A DNA stretch of 64,000 nucleotides, from assembly GCA_021018995.1 (NCBI GenBank), contig CM037587.1:70203604-70267603 (forward strand), written 5' to 3'. Numbering within the stretch: the stretch's first letter is position 1; every line of letters starts with the position of its first letter. Below are positions 1 to 64,000 of the stretch, piece by piece. A program made the translations under genes and the position numbers. The notes below the pieces were generated by a model, which was not told the DNA's origin, searched no databases, and worked only from the letters and a program-made list of their open reading frames with translations. The stretch comes from Chloranthus sessilifolius (taxonomy: Eukaryota > Streptophyta > Magnoliopsida > Chloranthales > Chloranthaceae).

Positions 1-1486
1 AAGTAGGGATGGCTGGGATGGTGGCTGGGTCAATGTGTATGGTTGCAATGGTTGTACAAAGAGTAGGGTGTGTCTGTGAGGGAATGGTGGAGGTTGTGGT
101 CTTCCTTTTTAGGTAGGATATCAGGGGAGGGCTGTCAGGGTTCTGTGCCGGTGATGGAGGAATTGGGGCTGGGTATTGAGGTAAGGTAGGTGAAGGTGTG
201 GTGTTGTCATGGGGTTCAACACTTTCCTCCCAGGAACGAATCACAGGGAAATCTGGAGTGGGTACGGATAAGGGAGGTAAAAGAGGAAAAGGGAGAGATG
301 GAATAGGCAAAGAAACTGATGGAGGGGCAGGTGTGGTGGATGGAGGTATTGCTGTAGAATCAGTAGTGACAGGAGCTTGCACCACCTTCTTGGGAGCAGG
401 AGCTTTAGCCACCTTTTTGGGAGTAGGGGTGGCCTTTAGAACAGCAGTCCCCTATCCTTGCTCAGAAGCAACCTGAGCCTTCTTTTTCTTGTTGGGATCC
501 ATCAGGCTCCTGCTGATCCCCCATTGTCTCTTGGCAAAAGTAGTAGGGAGGAGGTCAATAGTTAACTCCCCCACTGGTATACCCCCCCTCAAACGTAATT
601 TGGTAATGAGTCTTGCATAGGGGAGAGTGTAGGGCTTCTTTTTCTATCCTAGCTTCACCATCACATCCTTCATTGCTTCAAAAATTAACCTTGTAGCATG
701 AAAACCGTGGCCCAGAGAAAAGGAATAAAGAGCATCAGCAATAGGGGTCCTCCTCTCCTGCTGATGGCCGGCACAATAAATGTTCTTCCGTAGAACTTGA
801 TCAATGAGCAGAAGTTTAGGGTCCAGGTCTCTTCTCCTGATGGAATCCCCTGTGGCCTTCAATCCTCTGGTAAGGGCCCGTGCAATGGTATCAATGGGGG
901 CACTCACAGGGGGGCCATATCCACAGTTGGGGTCAAAGATAGCAGGGATGCCCATCACTTCAGCAATCAACTCAGGGCTGAGTAACATTTCAAAATTGTC
1001 AACTAACACAAGGAGGCCTGGCTGCCCACGTTGGTCTGGTCTAGCCCTAATGTGCTGGTAAAAGAGTTGCACTAGTCTAGGGTAGGCTAGTGCAGGGATA
1101 GCTTGCAGCAGGGGGGTCGAACCAGCCTTGCGCATGAACTCAATGGCAGGGGCAGACAGAGGTTCCGTTTCAAGGAAAGATAGGTCAAAAATAGCTTCAG
1201 GCTCTAAGGGAATGGGAGTCAGGAGCTCAGAGGGTGTAGAGTAATCAAGTGCTAGTTCAGCCACTTCCTGAACCATTTCATTCCCTTTTTGCGGCACCTT
1301 TGAGGACTTGGCCTTCTTGGGAGTGGGCTCCACAGGTGCGCCCTTAGGGGCCATTGAACTTCTCCTCTGTGAATGTGTAGTTTGAAAAATGAAAAGAAAA
1401 GGTTGAGAGCTGAGTCTTACCCTAAAACTTAGGGTTCTGTTCAATCTGATGCATGAAAGACCGCGAGAGCTCCTAGCAGGGGGCAA
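1..1486 (-). pseudogene. Additional ORF (aORF) of element 1 with plant-transposon-protein-like domain
   Basis: This coding region lies 3' of gag, where Athila elements carry an extra or env-like ORF. A likely start is near 1354, giving a short Lys/Pro-rich leader (MAPKGAPVEPTPKK). A globular stretch follows that includes LVQLFYQHIRARP, LLVLVDNF and IAEVMGIP. It resembles the putative plant transposon protein domain (Pfam PF20167, from memory). The region from about 500 to 1 reads as a Pro/Ser/Thr-rich tail with KKV and PAPKK repeats. The aORF of element A has the same domain (IVRLFYQHLRR), although A is a chromovirus-type element. The role is unknown and no catalytic motif is evident. It is broken, and its 3' end lies outside the window. 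Confidence 0.65.
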
Positions 1487-1640
1487 CTGGTGGAGGAGGC
1501 TTTAGGAACAAATCCCTAAAATTAGAAGGTGAATGATGGACTGTAAAATGGATTCTGGAGGAGAGAGATTAATGGGAGTCAGAGCTAGGGTTTCACTGGC
1601 TGGAGAAGAAAGAGAAAACAGAAAAGGAAAGCAGCGCGGG

Positions 1641-1815
1641 GTTGGATTATATATATCGCGAGGCTTGGCACGCTTTGAAATTATCTGCTCGCTGGATAGA
1701 AATGAGTGGGTCGTGAGATTGGACTTTCATTTGGATCGCGCGAGAGAGTCCACACAATTGTATTGAATCTCGCGACAGCTGAGCATGATAACATCTTATA
1801 AACAACGCGAGAAGA
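1641..1815 (-). promoter_or_regulatory. CGCGAG palindrome array plus TATA-like box upstream of the element 1 aORF
   Basis: About seven CGCGAG or CTCGCG-type motifs occur in 175 bp, for example tctcgcgaca, gatcgcgcgagag, acgcgagaag and tatcgcgagg. On the minus strand they are followed directly by TATATATAATCC (about 1648-1659). The candidate aORF start lies roughly 300 bases downstream. The same motif type is repeated in this element's LTR (5690-6310), also upstream of a TATA box. I infer an internal promoter modelled on the LTR promoter. Confidence 0.5.
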
Positions 1816-2234
1816 AACCATGCCTATTTTTTAACCTCATGACAAAAGCAGTCAAAAAATCACACACCCACTAGTCAGCCTTTGACCTTTGTTTTGTGGG
1901 TGGATTCTCTCATATGCTCTTGTCCAGGGACACCCTTAGTCATTCTAAACAGGACTCTCCATGCTTTCCCAACAATTAATCATACAATTACTAAAAAAGC
2001 ATTTAATCAAAACCTTATATCCAAAAAAAAACATTCTCATTATCAAAACAGTATAATCATCATTCATTCACTCAAAATCATCAATTCAAAGGGGACAAGA
2101 AGCAAAGCAGGCAGAAGAATTTTCAGGTCATATACACTCAGACTCCGACAAGATCACTAGAAATTCCTATAAACAGAAAAAAAAAAATGAACCATACTAA
2201 AATACATAACATACACAATGCACAGTTTTGTGAA
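1816..2234. other. Spacer between gag and aORF of element 1
   Basis: AT-rich and with no recognisable coding domain on either strand. Several A-runs are present (2023-2033, 2175-2186). No tRNA, terminal repeat or pol motif was seen. In element 2 this position holds protease, RT, RNase H and integrase, so here the pol block is not represented. Confidence 0.5.
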
Positions 2235-3820
2235 TCAATTTAATGAAAGTTCCCCCTGCCCCTCAAGGTTTGAGGATCCTTTACCAATCAAAAATTGGCC
2301 CTTGGGATTAACCACTGGCTGACTGGGCAACCTCCCTTCCTCTCTTTTAGCTAAGGCATTCGCTAGTTGGCCAATTTGCTCTTCCATCTTCTTTATGCTC
2401 TGACCATGAGAATTCACAGTCTGAGCCATGGACCCCAGGTTTTGCAGTGAGGTCATGACCTGGTCCTCGAAAGAAGTATTTCTGGGTTGAGATGGGGGTA
2501 AGACCAATTGATTTTGTTGCTGATGGGGCTGCTGCTGGTATTGGAAATTAGACCTAGGGGCATATCCCTGATTGAACTACTGTTGTGGCATTTGGGGTAA
2601 GGCCAACATTTGCTGGGGCTGCATGTAATTGTCTTGCCACCACCTCAGATTTGGGTGATCTCTCCATTGGTAACCAGCATTTTGGTGTTGGTATCCAAAT
2701 GGCTGTCTGTTGTAGCCACCAGATTGTTGCTGGCCAAAAGATTGTGCAGCAGCAGCATGCTTCAATATCAATTCAGGATATTACCCTGCAGATGGACATT
2801 CCTCTACTGTGTGCTGTGGGGACTGGCAGATGAGACATGCCTCCACCACTTGAGCAGCCCTTCTGGGTTGCATCACAGTCTGTAATTTGTCAAACTTCTC
2901 CGAGAGGTTTGCCATCTACAGCTGCAGGTCATTATTCCCGGACACCTCATAAACTTTTCCTCTTGACAATGCAGCAGGCCCACTATTGACACAGACTCCT
3001 GACTAGTTCTTGCCAGGGATAGCTTTTGAAAAGCATTTTCACTGATTACTTCAAACAATTCCCATGCCTCATCAGCAGTCTTGTGCATGTAGGTTCCACC
3101 ACAAGAGGCATCAACCATATCTCTATTTTTCTCATCAATCCCATTGTAGAAGCTTTGTACAAGCTGCCAGTCTGGGATTTTGTGGTGGGGGCATTGTTTG
3201 AGCATTTCCTTAACCCTATCCCAGGCTTGATTAAAATCCTCAGTTGGGGATTGGGCAAAAGCAAGAATTGCCTTCCTCAACTGGCTAGTTTTGGTCTCAG
3301 GGAAGAACTTTATCAGGAACTTGGTCTGTAGGTCTTTCCACGAAGTGATGCCATTGTTGGGAAGAGTGGCTAGCCAGGTACTAGCCCTATCCTTAAGAGA
3401 GAAGGGAAAGAGCCTGAGTCTAGTGGCCTCTGGTCCCAAACCAGCGATATTGAATGTGGTGCACAAGGCCAAAAATTGGTCAATATGCTTGTAAGGGTCT
3501 TCCTAGCTAAGCGCATGGAAAGAGGGCAGCATCTGGATGATTGAAGTTTTAATTTCATAATTCCCCTAAACATCAGAGAATTAAAAGCTAAATGGAGAGT
3601 TATAGTCATCTGGAGCATTCAACTCCTTGAGAGTTCTAGGTTGTTCTTCACCCATGACTACTGTCTTAGATTCAATTAGGGGCTCAACTGTGGTGTGCCT
3701 GTTCCTTCTAAGTCTTCCACCCCTTTCTATCTCAAGGTTGAAAGGCTCTAAAGTAGGACTAAGAGATCTCCTACCTAGCATACAAACACACCACCAGCAG
3801 GGACAACTCCTAGCAGGCAC
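2235..3820 (-). pseudogene. gag: gag region of element 1
   Basis: Encodes a Ty3/Gypsy capsid-type polyprotein of the Athila kind. It opens with MLGRRSLSPTLEPFNLE, very close to element 2's MLGRRSLNPEIAPLDLK. The capsid core follows (FNIAGLGPEATRLRLFPF, KDRASTWLATLP, WKDLQTKFLIKFFPETKTS, CPHHKIPDWQLVQSFYNGID). A Gln-rich C-terminal part comes next (about 2520-2800), then a short stretch with EEQIGQLANALAKREEGRLPSQP that is also seen in element 2. No CCHC knuckle is obvious, as is common in this lineage. The region is broken by several changes. Confidence 0.8.
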
Positions 3821-4115
3821 ATTGCACTTGACTCAAAGAATTTATCTAACAAATTTACAGCTATTTAAGAAAACATAAATTTACAACTATCCTAAATAAC
3901 TGCTATGGAATTTTCAAAGAAACTAGATTGAGTTTTAAAGGTTAGAGAATTACAAATAGAGGTAGCTAATCTCCAAATGCAGTCCACTGTCCTTCTCTGC
4001 TGCTGTCTAGATCTGCAAGAAAGATTCAAAATTACATCAGCAGTATCAATTATTCACTGCTACAAAGAATACTAAAAATACAAAAAAATAAGGGTCTACT
4101 AATAGATCATCTTAT
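3821..4115 (-). other. Untranslated leader of element 1
   Basis: Non-coding DNA between the PBS and the gag start, about 300 bp, AT-rich with no recognisable motif. It matches the position of the leader in element 2 (38246-38554), which shares phrases such as 'gatctgcaa' upstream of the PBS. Confidence 0.5.
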
Positions 4116-4133
4116 CCCCGGCAACGACGCCAA
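4116..4133 (-). other. Primer-binding site of element 1
   Basis: The minus strand reads TTGGCGTCGTTGCCGGGG five bases inside the LTR end. This matches the well-known TGGCGCCGTTGCCGGGG-type PBS of Athila-lineage elements (tRNA-Asp type) with one difference. It fixes the orientation of the element and the inner LTR boundary. Confidence 0.8.
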
Positions 4134-4599
4134 AAACTTGTTGCGAAATCCAATGTGCTTTCTTTATTTGTTGGTGGTAAAAGCAATTTAAAATCAAAGT
4201 TAAACAGGGGATGGAACCAACACAATCGAGAAATCCTAGACCTGCAAGATACAGGATCCATTTGTAGCAAGTTTTGATAAGTAAGAGTTTGTCCCACAGG
4301 GAAAAGGTGATCTACGGCTCCAAGGGAGCCATCTCTAGTAGTCCCTCCAGATCTGACTACAGATCTGGCAGTCCTAAAAGGAAGGGAGTTTAGGGTCACT
4401 TATTCTAAATATCCTAAGGTAGCCTAATGAATTAACTACAAAAAGGGTTGAGAAGATGGATGGACTGTGGGAAAATAAATATAAAAGGGTGAGAAGTATG
4501 CTATTGGGTTCAGATCTGCTGGAACTTATGACTCAGATCCGGGTCTGCTGTTATAGAAATCCTGTCCAATGGCTACATTATCACCAAAGAGGAGAAAGA

Positions 4600-5290
4600 A
4601 TGCAACTCATCCTTGTGCCATGATGCAATCCCTTAAGGTTATAACTTGTCCACTTAAATGGTTACAGACTATCCCATAGGGCAACCACTATCCAGAGATG
4701 GGTCAAAACAAGTTTATCATTGTAGGCACTACTTCATCCAGGCTACAAGCTCAGGAATCCATAGGGAACCTCAACCTCTAAAGCTCTATGTGTGGGGCTA
4801 GGGCTGTATAGGACCATGTTAGCCTAGACACATAAAACCAGCAAGAGATTGAGTACCACCTTTGATCTAGATGTCCATTGCTTTAGAGGAACTACAATGG
4901 TCCAGTCACAAGCCTACAATCTCCATACCCAGATCAGATCTACCATCTGATGGTGGGTCTATACTAATATAGGGGAGTCTGCCTCTGTACAATCTCCCAC
5001 AAAGCTACAAGCACATGTGCAGAGAAGAAGAATCCATCTTGGATCCTACGGATTGGCTTCACCCTAAGGCTATAGCCTTTCCACTTGAATGGTCACAGAC
5101 TATCCCAGAGGCTATCCTCCTCATAGAGTCTAAAATAGAACAGTAATATTGCTGCTACCACCATGGTCACAAGGCTACCAGCTTAGGCTCCCATGGGGAT
5201 TTCAGATCTAGTGGGTCCTGTGGTGGGGCTAAGGCTATATCGGACCATGATAGCCCAGACACACAGGTCACTTGGATATGAATGGATCCT
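4600..5290. repeat. Degenerate internal duplication in LTR 1
   Basis: Two diverged copies run in the same orientation. 4630-4870 (ccttaaggttataacttgtccacttaaatggttacagactatccca...gcccacacataaaacc region) parallels 5060-5270 (cctaaggctatagcctttccacttgaatggtcacagactatccca...gcccagacacacagg). Element 2's LTR has the same phrase at 26390-26440 and 39080-39130 (cctaaggctatgatctatccactaaaatggtcaca). It is therefore a conserved LTR segment that has doubled in element 1. Confidence 0.55.
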
Positions 5291-5689
5291 TAGAATCAGT
5301 CCTCCATTGCTTTGAATCACAGCCAAAGCAATGGCGGATCACAAGGCAGCAGCCTTGCACAGAGAAACTCATAAACACACAAATCCCATAAAAGTACAAC
5401 ACCCAACCACAACTTCCATTAATCTAATCTCAATAAACATACATAGGCATGGCCAGCAAGTGCTGGGCCATGGAGAGAAAGAAAAAGGAAAACTACTTAC
5501 AACTATAGAAGAACAGAAAAGAAAATGATCTCAGATCCCGTATCAGTGATAAAGTCCCCTCTAAACCTAAACCATGTTTGGGTTTATATAGCAGTGGTGT
5601 GGCAGCGCATTAGGGTTAGGAAACCCTAATTTTAATGATGCCACGTGGCCTATTAATGATCCTTGGATGACTCGAGGTGCGTGCACAAA

Positions 5690-6310
5690 GATTCGAGCGT
5701 GGGAGTGCATGCCCCAATCACTGAAAATCCCCAGAAAGTCCTCTGTTAAAGAGATGGAAGGTTAAAGTTCAAAGCTTTGCCAGGTTGCAATCGATTCCCA
5801 CACTTGTCGCGTGGTAGCACTGACTTCGTGAGGATGAGTTAGCATTAAAACTTCAGACGTTGCGGGGTTGCAGCTTCTTGATGCTTTGAGCAGTCCCGAG
5901 GTAGATAGTTAAGCTCTCGCTGGATTGGGCTTCGCGGAGTTGGATTGCTACTTGTGAATAGCGCGGGAACTGCGCGAGCATTTCATTTCACAATAGATCT
6001 TCACGAGGCTAACTCTGGCTTCGCGAGGCTGCTTTCTTCTTGAACAGCGCGAGAACTACGCGAGAAGTTTACTTCTTAATGGAACTTCGAGAGGATCCTC
6101 ACGAGGCTTTGATAGTTTCTGGACTGTGCGAGAGGTTCTCTTGACATTTGCATCCTGCGGCTACTGTGTGAGGCAGGATTCTGAAGCTAGTCTGTCACTC
6201 AACTGCGCAAGAAGTTGTTGTGAAGTCTTGAGAATTCGCGAGGACTGTGCGAAGCATATTTTTCTGAATCCTCTAAAGCTTTGGGAAGCTGCGCGAGGAT
6301 CTTCTCAGGT
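5690..6310 (-). repeat. CGCGAG-type palindromic motif array in LTR 1 (U3)
   Basis: A dozen or so variants of TCGCGAGG, GCGCGAGAA and TGCGCGAGC occur in about 600 bp, for example 5959-5980, 6018-6027, 6046-6068 and 6236-6256. Many are diverged by CG to TG or CA (tgtgcgagag, ctcacgagg). The array lies upstream of the LTR TATA box. The same motif recurs upstream of the aORF in this element and is absent from the other elements here except for isolated copies. Confidence 0.65.
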
Positions 6311-6492
6311 CTGGATTCAGTTCTCATTCTTCTGAGGGACTTCTGTGGTCAAAATAGGCTCCTTAGCAGGATTTATGGCCTTATTGCACTGCTGTTTATT
6401 ACCTACAGAAAATACTTAACAAACCTTTATTAGATGCCTAAGGGTCTAATCAAAGGCTAAGGGGTGAAAGTGGTACTTTTCAGCTCTTAACA

Positions 6493-7640
6493 ATAGCATA
6501 TGCTTGACCTTGAACAACAGGTCAAGAGGATCTCTGAGTTGACATGGATCCGGACAGTTCCTTGTTCTCTTTACTCTCCCCTGGGCAATTTCTAATTATG
6601 TGGCCCATCTTGTCATACCTGAAGCATGCCCCACTCTCTCTCCTATAGCCCTTTGTCTTGTGTGGTTTCCTAAACTTAGCACATGGCAGAGGCAGAGTGA
6701 ATGACGATACCCTCGAAGATCTCTGCACTATAGAAGCCCCGCTACTAGAAGAACCAAACGGTCAGAATGCTTTGGAAGATGCAGGTACTACTGGTCTTTG
6801 ATATGAATTAGGTCCTGTAGATATTACATGTCGGGAGTGTGTAGGATATCTCAGAGGTCTGGAGAATCTAGCCCTCTTATTTTGCTCAGGGTCTTGAGAT
6901 TGCCCCTGAAATGACCTCTCTGCTTTGCCTATCTCTCCATGCAAACTGCTTCTGATTCTCTTCCTCTGCGATGAGAGCTTTGGATATAACACTCTTATAT
7001 GTCTCCATTTTCCACATGGCTACATCCTTCTGCAGGTTCTGCCTCAAGCCAAGTTGAAATTTACGAGCCCTCATCAGCTCAGTGGCTACATACTGTGATG
7101 CGAATCTAGATAATCTATCAAACTCCGCACCATATTCCCTTACCGACATAGCCCCTTGTTTCAACTCGATGAACTTAACCTCCCACTGATGCCTCACTAT
7201 CTTTGGGAAGTATTTGTTGTAGAAGACTTTAGTAAACTCTTTCCAAGTTCAAGGAGTATTAGGGAGTCCTCTCTCTCTAATCTGTGATACCACCTTCCAC
7301 CAAGGTCCGACATCGCCATCAAGTTTGAAGGTTGCCCAACGCACTTTCTCTACATCAGTGCACTAGAGTACTTCAAACAACTTCTCCATCTCTTTTATCC
7401 AACCCTCAGCTTCAATGGGATCAGTTTGACCCGAGAAGTTAGGAGGTCTCATTCTCCTAGAATCGGCAAAACTGTCAGGTTGGTGAGTTGGCCTAGCTGC
7501 TTACTGATTCAAAGCAGGAGTCTGCTGAGTGACGTTGACAGCTACAACTTCCAATACCTACTCCATGCAGCCAATACTTCCAACACCTACTCCATTCTAC
7601 CTTCGTTACTTCTTCTCCCTCCTCTCTATCCTACCAGAAT
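6493..7640 (-). pseudogene. gag: gag region of element 3
   Basis: Chromovirus-type gag. A capsid part is visible on the minus strand, with WEVKFIELKQGAMSVREYGAEF and LSRFASQYVATELMRARKF. A linker rich in Arg/Ser/Pro follows (NKRARFSRPLRYPTHS). The nucleocapsid region has a knuckle-like stretch (ACFRYDKMGHIIRNC) preceded by KPHKTKGYRRE. Element A carries a close homologue at 11024-11500, which confirms the reading. The gag is broken by several changes and ends where element 1 begins. Confidence 0.75.
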
Positions 7641-7862
7641 AGCATTATCATCCCATAGGAACTCCAATCCCCTAGATGTTCCAGTAACATCGTGAATCTC
7701 TTGCAAAGGGACTTCTCTCTGTCCTCCTCTGCCTCCACTATATCCTCCTCTAAACTTTGGGCCCATAGTACCGGTCTGTCATTGTGTAAATAATAACATT
7801 GATCAATACTTAGATTGTGAAAATAATCCAACATGAACCCGTAGTTTAACCTAAAGCCTAGA

Positions 7863-7873
7863 CTCTGATACCA
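7863..7873 (-). other. Primer-binding site of element 3 (initiator Met tRNA)
   Basis: The minus strand reads TGGTATCAGAG, the classic complement of the 3' end of plant initiator methionine tRNA. It lies four bases inside the LTR end and gives the element's orientation and inner LTR border. Confidence 0.85.
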
Positions 7874-8106
7874 ATAGTGACAGTCTGGATTTTTACACCT
7901 AGAAATATGTGCCATCAGGATCATGCTCTGGATGATTCCCATGATAAATCACAGGGTGTCTACTCGTCTAAAGGAAATCAGAGCAGACACGGTTCAATAG
8001 TGGCAGATCGAGTCATCATATATGGCTTTTAAAAGAAAAAAGAAATAAGCATGTATGTATATATATACATCAAAAGAATATACATTCTAAAAAAGAAATC
8101 AAGAAG

Positions 8107-8140
8107 AACCATTGGTGTTGGACACCCATCACCCAAAACA
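8107..8140 (-). promoter_or_regulatory. Conserved terminal LTR hairpin (element 3 copy)
   Basis: The plus strand reads ttggtgttggacacccatcacc. On the minus strand this gives an inverted repeat GGTG...CACC with GG/CC inside. The equivalent position in LTRs A, D, E and F carries a hairpin with different bases but the same fold, about 230-250 bp before the LTR end. Confidence 0.5.
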
Positions 8141-8282
8141 ATGGTTCCTATAGAATGTATAATAATACAAAGAACAACATCTATATCATAAATACAAAAA
8201 GTGGCCACCAGACCAAATAATCCAAAATACGAATACAAACCCCAAAAATACAACTAACTACCCAAGCTGCTAATTAAACTTG

Positions 8283-8350
8283 CCAGCAGGGGTATCAATG
8301 TCCCCTTCCTCTGCCTCATCCTCGGCCTGTACCTCCGACTGATAATCCGG
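8283..8350 (-). other. Acidic coding-like stretch in LTR 3
   Basis: The minus strand can be read as PDYQSEVQAEDEAEEGDID, a Glu/Asp-rich peptide. Similar acidic readings occur at the same LTR position in A (20041-20133), D (56078-56205), E (62321-62385) and C (23390-23523). Whether it is translated is unknown. Confidence 0.4.
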
Positions 8351-8794
8351 GGATATCCTCGGCCTCATTCAAGCAGATACACAGATATTCCGCTGTGTCG
8401 GTCAGGGATATCCTGCCACGTCAGGGGAGTTCAATCGGTGAACCTTAAATCAGAGCAGATAGCAGAGTATAGAAATCAGGGCAGATAGCAGAATACAAAA
8501 ATCAGGGCAGATGCTGATGTGTTAAGCAGACATGCTTTTCAAAATAGAAATCAAGGTACAGATGCGAAGGAATCATATTCAGATATATCTTTAAGTTGAA
8601 ATTCCCCTACCTCAGATCAGACCTTTCTAAGCAAATCCAAAGCTTTTTAAAGCATCACGGTCTGATCTTAGACCATATACATAGCATACTTAGTGTTAGA
8701 CATGTCAGGATATTAACTGGCACAGTGTCCAATAATGTTTGGTCCATAAAACTAAAACAGCAGAAATAGGGGTGGTTGATCGACCAATGTCCTT

Positions 8795-9316
8795 GCTTGA
8801 TCGATCAATCATCAATTTTGATCGATCAAATGCCTCATTTGATCGATCAATGTCGCTAGATAACTATGACAGGGGAGACTTGATTGATCAACATCCCTGT
8901 TTGATCGATCAATCTTCCCATTGATCGATCAATCATGTTAAACTCAAATTTCCTACCTCCTGTTTGCACACTTCACTTATAAAATTTAATCGATCAATGT
9001 CCAAATTGATCGATCAATCTTCCTCATTGATCGATCAATGTCCACATTGATCGATCATTCTTTCCTTTGATCGCTCACTTCACTATGATCGATCATCCTA
9101 TCTTATTGATCGATCAATTCTCAAATTTGATCGATCAACCCTTAGAATTGATCGATCAAATACTAATTTGATCGATCAATGCCCATTGGGCACTGAACTT
9201 CCATAAAAGCATTCTACTGTTCCCATCAACTGCTTATACGAATTGATGGATAAATCCTTTACCTTGATCGATCAATCCCAGGCTTGATCGATCAATTAAC
9301 TACCTTGATCGATCAA
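8795..9316 (-). repeat. TTGATCGATCAA palindrome array in LTR 3
   Basis: I count 16 exact TGATCGATCA cores in about 520 bp, plus several one-base variants (ttgattgatcaa, ttgatcgctca). Spacers are mostly 8-25 bases and are not conserved. The core is a perfect palindrome centred on CG. The array lies in the upstream half of the LTR. Confidence 0.9.
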
Positions 9317-9790
9317 TAATGACAGTTTCTGCCATTAATGGTGGTCACTTGTTCTTGACCTATTTTGACCTTTGATCCTTAATGATCTCCAACCGACCAC
9401 TCATACACATCCATTCACACATTTATGAGGTATAAACCTTAACAATTTTAATCTAAAAACTCACCTATTTATAGTCCCTTTTCGGGATCTCGGCAAAGCA
9501 ATCTGAAGAGGGTTTTGGATTCCAAATCAGAGGTTTTATCGCCATCACGTCCCGAAATAGCAGATGCTCTGTTTCGCTTTAACACACAGGGATAATCCAC
9601 GTCCTCGCAAAACAACTCAATGTACCGACGTCGATTCCGCCCTCTCAAATCAATCAATCTCAACCCTAGATTTCTTCTAACTGTGGTTTCTCAAGGCAAC
9701 CACCCAAAAAAAATAACCTAGCTACAAATTTTCAGGAGAAGAAGAAGAAGGAGATGTAAGACAGGTATCCAAACCTTCTTCCTTCTCTTA

Positions 9791-9840
9791 TAAGCTAAGA
9801 AACTGAAATATCTTAGATATTTCAGTTTTCTCTTAGCTTA
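9791..9840. promoter_or_regulatory. 50-bp near-perfect palindrome beside the LTR 3 TATA-like box
   Basis: Arms of 14 bases (AAACTGAAATATCT / AGATATTTCAGTTT) surround one central base at 9800-9828. The symmetry then extends outward through taagctaaga and tcttagctta with small gaps. A TTATAAG box on the minus strand lies directly at its edge. Element A retains only the inner GAAATATC/GATATTTC part, at about 10248-10266 and 18060-18078. Confidence 0.7.
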
Positions 9841-10063
9841 AGCTCCGGTGTGGAGCACCTACACTGCTTCTACGACGTACCCCACCCCATCAACGTCCTA
9901 CAAGACTCAGACTTACACACGAAGTCACACAAGACTTCATTTAACTATGGATTAATATTATTTGGTAATAATATTAATAATTTTTTTTAATTGGTCTCGA
10001 TTTTTATGACGGGCATGTTTATCGAAGCAGTCGAGTTCTTTTCAGAATTTTAGGGTCATTACA

Positions 10064-11023
10064 AGCCTGGCATGAAAATCGAGGCAAATTTAAAATTTAA
10101 TAATGATAATATTAATAATAATACCTTTTATCTGTAAGCACATGAAACCATAAGTCCAGTATGACATGTATCTGAAATCTGAGGAGCCACTTGATCGAAT
10201 GTGATACGCGTGAGTATGAGTATGTGCTCAACACCGGAGCAAAAGATTTGGGAAATAGAAATATCTTGGATATTTCTCATGGATAGCTTATAAGAGAAGG
10301 ATGTGGGTTAGGACTCTTTCCCTATTCCTTCTTCCCTATTTTTCTGGGAAATTGGTGCTAAGGGTTTGGGTTAGGATTTCATTATTTCACATTGGGTTCT
10401 AGAAGAACTCCGTTGTGATAACAAAGCTTGAAGAAGCTATAGACTCTAAATCTGGTGTGTGAAAGAGAGTGTGAATGTGTGGTGTTTAATCTAGAGGTGA
10501 ATGTGCTTTTGTGGGTTAGCGTGAAGTCACGCTTCTCATTTCAGGGATCATCAACAATGACCAAATCTCCAATTTCGGATCTGATGAACCGTCCTAAGTC
10601 AAAGGATGGACTTGGATCAAGGAATCGACATTAAAAAGGTGAGTTATTGTGTAATTGTAGGAGTTGAGATGTCATAAATATCTGTTAATTGTGACGTTGA
10701 ATGATTCGTGAAAAATCATAATGAGTTAGGGTTTAAATGGATTAAAAATCAATGATCTGCATTAATGATAGAGGATGTCATTTCCGATCAATCAAATTTA
10801 GTATTTGATCGATCAAATTATAATCCGATCAATCAGATTTGAGATTGATCGATCGAATTGTATAAAACCCCCCTTTGAAACAGAAGGGTGAAATTTTTAG
10901 AAGTTAAGGCCCGATATGCTCGATCGATCAAATTGGGAACTGATCGATCAAATTATAAGTGATCGATCAAGTTAGATAATAATGGATAAATTGAGAATTG
11001 ATCGATCGAAATTATAAGTGGTC
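10064..11023 (+). repeat. 5' LTR remnant of element A
   Basis: Matches 17866-18830 of the 3' LTR closely: tatctgtaagcacat, tgatacgcgtgagt, gctcaacaccggagc, and tgtataaaaccccccttt inside the palindrome array. Six GATCGATC cores remain. Its left edge abuts the LTR of element 3, which points the other way, so the two LTRs form a head-to-head pair. Confidence 0.8.
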
Positions 11024-11500
11024 GTTTCAGGGACAATCTGATGACCCTGATCAGAACAAGAGGGCTAGGTTCTCCAGACCTCCTAGATACCCTACGCACT
11101 CGAGGCCAGCTATATCTTTAGGACCAAGTTCATATCAGAGGTCGGCGGTACCTGTATTATCTAGACCATTCAGATCGTCTGGTTCTTCTGTTAGTGGAGC
11201 TTCTATCGCATAGGGATCTTCACGGGTCTCTTCATTCACTCCAGCTCCATCATGTGCCAAGTGTGGAAAACCACATAAGACAGAGGACTACAGGAGAGAT
11301 ACAGGAGCTTGCTTCAGGTGTGGCAAGATGGGCCACATAGTTAGGAATTACCCTGAGGAGAGCAGGGAGCAGGCTGTATCGGTATCTACTCAAAGATCAT
11401 CTCGGGCTATTGTTCAAGGTTGAGCATATGTTGTCACCGCCACTGATGCCCTGACATCAAATGATGTCATCAAAGGTATCTTTACGCTTTGAGAGTTAAA
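11024..11500 (+). pseudogene. gag: Nucleocapsid end of gag, element A
   Basis: Reads NKRARFSRPPRYPTHSRPA, then CAKCGKPHKTEDYRRDTGACFRCGKMGHIVRN-like zinc-knuckle sequence around 11258-11350. It is homologous to the gag of element 3. Only the linker and nucleocapsid parts are seen. The region is broken. Confidence 0.75.
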
Positions 11501-11585
11501 TTGATTAGTTGATATTCCTATACTATAGTGTGTTTGATGATGTTATGCATATGAATATTCATAATTGTTGTGCACTTAACTCTGT

Positions 11586-14500
11586 ATGCTTAAAATACGA
11601 ATAAAAGGTACACTTGTCATGTGCCGTATGGGTGATGAGAGTCAGGCCGATGCCCATGTATTGATAGACCCTGGGTCTAGTCATTCATTTATTATTCTAA
11701 CATTCTCTGAGAAGTTAGGCATTGTGCCCAAGACCCTTGATTTCATCTTGGCTGCATCGGTCCCTGCTGGAAGCTCAGTCAGCACGGCTATGGTATGTCA
11801 ATCAGTTATCATGATGATTGAGGCTCACGAGACGATGACGGATATGATCACTTTGGATATGAAAGGGTTTGACGTGATCCTTGGAATGAATTGGTTGTCA
11901 GCATACTATGCGAGTGTGAATTGCCTTCGAAAGATTGTAACCTTTCGACCCCCAAAGAGAAAGTCCTTTTATTTATGTGGAATTAAATCCAAAGTCGCAC
12001 CGTTCATTTTAGCTATTCGAGCGGAGGGCATGATAAAGAATGGGTGCTGTGGACATCTTGCTTACTTGCAAGATCATCAAGAAAATGAGAGGGACATCGC
12101 TCTCATCACTGTTGCATATGAATACCCAGATGTCTTTCCTAAAGAATTACCCGGATTGCATGCTTGACGCCGAGTTCGCAATTGATCGAGAGATCGAGTT
12201 CGCAATTGATCTAGCACCGGGTACTGAACCGTTGTCAAAGGCCCCATACAGAATGGCGCCTACGGAGTTAAAAGAACTAAAGGAGCAGCTTCATGAGCTC
12301 TTGGATAAAGGTTTTATTAGGCCGAGTGTATCTCCTTGGGGAGCACTGGTATTATTCGTGAAGAAGAAGGATGGTGTGATGCAGCTGTATATCGATTACT
12401 GCCAGTTAAACAAGATGACGATTAAGAATCGTTACCCACTACCACAATTGATGACCTTTTTGATTAGTTGCAAGGTGCAAGGTTCTTTTCAAAGATTGAT
12501 CTAAGTTCGGGTTACCACCAACTGAAGATCAAGGTGGACGATATTTCCAAGACCGCATTCCGCCCATGGTATGGTCATTACGAGTTCCTGGTTATGCCGT
12601 TTGGGCTAACGAACGCACCAGCATCTTTGATGGACTTGATGAACTGGATATTTAAGCCACACCTCGATAAATCAGATGTTGTTTTTATTGATGATATCCT
12701 CATATATTCAAAGATAAGGGAGGAACACGTTCATTATTTATGAGTTACACTTCAAACACTCAGGGACAACCAACTATATGCCAAGCTTAGTAAGTGCAAG
12801 TTTTGGCTTCATCAGGTCAGTTTCTTAGGCCACACTATTTCTGAGGATGGTATTATAGTTGATCCTATAAAGATAGAATCAATAGTGAATTGGGAGCAAC
12901 CGAAGATGGTGACAGAAGTTCGTAGTTTCCTTGGCTTGGTGGGATACTATAGACGATTTGTGGAAGGGTTCTCTAAACTCTCAAGTCTGCTCACTCAGCT
13001 TACAAAGAAGAATGCTAAGTTTGATTAGACAGAGCAGTGTGAGAAGAGTTTTCAAGAACTCAAGACGCATTTGACTACAGCACCAGTTCTAGCTATACCT
13101 TCTGGCGGAGGAGGTTTTGCTATATATAATGACGTATCTTATAGTGGATTGGGTTGTGCTATCAATCAACACAAGAAGGTTATCGCTGATGGCTCTAAAC
13201 AACTCAAGGACCATGTGAAGAACTATCCCACTCATGATCTGGAGTTAGCAGCGGTAATTTTTGCTTTAAAGTTCTTAAGGCATATGGTGAGACTTTTGAT
13301 ATCTTCACCGATCACAAGAGCCTTAAGTATTTATTCACCCAGAAGGACCTGAACATGTGACAACGAAGATGGATGGAGTTCTTGAAAGATTACGATTGTT
13401 CCATCCAGTATCACCCTGAGAAGGCCAATATAGTGGCGGATGCTTTAAGTTGAAAGTCTTCAGTTCAGTTAGCGCATCTCATTACGAGAGTGCATCAGTG
13501 GCGCTTGCTTGAGGACATGGCCTTGTGTGATGCTAGGTTCGATGTGAAAGGCACTTTGATGGCCACCCTTATTATCAGGCCAACATTTTTAAAAATATTC
13601 ACAAACTTCAAATGGTCGATGATGAACTTATGACCATTAGACAGGGGGTGATCAGTGGGACCAAAGCAAATTTCTCCATCAGGGAGGATGGTAGTTTGTT
13701 ATTTCGAGATCGAGTGTGGATACCTACCCGCATTGAGCTTCGAGATACTATTTTAGAGGAGGCTCATAAGTCAATGTACGCTATACATCCTAGGAGTACC
13801 AAGATATATCATGACTTGAAGAAACACTTACGGTGGAGAGGCTTGAAGAAGGACGTAGCAGAGTACATGTCCAGATGCTTGGTCTGCCAGCAAGTAAAGG
13901 TAGATCATCGAAATCTAGCAGGATTGTTGCAAGCTTTACCGATACCTCAGTGGAAATGGGAAGCCATTTCTATGGATTTTATATTAGGGTTGTCAAAAAC
14001 GTTGAGGAAACACAATGCCATCTGGGTCATTGTGGATAGACTAACCATGTCTGCACACTTTCTGCCGTATCATACTATGTATACTGTCAGCAAGCTTGCA
14101 GAGTTGTATCTGAAAGAGATAGTTAGACTTTATGATATACTAGTTAGTATTGTGTGTGATCGCGATCCACTTTATACATCACAGTTCTGGCAGAGATTCT
14201 AAGTCATGGGGTCTCAACTTGATTTTAGATCTGCGTTTCATCCTCAGACTGATGGGCAAACTGAAAGAGTGAACCAGAGCATAGAGGATATGATGCATGC
14301 ATGCATGTTAGACTTTCACGGGTCATGGGATCAACATTTGCCTCTGATTGAATTTGTGTACAATAATAGCTATCAGTCTAGTATTGGCATGGCTCCCTAC
14401 GAAGCTTTATACGAACGACGATGCAGATCTCCATTAACTTGGGAGGAAGTCGGCAAGAAACTTATTTTGGGACTTGATATCGCAGACAGTACAACTGAGA

Positions 14501-15060
14501 TGGTTCGGTTGATCCGTGATAGATTGAGAGTTGCTCAAAGTCGTTAGAAAAGTTATGCCGATCTTCATCGAATGCAAGTCGAGTTTCAGGTATACTTGAT
14601 TCTGTTCAATACTTGCTCAATACTTTAGATTTCCTTGTCTGTGTATTAGCATAGAGTTAACACCTGTTTTCAGGTAGAAGATAAGGTTTTTGTCAAGATC
14701 TCGCCAACCAAGGGTGTAATGCATTTTGGGAAATGTGGAAAGCTAAGTTCTCATTACATTGAACCTTTTGAAGTGCTAGGTTGGGTTGGAGAAGTCGCGT
14801 ATCGGATTGCGTTGCCACCACAGTTGGCCAGCATGCATAATGTATTTCATGTTTCAATTCAGCACACATCCTGAATTTTAAGCCGATTGAACTTCAAGAG
14901 GATCTGACCTTGGTAGAAGAGCCTATGTAGATTCTAGATCGTAAGGAACAAGTATTACAGACTAAGATGATTCCACTTGTGCTAGTCAAGTGGCAGAATC
15001 ACTTTTCTGTGGACGCTACCTAGGGAGCGCAAAGTCAAAATTTGAGAGCAATACTTGCAT
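11586..15060 (+). pseudogene. pol: pol of element A (PR-RT-RNase H-IN, chromo-like tail)
   Basis: Domains follow the Ty3 order. Protease carries DPGSSHSF near 11668 and the following LGMNWLSAYYASVNC block. Reverse transcriptase runs from about 12220 to 13020 ([28 protein letters not shown], and the YxDD-equivalent [10 protein letters not shown] near 12690). RNase H runs from about 13070 to 13460 (the [10 protein letters not shown]-type block). Integrase runs from about 13612 to 14547, with an HHCC zinc domain (CLVCQQVK), a catalytic core (MDFILGLS, VCDRDPLYTSQFW, TDGQTERVNQSIEDMM) and RRCRSPLTWEEVG. Its C-terminal domain (about 14670-14870) includes PTKGVMHFG and MHNVFHVS. A weak chromodomain-like tail reaches about 15060. 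The region is broken, with many changes. Confidence 0.85.
14590..14673 (+). other. Intron-like segment inside the integrase region of element A
   Basis: This is 84 bp with GT at its start (cag/gtatacttg) and a pyrimidine-rich CAG at its end (cacctgttttcag). It has no integrase similarity, while the DNA on both sides does. Some plant chromoviruses are thought to carry small introns near the end of pol (from memory). Transcript support is not available here. Confidence 0.45.
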
Positions 15061-15266
15061 CTGTTTGACTGATATGCGAGGTAATTTTGATATTCAATTT
15101 AATTCGATATTATACTGCATCTTGGTTAAATAAATTGAGCAAATGTTAGATTAGTATACAACGCTTAACATAATGATATGACTGGACGGTTTAGCCGTTG
15201 GACTATGACGAAGCTTAGAGGTCCTTTAAACCTGAAATTTTTGCAAAACAGCCTTGCTGTGAAATC
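15061..15266. other. Spacer downstream of integrase, element A
   Basis: About 200 bp with no recognised motif. It leads into the palindrome array that precedes the aORF. Confidence 0.4.
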
Positions 15267-15645
15267 CGATCAATCAAAGTATGATTTGATCAATCAAACA
15301 CTTATCCGATCGATCAAACTAACAAGTTGATCAATCAACAATACTTTTTATTTAAGGACCTATTCGATCGATCAAAGGGAATATTTGATCGATCAAATGT
15401 GAATCCGATCGATCAAGCATAAAGATTGATCGATCAACTGACTTTAAACTGTGTGCTATTTTTGAACTAGTCCGATCGATCAATTGGACAAATTGATCGA
15501 TCAAATTTGAAATTTGAATGATCAATATAGGGATTGATCGATCAACCTATCGGGTTAGGATTTTTCATTTTCAAGTTCGATCGATTAATTAAGCATTGAT
15601 CGATCGAATTTATCATTTAAGTGGCACCTGGGTTTTAAAATAGCC
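15267..15645 (+). promoter_or_regulatory. Internal TTGATCGATCAA array upstream of the element A aORF
   Basis: About nine GATCGATC cores, with further GATCAATC variants, lie between 15267 and 15610. They alternate between ttgatcgatcaa and tccgatcgatcaa contexts, as in the LTRs of 3 and A. A TATA-like ttttaaaatag follows at about 15633. The aORF starts some 250 bases later. This array is not part of an LTR, because no LTR sequence flanks it. Confidence 0.75.
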
Positions 15646-15863
15646 ATTTTGAATGATCGAGAAAACACAATCGAGCGAGAGCACTTTCCATTCCTTTGCG
15701 TTTGAACTCGATTTTCGGCTACTCCCGGCTGCCGGAGCTCCGTATTCTTGATTACTTGGATCACGTATTACTCCCTTAACACGGTAAACCCTTGATTTCT
15801 CAATTCTTTTAGGATTTTTGGTTTAGTTTGTCTTTTTTTAATCTATAAGACCGCGAGCAAAGA

Positions 15864-17275
15864 ATGCGTCATGTAAAGTCCCTACGTTGCGGGCTCGTGT
15901 GCCCATGCCCCAAGTTGAACCGATCATACAACCTATTGTACAACTCGTGGCACCACCCATACCACCGGTGCCACCCGTTCAACAAGCCCAACCACCACTC
16001 ATCGAGCACGAATTGCCAAAAGAGTGGTGGAATCCCAAGACCTTTTTGCCCGAGCATGAGTTCACCTTGACTCTTTTTGACGATCGACCCAAAATGGCAT
16101 GGGTGATCAAGTACATCACCAACTTAGGGCTCAAACCCATGCACAAACCCTTTCATGACTATTATTGCTCAAGAATAGTACGACTATTCTACCAACACCT
16201 TAGACGGGGTGGTAACTGTCATCTAATGGTTACGAAAATCGATGGGTTGGAATACAAGTTCAACCAATTCCACGTCTTTGCTACCTTGCAATGCCCGCTC
16301 GAGTATGTGGAGATGTGTGGTTTGGCGGCACCCTACGTGAAGGATGTGCCCTTTGAGGACGTCAGCCCTAAGATGATGCATGGGCTTCAAGGATTGGGCC
16401 AATTGATCAAATGGGCCCAACTTCTCGACAATTTATGGATGCTTGATACCTACATCAAGTGTGCCATTTACCCATTTTTGTATTGATCTGAGAATACAAG
16501 TTTCATACAATAGTTCCTATTTTTGGCCTTTGAGAACCGTTGGTTCTCCATTTCCAACGTCGTCATTGATGGCATGCTTGACGCTGTCGAGAGGATGTTG
16601 GAGAAGAAGGCCATATCAAAGAAAGAGAGGCCATATGCCCGACTAATTACACGGATTGTAGAGCAATACAACGCCGTATGGGAGGTGTATAGTATGTCAC
16701 CGAGAGAACCAAGACGGAATGATAATATTAAGGTTTTGAAGCTCAAGGATTGGACCAAGACCTATAACCTTTTGGTGAAGAGGTTACCTGATAAGGAGGA
16801 GGTTCCACCAGTTGAGGCTGGAGCCGAGGCTGCTGAGCGAGCTCCAAATGTGGGAAAGGCACAGCCTGACCTTCCACCTCATCCTGAGGTCCCTGCTCGA
16901 CCGGCCCCCATTCCTCGACACCGACCTACTCGTGCTAGCACCGCACGCCATTTTGAACTCTCCTCCACCTCACTAGACAGTCTACTCGTCGTGATGAATG
17001 AAAACAACAAGCGGGTGCATGAAAGACTAGATGAGATGCAGGAGTTCCATCGTCAGGTGCATCGACGGTTGGATTTTCATGAGGGTATGCTTCTCCAGTT
17101 GACGCAGCAAGCGTACCCCACTACTACTACCCCCATGATTGGTCACGCTCGCCAGCATGTCACTGATCCACGGGACTACCGTATCGAGCCACCCAGACCC
17201 AGTCAACCAGACATACCTACGGAACCAGGTTCATCATCCGCTCCACCAGCAGGTGACTGCTATACTTGTATTTAA
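15864..17275 (+). pseudogene. aORF of element A with plant-transposon-protein-like domain and coiled coil
   Basis: Lies between integrase and the polypurine tract on the sense strand. A Pro-rich N-terminus (VPMPQVEPIIQPIVQ) precedes a globular domain with KEWWNPKTFLPEHEFTLTLF, SRIVRLFYQHLRRGGN, YKFNQFHVFATLQCPLEYVE and MLEKKAISKKERPYARLITR. It resembles the putative plant transposon protein domain (PF20167, from memory). A Pro-rich linker follows, then a heptad-like coiled coil (ENNKRVHERLDEMQEFHRQV, about 17000-17100) and a Pro/Ser tail. The aORF of element 1 shares the LFYQH domain and that of element 2 shares the Pro-rich plus coiled-coil layout. No nuclease or polymerase motif is seen, so a structural or DNA-binding role is only a guess. 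It is broken by few changes. Confidence 0.7.
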
Positions 17276-17806
17276 TTGTAAAACTGAATATATATATATA
17301 TATATATGTATATCTAATTCTATTTTTCATATTACACCTCTGCTCTGCATGCACGATTATTCCTGCATGACTGCTATTTTAACTATTCTGCCTATTTTAT
17401 TCATTCTCTGTTTGCATACTCTATACTATGTTTATCTTATATACTTCACATCTACCCTGTAATCTATTCTGTCTGACATCTTTGATTTAAATTAATTCAA
17501 TATTGTGTGTGTTCTGTGTGTGTGGTTGTTTGAGTCACCATCGAGTGTTCTTCCGAGCACGTGACACTTGGGATGGATGCATCCATGTACGGATGCAATC
17601 CTCTTTGGCATTCTCGGATGTCACACGCAGTACATCTAGGTTACTAAGGATCCCGACCCTTCATACGCATGCTTCGTGAAGACTATTGCATTGTGATCCA
17701 TTCTTATAGTTAGGACTATTAGTTCTACTTCATTATAAAAGTAAGGACTAGGGAATACCGTAGGCCTGTCAAAGTCTGTCTGACATTTTTGAGGATGAAA
17801 ATTCCT
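17276..17806 (+). other. 3' untranslated spacer of element A with a TA microsatellite
   Basis: No coding domain is seen. A short (TA)n tract occurs at 17288-17308. The last part (about 17640-17806) holds phrases typical of the run-up to a chromovirus PPT (tttgaggatgaaaattcctaa). Confidence 0.6.
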
Positions 17807-17819
17807 AAGGGGGGGAGAA
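17807..17819 (+). other. Polypurine tract of element A
   Basis: aagggggggagaa lies immediately before the 3' LTR start TGTAATGACC. This is the canonical plus-strand priming tract and fixes the LTR boundary at 17820. Confidence 0.9.
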
Positions 17820-18587
17820 TGTAATGACCTTAAAATTTTGAAACTTTTGACTACTTTGGTATACATGCCTAGCATAGAGATCGAGGCAAATTTAAAATTT
17901 AATAATTAAAATATTAATAGCAATACCTTTTATCTGTAAGCACATAAAGCCATAAGTCAAGTATGACATGTATCTGAAATCTGAGGAGCTACTTGATCGA
18001 ATGTGATACGCGTGAGTCTGAGTATGTGCTCAACACCGGAGCAAAAGAGTTGGGAAATAGAAATATCCTAGATATTTCTCATGGATAGGTTATAAGAGAA
18101 GGAAGTGGGTTAGGACTCTTTCCCTATTCCTTCTTCCTTGTTTTTCTGGGAAATTGGGGCTAAGGGTTTGGGTTTAGGCTTTCATTATTTCACTTTGGGT
18201 TCCAAAAGAACTCTGTCGTGATAACAAAGCTCGAAGAAGCTATAGACTCGAAATCTGGTGTGTGAAAGTGAGTGTGAATGTGTGGTGTCTGATCTAGAGG
18301 TGATTGTGCTTCTGTGGGTTAGCGTGAAGTCACACTTCTCGTTCCGGGGATCATCAACAATGACCAAACCTCCAATTTCAGATCCGATGAACTGTCCTGA
18401 TTCGAAGGATTGACTTGGATCATGGAATCAACATTAAAGAGGTGAGTTATTGTGTAATTATAGGAGTTGAGATGTCATAAATACCTATTAATTGTGAGCT
18501 TGAATGATTCGTGGAGAATCATAATGAGTTATGTTTAAAATGGATTAAAAATTAACGATTTGCATTAATGACAGAGGATGTCATTTC

Positions 18588-19230
18588 TGATCGATTAAAT
18601 TTAGTATTTGATCGATCAAATTATAATCCGATTAATCAAATTTGAGATTGATCGATCGAATTGTATAAAACCCCCCTTTAAAACAGAAGGGTGAAATTTT
18701 TAGAAGTTATGGCCCGATATGCTCGATTGATCAAATTGGTGATTTGATCGATCAAATTAGAAACTGATCGATCAACTTATAAGTGATCGATCAAGTTAGA
18801 TAATGATCGATCAATTGAGAATTGATCGATCAAACTGTGAGAATGATCATCAAATCGAGGATTTGATCGATCAAATTTTATAAACACCCTATGAAATAGG
18901 AGGTGTGTTTTTATGAATTTTTGACTTTTGAAAATCTGATTGATGAAACATAAGGATTGATCGATCAAATTGAGGATCCGATCGATCAAATAGGGAATTG
19001 ATCGATCAGATTTCCTCTATTCTGTTTCTGTAAAATGTTGGTTTCCGATCGATCAAATATGAAATTGATCGATCAAACTATGAATCCGATCGATCAAACA
19101 TGGAGTTGATCGATCAGATTTATTTTGTTCTATTTGAATAGGAGTAAGGCATCCGATCGATCAAATGATGAGATTGAATGATCAGATATGAATCCAATCA
19201 ATCAAATAGAGAAATTGATTGATCGAATTC
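18588..19230 (+). repeat. TTGATCGATCAA palindrome array in LTR A
   Basis: About 16 GATCGATC cores occur in 640 bp, with variants such as gattaatc and gatcaatc. The sites alternate between (a)ttgatcgatcaa and tccgatcgatcaa in pairs, which gives a higher-order period of roughly 45 bp in places (19045-19120). Two TATA-like boxes lie inside the array. Confidence 0.9.
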
Positions 19231-19983
19231 CCATGTTTTATCTGTTTTGGTTTTATGGGAAAAACACTGTTGGGCAGTGTATCAAATTCTGTTCTGACAC
19301 TTTTGACACTTAAAACACTATGTATGGTCTAGGTCAAGACCAAAACACATTAAAACGTTTTAGATTTGGTTAGAAAGATCTGTTCTGAGATAGGGGAAAT
19401 TTAACTTAACTTGTATCTAATTTTGACTACATGGTCTCACAGCATCTGTGTCTGACTTATGTTGTTTCAAAAGCATACCATGCATATGATAAAGCTCTGT
19501 TATCTCTGATATCTATATCTATGCTCTACTCTAATTCCTAATATATGATCTGATTTAAAGTTCATGTGACGAATCCCCCTTACGTGGCAGGATATCCACG
19601 ACCGACACAACGGATATCCCTGTATCTGATTTGTAAACCCCCTGACACAAGTTGCTCTCCTTTGAAGAGGCTTGATGTAAATATCTGTAATTATTCATTG
19701 AACGACGATGGTTGGAGTTATCCATTGACACACATCTGGCTACCACGTGCTATATTCACGGGAGTTATTTAAGTATAAATTTTAAGTCACTAAATACTGT
19801 ATGCATGCATCTAAAAACTCTAAGGACATAGTCTATTTCTGATAATTCTGCATCTGTTATTTGAGTCATCTGTCTGCATCTATTCTGTTCTGTCTGCACT
19901 ATCTGATTTAATCATCTGTTCAGAGTTATGTTCTACAAACCATGTTTTACATTTTAGATTTAATTTACTTGAGTTTCTTCTAT

Positions 19984-20004
19984 TGAGCTTAGATGGTTAG
20001 CTCA
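19984..20004 (+). promoter_or_regulatory. AGCT-stem hairpin in LTR A
   Basis: TGAGCT, a 9-base loop, then AGCTCA. The same hairpin with a 9-base loop is found in LTR E (62429-62449), and a weaker form in LTR F (47216-47234). It precedes the acidic stretch. Confidence 0.5.
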
Positions 20005-20040
20005 CCCTGTTTCTATATAATAGGTTTTGAGGCTAGGGCT

Positions 20041-20133
20041 CCAAGCACGGAGAGTGATCCTGATTATCAGCCAAAGCCAGAGGCTGAGGAGGAGGAGGAT
20101 TCTGATATCCCTGTTGACGAGTTCTATCAGTAG
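20041..20133 (+). other. Acidic coding-like stretch in LTR A
   Basis: Reads as SDPDYQPKPEAEEEEDSDIP and onward, ending at a stop. Comparable acidic readings occur in LTRs 3, D, E and C. It may be a relic short ORF or an exon-like segment, since 'tataatag' just upstream resembles an acceptor. Confidence 0.4.
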
Positions 20134-20283
20134 TTAGGGTATTAGTTTTGTATTTTAGGTTCTGTACTTGTATTTTGGATTAACTGTGTGCCTGGTGGCC
20201 ACTTTTCTGTATTTACTTACTGTAGATATTTATTTATAGCATTATACATTCTATAGGAACCACTATTGGGAACTATTATTTTG

Positions 20284-20310
20284 AGTGATGGATGTCTATC
20301 ACCAGTGGTT
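20284..20310 (+). promoter_or_regulatory. Conserved terminal LTR hairpin (element A copy)
   Basis: gtgatggatgtctatcac followed by cagtggtt. The stem GTGAT/ATCAC and the trailing GTGG match the hairpins in LTRs D, E and F. It lies about 250 bp before the LTR end. Confidence 0.55.
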
Positions 20311-20536
20311 CTTCTTGGTTCCTTTTTGAGGATGCATATTCTTTTGATTTGCATAGATGTATTATTTTGTTCCTTTATTTTATTTTAGAGCCTTATATGA
20401 TGACTCAATCTGCCACTTCAGACAGTGTCTGCTCTAATTTTCGCTAAACAAGCAGGCACTCTTTGGTTGTTCCGGGAATCATCCAGAGTATGATCCTGAT
20501 GGCATGAGTTTTCGGGTGTGAAAATTTGGGCTGTCA

Positions 20537-20904
20537 CATTATTTCTCCCTCTTATAAGATCCTAGTCCTCTCCACTCATTACCGTTTCTAAATTTATCAA
20601 GAATGTGATCGGGTCCCCTTTGTAACTGTGGCGCCATTTTGTCACCATGTTGTTGTATGTAGAGCATAGGCCATGGTCAAGAAGAGATTCAACTGTTAGC
20701 TTGAATCCAAAAATCACATATCAGTGACATGGTCACCTGAATCGCCGAACTTTTGACAAAAAACAAAGTCACAATTAAATTGCTCTATTTTTGTTTATCA
20801 GATAAGTCGCATGAAGTAAGCGGCTGAGTTAGCCTAGCCTAACCTACTACAGCAGGCGAGCAAGTTAGCGAAGACGCTCAAGCTTAAATAAAGAAGAGCG
20901 TCGG
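20537..20904. other. Unassigned sequence between elements A and C
   Basis: About 370 bp with no coding domain and no terminal repeats that I can recognise. It may be older, decayed repeat DNA. Confidence 0.5.
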
Positions 20905-23830
20905 TGTAACAACCTGGATTTTCTTAAATTTCATTTAATGGTGTTAGATATATTTTACACTATGCATGGTATTAGTGCTCCATATCAGAACCTTCCCTAC
21001 TTTTAAAAAACCTTATTTAAGTTACATAAGTCTCTTCTTCTTTTCTTAGTCTAATCATTTGAAAAACCAATGCCATCTCTTATTCTTTTTTTCTTTTAAG
21101 AAATCCTAGCCGTCAGGACCCCTCTTCCTTAACTCGTCTTTTCCAAAACTCTCATCTCATTTCTCTAAACTCTCTAATCTCTTCTCTAAAAACTTTTATT
21201 TGTTCTTTCATAAGAACCACCGCGATCTATTTCCACCGATGAGATGAAAGAGGAATAAAAAGAAACCTTGGACAAGCTATCACGTTGGACGTCGATATCT
21301 TCAACCCTAATCATCGTAGATCTACCGTTCACACTTCAATAGGTGGATACCCATCAATCCTCTCTGTACTTCTCAGATTCTATTGTGTAGGGTGCGTTCA
21401 ATCGCCCATTGACGGGCTAAATAAAAATAAATTTGTATATTTCTTTTTATATAAATATTGCTATAAAAATAAGAACATGACTAACTCTAGCTATAATTTT
21501 ATTCTATTTATTTTCTTATTATTATTTTGTCTTATTTCGAATCCATGAGATTGATGCGATAATAAACCCATAAGACTTAGTATGAAAGACGCTGATTGAT
21601 GTAGGATCCAATGTCACATTTTAAAAGGTTTAGTAGATAAAAATCTATGCTAAAATGTATTGCGATTGCACCATCATAAACTTTTCGGTCCAATATCAAA
21701 CTCACGGCCATGAACTCGAACTCGCGACCATCGAGATATTAGACTCGATATTTTGGTCATAACATTTTACTCCTACCTCGGATTGACACAATTCTTACGA
21801 CATTTAAAAGAAGACAACGAGCTTTACAGCTTTGTATAAAATAGTCATTTCATGAATCTGATGTTTTAGAAGTTAAAATAGAGCGACAAGTCGGTATCAG
21901 TTCTAAATGACCCAAGGTTGCACAAATTTAATATTATTTTCTAATTTGTATGACAAAAAATTCTTATGCATATTATATCTTACTTAAGGTCTTCTTGATC
22001 GATAGTCATGATAAATCTCAACTTAGATATTGTAAATATCTTTTAATTTAATCCAATTATAGTATATATATATATATATATATCATGAAGATTTAGAAAT
22101 TCGATGCTCTTGTGAAATCGAATTCTAACCTTCATGTAATTGATGTCACACCCTCTGATAACTATCTTGTTCTATAGTGATATTGAGATGCTATATAAAT
22201 ATATATATATATGTACCAACGTAATATAATCGTGAAATTAAATCATTCTATTTAAATAATGTTATGCGTTTATTTTGATTATGTAGTACGAGTTAAAGAT
22301 AAGATAGATCATGTAAGCGAGTGTATGAGAGCATGCCTATGCTTGGGCATGATATTTCGCTGAGATGATATAAAAGCAAGAATCACACCGTATTCGCATG
22401 CTTCATAATTTATGGTGGTATGGGACATCATGACGAGTATGGTGAGTGTGAATTCAGTGTAACCTTATACACGGTGCCATATACAATGATCCTATCACCC
22501 CTGAGTTTGAAATATGTTTGATTAAGTTAAGGAGTATGATATGACATTTAACCTTTAGGCATTAGTTATGGTGGGGTCACAGTCACGTGAAACTCAGAAC
22601 GTAGGCATCAATGTATGGATGTAGCATCTATATGGTAGTATGGGCTGGCACACGAAGTACATCAAGGTTACTATGAAACCCATCCCTTGGAAAGCTTGAA
22701 TGGAGAAACTTATCGCACCATGGTTCACTATAAATTCAAGTTGTAGGTGTATGTTAAGATATGAGTATGATAATAAGACACCGTTGTGTAGACCAGCAGA
22801 GGATTAAGAACGTATGTTTGTACGTGTCATTCCTTACGTAGCTACGGTAAGGGCCACAACATCTTACAACTAAGACGGGTCTTTGGGAAGACAGTATTAG
22901 TATGTTATGAGTTACGATTGGCTAAGTCTCCCCTTAGACTAAATGAGGTGTATGAGTTTGTTATAGAGGGCGTTATATTATGATGATAAGCTACTATGGT
23001 GACCCTCACATGGTAGGCTCGAGCAGCGACTGTGACACAGGTCGCATTAGAATTTATGAGTATGTAGATACCCATGCGATGTATAGACACATGTGATGAT
23101 AAAAATAAGACATGTTATGTTATGAGATATGGTGAGGTACATTAGGACTAGAGTGTGTTTAGATCATGGTCTTACATTTATGATATGATATGAACTCTAT
23201 GATATATATAGAAATGTATTATTTCTTCTTTCGAATTATACTATCATACTATTATTATGACTCACGAGATATACCCACAATGTACCTGAGTAGTGTGGGG
23301 TGGATTGTTAGTGTATCCACTAAGTTGCGCATTGTTTAACAACTCCGCCCTCATGACATTCATTTATTTTAGGTGATTATATCAACGGAGTTGACGTTGG
23401 CTATTATGATTCTAGTGGCACTGACTTTGTTGACCTGACGGACGTAGAGTACTGGGAGGAGGGCGACGCTGTTGAGTACCGGGAAGACCTTAGTACTGAT
23501 TTTGACCCGAGTGCAGACTATTAATAGTAGTAGATTCGGTACTAAGTTTTATTTTATACTGTTATTGTTGACTCGTAGCCTCGTAATCGGATTTATTTCT
23601 GACTCTTCCTTTTTTGATTAGAAGTTATTACTTGGATTTTAATCGCATTTAATCATTATTTATGATTGCCTTTATTTCATTCTTTTCTTGTTGGATTCAC
23701 AAATTTTCGTGGAACCATATTTACGTGAGAACTCTGATTATGTGTATGTCTGCTTAGCATATCTGGGATGCTTGGCGGTCATAACTCAGAATTTTAGGTC
23801 CTCGGGATGGGCTAGAATTTCAGGTTGTGA
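20905..23830 (+). repeat. 5' LTR of element C
   Basis: About 2.9 kb. It starts TGTAACAACCTGG and ends near ...AGGTTGTGA, six bases before the PBS. Two TA-rich tracts (22062-22082, 22197-22212) are present. An acidic coding-like stretch (23390-23523; FVDLTDVEYWEEGD, EYREDLSTDFDPSADY) lies near its end behind a pyrimidine-rich tttattttag. No palindrome repeat set is evident. Confidence 0.75.
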
Positions 23831-23836
23831 CTGAGA

Positions 23837-23848
23837 TGGTATCAAAGC
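23837..23848 (+). other. Primer-binding site of element C
   Basis: tggtatcaaagc is one base from the initiator-Met PBS TGGTATCAGAGC. It sets the orientation and the LTR border. Confidence 0.8.
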
Positions 23849-24059
23849 CCATGCTTTACTTCTAATTAGCCTTTAGGGACTTAAATTATTACAAGTTCTA
23901 AGTCTCTATTTTTTATCGACTTTGGATCGACCAATTCCTTGATTACACTGAGTTTCATTTCTTAAATCAGAGTTAAGCCTGTATCATTGGATGGTGCGCT
24001 TGCAATTTCTACATCGTGAGGAGACGTCATGATGACATCTAAAATTTGCAAAGCTACGA

Positions 24060-25878
24060 TCTATGTAATTGGAAAGCATGAGTTACCCGTAGATTTTATA
24101 GTACTCGGATTCCAAGACTGCGACATAAACCTCGATATGGATTGGTTAGCGGTTAATCATGCCTTAGTAGATTACTTTTCTAAAGTAGTCGTCTTCTGAC
24201 CTATTGGGAGCCCTTCGTTCAAATTTCATGGCATTAAAAGGGGAGGAACAACCTTACTTGTTACACTCGATAATGGTCGTGATGAGAAGTCGGATCCCTC
24301 AATTATTCCTATCATTGAAGATTTTGTCAATGTTTTTTCAGAAGAATTGCCTGGACTTCCTCCTGATTGAGAAATATAGTTTAAGATTGATCTTGCACCT
24401 GCTACCCTACCTATTGCATAGGTTCCATCCCGAATGACACTAGAAAAACTAAAGAGTTAGAGATTCAGTTACGAGAGTTGTTTGATAAGGGATTTATCCG
24501 ATGTAGTGATTCGTTATGGAGAGCATCAATTTTATTCGTAAAGAAGAAAGATGGTTCGATGAGACTTTGTATTGACTACTGATAGCTGAATAATGTGACC
24601 ATGAAAAATCGATACCCTCTTCCTCATATCAATGATGTATTTGACCAGCTACAGGGTGCTATTTACTTTTTGAAGATAGATCTTAGGTCCGAATACCACC
24701 AGTTGAAAGTCAGAGCAGAAGATATTTCAAAGACTGCTTTTAGGACAAGGCATGGACACTACAAATTCCTCGTTATGCCTTTTAGACTCACAAATGCACA
24801 GGATATGTTTATGGGCGTAATGAATTGTGTATTCAGAGAGTTTCTTGACAAGTTCTTCGTCGTGTTCATCGACGATGTCCTTATTTATTCTCGTTCGAAA
24901 GAAGCTCATAAGGACTACATTCGAATTGTGCTACAAACACTCCGTGAGCACAGGTTGTATGCGAAATTAAGCAAGTGTAAATTTTGGCTTGAGAATGTAG
25001 CTTTCTTTGTCATGTAATTTCTACCGCAGGGATTTATGTAGATCCATCAAAGATTGAAGTTATTACAAAGTGGCAAGCACCGAAGAATGTCACCATGGTG
25101 AGAAGTTTTCTCGGCTTAGCTGGGTATTATCGTAAATTTCTAGAAGAGTTCTCTCGTTTAGCACTCCCTCTTACTATGCTAATCTGTAAGAATAGTAAGT
25201 TTGTGTGGACAGATCAGTGCGAGTATAATTTTAATTTATTGAAGCAGAAACTCATGACAGCTCCCATACTCACCTTACCTTCTTGACTTAGTGATTATGA
25301 AGTTTACACGGATGCCTCGCGCCAGGGACTTAGGTGTCTGTTGGAACAATGTAAGAGAGCCATTGCCTATAGCTCGAGGTAGTGGAAAATACAGGAGAAG
25401 AACTATCTGGTTCATGATCTTGAATTAGCAGTGAATATCTTCACCCTAAAGATTTGGCGTCACTATCTATATGGTGAGACTTTCAAGATCTATACGGACC
25501 ATAAAAGCCTCAAATATTTATTCTATCAGAAAGATCTAAACTTGAGGCAGAGACGGTGGATGGGGTATATGAAGGACTATGACTGTTCGATTAATTACCA
25601 TTCGGGTAAAGAAAACATTATTGTTGATGATCTAAGTCAAAAATCCTCAGGATTGCTAGCACATCTAGAAGCTTGGAAGCTGCTAGATGAGATTGCTCAG
25701 TTAGATGTGCAACTTGATAGAATTGGAGAAGGAGCATATCTAGCTAGTAAGATGGTCAAACCTACCTTTGTTGACAGTATCAGAACCGAGCAGCTCTTAA
25801 ATCCCAAAGTTTCAAAGATTATAGGACAGTTAGTCGAGGTCCCTAAACACGGCTTTTCCATGTGTATTGATGAGATCT
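24060..25878 (+). pseudogene. pol: PR, RT and RNase H region of element C
   Basis: The protease end shows CDINLDMDWLAVNHALVDY (about 24120). RT carries [16 protein letters not shown]-type sequence, [31 protein letters not shown] and the active-site block [13 protein letters not shown] (about 24860). The thumb and RNase H follow ([51 protein letters not shown]). The end, up to element 2, is the start of the integrase region. No gag domain is recognised between the PBS and PR. It is broken by several changes. Confidence 0.8.
25874..25878. repeat. Target-site duplication of element 2, left copy
   Basis: gatct directly before the LTR start TGTTGTC. The right copy at 40880-40884 reads gatcc, a match at four of five bases. 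Both lie in element C integrase sequence. Confidence 0.75.
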
Positions 25879-28245
25879 TGTTGTCTTGCTTACCTTTCAA
25901 TTATTAAAGGGTTAAGACATCAAAATAGGAGGACAAAGTATAGAGGTATGGGCTCAAGGTAAGTAAGCAGTCTTGTAAAAACTAGGGCTGTTGCAGCAAG
26001 CTTTAAGAGATAAGTAAGGGTATTCCCATAGGGAAATGTGTTCTAAAATATAGTAAATCTCCAGATCTATAACAGATCTGGTACTCTAACCTATCTTAGT
26101 TTAAAACAAAGCAAAATCGGAGAGAGGAGAGGTTTCTAAGAGATGTAACTTTACTAAAAACTACAAAAATCAAATATAAAATGATCCAGAATTGATTAAA
26201 CTCATATTCAAGGGAATGAAAAAGATTAAAATCAAAGGTGGAGAGCAGCAGCTAGGGGTTTTGGTCTTTACTAAAAATCAATTGAATCAAAGGCAGTGCA
26301 TAGGACAGATTTGCAGCAATCCTTTATCTGGCTACAAGCTCAGATGCAAGGTAAAAGAATCCACTCTCAACCAAAGAATTGAAGTAGTCCTAAGGCTATG
26401 ATCTATCCACTAAAATGGTCACATATCATCTCAGAGATTGTTCCAATTCAAGGATATTGATTGAAATAGGTAAGCTATTGCAGATATTGTGGGTGCCAGA
26501 CTACAAGCTCAGGCATCCACAGGAATATCCAATCCAGGGAAATCAAATATGAAAAAGTAAAATATAGATCAGAATCACCTTTAAAAACTACAATTACATT
26601 GCAATAACACAACTTACAATCCTATTGTACTCAGATCTGTAATCTGGGCAACATACAATCCATCTATACAACCTCTGAAACTCTTGATTTACAGCTCCCA
26701 ACCTCACCCTAGCTACTAAAGAGGTTTAGCCAACCATAATTGGCTAAGGAGGGAATGGGGAAGAAGGGAGAGAGAGGGAACTTTTGGAGGGAAATGGAAA
26801 TCGGATTTGGCTCTGGTTCTCCCCCAATTTCTGGATGCTAGCTCTGTAAATTCTTCAAGCTTTTATACTCTTCTCCTCCCTTCACAGATCTGTTTTGGCC
26901 AATTAGAGCTCAAGAGAATAATTCTATTATTCTGAGCTGCTGATGTGACTGATTTCTCTTATAAATGCTCTTTTCCCATTGGTCCAAAACTAGTAGGCAC
27001 ATGTGATGTAGTTAGAGGGCTCCCATTCATGTGCATTTGTGTTCCAAAAATACCCCCAAGGGTCATTAACACTCCTTAAAACTCATGCGCAGAATTCTGA
27101 AGTTGGCAGCTGATGTGAAAGGAACTAAGAAGTTCACAATTCGAATGTCGAGAGGATCAGGGAACCTCTCGACAGGTTCTGAGACTGCTTGGTGTTCTCA
27201 TCGACAGGTTGAAGTGGCTTTCGATAGGTTTAGAGACTTCTCGAGAAGTTTAGCTAACTAGTCGACAGGATTGGAGTACATTTCTATCTTTTGTCCAGTT
27301 CTCCATTCATCCTCTCGAATGGTTATACAAAATCCTGTCAACTGCTTGTGAGGCTGAGTTGCACTAGTCGATAGGATTGAAGCCCGTTTTCACCTACTGT
27401 TTAGTCTCATTACATCCTCTCGACAGGTTATAGAAAATCCTGTCGACATCTTTGTAAAGCTCCTGTTGAGCTTTCGACAGGTTGGAAATAGCGCTCGACA
27501 GATTGCTTGAACCTCGCAAGGATGAGCGTAGCTTCAGGTAAGTTGTCGACAGGTTGCATTGCACTGCTCGACAGGTTCAATTGAACCTCTCGACTTCCCT
27601 TGTGCCTTCAGGTAAGGTGTCGACGGGATCCTTCACTACACTTCCAACCTCTCGATGGGATCTATCATCCTCTTCGACAGCTTAGCTTCTTTACCTTCTA
27701 ACCCCTCGACAGCTTAGCTTGTTTACCTTCTAACCCCTCGACAGGCTAGAGCACACTCTCTAATCCTCTTGATAGGTTCATGGAACCTCTCGATAACTTA
27801 ACTTTTGTCTCCAGAACCTCTCGACAGGTACTGGGAACCTCTCGACTTCTTAGAGTGTCCTCTTGAGATATTCTGCCTTGAGTTTCCACAGCTGGCACAC
27901 ATCTTTGGTATGCTTTTCTTCATTTTTTCACCACCCAGCAGACTCTTGGTGGGTTCAATCTTCATTCCTTGTAACTGCACTTAATACTAAGCATACCCAG
28001 TTGGGCCCATGAAATTCTCATGAACTTGCAAGGCTCTGTGGATTCTTTGATTGGCAGGCCTTTGCATTGTTTGAGCACATGTTGAGTAGTAGACTGCTTC
28101 TTTGGCCTTTTTAGATGGATGCTTGCATTAAGGCTGCAATTTATTGCTTATCTACAAAGCACATTAAAACACCTTATTAGTATGCTCAATGGTCCCTCAA
28201 AGGTCAGGTTAGGAGGTGAAAAATAGTATTTTTCACTGCTTAACA
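25879..28245 (-). repeat. 3' LTR of element 2
   Basis: About 2.37 kb, colinear with 38578-40879. On the minus strand it begins TGTTAAGCAGTG and ends with the complement of tgttgtc. TATA box: agcttttatactc on the plus strand (26857-26869), that is TATAAAAG on the minus strand. The GTCGAC array lies upstream of it in U3. Confidence 0.9.
27140..27860 (-). repeat. AACCTSTCGACAGGTT palindrome array in 3' LTR of element 2
   Basis: About twenty-five variants of cctctcgacaggtt or cctgtcgac occur over 720 bp. Good examples lie near 27165, 27425, 27470, 27545, 27575, 27735 and 27820. The full-length consensus is AACCTGTCGACAGGTT, palindromic around CG. Common variants replace CG by TG or CA. Confidence 0.9.
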
Positions 28246-28257
28246 CACCCTCAAACC
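28246..28257 (-). other. Polypurine tract of element 2
   Basis: The minus strand reads GGTTTGAGGGTG immediately before the LTR start TGTTAAGC. The purine-rich run is short but positioned as expected. Element H has an almost identical tract (GGTTTGCGGGTG). Confidence 0.7.
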
Positions 28258-30114
28258 TAAGCTTTGCTAGTCCCTGAGCAAAAGAGAAAGTAAAAACAAT
28301 TATTGAAAATGAAAAATGCTACTATTGTAGGGAGCACAAATGCATTTAGCAGATGCATAAAGCCGTTTGAACTACTAGGTGATTCCTAGTGGAGGAGTGA
28401 AGTCTCTTGAGTGTTTTCAGTGAAGGTACCCACAAACTTCTCCAATGACTCAGTTAGTACCAATGCAACATGTTAAAACAAAATTCAAGTAAAATCAAAT
28501 TCATTCCACACCTTGTTTATTCAATTTTAGAGGATTCTCAGCAGAAAATCAGCAGTTTAAAATTGAAACTCTGCTGTAATTCCTTCACAATCAATCAACT
28601 CATTTCAAGACATTTTGTATGAAAATCAATGCAGAGCTTGCCATCAAATTGAGAATTCGGTTTTAATAATGCCCCAACAAACCTAATTTCATACTCAAAT
28701 CTTACCAAGGTTGTCACTCACAATAAAAATAGAAGGGTGCATCATTTCACATAGCTCAAGAATAGTTACAGCCCTCAAATAATACTGCAAGCATGAGCAT
28801 AGGCATTGCTCTAATTTATGAAATTTTCTAACTCTTTTCACCATAGATTAAATAAATCCTCATCTCTATATGACAGCTCAATCCATTTTAGATCAGAAAG
28901 GTCTTTTTATTGGGTTGTAATGTGGCTTATGGGTGAGGTTTATGAAGGATAAAGGGTAAGGAAAGCTTCAAAATTGAGAAATCAGTAAGGTAAGGAGGTG
29001 ACATGTACACCTTCTTCAATTCAGCACAAGCTTCATCTTTGAATTTTCAGAATTGAAGTGATCAATTTCCAATCCTCATTTCAATGTATCCAATGAAGTG
29101 ACTTCTCTCTTATTTTTATTTTGCTTTTCTGTTTCTTTTTTTTTCTATATTTTTTTTTCAATATTTTTGTATTTTCTGATGGGCTAGAATGCCACAACTG
29201 CCACCAACTGTGTTTCCTTCTCTTCCAACCAAATATCAAACCTTGCTCCTCTAACCTCACTTCTCCTTCTATTTCCTGAATTCTCAGATTGATGGTGAAT
29301 TGAACTAGGTCAAGGGGTTTTGGGTTCAAATTTTTTGGTTTTTATCAAAGAAAAACTGAGATTTTTAAGGCTCAAATGGTGTGTATCAAGGGCAGTTCAA
29401 AGGTGAGAATTTTTAGGATCAAAGTGTCCAAAGGATGGCCCTACTTCATGTCCTCAATGTCATGAATGCTGTCAAGCTATTTCAACTTGGATTTGCCCAA
29501 CTTCTAGTGAGCAAAGTAGATTCAATCAGTCCTTTGAGCAGAAAAATTGCCAAAATACTCTTCAAAGAAAAATTATTCAGGTCCAAATCTCACTGGGTAT
29601 GATCTTTCATGAAATTTTTGGGGGATATCCTCACAATTTTCTCTCTTCAAGTTCACTAAGCATCAAATTTGTTTTTGAAAATTCCTGACATTTGTTTTAT
29701 GACAATGTTAAAGCTATAGCAATGTTCAGTTTTAAAAAGTTTTATAAATTTCCTCTTTTTCAAAAATTAGGTAGGACTTTACTTTATTTTCACAAATTTT
29801 ATTCAATCATAGTTGTATTAACATTAACTATCCCATTGGCACACTCTTCCATACCCTCAAACCTATGAGGAGCAGTGTCCTCACTGATTTAAAGATAAAG
29901 TGCATGTGCAGCAAGGTAGAATCAAATACAAAACAAAGTAAGTAACAACATCAAACAAGGCACACACAAATAATTAAAACACACAAAAAACAAACATAAA
30001 GACAAAGTAAATCACACAAAATATACTAAAGAGAAATTTCTTTCATAACACAAAAATTTGTGCAATGCAAAGGCAAATAACTACAAAAAGAATATACACA
30101 AACACCCTAACTAA
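28258..30114 (-). other. 3' untranslated region of element 2
   Basis: 1.86 kb without a recognisable coding domain; AT-rich. The first 220 bases are conserved in element H (42981-43200), including gggagcacaaatgcatttagc and taggtgattcctagtggagga, and so are the 28840-28930 phrases (tcagaaaggtcttttt.tgggttgtaatgtgg). Conservation between families suggests a functional 3' UTR or packaging signal. Confidence 0.6.
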
Positions 30115-31738
30115 TTAGATGTTGAAATCTAGTCTTGGACTCCTTTTCCTTTTTCTTTCTTCGAAGCAGCAAGGTGAAGTGGTTGGTGGGGTAGTCTTAG
30201 TTGCTTGTGTAGGCTCTCTGGCAGCCATTTCAACAACTCTCTTTTCTAGTATTTCTGCCTTCTTTTTAGCAAGTTGAACTCTAGTTTCATACAATTCTCT
30301 GGAGGCCCTTGTGACCTCTTTGGAGGCAGCTAACCTCTTCTCAAGTCCATCAGCTCTTAATTTCTCTGTTGCTGCTGTATTCTTCTCAAATTGAATCCAA
30401 ATTTCTTGCGAGTCATTTGATATTCTCTGCCTCTCTATTTTGTGATCCAGTTGCATTTGATGTATCTGTGCGTCATAGGGCATTCAGATTGAGGTTCTGA
30501 GGTCAGCCATGGCTCCGATGACATCCCTTTTAAGGTATGAGTTTTGTTGTATGACATGGAAGAGGGTAAAGTATGGAGGTATGGAAAAGAAAAAGGTAGG
30601 TACTATGGGCTGCTCAGCACTGGAAGAAGAGATGGATGATGGACTGGGTGGGGTGGAGATTGAGGGTAAAGGGTGAAGGACTTTAAGTTCAGGCTTAGGG
30701 TCAGTTTGGGTTGAAATGGAGGTGGGGATTAGGTTGTCCACATCTATGGCAGCATTGGTAAAGGTAGGAGGAGGGATATATGGAATGGGTTTAGTGGGTG
30801 AAGTGGCAGGTGTGGTGGCAGCTAGGGTTAAGGGTTGGGGGGGGGTATGGATGGGTGTAGGGGTAGGGATTGGTTGTTCCACCTCAGTAGTGGAAACCAC
30901 TGCTAAAGGAGATGGAGGTGGTGTGGGTAAAGGAGTAGGTGTAGGAGTAAGGACTGGAAGAGGTTGGCTGGTTAAGGTGGAAGGGATGAGGGTGGACTGA
31001 ATGGCCTGAAGGCAAGTGGCCATAGCAGCTTGGTTGGCTATGTTTGTTTGAAGCTGGGCAAGGATGGTGGTAAGAAGGGAAAGGATTTGGGTAGAGGCCT
31101 TAGGTAGGACTTGGGCTTAGGTAATAGGTGAAATGAGGTTAATGGGGTGGAAGGGAGATGTGGGGGCATGCTGAAAAGGTGGGGTGGGTGTAGACTGGAA
31201 ATGGGTAGGTTGTGGGGAGTCAGGTAGGGGGTATATTCATACCCAATGTCTCCCACAATGGAGTCAATTAGGGATGAATATCCCTTAGTGGTTAGGTGGT
31301 CCTAGGTATGTGGAGGTGAGATGGAAAAGGTAGGATCAAAGTCAAAGGGAATGGATGGTGGAGAAGTGGTAAGAGGGGTGATGGAAGGTGCAGGGCTGAA
31401 AGGTTCAGCAACTAATATGGATGGTCTAGTTGGAGGTAAGGTAGGGATGGGGTCTATGGTAAGAAGAGTAACTGACAGAGGTGTGGATGTAGTGATGGTT
31501 GAAAGGGTGGCTAAGCTGCTAGGGGGGATAGAAACTGAGATGGAAGGTATGGCAGGGGAGGGGATGGGGAGGCTGGCATTAGTGGAGCTAATCACAGGCA
31601 CAGGTACAGCAGTGGAAGGAATGAATAAGGGGTTTCCTTGGGCTATGTAGCTAGCCTACCGAATTTTCTAGTGGTTTTGGTGGCGGATGTAGAAGGGGCT
31701 TTGAAAAGCTTGGGAAGGGTATCCTCTTGGTCAGCCAT
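30115..31738 (-). pseudogene. aORF of element 2: Pro/Ser/Thr-rich protein with C-terminal coiled coil
   Basis: Sits between integrase and the 3' UTR on the sense strand. It begins MADQEDTLPKLFKAPST near 31738. A long low-complexity Pro/Ser/Thr region follows (TPTPTPLPTPPPSP-type repeats). A short hydrophobic segment (TFFFSIPPYFTLFHVIQQNS) comes next, then a charged coiled coil (HKIERQRISNDSQEIWIQFE; EKLRADGLEKRLAASKE; RVQLAKKKAEILEKRV). It ends with a basic tail (EERKRKRSPRL). The LFYQH domain of the element 1 and A aORFs is not recognisable. The basic tail could be a nuclear localisation signal. The function is unknown, and the aORF is broken. Confidence 0.6.
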
Positions 31739-32049
31739 TATACACTCAATCCACACAAATTATATTTCAACAATTCACAAAAATCCTCTGTTTCCCAAAT
31801 GAATTACCACACAAACTTATAATAAAAGTATTGAGCTTGGAAATCACAAAGTAAAGATGAAGGAAAACTTACCCATAGAAAACCTAGGGTTTTCAGATCT
31901 TGATGTGCACGACACCAAATTGGCAGAGACTAGGTGTAAAATGTAGCCCTTGAGGAATTAAAGCAAATGGAACAATGGCTGAGTGATTGGAGTAGACACC
32001 CGTGAGGTAGAGGAAGAAGAAAGAAAATTGAAATTGGCGGAGAGAAAAT
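31739..32049 (-). other. Leader between the palindrome array and aORF of element 2
   Basis: About 310 bp, pyrimidine-rich on the minus strand, with no coding domain. No clear TATA box was found, unlike element 1. Confidence 0.45.
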
Positions 32050-32480
32050 AAAGCTCAGAGACAAGCTGTCGAATGGCTGAATTGAGTTGTCAATAGGTTT
32101 AAAACAATGAAATTTGAGTTTTGACAGGATTGGGGGCAAGGTGTTGACAAGTTGATACAACTTGTCGAATAGTGAAAAGCAGCTAAATGTCTCGAGAGGT
32201 TCACTCAATCTTGTCGACGGGTTCAAGGCTTCAGAAAAATTCACTTCGAGAGGTTCACAAAACCTCTCGACAGGTACTCTAAACCTGTCGACAATGCACC
32301 CAAAAACCTTCAGAACCTGTTGACAAGTTTATAGATCCTATCGACAATCATATTTACACCTTCAGAACCTGTTGAGAATTGACTCAAACCTCTCGACAGG
32401 TCCCAAATCTTATCGAAAAGCATATTGAGAACCTTCAAAACCTGTCGAAATGTTCTCCACGCCTCTCGACAGGCAGTTTC
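32050..32480 (-). promoter_or_regulatory. Internal GTCGAC palindrome array upstream of the element 2 aORF
   Basis: About 14 sites occur in 430 bp: aacctctcgacaggtac (32260-32277), aaacctgtcgacaatg (32281-32297), cctctcgacaggtcc (32389-32403), cctctcgacaggcag (32462-32476), and variants such as cctgttgacaagt. The consensus is that of the LTR array of the same element. The array lies between the integrase end and the aORF and is not flanked by LTR sequence. Confidence 0.85.
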
Positions 32481-32742
32481 TCAGTTCAAACAGATTTTTA
32501 TTAGTTCCCAAATCCATTTTACACATAGAGTTGTCAAGTTTATTTATCTCCCATTGATTTCTCTTGCCTTGGAGTTGATGGTTCGTGCTTCTAAACAATT
32601 TACGAAGGACTCATGATTTGTAAATGCAACCATCAAGCGCAATTGGCAACCATATTTACAATGCCAATCAAATTTAAAATAGAAACAATAACAAACACTG
32701 ACAAAAATAGCAGCTATGATACATAGTATACAATGTTGAAAA

Positions 32743-35412
32743 TCAAACATGTTGTGGAGGTTCTCGAAGGTGAATGGTCAACACAGGCTCTACTATATTT
32801 TTAATAAAAAGCTTAAGCCTTTGACCATTAACTTTCATGATCCTACCATCTTTGAGATCCTTGATTCCAACAGCTCCAGATGGGGATACATGCTCTACCA
32901 TGTAAGGTCCCTCCCATTTAGATCTCAACTTACCTGGGAAAACTTTAATTTAGAGTTGACCAACCATACCTTGCTGCCAGCTGTGAACTCCTTCCTCAAC
33001 AAATGCTTGTCATAGAAGGCCTTGGTTTTCTCCTTGTACATCCATGCATTGGAGTAGGCCTCCAATCTCAGCTCTTCTAGCTCTGATAGGTAGAGTTTCC
33101 TATGCATGCCAGTAGAGATTAGGTCAATGTTCAATGCTTTAACAGCCCAATAAACCTTGTGCTCAAGCTCTACTAGTAAATGACATGCCTTGCCATACAC
33201 CAGCCTGAAGGGAGACATCCCTATTGGGGTCTTATAGGCAGTCCTATAAGCCCAAAGAGCATCAAGTGGCTTCAGGTACCAATCCTTCAAATCAACTCTC
33301 ACAGTTTTCTCTAAAATGTGTTTAATCTCTCTATTAGAAATTTTCACCTGCCCACTGGTTTGTGGGTGGTATGGGGTGGCAACTCTGTGTGTCATAGAGT
33401 TCTTTCTAAGCAAGTTCTCAAATTTTCTATTATAGAAATGGCTCCCCCCATCACTAATGATAGCTCTGGGGGTGCCAAATCTAGAGAAAATGTTGTCCTT
33501 CAAGAAGTTGAGGACAACCTTGTGACCATTATTTCTTGTGGCTATGGCCTCAACCCATTTGGACACATAGTCCACAACCACAAGAATATAATTGTATCCA
33601 TAGGAAGGAGGGAAAGGACCCATGAGGTCAATCCCCCAAATGTCAAAGAGTTCAATCACAAGTATAGGCTGCAAAGGCATGGATTTTTTTTTGGAGATAC
33701 TTCTCATCTTTTGGCATCTTTCACAAGCTTTACAATGCTGTCATGCATCCTTGAAGAGAGTGAGCCAATAAAATCCACTTTGGAACACCTTGGCAGCAGT
33801 CTTGTTCCTACTGAGATGACCTCCACAAGCCTGTTCATGACACATAGTTAGTATGTTATGGAATTGATCATCTGGGACACATCTCCTCACCACTTGGTCT
33901 GCACAATGCTTGAACAGGTATGAATCCTCCCACATGTAATGTCTAATCTGTGAAAAGAACAGCTCCTTGTCCATTTTGTTCCAATGTGGGGAGATCTTAC
34001 CCATTGCCAAGTAGTTTACAATGTTTGCAAACCAAGGTGTAGAGGTGCTGGTAGTAAACATCTGTTCATCAGCGAAAGAATCATTGATAGGTAGCCTATC
34101 AAACTCCTCAGCTAGGATCCTGGATAAGTGGTCTGCAACCACATTTTCAATCCCTTTTTTATCCTTAATCTCAAGATCGAACTTCTGTAATAGGAGGATC
34201 CATCTGATTAATCTTAGCTTTGCATCCTTTTTTGACAAAAGGTACTTCAGGGCTGAGTGGTCAGTGAATACCACTATCCTAGATCCCAATACATAAGACC
34301 TGAATTTCTCAAAGGCATAGACAATTTCCAACAATTTCTAACAATTCCTTTTCAGTTGTGCTTGCATAAGCAATCACACAAGGGGCCTTATCCTTCCTTT
34401 GTCCCAAGACTACACCAATAGCAAGGTCTAATGCATCACACATTAGTTCGAATGACGAAGAAAAATCAAGTACTTGAACGATAGGTGCAGATGTTAAACA
34501 AACTTTCAAAAGCTCAAAGGCATGGAGACATTCATCATTAAATTCAAAGGGAACCTCTTGGCACAAAAGGTGACAAAGAGGTTTTGTAATCTTGCTAAAA
34601 TCCTTGATGAATCTCCTATAGAACCCAGCATGCCCCAAGAAAGATCTGACTTGTTTCACAGTTTTTGGTGGGGGCAAATGTGCAATCAGATCAATTTTAG
34701 CCTTGTCTACCTCAATGCCTCTGTGGGAAACGACATGGCCAAGGACAAAGCCTTGATTAACCATAAAATGGCTCTTTTCCCAACTCAACACCAAGTTGGT
34801 TTTCTCACATCTCTGCAACACAAGGCTGAGATGGTGTAGACATTGGCTAAAGTTGTCCCTAAAGATAGAGAAATCATCCATGAATATCTCTAAAAACTGA
34901 TCAATCATGTCAGAAAATATAGCATACATGCACCTTTGAAAAATTGCAGGGGCATTGCACAATCCAAATGACATCCTTCTATAGACAAATGTGCATGTGA
35001 AAGTTGTCTTTTTTTGATCTTGTGGATAAACAGGGATTTGGTTATACCCAGAATATCCATCAAGAAAATAATAGAAAGCCTTTCCTACCAACTTATCTAA
35101 AATTTGGTTAATGAAGGGCAAAGGGAAATGGTCTTTTCTGGTTCTCAAATTGAACTTTCGATAGTCTATACACACCCTCCAACCTATGGTTTCCCTAGTT
35201 GGAACAAGCTCACCAGAATCAGTTTTAATCACGGTAATTTCAGATTTCTTATGGACCACCTGAATAGTTGCCACCCATCCGAAATCTGAAATTAGGTAGA
35301 TGACTCCAGTATCTAACAATTTGATCACTTCTTGCATGCGGAGATTTAATTTTCTTTGTATTTCTCTAGTGAGTTTAGAACCTTCTTCCAAGTGGATTTT
35401 ATACATGCACAC
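32743..35412 (-). pseudogene. pol: RT, RNase H and integrase of element 2
   Basis: RT (35412 to about 34550) has WRVCIDYRKFNLRTRKDHFP, FLDGYSGYNQIPVYPQDQKK, FGLCNAPAIFQRCM and the active-site block EIFMDDFSIF. The connection and RNase H region follows (SFLGHAGFYRRFIKDFS; VVFTDHSALKYLLSKKDAKL; GIENVVADHLSR). Integrase (about 33900 to 32760) shows HEQACGGHLSRNKTAAKVFQ, the core [55 protein letters not shown], and the C-terminal LRSKWEGPY-type domain. These motifs are typical of the Athila/Tat side of Ty3. It is broken by several changes. Confidence 0.88.
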
Positions 35413-35712
35413 AGTAGGGCTGATGCTCCCAAGGTCAGCAATGGTCCAGCCTATTGCTCTCTTATGCTTCTTTCAAATACACAATAACTCTTCCTCTTAC
35501 TCATCGATGAGAGGAAGAAATGACCACTGACAACTTCTGAATTGCCCTCAAAAAAGCATGCTTCAAGGTCTTAGGCAGCTGTTTTAACTCCACATCAGGT
35601 GGACATACAAGTAATGGCAACAAAGGTGCCTTTGATGGTGGTGGAAGAGGCAATACAACAAGTTTCTATGGTGCACACCTTGTTGCTGGCCCCATATCAG
35701 AAATTAAGGCTT

Positions 35713-36476
35713 TCACCTCTTGAACCATGGGTGTGGGGGTCTTCTCTTCCACAATCTCACTCCACACATTCTAAAAATATCACAAAAATCATCACCGTGC
35801 AGCAGCTTGGGCAAAGTCTTTTCCACAAACTCATCAAAAATATCAATTAATAAGTAATCCTCACTATCCAAGTGAGGCTGATTGGTTGCATTGTAAATAT
35901 TCAATTTCATTTTCATGTTTCCAAATGACACCTCCATTACTCCTGATCTATACTGAATACAAGCATTGACAGTGGCCAAGAAGGGCCTGCCCAAAATCAT
36001 AGGAATAGAGGTGGTGCACTTGCTTGGCTCCATATCAACCACCAAAAAATCAGTCGGGTAAAAAACCTTATCAACCCCAACTAATACATCCTCTATCATT
36101 CCCACAGGTCTCCTCTCATATCTATCAGCTAGTTGTAGCACCACATGTATGGGCTTCAATTCTCCCAAGCCTAACTTCTCATAAACAGAATATGAAAGTA
36201 GGTTTACACTGGCTCCTAGATGTAATAAGACCTTCTCAATAGTAAGATCCCCAACGATGCAGGGGATTGTGGGAACTCTAGTGTCTTGAAGCTTGGTTGG
36301 GGTTGCAATGGACAACACTTGGTTCCTTTTCTCAGCACAAAAGACCTTCTTGGATAGGTGTATCCTAGACTGTCTTTTGTAGGTGCACAATTCTTTCAAG
36401 AACTTTGCATAGGCGGGAACATGCTTGATAGCATCAAGTAAAGGCCAATTGATATTTACTTGTTTGAATGTTTCTA
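35713..36476 (-). pseudogene. Protease region of element 2
   Basis: Retropepsin-like block: VPTIPCIVGDLTIEKVLLHLGASVNLL, followed by YSVYEKLGLGELKPIHVVLQ, ADRYERRPVGMIEDVLVGVD and FPTDFLVVDMEP-type sequence. These match the Athila-lineage aspartic protease. The gag linker lies upstream and RT downstream. It is broken overall. Confidence 0.75.
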
Positions 36477-38245
36477 TCATCTCCTCCACTTTAGCATTTC
36501 CCTTGTCAAAAGGAGAGGGTGCTTCAAGTGGATTAGGGAATGACAAATGGGGGACTGATCTCCCATTTGCTGCCTTAGCAAGCACATCAGATTTTTCTTT
36601 ATTTTTATTTTCAGTTTTTTGTTGGGGTATATTAACACCCCCTTTATTTTTATATGCTGCTTCTGCTGCATATCATCATGGGCTGCATGTTTCTCATCAG
36701 GTTCAACACCAACTTGGTTATCAAGCAGCCTTCCACTCCGCAAAGTGGTGACAGATTTGGCTTCTTGATGTGAAGAAATCTCACCCACCATGCACTGCCC
36801 TCTGGGGTTGTTCATGGGCTGACTAGGCAGTCTTCCCTTCTCTCTCTTAGTCAAAGCATTAGATAGCTGACGAAGGTGGTCCTCTATCTTCTTAATACTT
36901 TGGCTATCGGAGTTGATAGTTTGGGACAAAGGGACTAAATTCTGCAGTAAAGCCAGAACTTGCTCTTCAAAGGTGAGGGATCGAGAGGGTGCTGGGGCTG
37001 GTGCACTTTGATGCACAGGTTGAGTCATTGGCTGGGTTCATAGGCTGTTGGTATTGGGGCCTTGAAAAGTAGTTCTGTTGGTATGGTTGGGCATTCCTAT
37101 AAGGTATGGATTGCTGTTGTGGCTACTGCTGGTTTTAGAATGTATCTTATCTCCACCTCATGTTGGGATGGTTTCTCCAATGATAACCAGTAGTAGGTTG
37201 TTGTCCATAGGACTGAGCAGCATTCACATGTTCCATCACAATGTCTGAAAATTGGGCAGCAGAGGGACATTCCTCAAGGGAGTGAGTGGGGGACTGACAT
37301 ATCACATGCCTCCTCCACTTTGGCAGCCATTGGAGACTACGTTGCTCCCATGAGCTTATCAAACTTTTGAGTCAAGCTGTCCACTTTCCTTTCCAAATCA
37401 TTATATCCACTCACTTCATACATCTTCCCTCTTGTAGTGGTCTCTCTCACCAATCTAGTAGGGGTCTCAAAGTCTCTTGACAAGGTCTCCCTTTGCATGA
37501 AGTTTTCACTAATGATATCAAACAACTCCCAAGTCTCATCAGCTGTCTTGTGGAGGTATGTACCATCACATGAAGCATCAACCATATCCCTGCTCTTGGG
37601 ATCAATTCCTTGATAGAAAATTTGAACAAGTTGCTATTCAGGAATTTGGTGATGGGGACATTGCTTTAAGAGCTCTTTAAATCTCTCCCATGCTTGGTGG
37701 AAGTTTTAAATTGGGGCTTGAGCAAATGAAATAATTCTCTTCCTCAGCTGACTTGTTTTGGACATTGGGAAGAACTTGGCCAAAAACTGACATTGAAGGT
37801 CATTCCAAGACTGAATATTATTTGTTGGGAGCATTGACAACCAAGTTTTGGCTTTATCCTTTAACCAAAAAGGAAAGAGTCTCAACCTGGTTGCTTCCTC
37901 CCCCAAACCCGCAATGTTGAAAGTAGTGCGCAGTCCTAGAAATTCATCAATATGCTTGTATGGGTCTTCTTTTCTCAAGCCATGGTATATAGGTAACATC
38001 TGGATGATGGAAGATTTAATCTCATAGTTCCCTTGGAGAGAAGGGAATTGAATGTAGAAGAGAGAATTGTACACCCCTGGTGCACTAAATTCTTTCAATG
38101 TCATGGGTTGCTCACCCATTGCAGAACTATCACAATCAATCACAGGTGTGTGTATGGGTTGCTTAGGTCTAAAAAGTCTCTTAACTTTAAGATCTAAAGG
38201 AGCAATCTCAGGATTAAGAGATCTCCTACCAAGCATACACACAGC
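36477..38245 (-). pseudogene. gag: gag region of element 2
   Basis: Starts MLGRRSLNPEIAPLDLKVKR near 38240. The capsid follows with FPSLQGNYEIKSSIIQMLP, TTFNIAGLGEEATRLRLFPF, LKDKAKTWLSMLPTNNIQSW and LAKFFPMSKTSQLRKRI. A block with YNGIDPKSRDMVDASCDGTY-type sequence comes next. The C-terminal part includes LSNALTKREKGRLPSQPMNN and SVTTLRSGRLLDNQ, typical of Athila gag. It is closely related to gag of element 1. It is broken by several changes. Confidence 0.85.
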
Positions 38246-38554
38246 AGAAACACAATACAACACAAACAAAATATAGCACAAATTTCAGCAAAACAAATTC
38301 AAAAAACATACAACTACTGCTACTGATCTAAAAATTTACAGATCTACAAAAGTAAAGGAGTTAGGAAATGCAAACTATAGCACAACTTGCTCCTCCAATT
38401 AGCACAATGCTCCTCTCAAAACAATAGATCCAGATCTGCAATCACAAAATGAGATTACAAAACTACACCAGCAATTAGTCAAACAAAAAATAGGCAATTA
38501 AAAATCTAAACCTAAAATGAAAAAACTTAGATCTACTAATTTAAAAATACAATT
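38246..38554 (-). other. Leader of element 2
   Basis: About 310 bp between the PBS and gag, A-rich, with no coding domain. Confidence 0.5.
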
Positions 38555-38572
38555 CCCCGACAGTGGTGCCAA
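38555..38572 (-). other. Primer-binding site of element 2
   Basis: The minus strand reads TTGGCACCACTGTCGGGG five bases inside the LTR. It is a diverged form of TTGGCGCCGTTGCCGGGG, at the same position as in element 1. Confidence 0.75.
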
Positions 38573-38577
38573 AAACT

Positions 38578-40879
38578 TGTTGTCTTGCTTACCTTTTAAT
38601 TATTATAGGATTAAGACATCAAAATAGGAGGACAAAGTACAGAGGTATGGGCTCAAGGTAAGGAAGCAGTCCTGCAAGAACTAGGGCTGTTGCAGCAAGT
38701 TTTATGAGATAAGTAAGGGTATGTCCACAGGAAAATGTGTTCTAATTTATAGTAAATCTCCAGATCTATAACAAATCTGGCACTCTAACCTATCTTAGTT
38801 TAAAACAAATCAAAACAGGAGAGAGGAGAGGTGTCTACAAGATGTCACTTTACTAAAAACTACAAAAATCAAATGTAAAATGATCCAGAACTGATTAAAC
38901 TCAAATTCAAGGGAATGGAAAAGATTAAAATCAAAGGTGGAGAGCAATAGCTAGGGGTTTTGGTCTTTACTGAAAATCAATTGAATCAAAGGTAGTGCAT
39001 AAGATAGATTTGCAGCAATCCTTCATCTGGCTACAAGCTCAGATGCAAGGTATAAGAATCCACTCTCAACCAGAGAATTGAAGCAGTCCTATGGCTATGA
39101 TCTATCCACTAAAATAGTCACAGATCATTTTAGAGATTGTTTCAATTCAAGGATATTGATTGGAACAGGTAAGCTATTACAGATGTTGTGGGTATCAGGC
39201 TACAAGCTCAGGCATCCACAGGAATATCCAATCCAGGGAAATCAAATAAGAAAAAGTGAAATATAGATCAGAATCACCTTTAAAAACTGCAATTACATTT
39301 TAATAACACAACTTACATTCTTATTGTGCTCAGATCTGTAATCTGTGCAACGTACAATCCATCTGCATAGCCTCTGAAACTCTTGATTTAAAGCTCTCAA
39401 CCTCACCCTAGCTACTGAAGAGGTTTAGCCAACCATAATTGGCTAAGGAGGGAATGGGGAAGAAGGGAGAGAGAAGGAACTTTTGGAGGGAAATGAAAAT
39501 CGGATTTGGCTCTAGTTCTCCCCCAATTTTTGGATGCTAGCTCTGGAAATTCTTCAAGCTTTTATACTCTTCTCCTCCCTTCTCAGATCTGTTTCAGGCA
39601 ATTAGAGCTCAAGAGAATAATTATATTATTCTGAGCTGCTGATGTGGCTGATTTCTCTTCTAGAAGCTCTTTTCCCATTGATCCAAAATTGGTAGACACA
39701 TGTGATGCAGCTAGAGGGTTCCCATTCATGTGCATTTATGTTCCAAAAATACCCCCAAGGGTCATTAACATGCCTTGGAACTTGTGCACAGAATTCTGAA
39801 GTTGGCAGCTGCTGTTCTGAGATTGCTTGGTGTTCTCATCGACAGGTTGAAGTGGCTTTTGACTAGTTTGGAGACTTCTCGAGAAGTTCAGCTGACTAGT
39901 TGACAGGATTGGAGTACATTTCTATCTTCTGTCCAGTTCTCAATTCATCCTCTCGAATGGTTATACAAAATCCTGTCGACTGCTTGGCTGAGTTGCACTA
40001 GTTGATAGGATTGGAGCCTGTTTTCACCTTCTATTCAGTCTCATTACATCCTCTCGATAGGTTATAGAAAATCCTGTTGACATCTTTGTAAAGCTCCTGT
40101 TGAGCTTTCGACAGGTTGGAAATAGCACTCAAAAGGTTGCTTGAACCTCGCGAGGATGAGCGTAGCTTCAGGTAAGTTGTCGACAAGTTGCATTGCACTG
40201 CTCGACAGGTTTAATTGAACCTCTCGACTTCCCCTGTGCCTTCAGGTAAGGTGTTGATAGGATCCTTCACTACACTTCCAGCCTCGCGATGGGATCTGTC
40301 ATCTTCTTTGACTCTTCACTCTCTTACCTCAGAACCTCTTGACAGCTTAGCTTCTTTACCTTCTAACCCCTCAACAGGTTGGAGCACACTCTCTAATCCT
40401 CTCGATAGGTTCATGGAACCTCTCGACAGCTTAACTTTTTTCTCCAGAACCTCTCGACAGGTACTGGGAACCTCTTGACTTCTTGGAGTGTCCTCTCGAG
40501 ATGTTCTGCCTTGAGTTTCCACAGCTGGCACACATCTTTGGTATGTTGTTCTTCATTTGTTCACCAGTCTGCAACCTCTTGGTGGGTTCAGTCTTCATTT
40601 CTTGCAACTGCACTTGGTACTAAGCATGCCCAGTTGGGCTCATGACATTCTCATAAACTTCTAAGGCTCTGTGGATTCTTTGATCGGCTGGCCTTTGGGT
40701 TGTTTGAGCACATGTTGAGCAGTAGACTGCTTCTTTGGCCTTTTTAGATGGATGTCTTCATTAATGCTGCAATTTATTGCTTATCTATAAAACATACTTA
40801 AAACACCTTATTAGTAAGCTCAAGGGTCCTTCAAAGGTTAGGTTAGGAGGTGAAAATTGGAATTTTTCACTACTTAATA
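38578..40879 (-). repeat. 5' LTR of element 2
   Basis: About 2.30 kb, colinear with the 3' LTR at 25879-28245. The outer end on the plus strand is ...cttaata where the other LTR has cttaaca. The TATA box (minus TATAAAAG) is near 39555-39566. Confidence 0.9.
39830..40500 (-). repeat. AACCTSTCGACAGGTT palindrome array in 5' LTR of element 2
   Basis: Same array as 27140-27860 with fewer intact sites; many show TG or CA in place of the central CG. Examples: cctctcgacaggtac at 40450, gctcgacaggttt at 40201, ttcgacaggttgg at 40107. It lies upstream of the TATA box. Confidence 0.88.
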
Positions 40880-40884
40880 GATCC
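40880..40884. repeat. Target-site duplication of element 2, right copy
   Basis: gatcc, matching gatct at 25874-25878 at four of five positions. Confidence 0.75.
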
Positions 40885-42190
40885 TCCTATTCAGAGATAG
40901 ATTATATGTTCCTAATGTTGCAACCTTGCAGGACGAGATTCTCGAGGAAGCACATAAGTCTGGGTATCGATGCACCTAGGTAGCACGAAGATATATCGAA
41001 ATATTCGAAGTTATTGTTGGTGTTTGAACATGAAGAGAGAGATTGTCGAATATTTAGTATGCCAGCAGGTGAAAGTTGAACACTAGAAGCAAATCGGTCT
41101 TTTACAGAGCTTACCGATTCCCGAGTGGAAGTAGGAGAACATCACTAGGAATTTCATAATTGGACTTCTGAGGACTTCAAAGAAGGATAACGCCATTTGG
41201 GTTATCATAGATTGATTGACTAAGTCGGCGTACTTTCTGCCTTTCAAGAATACCGATAGTGGGGGATAAACTTGTTGAGACATACCTAAAGGAAATTGTC
41301 AAGCTCCATGGGGTTCCTATGAGCATCATTTCGGACAGAGACACGAAATTTACTGCAGGGCATTGGAGAAAATTTCATGAAGCAATGGATGTAATATTAG
41401 ATTTCAGCATAACCTTCCATCCAGAAATCGACGGGCAGACTAAAAGGGTTAATCAGATCATAGAAGACATGCTTCGAGCCTGCATGTTAGATTTTTGAGG
41501 GAATTGAGAGTACCACCTTCCTTTGATCGAGTTTTCCTTTAACAACAGCTTTTAGGTAAACATCGAGATGTTGCCTTTTGAAGCTCTTTTATGGTCGAAG
41601 CTGTAGAACACCTCTTTATTAGGACGAGATTGGTAAAAGGAAGATGCTTGGACCAGAACTCATACAAACCATAACTAAAAAAGTTAGAATTATCTTACTG
41701 AAGTTAAAGGAAGCTTAGGACTGTCAGAAAGCTTACACCAACCATCGATGATGCTTAGTAGAATTTGAGATTGGTGATTTGGTTTTCATCTGTGTCTCCC
41801 CGACTAAAGGAGTCATGCATTTTGGAATGCAGGAAAAACTAAGTTAGAGATGCGTGGGACCCTTCATAATCACTAATCGCATCAGTGAGGTGGCTTACCG
41901 AATTTCACTTGCTAAACACTTCGTCGGTATACATAATGTGCTTCATGTGTCCATGTTGCGCAAGTACTTGCCTGATCCATATCACATCCTTAATAACGAG
42001 CCAACTGAAGTCAGGGATGATCTAACTATCATAGAGAAGCTGGCTCGCTTCGTATCGAAAGAAGAGTCTCGTCAAGGGTAAATCTGTATGCTTCGTCAAA
42101 GTTCAGTGGCTACACCATTCATCGAAGGAAGCTACTTGGGAACGAGAAGCTGAAATTATGGAGAAGTACACCATCTCTATGATGATCATC
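40885..42190 (+). pseudogene. Integrase and chromo-like tail of element C
   Basis: Continues the pol of element C beyond element 2. The zinc-domain neighbourhood (VCQQVKVEH-type) is followed by the catalytic core (VETYLKEIVKLHGVPMSIIS, SDRDTKFTAGHW, FHPEIDGQTKRVNQIIEDML). The C-terminal domain has MGPFIITNRISEVAYRISLA and HNVLHVSMLRKYLPDP. A chromodomain-like end has VQWLHHSSKEATWEREAEI. It is broken by several changes. Confidence 0.8.
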
Positions 42191-42309
42191 AATATTTAAG
42201 CCATTGATGATGATCTCCACATCTTCACCAAGGCTCAGTTCTAATTCAGGCTAAATCTTGGGTCAGGTTCAATCAGTAGTCAGTCCAGGCTTCACATGTG
42301 ATGTGAGAT
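42191..42309. other. Short tail after element C integrase
   Basis: About 120 bp without a motif. It leads into a minus-strand LTR of element H whose exact border I cannot fix. Confidence 0.35.
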
Positions 42310-42980
42310 GTGGTATGTATTTTACTAAATTACTAACACACCCAATTGAATAAAAGGGGTGCCCTATGGGTGCCATTAGAAATGGTACTATCCCATCAAT
42401 CTACAAGTGGATGCTCAATATTTTTAGGTGGACCTAGCCTTAGGCAGTTACCTGGCACAGTCAGGTCTCATCAGGCCTCAGCCAACTGGTTGAGGTGCTA
42501 TAAATCTAAACCTAAAAGCTATCTATTCCTAAACCTGTGGTCCTTATTTATAAATGCATAAAGCCTTGGTACATTGAGATTAACTACGAAAGAAACCATA
42601 AAATAACACTAATTACAAATAGGAAATAAGTCATTCTTGGAATAGAAAGAATCCTATTTAAAATACACTAAAACTACTCTTTTTCGCCCAATCTCGACCG
42701 GTCGAGATCCAATCTCAACTAGTCGAGATGTTGTTTTCCTTCAATTTTTCGTGTACTTCGCTTCCTCATAACTTTTGATGTACAACTCAGATTTGAGCAT
42801 TTATTGGCTTGTTGGAAAGCTTGAAACCTCTACTTTCCATTGGCATAAACCTTAATTCTTACAAATCTTAATTTAAACCTTTAAATAATAAAATACACTC
42901 AAAGCGTAAAATTAGATCTACCAAAGGCATAACAAAGTATAGTTTTAGGGATTATTTATGTATAAGTTCGAGACTCATCA
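42310..42980 (-). repeat. 3' LTR (or LTR part) of element H
   Basis: The inner border is at 42980, where the plus strand reads ctcatca then cacccgcaaacctaca, parallel to cttaaca/caccctcaaacctaag in element 2. A TATA-like TATAAATA on the minus strand lies near 42546-42556. The outer border is approximate. The LTR is short (about 670 bp) compared with element 2. Confidence 0.6.
42691..42730. repeat. CTCGACCGGTCGAG palindrome pair in LTR H
   Basis: atctcgaccggtcgagat (42691-42708) is an 18-base perfect palindrome. It is followed after three bases by the variant atctcaactagtcgagat (42712-42729). The pair lies upstream of the TATA-like box on the minus strand, the same relative location as the arrays in elements 1 and 2. 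Confidence 0.7.
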
Positions 42981-45190
42981 CACCCGCAAACCTACACTTT
43001 GAAAGTCTTCGAGCAAAGAGAAAAATAAAAACTAATGTAAACTAATATATGAAAAGTAAAGTGCTACTTTCGTAGGGAACACGATTGCATTTAGCGTATG
43101 CAACAAGTCTTTAAACCCCTAGGTGATCCCTAGTGGAAGAGTTGTGTCTCCTGAGGGTTTTCAGTGAAGTTACCCACAAACTTCCAAAATTTTCAAATCG
43201 TTGGTAAAATTAAGTTTTCAAAATATGGTTTTCATACACTTCTATAATTTCAAAACATAAAACCATTAATTGATTCAACATCCAAATTTCTAATTGAAAG
43301 CATCAATGCCATACAAATCACACTAATATCTATTCAAATTAGTCTGATGCTCCAAATTTCAAATAACTCATCTATTTATGCCTAAATGTCTAGTGTGTGC
43401 ATACCAAAACTAAGATCCATTTATCTTAGAACTAATCCAAACAATAAATCACTGGATCTCATATTTTGACTCAATCCTCACCATAGATATACTTTAAAAA
43501 ATAAATGCACTCCAATAATGGGTAAATTCTCATCACATGTGAGATATCAATACAAAGAAAATAAATATGGTCTCACATGATAGAAAAAACATGATGCAAT
43601 CAATGAATAAATGAGAGTATCATAAGAAAGATACTCGTCTATTCTAAGCATGTCACATCAAGTACCAGAGATGCAATAAATTCATTCCACAAGACAATTA
43701 CCAATGCCAAATCGGATCATGAAGGTCTTTTCTTGGGTTGTAATGGGGCTTAGGTAAAGGCTATGAAAGAACGGAAGTTGGGATTCAAAATTTTGAGAAA
43801 TTGGAAAATGAACTACTTTTGATTTTTCTTCTTTTTATTTTCTAATTTCTCTCTTTCTTATTTTTTAATACTATTCTTTTTTTCAACTTTTTTTTCTTTT
43901 CTCACACATTTTTCTTCTTTGGAATTTCATTCTCTTAAGATACCTCATATTTTTATTCTTTTTCACGGTTTTCTTTTCTTTTCTCCCTTCTTCATCTAAT
44001 TTTTCACCATATACTCTTACGCAAAAGCAACAACTCAATATCTCTCTACTTACTCTCTTTTCATTCATTCTCATCCATTGTTCCTAATTTCTCGAAAATA
44101 AAATGGGTAAGGCTAAATTTCAAAATTTGTGCAAAGGTACAGGCTAAATTTCAAAATTTGTGCAAAGGTAACAGGGTAATATGGTTTATGAAAGAATATA
44201 TATAAAGGCAAATTTTTCAATAGGCTCAAAAGGGTACTAGAAGGATAAAATTATATGAGGTAGGGCATTTTAGGTACAAATGAGCCAATGATGGCCTTCA
44301 AGCATATCCTCAAAAGATGGTAATCTTGCTAATTTATCTTGAGCAAACATAAAATATGTTCTAGCACAATAATATAAATTTTATTTCATGGAAACTCACA
44401 AGTCAAAGCAAAAAAATATGAGATTATGAAAGAATTATTTTGTATTAAAAAAAACTCCAAGTTTATTTAAACACTCATCAAAGATGGATATTGGCTCAAA
44501 AGCTCACCAACTTAGTCTCCACTAAGAACCTAAAATTTAAAGTTCAAAAGAGTTCCTTAATTTCTAAATCCTAGCTTGGTATAAGTGTGAAAGAATCTAA
44601 GCATGAATATCCAAATTATCTAAAAATTATCACATTAAGTTTCAAAATCCTAGATGCAAGCATTCAAGATATGGCATCAACATTGTCAAAATTAAATTCA
44701 CATGCATCAGCAATTAAAGTTTGGAAACTATGACAAAATAGCATGTGATGGCTCAAAATGTTCAAAAGATTTGGTTTTACGAGCATAAAAAATTGTGGTC
44801 TAATCAACATAAAGTAATGCCCTACAAAAGATGACTATGATGCAAAATAAAAACTATAAAAAATCACAAAATACCCTCAAACCGGAATGGTACAATGCCC
44901 TCATTGTACAAAAGAAAATAGGAGGTAAAGGAAGACAAAAGGGCAACAAAAATAAAGCAATAAAACACACCATATATCTACACTCAACGTCCCCTCCTCG
45001 TATGAGACGGAGTACGAGGGTGTTGGTATGCATTTTTCGGGAACCCTCTCGGATTCAGGAAAAATGGTTCCAATATAGTCACTTGGGGACTCTGATTGCG
45101 AAGCGAGAGGCGAAGATATGATAGTGATAAACAAAAATGGCATTTAAGTGCACCTGCAGGGGAATTGTTGGTTGCAACCAAATTTAAATG
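42981..45190 (-). other. 3' internal region of element H (Athila-like)
   Basis: Begins with a PPT-like GGTTTGCGGGTG (minus strand). It then matches the 3' untranslated region of element 2 in phrases such as gggaacacgattgcatttagc, cctaggtgatccctagtgga, and tgaaggtcttttcttgggttgtaatgggg. It is AT-rich with long T/C runs (43830-43990). No pol or gag domain is recognised. Direct duplication: ggctaaatttcaaaatttg occurs twice near 44108-44160. Confidence 0.55.
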
Positions 45191-46388
45191 TCATACCTGA
45201 GTTATTGTGATCACCATCAACAAATTTTTATCGAGGCTGTAGAACGTCATTGATCACGATGATTTAGGTAGGGAATTGTAGATTTGGGACTCTGATATTA
45301 AACATCGGCCTGCTGGCTTTAGCAGTTAGGATTGCCTAAGGTCTCAACTAATTTGGGTTTTTCTAATCCTAATATTCTAACTAAAGGGGTGTGTTTGCCA
45401 GTTATGTGCGAGAGGATCAAATCCATTCCTAAGTACCCTCTAGTGGCTCCCTTGGGTAAATCGGTTTTATGGCTATGATCGTTTTGAAAATATGATGGAT
45501 GGTGGGGATCTAATTGTCTCTAAGTTGGAAATTTCGACAGTGGTTTCCTAAGCGTTGGATCTAGGGCTAGCTTTATCTCCCTTTGGACCACTCGAGAATC
45601 AAAAGAGATGGCCCAGTTCCATCGTGCTTGACTACTCAGCGAGATTCCTAGAAGAGAGTTGATGTTTTAAGGGCCAAATACTTAAAGTTCAACTCTGCTC
45701 TATTTCAGAATCTCAAAGCCAACCTCGGGAGTTCCAAAGAGAAAAGGCAAAGAAAGGTGTGTTAGGAATGAGTGGAATAGGGGGGTTATTTATAGTCTTG
45801 GCAAATTACACGCATAAATCCATGCGTATAATCCATAATTATATGATGTATGTTCAGCATATAATCTAAATTATACGTGGAGCTATAGTGTATAATGAAT
45901 TATACGCTATACTCATAGCATATAATTCAGGCAGTCTTGAGGTTCTTGGTCGAGGTGACCAGCTGGTGACCGGATAAACCCTGACTGAGATTTGTGCGGG
46001 CTTTTGTTGGATTATACGCTGTGGATACAACGTATAATCGAGAGTTTGGATAAGCCACAACTCGTTGTGTCGACTTAAGTGAATCGGGTTCGTATCGAGT
46101 ATCATAGCCTAGATGGACTCATTATACGGATGTAGTCAAGCTTATAATCAATTATATGCTGAAAATTTAGAGTATAATTGGAAACCAGCTCAGGACAGGG
46201 TCGGGTTCAATTATACACTGGGAAACTAGCGTATAATCAATTATACGCCTGAAAACAGGCGTATAATTCCAAGAAATATGGTTTTCGAGGATTTTTGAAA
46301 AAGATTGACTTTTCATAAATCGATGGCAGGGTCAATTGTTTACTAAACACATTTTATACTCCGAGAGTTCGAAAATGGGGTGTTTACA
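45191..46388 (-). repeat. 3' LTR of element G (low border approximate)
   Basis: On the minus strand it starts TGTAAACACCCC at 46388, directly after a purine tract. It carries a GTATAATTATAC array and a TATA box (minus TATAAATA, near 45787-45797). The end near 45190-45300 is not fixed. gggactctgat occurs at 45086 and 45285, but I cannot assign either as a PBS. Confidence 0.5.
45805..46265 (-). repeat. GCGTATAATTATACGC palindrome array in LTR G
   Basis: About a dozen half-sites or full sites, for example tgtataatgaattatacgc (45890-45908), gcgtataatcaattatacgc (46229-46248), and aggcgtataattcc (46257-46270). Others lie near 46013, 46034, 46117, 46145 and 46206. It is located directly upstream of the TATA box on the minus strand. 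Confidence 0.8.
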
Positions 46389-46770
46389 TATTCCCCTCTT
46401 TGGCGCATTCTTGTGGAGCAAGGATATGCCGAAGAAGTAGGCACCTGATACAAGCGACCCTTCATTTTTTTAAAGAAATCACAATTGTGAATCGAAATGA
46501 GCTGACATGAAATGCCTGGGTTTCTTATTTTTCTGTACGAGCAAAGTAAAGTGATGATTCGGAGGCCTATTGTAGCAATCGAGAGGTGTTTCAGCTGCCG
46601 TGGGTGCACGTTGTGACTAGACGGAGGATTTTATGCAATCGAAGTACTGGTGGCACAAGCAAATGTCAATATAAAAGGAAATAAGAATATTGAGATGGCG
46701 AAGGCATTGCAGATCATGTCAGATCTAGTGCATCATTGCTCACACCAACGACGCTTTAGGAGTCACTTTT
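46389..46770 (-). other. PPT and 3' internal end of element G
   Basis: AAGAGGGGAATA on the minus strand (46389-46400) is the polypurine tract. The rest is non-coding sequence of the element's 3' end. It stops where LTR F begins at 46771. Confidence 0.5.
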
Positions 46771-46994
46771 TGTGACAGCCTGAATTTTCTCGACACATTA
46801 TTTTTTATTTTTATTTTTATTTATTTTCACAACACGGATACACGGGAAAACCTGGACCATCGGGCATACAGATCACAATCCAAATATAAAATACTATTGG
46901 TGCATCCACACAATTGCAGAATTCAAAGTATATATATATATATGGGAGAAAATACAATTCCATTCTATATAGAACAATAGACAATGAAATAAAA

Positions 46995-47020
46995 CCCACC
47001 GGTGATGGCCGACCATCACC
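46995..47020 (-). promoter_or_regulatory. Conserved terminal LTR hairpin (LTR F copy)
   Basis: ggtgatggccgaccatcacc: a perfect 8-base stem (GGTGATGG/CCATCACC) with a 4-base loop, followed by GGTGG on the minus strand. Confidence 0.7.
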
Positions 47021-47549
47021 TAAATAGTGGTACCCCAAAAAGATGTACATCCCAAGTCTAATTCTACCAGTCTACAAGAAGATTGGATGTTCCAAGTCCA
47101 ATCCTTAAAATCCACAACTACAACAAGATCCGATCCACTGGTCTAAGGTAGAAGGTTTGTCTCAAGCTCTGAATTCTCACTCAAGACCTGCACCTGTGAC
47201 GTATAGTCGAGGGGTAAGCTACAGTCCAAAGCTCGGTAGAGGAACTTAAGAACAATTACATTTCATCATATCATGCATAGATTAAATGACAAGACTTCAA
47301 AGCAGTTTCACATAAAACATAAATTTAAGTATAAGTTTTCAAAAGCATTTCATTTTAAAATAGGGATATACTTCAAAGCCATTTTCATTTCAGAACAGTC
47401 ATGTTATTTTCATATCAAACGAAATATACAAAGTTTTTTTCTCATGTCAAAACGAACTTAAAAAAATCACCTGTCTTAAGTGGAGTTTCACAAGGGTCAA
47501 AAGTCGAGTGCGATTCAGATTCAAAGACTACGCTAGATTCTCTTATATT

Positions 47550-47672
47550 TAATCCGCCCATAGCGGTCCACAATTATACGATCAATCCGCCCATAGCGGT
47601 CCACAATTTTACAATATTCCACCCATAGCGGTCCACAATCGTACAAATCTTCTGTCCATAGTAGTCCACTTC
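47550..47672 (-). repeat. Tandem repeat 1 in LTR F (about 32-bp unit)
   Basis: Four units with the core cgcccatagcggtccacaat, at 47550, 47582, 47614 and a diverged fourth. Spacers are variable. Confidence 0.85.
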
Positions 47673-47724
47673 AATTTATTTGACTTATGTTTCAGTTAAT
47701 TTACATGGTTTACAAATTCTATTC

Positions 47725-47940
47725 ACGAATATCCCGCCATGCCGGTTCGATTCACGGATATCCTGTTGTGCTGATTCGATTCACAGATATCCTGCCCTGC
47801 CGATTTGATTCACAGATATCCCGCCGTGCCGATTCGATTCGTGGGTATCCTGCCGTGCTGGTTTGATTCACAGATATCCTACCATGCTGATTCGATTCAT
47901 GGGTATCCCGCCGTGATGGTTCGATTTACGTAAACCTTTA
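47725..47940 (-). repeat. Tandem repeat 2 in LTR F (about 30-bp unit with GGATATCC)
   Basis: Seven imperfect units of the form gattcacggatatcctgccgtgccg. The palindromic GGATATCC or GATATCC core also appears in LTRs 3 (8350-8420) and A (19590-19615) at the equivalent place. Confidence 0.85.
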
Positions 47941-48693
47941 TATCGAATCAGATTCGATGTTTCAAAGTAAGCCAATTCAAAGTTCGTAGTTCAAATTCAA
48001 ATGTACATTCAAAGTTTAGATGTCAAGTGTAATTCAAGCTCAAAATTCATGTTCGAAGTAGACAAGTCAAAACTCATATTCGTAGTTCAAATATCTAGAT
48101 GCAAATCAGATTCTTATACTAAGTTTCATATTCAAGTCATGTTCATATTTCGAAGTTCGTATTAGATTCAAATGCAAGTATCAAGGCTTAAATTTTAAAT
48201 TCCAATTTCAAAGATTCAAAGTCTATTTTCAAAAACAAATCATAGCTTGTCAAACACTCATCATACAAGTCTATGAATTCAAGACACAAATGCAATTAAT
48301 TAATGAAGTTTCTCTACCTCGGTTGCGAAATCACACAAAGTCACGTAAAACGGTGCAAAAATCCTCATCGACATTTCCAAACCTTAACCTACATTACAAG
48401 GCATTCGTATACTCACATTTTAATGACTAAATATCACACATGTCGAAGTTCTTAAAGTTTTCTCAAAACTAGGGCGAAAAGGACAAGTTCACGTTAGCTT
48501 TGGATTATGTGAAACTTGTTCCAACTTGCCACTAAATTTTAACCTTTTAAAAATTAGATTTATAAAATTATTAATTATACGAGTTATAGAGCTCGTTATC
48601 TTTTTTCAATGCCTCATCAATCGTACCAATCGAAGTTTGGGGTCAAAAGTGATGATCAAAATATCGAACAGTTGCTGGCGCTTTGAACAATAG

Positions 48694-48844
48694 CTCGCTG
48701 CGGCGAGGTCTTCGGACACCTATAGTTCATCGCAGCAAGTTTGGACAGTGCCTTTTTTGGCCTATATTTCCATGTAGTACTCGGCGTGGCGAGTTCTTCA
48801 AGAAGGGACTCGACGCAGTGAGGTTTTCACTCGCTGCGGTGACT
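48694..48844 (-). repeat. CTCGCNGCGGCGAG palindrome group in LTR F
   Basis: Five sites: ctcgctgcggcgag (48694), catcgcagcaag (48728), actcggcgtggcgagt (48779), ctcgacgcagtgag (48809) and actcgctgcggtgact (48829). All are imperfect palindromes around a GC-rich centre. Confidence 0.7.
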
Positions 48845-50394
48845 GTGAGCAACCATTTTATGACCTTTTTGGGTTTGAAAATTCCCAAAATCAAAGGTAT
48901 GCGATGTTTGATTCACATACGATCTAAATCTAAGCATACCCTATGCTAAAAATCAATAAATCTCTCCTCTAATCTCACACATGCGATGATTTCATGATGG
49001 ATTCTTGGAAGTGGACGGCATTCGTGTCTTTACACATTTCAAATTCTGAAATCCTCACATGCGATTCAAGCCAACATGAATTCAAGATCTAATTCTCAGA
49101 GAATGAGGTTTACGAGATGAAGTTAAGACTTTTACCTTAAAATTTCACGCATGTCATGATTTTGTGATCGAATTCGACGATGATCAGTGCCTACTCTGGC
49201 GTGCCTTCAGATCCTCAAATTCCTTGCACGCAAATCCAAATACACATTAATCGAAAGTAAAATCTCAGAATTTGAGATTCCCACGATCACGTTACAATGT
49301 TTACCTTCTTGAATCACGCATGTGGGGTTTGGAATGATCAGGATCATGAAGGAAATCGGCGCGATGCCTCACGCCCGTCCATTCGATGCTTCGATTTGTC
49401 CTTCCCTTCGATCTCTACGATGCCGAGAATTGAAGTCTCTCGAAGTAAGAAGAAGAATTTGAGAGATATCAATGGGATCGAGGGTTTCAGAACAAGAAAT
49501 TGAGGAGAAAAGGGTTTCTCCACCACACTTGGGTCTCTCAACTCTCTTTCTCCTTCTTAAATGAAAAATCACAAGGTGTGCGTGGCTTTTTGTGATGGCC
49601 CGACTTTTCCCCTTATCGTATATAGGAAAGCTTGCGTCGTCGGATCACCTAACATGATCCAGTCACACAAGTGCATCATGTTGTGTACAAAGTATTACAT
49701 TTGCAGAAGTAATTTAATAACTCTAACATAAAACAATATGGCAGAAACTGATATTTACTCATCTATTAAAAACAGTAAACTAGTAAAGATCTCTATCACA
49801 AAGCTAACCAAGATTATGTATAGCTTTCCACTGATGACGGCTACCCGTCATCTAAATAATAGAAAGAAAACCTATACATGAAGTACAAAATATCTCAAAA
49901 ACATAATACTGCTGATTTATACAATTTTTTAAAACAAATCTCTCACTCAAGCATTCTCTCTCTGGCCTATTTTAGAAAGAATTCCTCAGCGAATTCTTCC
50001 TCCTCATCCTCCTCGTCCTCCTCTTCTTCCTCCCCCTCCTCTGTTTAATACGTGGGATCACCCTCATGCTCAGGGTCAATATCTGCAGCTAAGATATGAA
50101 GTCGTAGGATGCGCTATCATCGAAGCTCAGCAGGAAAATTTACAGTGCTAAATTATATGTTAGATTACCAATTCACTTTTAGATACATAAATTATAAATC
50201 TAAGCATATTATATCCTATATTGTATCTATTCTAGCTAGCCATTAATCATGCAAATAATTTATCATACTAAAACGATCATGCTGAACAAATACAAGACAT
50301 CATGCTGAAACAGATATAAGGAATCATGCTGAAACATGTTTAGCTTAAACAAACTATCAGACGTAAAACATACATATATAAGAAATAAGAGAAT

Positions 50395-50490
50395 CAAGCT
50401 CCCGAGTTAGCGGGATCACTTGGACCGAGAAAATCAAGCTCCCGAGTTAGCGGGATCACTTATCAAGCTCCCAAGTTTGCAGGATCACTT
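50395..50490 (-). repeat. Tandem repeat in LTR D (3' copy)
   Basis: Three units of atcaagctcccgagttagcg plus ggatcactt, with a ggaccgagaaa spacer between the first two. The 5' LTR has the matching set at 56529-56632. Downstream (50600-50960) a looser repeat of cattcatctaaactgatctt and tatcatcatacata follows. Confidence 0.85.
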
Positions 50491-51362
50491 GTGTTAAAAA
50501 ATAAACAAGAACGTTTACATGACATCAAGGATAACAAGACATGACAATGCATGGTATCATGTATGTAAGAACGTCATGAACAGATATCATATAAGCATAT
50601 ATCAAAACTAAACTTACAAGCTTGTACATAACCATACATATTCAAACATCTAAACTGGAATTAGCATCATCATTCATAAGCATGCTTCTAAACTGATTTA
50701 GTTTCATCATTCATAACCATTCAGCTAAACTGATCTTATCATCATACATAAGTGTACTTCAAAACTGACATGAGTATACTCAGACAAAAGCTTGCGTATC
50801 TTAATAGCATTATAACTATACCTCGAGCATCATACAGAACTTATATAAAGGCATACGTCAAAACTAATCTTATCATCATTATACATTACCATTCATCCAA
50901 ACTAGTCTAGCATCATCATGTATAACCATTTAACATCTACACTGGACTGGCATATTCATAGTATAATCCCATATTGAATTGAAACACATAGCATAACTAT
51001 CTATCTGAACTTGACACGAGCATATTTAGCATGTAATCATGTTCATGCAATAATTTGCTATCCAGATGTGAAGGAGAAAACAAAATATAACTAGCAAGGT
51101 AAGATCCCTACCTTAAATCAAGCTTATGTGTAACTGTTTACACGTGCACGCATGCATCCAAGCAAACATCCATCTTTTACAAATTCTTCATGAGCATCAA
51201 ATACCTATGATGCATGTTCATATTTTAGCATATATACTGGTTTACTGGGTCACCTTAGATCCTACATATGTACCAATATTGATTACTAGACCTACTAGTC
51301 AACACACAACACATACATAGGCAAAAGACACCTCAAAACAGACACACAAGCTAAAAACACAG

Positions 51363-51452
51363 GCTTGCCTCGGCAAGCTACAGGGTTGCGGTGGCAAGCC
51401 ATCCAGCTGAGCACCTTGTCGCGGCAACCTTGTGACGTCGCTGCGGCAAGCC
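51363..51452 (-). repeat. TTGCCGCGGCAA palindrome group in LTR D (3' copy)
   Basis: Four sites: gcttgcctcggcaagc (51363), ggttgcggtggcaagc (51384), ccttgtcgcggcaacc (51414) and gtcgctgcggcaagcc (51437). Confidence 0.75.
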
Positions 51453-51911
51453 TGAGGCACATGCGTGCCATGGTGCCCCCTCTTGTTCTTCTTGATCTAG
51501 TTAGCTGAGACTTTTATACTATATAAACACCATTTTATTTTGTATACTTTGCATCTTGAACCTCCTTTTATATTTATTAATTTAGTATGAAAGTTTCAAA
51601 GTGCAATCAATAGAGATTTTGACTCTGAAACCTTCACACAAGATAATATCTTTGAGCTGTCGATCCGATCGTATGGAATCGGACCAAAGACTTATAATTT
51701 ATTTTAGATGAACTCTAATTTAAAAGAACTAATCTGTGATTTATTTTACGATGTACCTTTTAGTGAATTTGTGGTTACGACGACGCCGAACGTGTGTCGG
51801 TGTAGAGTTCACCGAGCTCGTGAAATATTTGTGGAAACTCTTGCGACCGAATCCAAGGTTTGAGAGGTTGGAATGGAAGTGGGTTTGAGCTAGAAGAAGG
51901 GTTTTATCTCC

Positions 51912-54900
51912 TGCGTACGAGGTATGCCAAGGATAAAATCCATGGAAATGGTCTCACATTTCCACTCTGGGATGGGCAGTGGCCGTAACAGACCAACAGG
52001 ATGCTTGTGTTCGACCATCACATGCTGACAGATCAAACATTTCGCAACATGTTCCGCCACTTCTCGCTTCAATCTATTCCACCAAAACATTTTCTTCAAA
52101 TCTTGATACATTTTCATGCTACCAAGATGAATAACATAAGCTGACTTGTGAGCCTCTTCGCAAAGCTCTCAATGCAAGGCACTATCATTTGGCAAGCAAA
52201 TTCGGCCTCAAAATAATAAACTCTACATCATGCATCTGGAGCTCTCTAATCCTATCGAAGAGTGTGGATCGGATCATCACTGTTGCAAGCAAACCTCCAT
52301 TTGATGTTGCCCTAAGAGTGGCACTCGATGACACTATGTCATTGAGCAATTTCCATCTTTGTAGCCATGTCACAAGATGGGATAGCTGAGCGGATGACTT
52401 CCGACTTAGCGCATCAGCCACTACATTGGCTTTACCGGGATGATACTGAATAGAACCGTCATAGTCCTTCAAGAACTCCATCCATCTTTTCTGCCTTAAA
52501 TTCAACTCTTTCAGGGTAAAGAGATACTTGAGACTTTTATGATCGATGAAAATCTCGAAGGTTTCACCATAAGGTAGTGCCTCCAGATCTTCAACGAAAA
52601 AATGATCGCTGCTAGTTCTAGGTCATGAGTGGGGTAATTCTTCTCATGATCTTTCAACTGTCAAGAACCATACGCAATCACAAGTTCCCTCTGATTCAAT
52701 ACATAGTCTAACCCACTATACGAGGCATCATTGAATACAACAAACCCACCACTGCCTGATGGCTGCTTCCATTACACTACAGCTTCTATCTTTGCAGGAT
52801 CTACGGTAATACCGACTTCGGAAATGATGTGACCTAAAAAACTGACTTGATTCAACCAAAAGTCAAATTTACTGAACTTGGCATACAATTGAGAATCTTT
52901 CAATGTTTGAAAGCAAGACGTCAATGGTCTTCATGGTTTGCTCTCGTCTTCGAGTAGATAAAAATATCGTCGATGAAAACTATGATACACTGATCTAAAT
53001 AAGACGTGAAGACTCGATTCATCAAGTCCATAAATGATGCAGGCGCATTGGTCAACCTAAAGGGCATCACGAGAAACTTGTAGTGATAATATCATGTTCG
53101 AAAAGATTTCTTCAAAATATCTTCAACTTTCACCTTCATTTGCTGATATCTCGATCGTAAATCGATCTTTGAAAAACACCATGCTCCTTGTAACTGATCA
53201 AAGAGATCGTCGATTCTGGGGAGCGGATAACGATTCTTGATCGTCAGCTTATTTAATTGACAATAGTCAATATAGAGGCACATCGAACCATCTTTCTTCA
53301 TCATGAACAACACTAGTGCACCCCACGAAAACACACTCAGTTTGATAAACCCTTTATCAAGAAGCCCTTACAACTGCTCCTTGAGTTCTTTCAACTCTGC
53401 TGGTGCCATTAGATACGGCGCCTTTGATATTGGCTCAGTGCTCAGGGCTAAATCAATAGCGAACTCCACTTCCCTGTTCGGTAGTAATCCTGGCAACTCA
53501 TCAGGGAAAATGTTAGGAAATTCACAAGAAATCGGCACATTTGAAAGTACAATTTTCTTCTTTTCCTGATCTTGACTTCGAATAAAAGCGATATACCCTT
53601 GCGCACCATCATCGAGTAATCGTCGTGCTCGGATCGCTGATATGAAGGGGAGTATAGTTGACTGTACACAAAAAAATTTAGCTGATTTCCTCCCTTGGGG
53701 ACGGAAAGTGATGATCTTATTTTGACAGTTGACATTTGCATGGTGATGGAATAATCAATCCATGCCAAGGATTACATTGAATCCTTGCATATCGAGCAAT
53801 ATCAAATCAGCTATTGTTTCGTATTCCTAGTAATCTTTGATCATGAAAACAATGGATCGATATACCATGTCAATAGTGATAGATTGTCCGGTCGAAACTG
53901 ACACTTCTAAAATAAAGTCGAGAGGTCCTGGAGTGGCTCCCAACCTTCCAAATTTTTCAGCAAACTGCGGTATGACAAACAAGTGTGTAGATCCAAGATC
54001 AATCAAAACTCATGTCTCATAACATAAATAAGAACCCTCCGGATATAGTAGTAACGTACCTATTGCACATGTATTATATAGTTAGCTAAAACTAATGGAA
54101 ATTATAAACTAGCAAATCAAATCTAAACTATGAGGTTCTAAGACTAGTAGAAAATATTGCAGTGCACAAATGTATATATATCTAACTTTTTAAACTGATG
54201 CACCTTCTTTATCTAAACGACCATCAATAAACTTATGATAAATTAATAAGTATCAAGCATACCTTGAATAATATCCTTGCTGGTTTGGGCGCCTTGTGCC
54301 GATAAAACATAAGCTCGGCCTTGTACCATAGGTCGTGCAGATCGTAAAGTTGGTCCCGTCTTTGATGTCGTTCCCACCATCTTTGGGCAATCCTTAATTC
54401 GATGTCCCATCTTACCACAATGGAAGCAAACACCAGATGCTTTATGACATTCATCTTTCTTGTGTGCCTTCCCACACTTCCCCCATATATCGGTTGAAGC
54501 TGCTGACAAAACTGTATAGGATCCTGTGCGGGAAACTGCTCGTCATGCTCGTGAAATGCGAGATATAGACTGGGCAGGCTGGTTCAAAAGATGTGAAACC
54601 CGCGGTAGTAATGGTGGTAGATTTGTAGGATTGTAGGGCCGTGTGTAGGCTACTGCAGCTTGTGGAATGATGGATGCATGGGGTATCACAGTCTCTTACT
54701 TGCCTAACCGAAAATAAAAGCCTGAGCTTGAGCTTTTTTGCCTTTATTTTATTCCTCTCTCCTCTTGAACATATTCTTGACATCGGTCTCTGTTATAGGA
54801 GCTAACTTCATCACATGTGAATATGTCATTGCTTGAAACAACGAAATTCTTTCCTTGATTAGGGGCTTCAAACCATGCTCAAACTTCTGTGTCTTCATGA

Positions 54901-55640
54901 GCTCGGTGGCTACATGTAATGGCACAAACCGAGAAAGGCGAGTGAACTCTATCTCATACTCTCTAACAATCATCTGGCCCTGTACTAAGGTGACAAATTG
55001 GACCTCCATTCGATATCTCTCGGGTGCTGGAAAATACTTCTCATTGAAGGCTTCAATGAAAGTGGGCCAAGTCCAGGGTACTCTGGGAATTCTCATCCTT
55101 TCCACAGATTGCCACCAGGCCTCTGCTTCACCTTCCAATTTATATGCTGCCCAGCTAGCCTTTTCGACCTCAGTGCATGTAACCCACTGAAGCACCTTCC
55201 CGATCTGTGTTAGCCATTTTCCAGCCCCCATTGGGTCGTGTTGACCATAGAAACTTAGCGGTCGAAGGCGTACAAACTCTGCAAAGCCTCTAGGGGTCTT
55301 CTCTCTGCTAGCAGGGCCATAGTGTGGACCATGGTCTCCATCAGATGCCGATTCTATCTCGCATTCTGCTCAACTCCGGGAGCAGGCCCCTCTGATGAGC
55401 ATCTGCTACAGGAGTATGTTCAACAATATTTTCCATTGTAGTTCGGCTTTCTGCCATATGCACATTTTCTCTGCTTTCGGAGACAATGTCGTGCTCATAG
55501 CCCGCGCTGGAATTGCATTCGGGCCAGGGCGATGGGGTAACGGTGGTCTACCCCGTCCTCTCCCTCATCATGGAGGCATCGCAACCTAGCATGATCAAGC
55601 AACAACTTGATCAGATAAATATAGAATCAACCAAAATCCT
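51912..55640 (-). pseudogene. Internal region of element D: gag, PR, RT, RNase H and part of IN
   Basis: Chromovirus-type. Gag (55600 to 54450) shows WAAYKLEGEAEAWWQSVER, FIEAFNEKYFPAPERYRMEV, and VREYEIEFTRLSRF. It ends in a zinc knuckle (CFHCGKMGHRIKDC, about 54400). A protease neighbourhood lies around 53570-54022. RT (53460 to 52700) has [20 protein letters not shown] and [17 protein letters not shown]. RNase H (to about 52400) ends with [17 protein letters not shown]. Integrase begins with its zinc domain (CLICQHVMVEHKHP) and reaches the LTR at about 51912. It is broken, with numerous breaks. Confidence 0.82.
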
Positions 55641-55711
55641 AATACTGAACAAACATAAAAAACTTTACAATATGTGTATTCTAGAGTTAAGTCTCCAAAC
55701 TTTACGTGGAG
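55641..55711. other. Segment between gag and 5' LTR of element D
   Basis: The expected initiator-Met PBS motif is not recognisable here. The LTR homology starts at about 55712 (ctcgacttttccccttatcg). Confidence 0.45.
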
Positions 55712-58150
55712 GCTCGACTTTTCCCCTTATCGTATATAGGAAAGGTTGCGTCATCGGATCACCTAACATGATCCTGTCATACAAGTGCATCGTGTTGTGT
55801 ACAAAGTATTATATTTTTGAAAGTAATTTAATAACTCTGACATGAAACAGTATGACAGAAACTGATATTTACTCATCTATTAAAAGCAGTAAACTAGCAA
55901 AGATCTCTATCACAAAGCTAATCAAGACTATATATAGTTTTCCACCGATGACAGCCACCGTCATTTAAACAATGGAAAGAAAACCTATATATGAAGTAAA
56001 AAATATCTCAAAAATATAATACGAGTGATTTATACAAGTTTTTAAAATAAATCTCTCTCTCAAGCATTCTCTCTCTGACCTTTTTTGGAAAGAATTCCTC
56101 AGTGAATTCTTCCTCTTCGTCCTCCTCATTCTCCTCTTTTTCCTCCCCCTCTTCTGGTTGATACGTGGGATCACCCTCGTGCTTAGGATCAATATCTGCA
56201 GCTAGGACATGAAGTCGTAGGATGAGCCATCATCATAGCTTAGCAGAAAAATTTATAGTGTTAACTTATATGTTAGATTACCAATTCACTTCTTGATGCA
56301 TAAATTATAAATTTAAGCATATTATATCCTGTACTGTATCTATTCTAGCAAGCCATTAATCATGCAAATAATTTATCATGCTGACATGTTGAAATAATTA
56401 TGCTGAACAAATACAAGATATCATGCTGAACGAGAAATCATGCTGAAACAGATACAAGGAATCATGCTAAAATAGGTTTAGCTTAAACAAGCTATCAGAT
56501 TTAAAACATACATATACAAGAAACAAGAGAATCAAGATCCTGAGTTAGTGGGATCACTTGGACCGAGAAAATCAAGCTCCCGAGTTAGTGGGATCACTTG
56601 GACCAAGACATCAAGCTCTCGGGTTAGCGGGATCACTGGTGTTCAAAACTAAGTAAGAACGTGTACATGACATCAAGGATAACAAAACATGACTATGCAT
56701 GTTATCATGTATGCAGGAACATCATGAAAAGATATCATATAAGCATATATCAAAACTGAACTCGCATGCTTGTACATAACCATACATATTCATACATCTA
56801 AACTGGAATTAGCATCATCATTCATACGCATGCTTCTAAACTGATTTAGTTTTATCATTCATAACCATTCAGCTAAACTAATCTTATCATCATACATAAC
56901 TATACTTCAAAACTGACATGAGTATACTCATACAAAAGCATACGTATCTTAACAGCATTATAACTATACCTCGAGCATCATATAGAACTTATACAAAAGT
57001 ATATGTCGAAACTGATCTTATCATCTTCTTACATTACCATTCATCTAAACTGGTCTAACATCATCACGCATAACCATTTAGCATCTAAACTGGTCTGGCA
57101 TTTACTAGTATAATCCCATATTAAACTGAAACTCAAAACATAACTAACTATCTAAACTTGACATGAGCATATTTAGAATGTAATCAAGTTCATACAATAA
57201 TTTGCAATCCAAATGCGAAGGAGAAAATAAAATATAACTAGCAAGGTAAACTCCCTACCTTAAATCAAGCTTACATGTAACTGTTTACACGTGCACGCAT
57301 GCATCCAAGCAAATATCCATCTTTAACAAATTCTTCATGAGCATCAAATACCTATGATGCATGTTCATATTTTAGCATATATACTGGTTTACTGGGTCAC
57401 CTTAGACACTATATACGTACCAATATTGATTACTAGACCTACTAGTCAACACACAACACATACATAGGCAAAAGGCACCACAAAATAAACACACTAGCCC
57501 AAAACACAAGCTTGCCTCAGCAAGCTATAGGGTTGCCATGGCAAGCATCCCAGCTGAGCACCTTGCCGCGGCAACCTTGTGAGACTGCCATGGCAAGCCT
57601 GAGGCACAAGCTTGTCGTGGTGCCCCCTCTTGTTCTTCTAGATCTAGTTAGCTGAACCTTTTATACTATATAAATACCACTTTATTTTGTATACGTTGCA
57701 CCTTGAACCCCCTTTTATATTTATTAATTTAGTATGAAAGTTTCGGAGTGCAATTAATAGAGATTTTGACTCCGAAACCTTCACACAAGATTATATCCTT
57801 GAGCTATCGATCCGATCGTATGGAATTGGCACCAAAGATTTATAATTTATTTTAAACAAACTCTAATTTATAAGAACTAATCTGTGGTTCATTTTACTCC
57901 ATACCTTTTGGTGAATTTGTGGTTACGATGATGCCGAGCGGGTGTCGGTGTCGAGTTCACCGGGCTCGTGAAATATTTGTCGAAGTTAGGGCCGCAAAGA
58001 CTCTTCGAGACCAAGGGTTCATCTGCCGAAACTCTCGCGACTGAATCGTAGGGTCGCTTTGTAACTCACAGGTTCGAATCCAAGGTTTGAAGAGGTTGGA
58101 ATGGAAGTGGGTTTGAGCTAGAAGAAGGGTTTTATCTCCTATGCTAGTTT
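55712..58150 (-). repeat. 5' LTR of element D (upstream border uncertain)
   Basis: Colinear with the 3' LTR through gaagggttttatctcct at about 58140. Contains the terminal hairpin (55943-55967), an acidic stretch (56078-56205; reads DPTYQPEEGEEKEENEEDEE), the three-unit tandem repeat (56529-56632), a palindrome group (57510-57602) and TATA-rich sequence (57661-57682). Its true start lies somewhere between 58140 and 58865. Confidence 0.75.
57510..57602 (-). repeat. TTGCCGCGGCAA palindrome group in LTR D (5' copy)
   Basis: Sites: gcttgcctcagcaagc, ggttgccatggcaagc, ccttgccgcggcaacc and actgccatggcaagcc. Two sites have ccatgg where the other copy or the consensus has ccgcgg or cggtgg, consistent with CG decay. 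Confidence 0.75.
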
Positions 58151-58865
58151 ACTGATTTTGCAGGGTTTGAAATGTAAAAGATGAGAGAAATCTACAGTTG
58201 GTTTTTCTCAAAATTTCACAGTGTGAAGGAGGAGAAGATAGTGGCAAATTCTTTTAGTGGGCTTACTCTTTGTGTGCATGGGAGTCAAGAGTGACTCATG
58301 TGAGTCTGCTGGCGGGATTAGGATTATAAACCTATTAGGGATAGAATCCCACGTAGTGCCCACATGAGTTTTTCAGTATATAGGCATATAAGCCATAATA
58401 GGGTTAGGTTTAATGCAAAGCTAATACACTGTTTAAGTGTATAAGCCAGCTTAAGTTTAGCCTTAGTGTAAATTGCTTACACTCATAAAAGATGTATGGT
58501 TGGGGTAAAGTTAAAGTGTATTCCTGCTACACCATAGTAAGTGTATGGGCTGGCTTAGCTTTAGTGTAATGCAATTACACTTATATACTATATATAGGAT
58601 GGCACTTTTATTCAGTGTATTAGTTAATACACCTTTATGGTATATGGAAGATTAAAATTTCAAGTGTGTTTTTAATACACTAACTTTAAGTGTATGAAGG
58701 ACCGGGTTTTACTAACAAAATTTACTGGGCCACTAAGGGTCTCACTCTCTTGTCAGTTTTGAATACCAATTAATATAAATCCTTTCTGTCCCGTGTTAGG
58801 CACACGCCTATCCTTACCCATGTCCATACCTGATATTGTGATTTTAAAATATGGCAGCCGTTACA
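58151..58865 (-). repeat. LTR start segment attached to the element E side PPT
   Basis: On the minus strand it starts TGTAACGGCTGCC at 58865, directly after a polypurine tract, so it is the beginning of a 3' LTR. It has its own TATA-like boxes (58369-58380, about 58590-58605) and its own repeat set. It may be the upstream part of LTR D, or a different LTR into which D inserted; the sequence does not decide. Confidence 0.55.
58380..58700 (-). repeat. AGTGTA/TACACT inverted motif array
   Basis: About ten sites: tacactgtttaagtgta (58425-58441), agtgtaaattgcttacact (58466-58484), agtgtaatgcaattacact (58562-58580), agtgtattagttaatacacc (58614-58633), agtgtgtttttaatacact (58662-58680) and others. 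Each pairs AGTGTA with TACACT over a short AT spacer. The array surrounds the TATA-like boxes. Confidence 0.75.
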
Positions 58866-58880
58866 CCCTCCCCTCCTTAA
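58866..58880 (-). other. Polypurine tract on the element E side
   Basis: The minus strand reads TTAAGGAGGGGAGGG just before TGTAACGG. It is preceded by tttcgaggacgaaaattcc, the usual chromovirus run-up to the PPT. Confidence 0.85.
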
Positions 58881-59291
58881 GGAATTTTCGTCCTCGAAAA
58901 TAAAAGAAGATGGGGAAGTGACAGCAAGGCATGGTGTATATACTGTTGTAATACTATTTGAGTTTACGCAATTGACATGACTAGTTAAAAGTATATCACA
59001 TTCTAAGACAATGTAAACAGGAAATCAATCTAATGTTACTTGGTTTATTATGTCAGCACTTCTATGTACTGATGAATCACAAAGTAAACACATAACAAAT
59101 TTATAAAAGGTTACTATAGAGTAAAAAAAGCAATTATGTGTAGTAATCATTACGTATGAATAAAATGATATAAAAGTGAGTGTGATACTCACCAAGCTGT
59201 GATTGACTCTGACGCTCTCCAGCTGAGGATGGTCCTGCATCCCTCTGAACAACCTCCAGCAAGAATGTGTCTGCGTTTCGGGTATACGCAA
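58881..59291 (-). other. 3' internal non-coding part upstream of the PPT
   Basis: About 400 bp, AT-rich. A splice-donor-like ggtgagtatc (minus strand, about 59190-59200) is visible but no matching acceptor was identified. No pol domain is recognised below about 59290. Confidence 0.45.
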
Positions 59292-60862
59292 ATGTTCATA
59301 AGCTCATCATCCATCATCTGAAGTCTGTGAATGTTCTCATAGAGAGTAGAGCGTATCACCAGCGTAGCCATTAACACACCTGAACCTTTTACATCAAATC
59401 TCATGCTACTTAGAGCCATATCTTCCAATAGGTGCTATAGTCGCACCCTTGCGGTGAGATGTGATAACTGAGCAAAGAACTTTCCACTTAATGCATCTGC
59501 CACTGTGTTTGCTTTTCCAGGGTGGTACTGGATGGTACAATCATAATCTTTCAAGAACTCCATCCATCGACGTTGTCTCATGTTCAGCTCCTTCTGCGAG
59601 AAGACATACTTGAAGCCATAATACCAGTCAATCTTTGCTGGGCCAACCATAATACCGGTCTCAGAGATAACATGGCCTAAGAAACAGACCTGCTCAAGCC
59701 AAAACTCACACTTGCTGAGTTTTGGAATAACTGATGGTCTCTGAGGGTTTGTAAAGCTACTCGTAAGTGCGACTAATGTTCTTCTTGCATCTTTGAATAG
59801 ATGAGGATGTCATCTATAAAAACTACTACAGACTTATCCAAATGTAGTTTGAATATTCGATTCATCAAGTCCATAAATGACTCATGTTCTTCTCGTGTCT
59901 TTTGAATGACCAAGAACTCGTAGTGTCCATATCGAGTTTTGAACGTCGTCTTTTGAATGTCTTCAGATTTGACTTTCAACTGATGGTAGCCTGACCTCAA
60001 GTCAATCTTTGAGAAGAACCTTGCTCCTTGTAACTGATCGAGCAAATCATCAATTCTCGGAAGTGGATAATGGTTCTTAATTGTCAACTTATTTAGCTGA
60101 CGGTAATTAATGCAAAGCCGCATTGAACCGTCTTTCTGCTTCACAAACAAAACCGGCTGTCCGCAGGGTGATATACTCGGCCTGATAAAACCCTTATCTA
60201 GCAGTTCCTGAAGCTGCTCCTCTAACTCTTTCAATTCTGTAGGTGTCATTTGATATGGAGCTTTCGATATAGGTTCGGTACCCGGTGCTAATTTAATCGC
60301 AAATTCAACCTCCCGGTCAGGTGGTAATCCAGGTAGATCTTCAGGGAAAATATCCGGATACTCATAAGTAATCGTAATATCTGTAATATTCCTCTTCTCC
60401 TCCTTATGATCTTGCAAGTATGCCAGATAACCACAACACCCGTTCTTCATCATACGGTTTACTTGAATAGCGGAGATAAACGATTTCACGTAGGATTTGA
60501 CTCCGTAAAATCAGAAGGATTTTCTCTTCGGTGGGCGGAATGTCACAATTTTCGGAAGACAATTCACACTCGCGTGGTAAGCAGAAAACCAATTCATCCC
60601 TAGTGTCACGTCGAACCCTTCCATGCTCAAAATGATCAAATCAGCTACCGTCTCGTAATCTTCGATCATCATGATCACAGATTGACACAGTATTGGTGCC
60701 CACCGAGTTACCCGTAGGAACTGACACTGCCAAGATGAAATCAATGGCCTTGGGAACGATGCCCAACTTCTCAGCGAACAACGAAGTGACAAAAGAATGG
60801 GTAGAGCCAGGGTCCATCAACACTTGCGCTTCGATTTTGCTTACGTCGCTCTCCTGACACAT
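59292..60862 (-). pseudogene. pol: PR, RT and RNase H of element E
   Basis: Protease has VLMDPGSTHSFVTSLFAEKL (about 60830) and FDVTLGMNWFSAYHASVNCL. RT has [58 protein letters not shown] and [13 protein letters not shown] (about 59810). RNase H has [20 protein letters not shown], followed by the pre-integrase block (MATLVIRSTLYENIHRLQMM). It is very close to element A at the protein level. It is broken by several changes. Confidence 0.82.
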
Positions 60863-60999
60863 GAAAAGGGTACCTTAGTTTAGACAATTGTTTCAATTAA
60901 AAATTTCTAAGCATGTGTGTTCATCCATAACTTATTAATCAAAATTATTAAATATCAAGCAATTATATATATAACAAAATAAAATAAGAAGGCATTTCA

Positions 61000-61674
61000 A
61001 CTTATAATAATACCTTGGATTACGCCATTCGACGTTCCGACTTCTTGAGCTATCACGACATAGGCTCGACCTTGAACAATAGGTTGGGTCGATTTCTGAG
61101 TAGATCCCGAAATAGTTCTTCCTTTGTCCTCTTGAGGACAATCCTTAACCATGTGCCCAATTGTACCACACCGAAAGCATGCTCTAGTATTCCTCCTACA
61201 ATCCTCGGTCTTGTGTGGTTTCCCGCACCTTACGCAGAATGCTATCAGATTGAATGAAGAGGTGCGTAAAGTTTGTGAAACTCCGGACACTCCCGTTATA
61301 GCAGGGTTCAAAGTACGGAATGACCCTAAAGGTGTAGATATAGTCAGTTTAGGATAAACACCTTGAGCAGGTTACTGAGATACGGGTGTTGCCTTCTTCG
61401 TTTCCAACGTAGGGCAATCCTTTTTCATATGTCCTAGTCTGCCACATCTGAAACACTCACCTGTGGCCCACCTACATTTCTTCATCATGTGCCAATTCCC
61501 ACAACTTGAGCATGACTCAACCTGTGTGGAGGGAGAGGTGTGAGTCGTCTCACTCAATATTGTCGTGAGTAATGAAGTCTGCTGAGCCATTGTATTGATC
61601 ATCGTCTTCAACAACTTTCTATTATGCTCATTTTTATCAATGCGTATAGTATTTGATCTCTTGTGTGGTGCCAT
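61000..61674 (-). pseudogene. gag: gag part of element E with two zinc-knuckle pairs
   Basis: Starts MAPHKRSNTIRIDKNEHNRK. A first cysteine-rich pair follows (CSSCGNWHMMKKC; CFRCGRLGHMKKDC, about 61520-61420). A second pair comes later (CVRCGKPHKTEDC; CFRCGTIGHMVKDC, about 61230-61135) with the usual VQGRAYVV tail. No capsid domain is recognised between the start and the first pair. The element A and 3 gags have a single pair here. The region is broken. Confidence 0.7.
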
Positions 61675-61990
61675 TTTGATCTGTCAACATGACACAAGGT
61701 TCCAATTAATAAAGATTGTGATCACCATGGACCTAGGTTCCGACAAAACTCTAAAACTTCATTCACCTACTATAACCATACATCTATCACAATCATCAAT
61801 TACCTCCACTCCAAGTCATAGCGAGATCCACAACTCAGGTTATAAACATAACATACAACCCTAGCTGTGAGTCCCTTAAAAGACCTAAAGTCAAAAATTC
61901 TACTAACTTTGACAAGGTCCTAATTGAGTCTCTTATGTCTTGATAGAACCTACTGCCATATTCTCGGGTCCCAACAAGACCTAATAACTA
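61675..61990 (-). other. Leader of element E
   Basis: Non-coding DNA between the PBS and the first gag Met, about 315 bp, with no motif recognised. Confidence 0.45.
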
Positions 61991-62003
61991 AGCTCTGATA
62001 CCA
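61991..62003 (-). other. Primer-binding site of element E (initiator Met tRNA)
   Basis: The minus strand reads TGGTATCAGAGCT, an exact match to the initiator-Met PBS, two bases inside the LTR end at 62006. Confidence 0.92.
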
Positions 62004-63297
62004 ACTGTGATGACCCAACTTTTCCAATCCCTCAGGTATAGGAAAGGCCGGTTCACCAACCTATCGATTAAACGATAAGCCGGACAAACAGGGCACATAT
62101 CAGAGTAAAGCACAATAAATATTCAAAACTAAGAAATTAATGCGGAAGCAGTTAAAGTAAAGAACCACCGATGATGGCCGTCCATCACCGAAACATGCTT
62201 AATAATAATAAACAAAAGTAAAGACATAAATCCAAGAGCCCATCCATTGGTCAGACAAACTACGCCCAAGTCTAAACTCTCACCAATAGCAAATAAATAA
62301 AGTAAATCCTAAGCCGAGAACTACTCCTCAGGAGGAACCTCTGGCTCTTCCTCGGGTACGTAATCAAGCTCAGTCTCGGAGCCCTAAACAGCCAAGTCAG
62401 TACCTGGACCTGCGACGTATAGTCGGAATGAGCTAACCAACAAAGCTCAGTAGAAAAATATCATCAACGACATTGTATTTTAACTAACATGGGTTTTAAA
62501 ACAAATATCAGAATATTATATGTCAAAACCAGAAATGCAGGAAAAAATAAAATTTAAGTGCAGAAATTATATGCAAGATCAGTTTCTAAATATGTGAAAA
62601 TAGATTCAAGAACAGATATAAGGTTTCAGTGTCTTATTATTTCTAACTTCTATATGCAAAGTTTAGTAATTCATGATTTAATCCTCAACTTAAAATACCT
62701 TCCGAGTAAACTATATCTCAAGAGCAGGAATATAGCCGATGGGAACCCTTACCTACCATCATTGTTCATGAACCCTTTTTGAGGATGCAACAAGCCCCTG
62801 CGTCATGAGAGAAACTTGTGCCAGGAAATTGTTCAGGAATTTTTTAAGGGGTCGTTCAAGTCCATCATAAAATAGATACAGATACTAATATAAATCAGAT
62901 GCAAGTTTCTTATATATAGTTCAAAATTTTGATTTATGATTTTCAGCATTTCAGAGCTTAAGCAGATTCAGGTTTCAGGGTTCAGGTAGATTCAGATTTT
63001 CAATTTTTCATCTCAAATTTTAATTTACAGATGTGATTTCAATGGCATATACATGTTCAAAGATTCTAATTCAAAATATTCATGCGAGTTAAAATAAAAT
63101 ACTATAAATATGAGATTCTCCTACCAAAACTTAGAGTTGCGCGAAGTCAAGTAAAATCCTATTGATGGTTTCTCACCCTTAATCTACATCACAAATATGC
63201 GACGATGTATCAAGGTTAACTCTAATCACTAATAATTTAGACCTATTTAAGTGTTTCCTCAAAATCGAGTCAAAACGGGCAGGTTTGTGCAAACATA

Positions 63298-63675
63298 GAA
63301 TTTGACGTAACATTCCCCTAATTTTTTTACCTTCAAAACAATTGATTCTGAGTTCGTAAAAATACTGAAGTTGTAGAGTTTGATGTTCTCTTTCCAATGC
63401 AAAAAAAATCATGTCAATCGGAGTTTAGAGTAAAAAGTTATGACTAAAATACCAAGATAATATCGGAAAGAAAATGAAAATAAAGACAATTTGATGTAAC
63501 TTTCCCTAATTGTTTGACCTTCAAAATGATTAATTCATGAGTTAGTCAAAACACGAAAGTTTTAGAGCTTGATGTTTTCTTTCCAACTCAAAAAGAAGCA
63601 TAGTAATCAGAGTTCGGAGTAAAACGTTATGGATAAAATACAAAGATAGTATCGAAAAGAAAACGAAAACGAAGA
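63298..63675 (-). repeat. Two-copy tandem duplication of about 188 bp in LTR E
   Basis: 63298-63485 and 63486-63675 are diverged copies: aatttgacgtaacattcccc / aatttgatgtaactttccc; gttgtagagtttgatgttctc / gttttagagcttgatgttttc; agagtaaaaagttatgac / ggagtaaaacgttatgg. A single related block is present in LTR F (48530-48665), and an inverted relative in LTR H (42755-42850). Confidence 0.8.
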
Positions 63676-63692
63676 CAAAAACTAAGTTCTAT

Positions 63693-63707
63693 CCTCGCTC
63701 GAGCGAT
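63693..63707. repeat. CGCTCGAGCG palindrome in LTR E
   Basis: tcgctcgagcga is a 12-base perfect palindrome directly after the duplicated block, the same placement as the palindromes of LTR F. More copies, if any, would lie beyond the window. Confidence 0.6.
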
Positions 63708-64000
63708 GCAATTTTTCACCTCATTTTCAACTGAATCGAATCCCACACATTCCAAAAATAAAACTCAAGTTTAATCTATTGATTCAAAACCTTAAACTCA
63801 ATAAAAATTATACCTTTAATCAAGGATTCCACGCTTTGAAACGAGTCACGCAAATGGAGTTTCAGAACGAAATCGGCAGATTTCCTCGACAATTCGCCCC
63901 GCGATCGATCTCATGAATTCAAGATAGCTTCCTCTACACTGAGCCAATCCCATCTTCTCTGAATCATTGAAAATGAATCCAAGGGTTGATTCAATCTTTC

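Follow-up and report, generated by a model that had tools for sequence, protein, structure and literature searches.

Results

Retrotransposons and palindrome arrays in the window

As listed in Table 1, three LTR elements with an extra gene (aORF) were found in the window, that is, the whole 64,000-nt stretch analysed, from whose first letter all coordinates are counted. They are Ty3/gypsy elements. Element A and family C, found elsewhere in the genome, are chromodomain-bearing: family C pol encodes an integrase, a Tf2-type SH3 domain, and a chromodomain, and the pol end of element A is related to it. Elements 1 and 2 are taken here to be Athila-like. The partner LTR of element 1 lies outside the window to the left (-6413 to -4052) and is 94.4% identical to the 5′ LTR. 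Between these LTRs, of the element 2 gag, protease, RT, and integrase, gag alone gave a match. Element 1 thus has no pol match but retains the aORF and its array. In a relative of element 1 (L007), the aORF has 399 residues and is open up to the end of the locus. According to my reading of the comparisons, the PF20167-like part that is missing from the element 2 aORF of the window is kept in its relatives.

Table 1. Positions of the retrotransposon features in the window.
Feature	Position	Strand	Remarks
Element 1 aORF	644..1354	-	236 aa in this copy; weak PF20167 match
TATATATAAT, likely TATA box of the element 1 aORF promoter	1646..1656	-	Immediately behind the last array site
Element 1 internal array of TCTCGCGAGA-type palindromes	1656..1815	-	4 core sites
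Element 1 gag region	2238..3799	-	Matched part 62% identical to element 2 gag
Element 1 5′ LTR	4136..6492	-	CGCGAG sites at 5973-6297
Element A 5′ LTR piece	10060..11010	+	Contains GATCGATC sites
Element A internal array	15267..15610	+	13 TTGATCGATCAA-like sites; neighbour gaps mostly 19-21 bp
Element A aORF	15887..17275	+	Broken after 16486, reopens from 16523
Element A 3′ LTR	17830..20537	+	Array at 18588-19230; start set by eye, end by self-comparison
Element 2 3′ LTR	25877..28252	-	CCTGTCGACAGG/CCTCTCGAGAGG array at about 27165-27830
Element 2 aORF region	30484..31740	-	Without the PF20167-like part
Element 2 internal array	32050..32480	-	8 sites (up to 2 mismatches)
Element 2 integrase (rve)	32925..33707	-
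Element 2 5′ LTR	38576..40886	-	Array as in the 3′ LTR

The initial annotation had placed a palindrome array directly 5′ of the aORF in elements 1 (1657-1815), 2 (32050-32480), and A (15267-15610). An array was seen at all three places, the weakest being that of element 1. The LTR limits bore out that these arrays lie outside the LTRs; they are flanked on one side by the coding part (gag for element 1, integrase for elements 2 and A) and on the other by the aORF. Each array was also said to carry the palindrome of its own LTR, and this held. In element A, 13 TTGATCGATCAA sites at up to 2 mismatches were counted at 15260-15615 and 19 in the 3′ LTR, versus 0.4 and 0.6 in shuffled sequences. Element 2 has 8 sites of its own motif in the internal array and 12 in the 3′ LTR (0.0 and 0.1 in shuffles). 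In element 1 the agreement is by the core only: the 12-mer motif has 2 internal sites and none in the LTR, while the core CGCGAG/CTCGCG occurs 4 times within 190 bp of the internal region (0.16 expected), 6 times per LTR (0.13-0.16 expected), and nowhere in the gag stretch. The further claim, that no array carries the motif of the other two elements, stood for element 2, where every other family's motif scored 0 sites in both places, and for element A, where the element 1 and element 2 motifs scored 0 sites in the internal region and 3′ LTR. Element A has a few cross-matches to the related C and T motifs (1 and 5 in the internal region, 4 and 1 in the LTR), and the element 1 LTR scores one family C site. 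Chance was rejected as the origin of the arrays, given the site counts in the window and in the relatives of element A.

Conservation among relatives of element A

Copies related to element A were fetched by their aORF, taking every second one of 39 other listed places (20 copies). Far from being absent in most relatives, the internal array was kept in 18 of the 20; an LTR array, counted as at least 11 sites within the segment, was found in 14, and both in 13. The aORF contains 0-2 sites and pol 0-1, L013 and L031 being exceptions. L031 has 12 extra sites in an upstream stretch counted as pol. Among the six copies without an LTR peak, L015 and L030 hold nested family C LTRs and L022 has sites nearer the aORF; the rest are L023, L024, and L028.

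The sites change less than their surroundings. In internal arrays, the pairwise difference among copies was 0.091 in motif columns versus 0.274 in spacers, a threefold reduction, and in LTR arrays it was 0.168 versus 0.249; the half-site cores are the least variable part. CpG retention was likewise higher in motifs than for other CpG (0.73 versus 0.53 in internal arrays, 0.68 versus 0.42 in LTRs). These counts omit L013, L022, and L030, and those for LTRs also L015, L023, L024, and L028. The dN/dS of the element A aORF was 0.20 in frame, the other frames giving 0.89 and 1.22 (L013 omitted). For the element 1 aORF it was 0.62, no clear departure from the 0.58 of one shifted frame.

Motif switching between families

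The family C LTR motif, TCGATTAATCGA, was seen first; the internal region, fetched later, has 21 sites of that motif upstream of an aORF 39% identical to that of element A. Thus the motif differs between families A and C and switches in the LTR and the internal array together. Outside the sites, no DNA similarity between internal array and LTR was detectable in families A, C, 1, and 2. Two relatives of element 2, among three fetched from 39 other scored candidates, have a common motif in the LTR and the internal region. For the C12 relative of element 2, no LTR array was found within the stretch fetched, which by eye contains another LTR end and a primer-site-like sequence. Family S has the motif CACGGACGTCCGTG, with a CGG-CCG core, in both places, one of its LTRs having 1 site at the strict threshold and 3-4 by eye. 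In family T the two places agree by half-site only, and the C and T motifs overlap, so these two families are not independent of each other. The element 1 array is present in 8/8 copies by construction, since the array itself was the search query.

Site spacing and TATA-like elements

The commonest gap between neighbouring sites is 20-22 bp in five motif families, although the p-values for gap spacing are inflated because the copies are kin. Element 1 does not follow this spacing; in its copy L002, the distances between sites are about 27-36 and 55 bp. A helical phase common to every gap was rejected: it held in element 2 (R 0.72 with gaps of 18-23 bp left out) but not in element A (R 0.03), whose long gaps are out of phase. 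The claim is therefore restricted to pair spacing of 20-22 bp, element 1 excepted.

A TATA-like element lies behind the internal array in all eight element 1 copies and at several other loci. For element A copies and for the four element 2 arrays, no canonical TATA box was found behind the internal sites. Within 260 bp of the LTR array, a TATA-like match was found in elements 1 and C, in both S LTRs, and in the element 2 3′ LTR; 11 of the 14 fetched A LTRs, the A LTR of the window, two further element 2 LTRs, and T had none. Since its presence is not uniform, a TATA element behind every array was rejected.

The aORF proteins

The aORF proteins of A, C, 1, and 2 are homologous, and most match PF20167 (Transposase_32) weakly. 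Element 1 of the window and the relatives of 1, A, and C scored 18.7-40.6 bits, all below the curated cut-off of 45 bits. The profile matched neither half of the element A aORF of the window, the weak A matches being those of its relatives, nor the element 2 relatives, whose aORF is 38% identical to that of element 1. In the genome, the 150 places scored all exceed the cut-off. Twelve of them were picked for diversity, not at random; 9 have a palindrome array at most 1.25 kb upstream of the domain (by k-mer table and by eye) and 3 do not. By eye in the alignment, basic, NLS-like stretches lie near the N terminus of the aORF in elements 1 and 2. A single-sequence AlphaFold2 model was unusable (pLDDT 41). 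None of 735 candidates in the protein collection was a homologue at E ≤ 0.001, and none of 40 matched stretches in viral contigs was confirmed. An aORF match lies downstream of 21 of the 22 chromodomain ends in the fetched loci, that of L013 behind a nested LTR, and the one lone end is at 42069 in the window, with another LTR soon after; as the aORF was used to fetch almost every locus, this count is biased and uninformative on aORF-less elements.

Discussion

The simplest reading in the initial annotation was that the aORF has its own promoter under the regulator of the LTR. This is supported by the position of the arrays, the motif constraint, the switching in family C, the lack of internal-LTR similarity beyond the sites, and the TATA-like elements of element 1 and several other loci. 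Points against the model set out below are the different spacing and indistinct dN/dS of element 1, the overlap of the C and T motifs, the agreement by half-site in family T, the sparse sites of one family S LTR, the unphased long gaps of element A, the extra sites of L031, and the three PF20167 loci with no array upstream. From the sequence patterns, I infer protein binding and promoter activity: each array would offer several binding sites to a protein that binds DNA as a dimer in a sequence-specific way. This protein would act at the LTR (U3) promoter and at another promoter, inside the element, from which the aORF would be transcribed. In each family, one candidate factor probably controls both promoters, with a family-specific motif that changes in both places together. 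The factor would most likely be the aORF product, a PF20167-type protein, an identification that is plausible but just short of an even call. If so, an autoregulatory loop may exist in which the aORF protein stimulates the LTR as well as its own production. It might do so by protecting the CpG-containing sites from silencing, by analogy with VANC of VANDAL DNA transposons, but such a role is doubtful at present.

Host transcription factors could bind the palindromes instead, both promoters of a family being tuned to one host factor that differs between families. They would fit all the promoter evidence here equally well, and they have been suggested for the Sirevirus motifs on account of stress-related sites (PMC2829016). 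In Table 3 of that paper, 4 of 13 Sireviruses have LTR palindromes and no ENV, so an LTR array needs no aORF in cis. Yet four or more distinct motifs (A, C/T, S, and 2) have the 20-22 bp pair spacing in common, these motifs precede related or PF20167-matching aORFs, and the internal copies of Sireviruses are tabulated in 9/9 elements with ENV and 0/4 without it. A host factor seems unlikely, if still to be taken seriously.

It is very improbable that the arrays serve as nucleic-acid structure, or as sources or targets of small RNAs, rather than as protein sites. In maize, small RNAs do concentrate at the clustered palindromes in Sirevirus LTRs (Bousios 2016, as cited in PMC10760457), but this mapping may reflect a host response and is compatible with protein binding. 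Spacing of about two helical turns, with constrained half-sites and free spacers, suggests double-stranded binding sites, and arrays before TATA-like elements in several families fit promoters. Scarcely credible is a functionless piece of the element's own LTR, displaced or converted into the internal region. It would account for the one motif in both places; however, similarity is restricted to the sites in four families, the array has a regular position ahead of the aORF, and its sites are constrained among copies. A displaced LTR fragment was thus rejected.

It had been stated that this layout is undescribed in plant LTR elements. This was wrong: it is known from the ENV genes of Sireviruses. 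Bousios et al. 2010 describe repeated motifs (RM), element-specific LTR palindromes upstream of the TATA box, with further copies just upstream of ENV in ENV-bearing elements only (PMC2829016). Both features, an own-motif array in the LTR and more copies immediately upstream of an extra gene, are seen here. In contrast, Sireviruses are Ty1/copia elements with ENV as the extra gene and a CGG-CCG core in 12 of the 13 motifs reported there, while the extra gene here is PF20167-related and the A, C, 1, and 2 motifs lack that core. The arrangement as such therefore has a precedent; new are its occurrence in Ty3/gypsy elements, the PF20167 link, the motif switching, and the pair spacing.

VANC of VANDAL elements, according to the cited data of Hosaka et al. 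2017 (PMC5735166), is an element-encoded anti-silencing protein whose binding to motifs was demonstrated and whose motifs co-change with the protein. Both systems have short motifs that are specific to a family, form arrays in non-coding DNA, and differ between related families, as in A and C. VANDAL is, however, a DNA transposon with motifs in one orientation and demonstrated binding; here, binding by an element protein is a prediction. Grande gene23 and Retand TRP28 also lie between pol and the 3′ LTR, but are antisense aORFs with another domain; an own promoter and a nuclear product are reported for gene23 and DNA binding is predicted for TRP28, and the cited sections describe no palindrome common to the LTR and internal DNA (PMC7264820, PMC11963269). 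The sunflower Athila aORF has a Transposase_32 (PF20167) domain, as the present extra genes are related to it, and is predicted to be nuclear, and VANDAL anti-silencing was raised there as an analogy. Motif arrays are not described for sunflower Athila or Tekay in the cited text, and the Tekay aORF is 5′ and without a known domain (PMC11728184).

I tentatively propose that aORF proteins of the PF20167 type, some plant 'envelope-like' ORFs among them, act as family-specific DNA-binding regulators and are not envelope proteins. They may recognise phased palindromes both in the LTR and in the promoter of their own gene, forming an autoregulatory loop that might also counter silencing. Gene and matching sites would make up one module common to chromoviruses, Athila-type elements, and probably copia elements too, in which protein and palindrome would evolve together. 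An aORF with a fast-changing, constrained palindrome common to its own promoter and the LTR is a candidate element-encoded transcription regulator, and so bears on what aORFs or 'env-like' genes do in plant LTR retrotransposons. If this is true, VANC-like self-regulation would extend from DNA transposons to retrotransposons, a major component of large plant genomes.

Palindrome arrays in the window elements

The initial annotation held that the extra gene (aORF) of three LTR retrotransposons in the window is preceded by an array of the palindrome found in that element's own LTRs. When sites with up to two mismatches to the family motif were counted against shuffles, this proved real for elements A and 2. 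Element A has 13 sites in the internal array, which lies 5′ of the aORF and outside the LTRs (shuffles, 0.4), and 19 in the LTR (shuffles, 0.6), while element 2 has eight (0.0) and 12 (0.1), respectively. At the same tolerance, element A lacks the element 2 motif and element 2 lacks the A motif. Element 1 is weaker; its 12-mer occurs twice in the internal array but not in the LTR. The claim holds there for the core CGCGAG/CTCGCG only, which occurs four times internally and six times per LTR (expectation, about 0.15) and is absent from the gag stretch.

Elements and other palindrome-bearing features of the window (C4:70203604-70267603 of the 2.17-Gb genome) and of one family T locus
Feature	Position	Strand	Remarks
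Element 1	-6413 to 6492 (window numbering)	minus	LTR length about 2.36 kb; LTR identity 94.4%
Element 2	LTRs 25877-28252 and 38576-40886	minus	LTR identity 90-92%
Element A	LTR piece 10060-11010; 3′ LTR from about 17830; chromodomain-type pol end near 15020	plus	
LTR of another family	42660-42730		ATCTCGACCGGTCGAGAT palindrome (by eye)
ATTATACG/CGTATAAT cluster	45800-46260		up to 9 in 700 bp; consensus ATTATACGCGTATAAT (by eye)
LTRs of a further family	51340-51470 and 57510-57610		decayed TTGCCGCGGCAA-like sites (by eye); integrase end seems cut
AGTGTA...TACACT stretches, repeated	58430-58690		ahead of likely LTR end (by eye)
Second short ORF of family T	L054:2476-2733		86 aa, without a Pfam match; preceded by a second internal palindrome array of its own and a TATA-like stretch

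Between the LTRs of element 1 lie a gag gene, 62% identical to that of element 2, and the aORF, and no match to the protease, RT, or integrase of element 2 was found there. Thus, by its gene content, element 1, which extends past the left edge of the window, looks non-autonomous. Elements 1 and 2 are presumably Athila, and A and family C (see below) Tekay, these lineage names being taken from typical features.

In families A and 2, and in C, S, and T, which are further families with other motifs from fetched loci, neighbouring sites most often lie 20-22 bp, or two helical turns, apart. The common spacing points to a single type of pairwise binding even though the motifs differ. The spacing in element 1 is another one, its sites in copy L002 being 27-36 and 55 bp apart. 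Longer gaps are helically phased in element 2, whereas those of A are not.

Retention and constraint among relatives

Is the two-peak arrangement, in the LTR and 5′ of the aORF, kept by relatives? For element A, the aORF listing gave 39 other places, 20 of which were fetched. Eight to 15 sites lie within 650 bp 5′ of the aORF in 18 of these, an LTR peak (at least 11 sites within the counted segment) is present in 14, and both peaks occur together in 13, as the initial annotation had anticipated. Elsewhere, the aORF has 0-2 sites and pol 0-1, with the exceptions of L013, where a nested LTR has displaced the array, and L031, where a further 12 TTGATCGATCAA-like sites lie at the upstream edge, within the stretch counted as pol. 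The nested LTR of L013, directly 5′ of the aORF start, has another palindrome of the TCGTTCGAACGA type (by eye). In L030, the array stretch has apparently been deleted. Three diverged relatives of element 2 all have the internal array and two have the LTR array; the fetched stretch of the third seems to be part of another LTR. Because the element 1 copies were retrieved by the array itself, only their downstream sequence is informative: a TATATATAATCC stretch follows the array in all eight copies looked at, and each has part of the aORF frame (an ORF of at least 150 aa).

Motif columns were taken from the window copy of A, and the remaining copies were compared with one another. In the internal array, the pairwise difference is 0.091 at sites, 0.274 in spacers, and 0.268 outside, and in the LTR 0.168, 0.249, and 0.280, respectively. 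The GAT and ATC core positions of the internal array vary little (0.01-0.09), and the central CpG is its most variable motif position (0.21-0.23); CpG retention is higher inside sites than elsewhere, although the sites for this comparison had been called in the same copies. The A aORF has a dN/dS of 0.20 in frame, whereas the two shifted frames give 0.89 and 1.22, and by this measure it is under purifying selection. For the element 1 aORF, the in-frame value of 0.62 does not stand apart from the 0.58 of one shifted frame, the second of which gives 0.89.

The aORF protein family

Judging from BLASTP, the aORFs of A, C, 1, and 2 are one protein family, since all pairs of five such proteins are similar (25-80% identity, E 2e-11 or better). 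Relatives' aORFs matched the PF20167 (Transposase_32) profile weakly relative to its cut-off of 45 bits (A, 40.6, 30.6, and 18.7; C, 28.9; element 1, 29.8), while the halves of the window A aORF and two element 2 relatives gave no direct match. A first look at the genome yielded 13,855 PF20167 candidates, of which 150 were scored, these being above the cut-off. In 12 loci picked for diversity, with arrays judged by a k-mer table and by eye, a palindrome array lies at most 1.25 kb 5′ of the domain in nine and is absent in three; one of the nine sits inside an LTR, adjoining a primer-site-like sequence. In L049, an LTR-like stretch and a TGGTATCAGAGCC sequence resembling a primer site stand ahead of the PF20167 match, and the aORF is therefore possibly the first gene; GTGGTTAACCAC-like sites were seen upstream by eye. 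In L041 and L043, the PF20167 match is preceded by copia-like coding sequence (pol or gag, by eye), and no array lies upstream; the open frame at L043 is 772 aa long.

Motif switching between families

Nested LTRs of family C in two A loci have TCGATTAATCGA where A has TTGATCGATCAA. The internal region of C, fetched afterwards beyond one of the two, contains an integrase and a chromodomain, then 21 C-motif sites, and then an aORF 39% identical to that of A. The C motif, seen first in the LTR, was thus found 5′ of its own aORF, in agreement with the proposed co-variation of the two arrays. There are no A-motif sites in this internal region, and no DNA similarity between A and C was detectable in the array or LTR regions. 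Family S has the CACGGACGTCCGTG motif, which lies 5′ of a PF20167 gene in five of the 12 loci. It recurs in the next LTR, ahead of a TATA-like stretch, in both LTRs that were read; under strict counting, one of these has a single site. The internal arrays of family T are of GTCGATTAATCGAC or GTCGATGCATCGAC and its LTR has GTCGATCGATCGAC, the half-site alone being in common; the T motif overlaps the C motif, so C and T are not independent.

With the sites masked, the internal arrays of A, C, 1, and 2 are not similar to the LTRs of these elements (best E 0.16), and the possibility that the internal array is a copy of the LTR was rejected. Thus, the sites, not their surroundings, are common to both presumed promoters.

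Discussion

The layout had been thought undescribed for plant LTR elements. However, repeated palindromic motifs are reported in Sirevirus LTRs, upstream of TATA, and also upstream of ENV in the nine elements with ENV and not there in the four without it (PMC2829016), so it was already published for another superfamily. Sireviruses are Ty1/copia elements, whereas the elements of the window are Ty3/gypsy and have a PF20167-related aORF. Among the matches listed in open-licence papers, none described this layout for Ty3/gypsy elements or linked PF20167 with palindromes. Elsewhere, an own promoter and a nuclear product are reported for Grande gene23 (PMC7264820), DNA binding is predicted for Retand TRP28 (PMC11963269), and sunflower Athila has a PF20167 aORF (PMC11728184).

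In the favoured explanation, a family-specific DNA-binding factor would act on both the LTR promoter and an internal aORF promoter. The aORF product may tentatively be named as the likeliest candidate for this factor on three grounds: motif and aORF family go together, the genes found behind different motifs are homologous, and element 1 retains both gene and array although it has no pol match. That host factors stand behind the palindromes is less probable but a serious rival. If the aORF product is the factor, it might also counteract silencing, as does VANC, the anti-silencing protein of VANDAL DNA transposons, for which arrayed motifs are described (PMC5735166); this is a bolder step and a less probable one.
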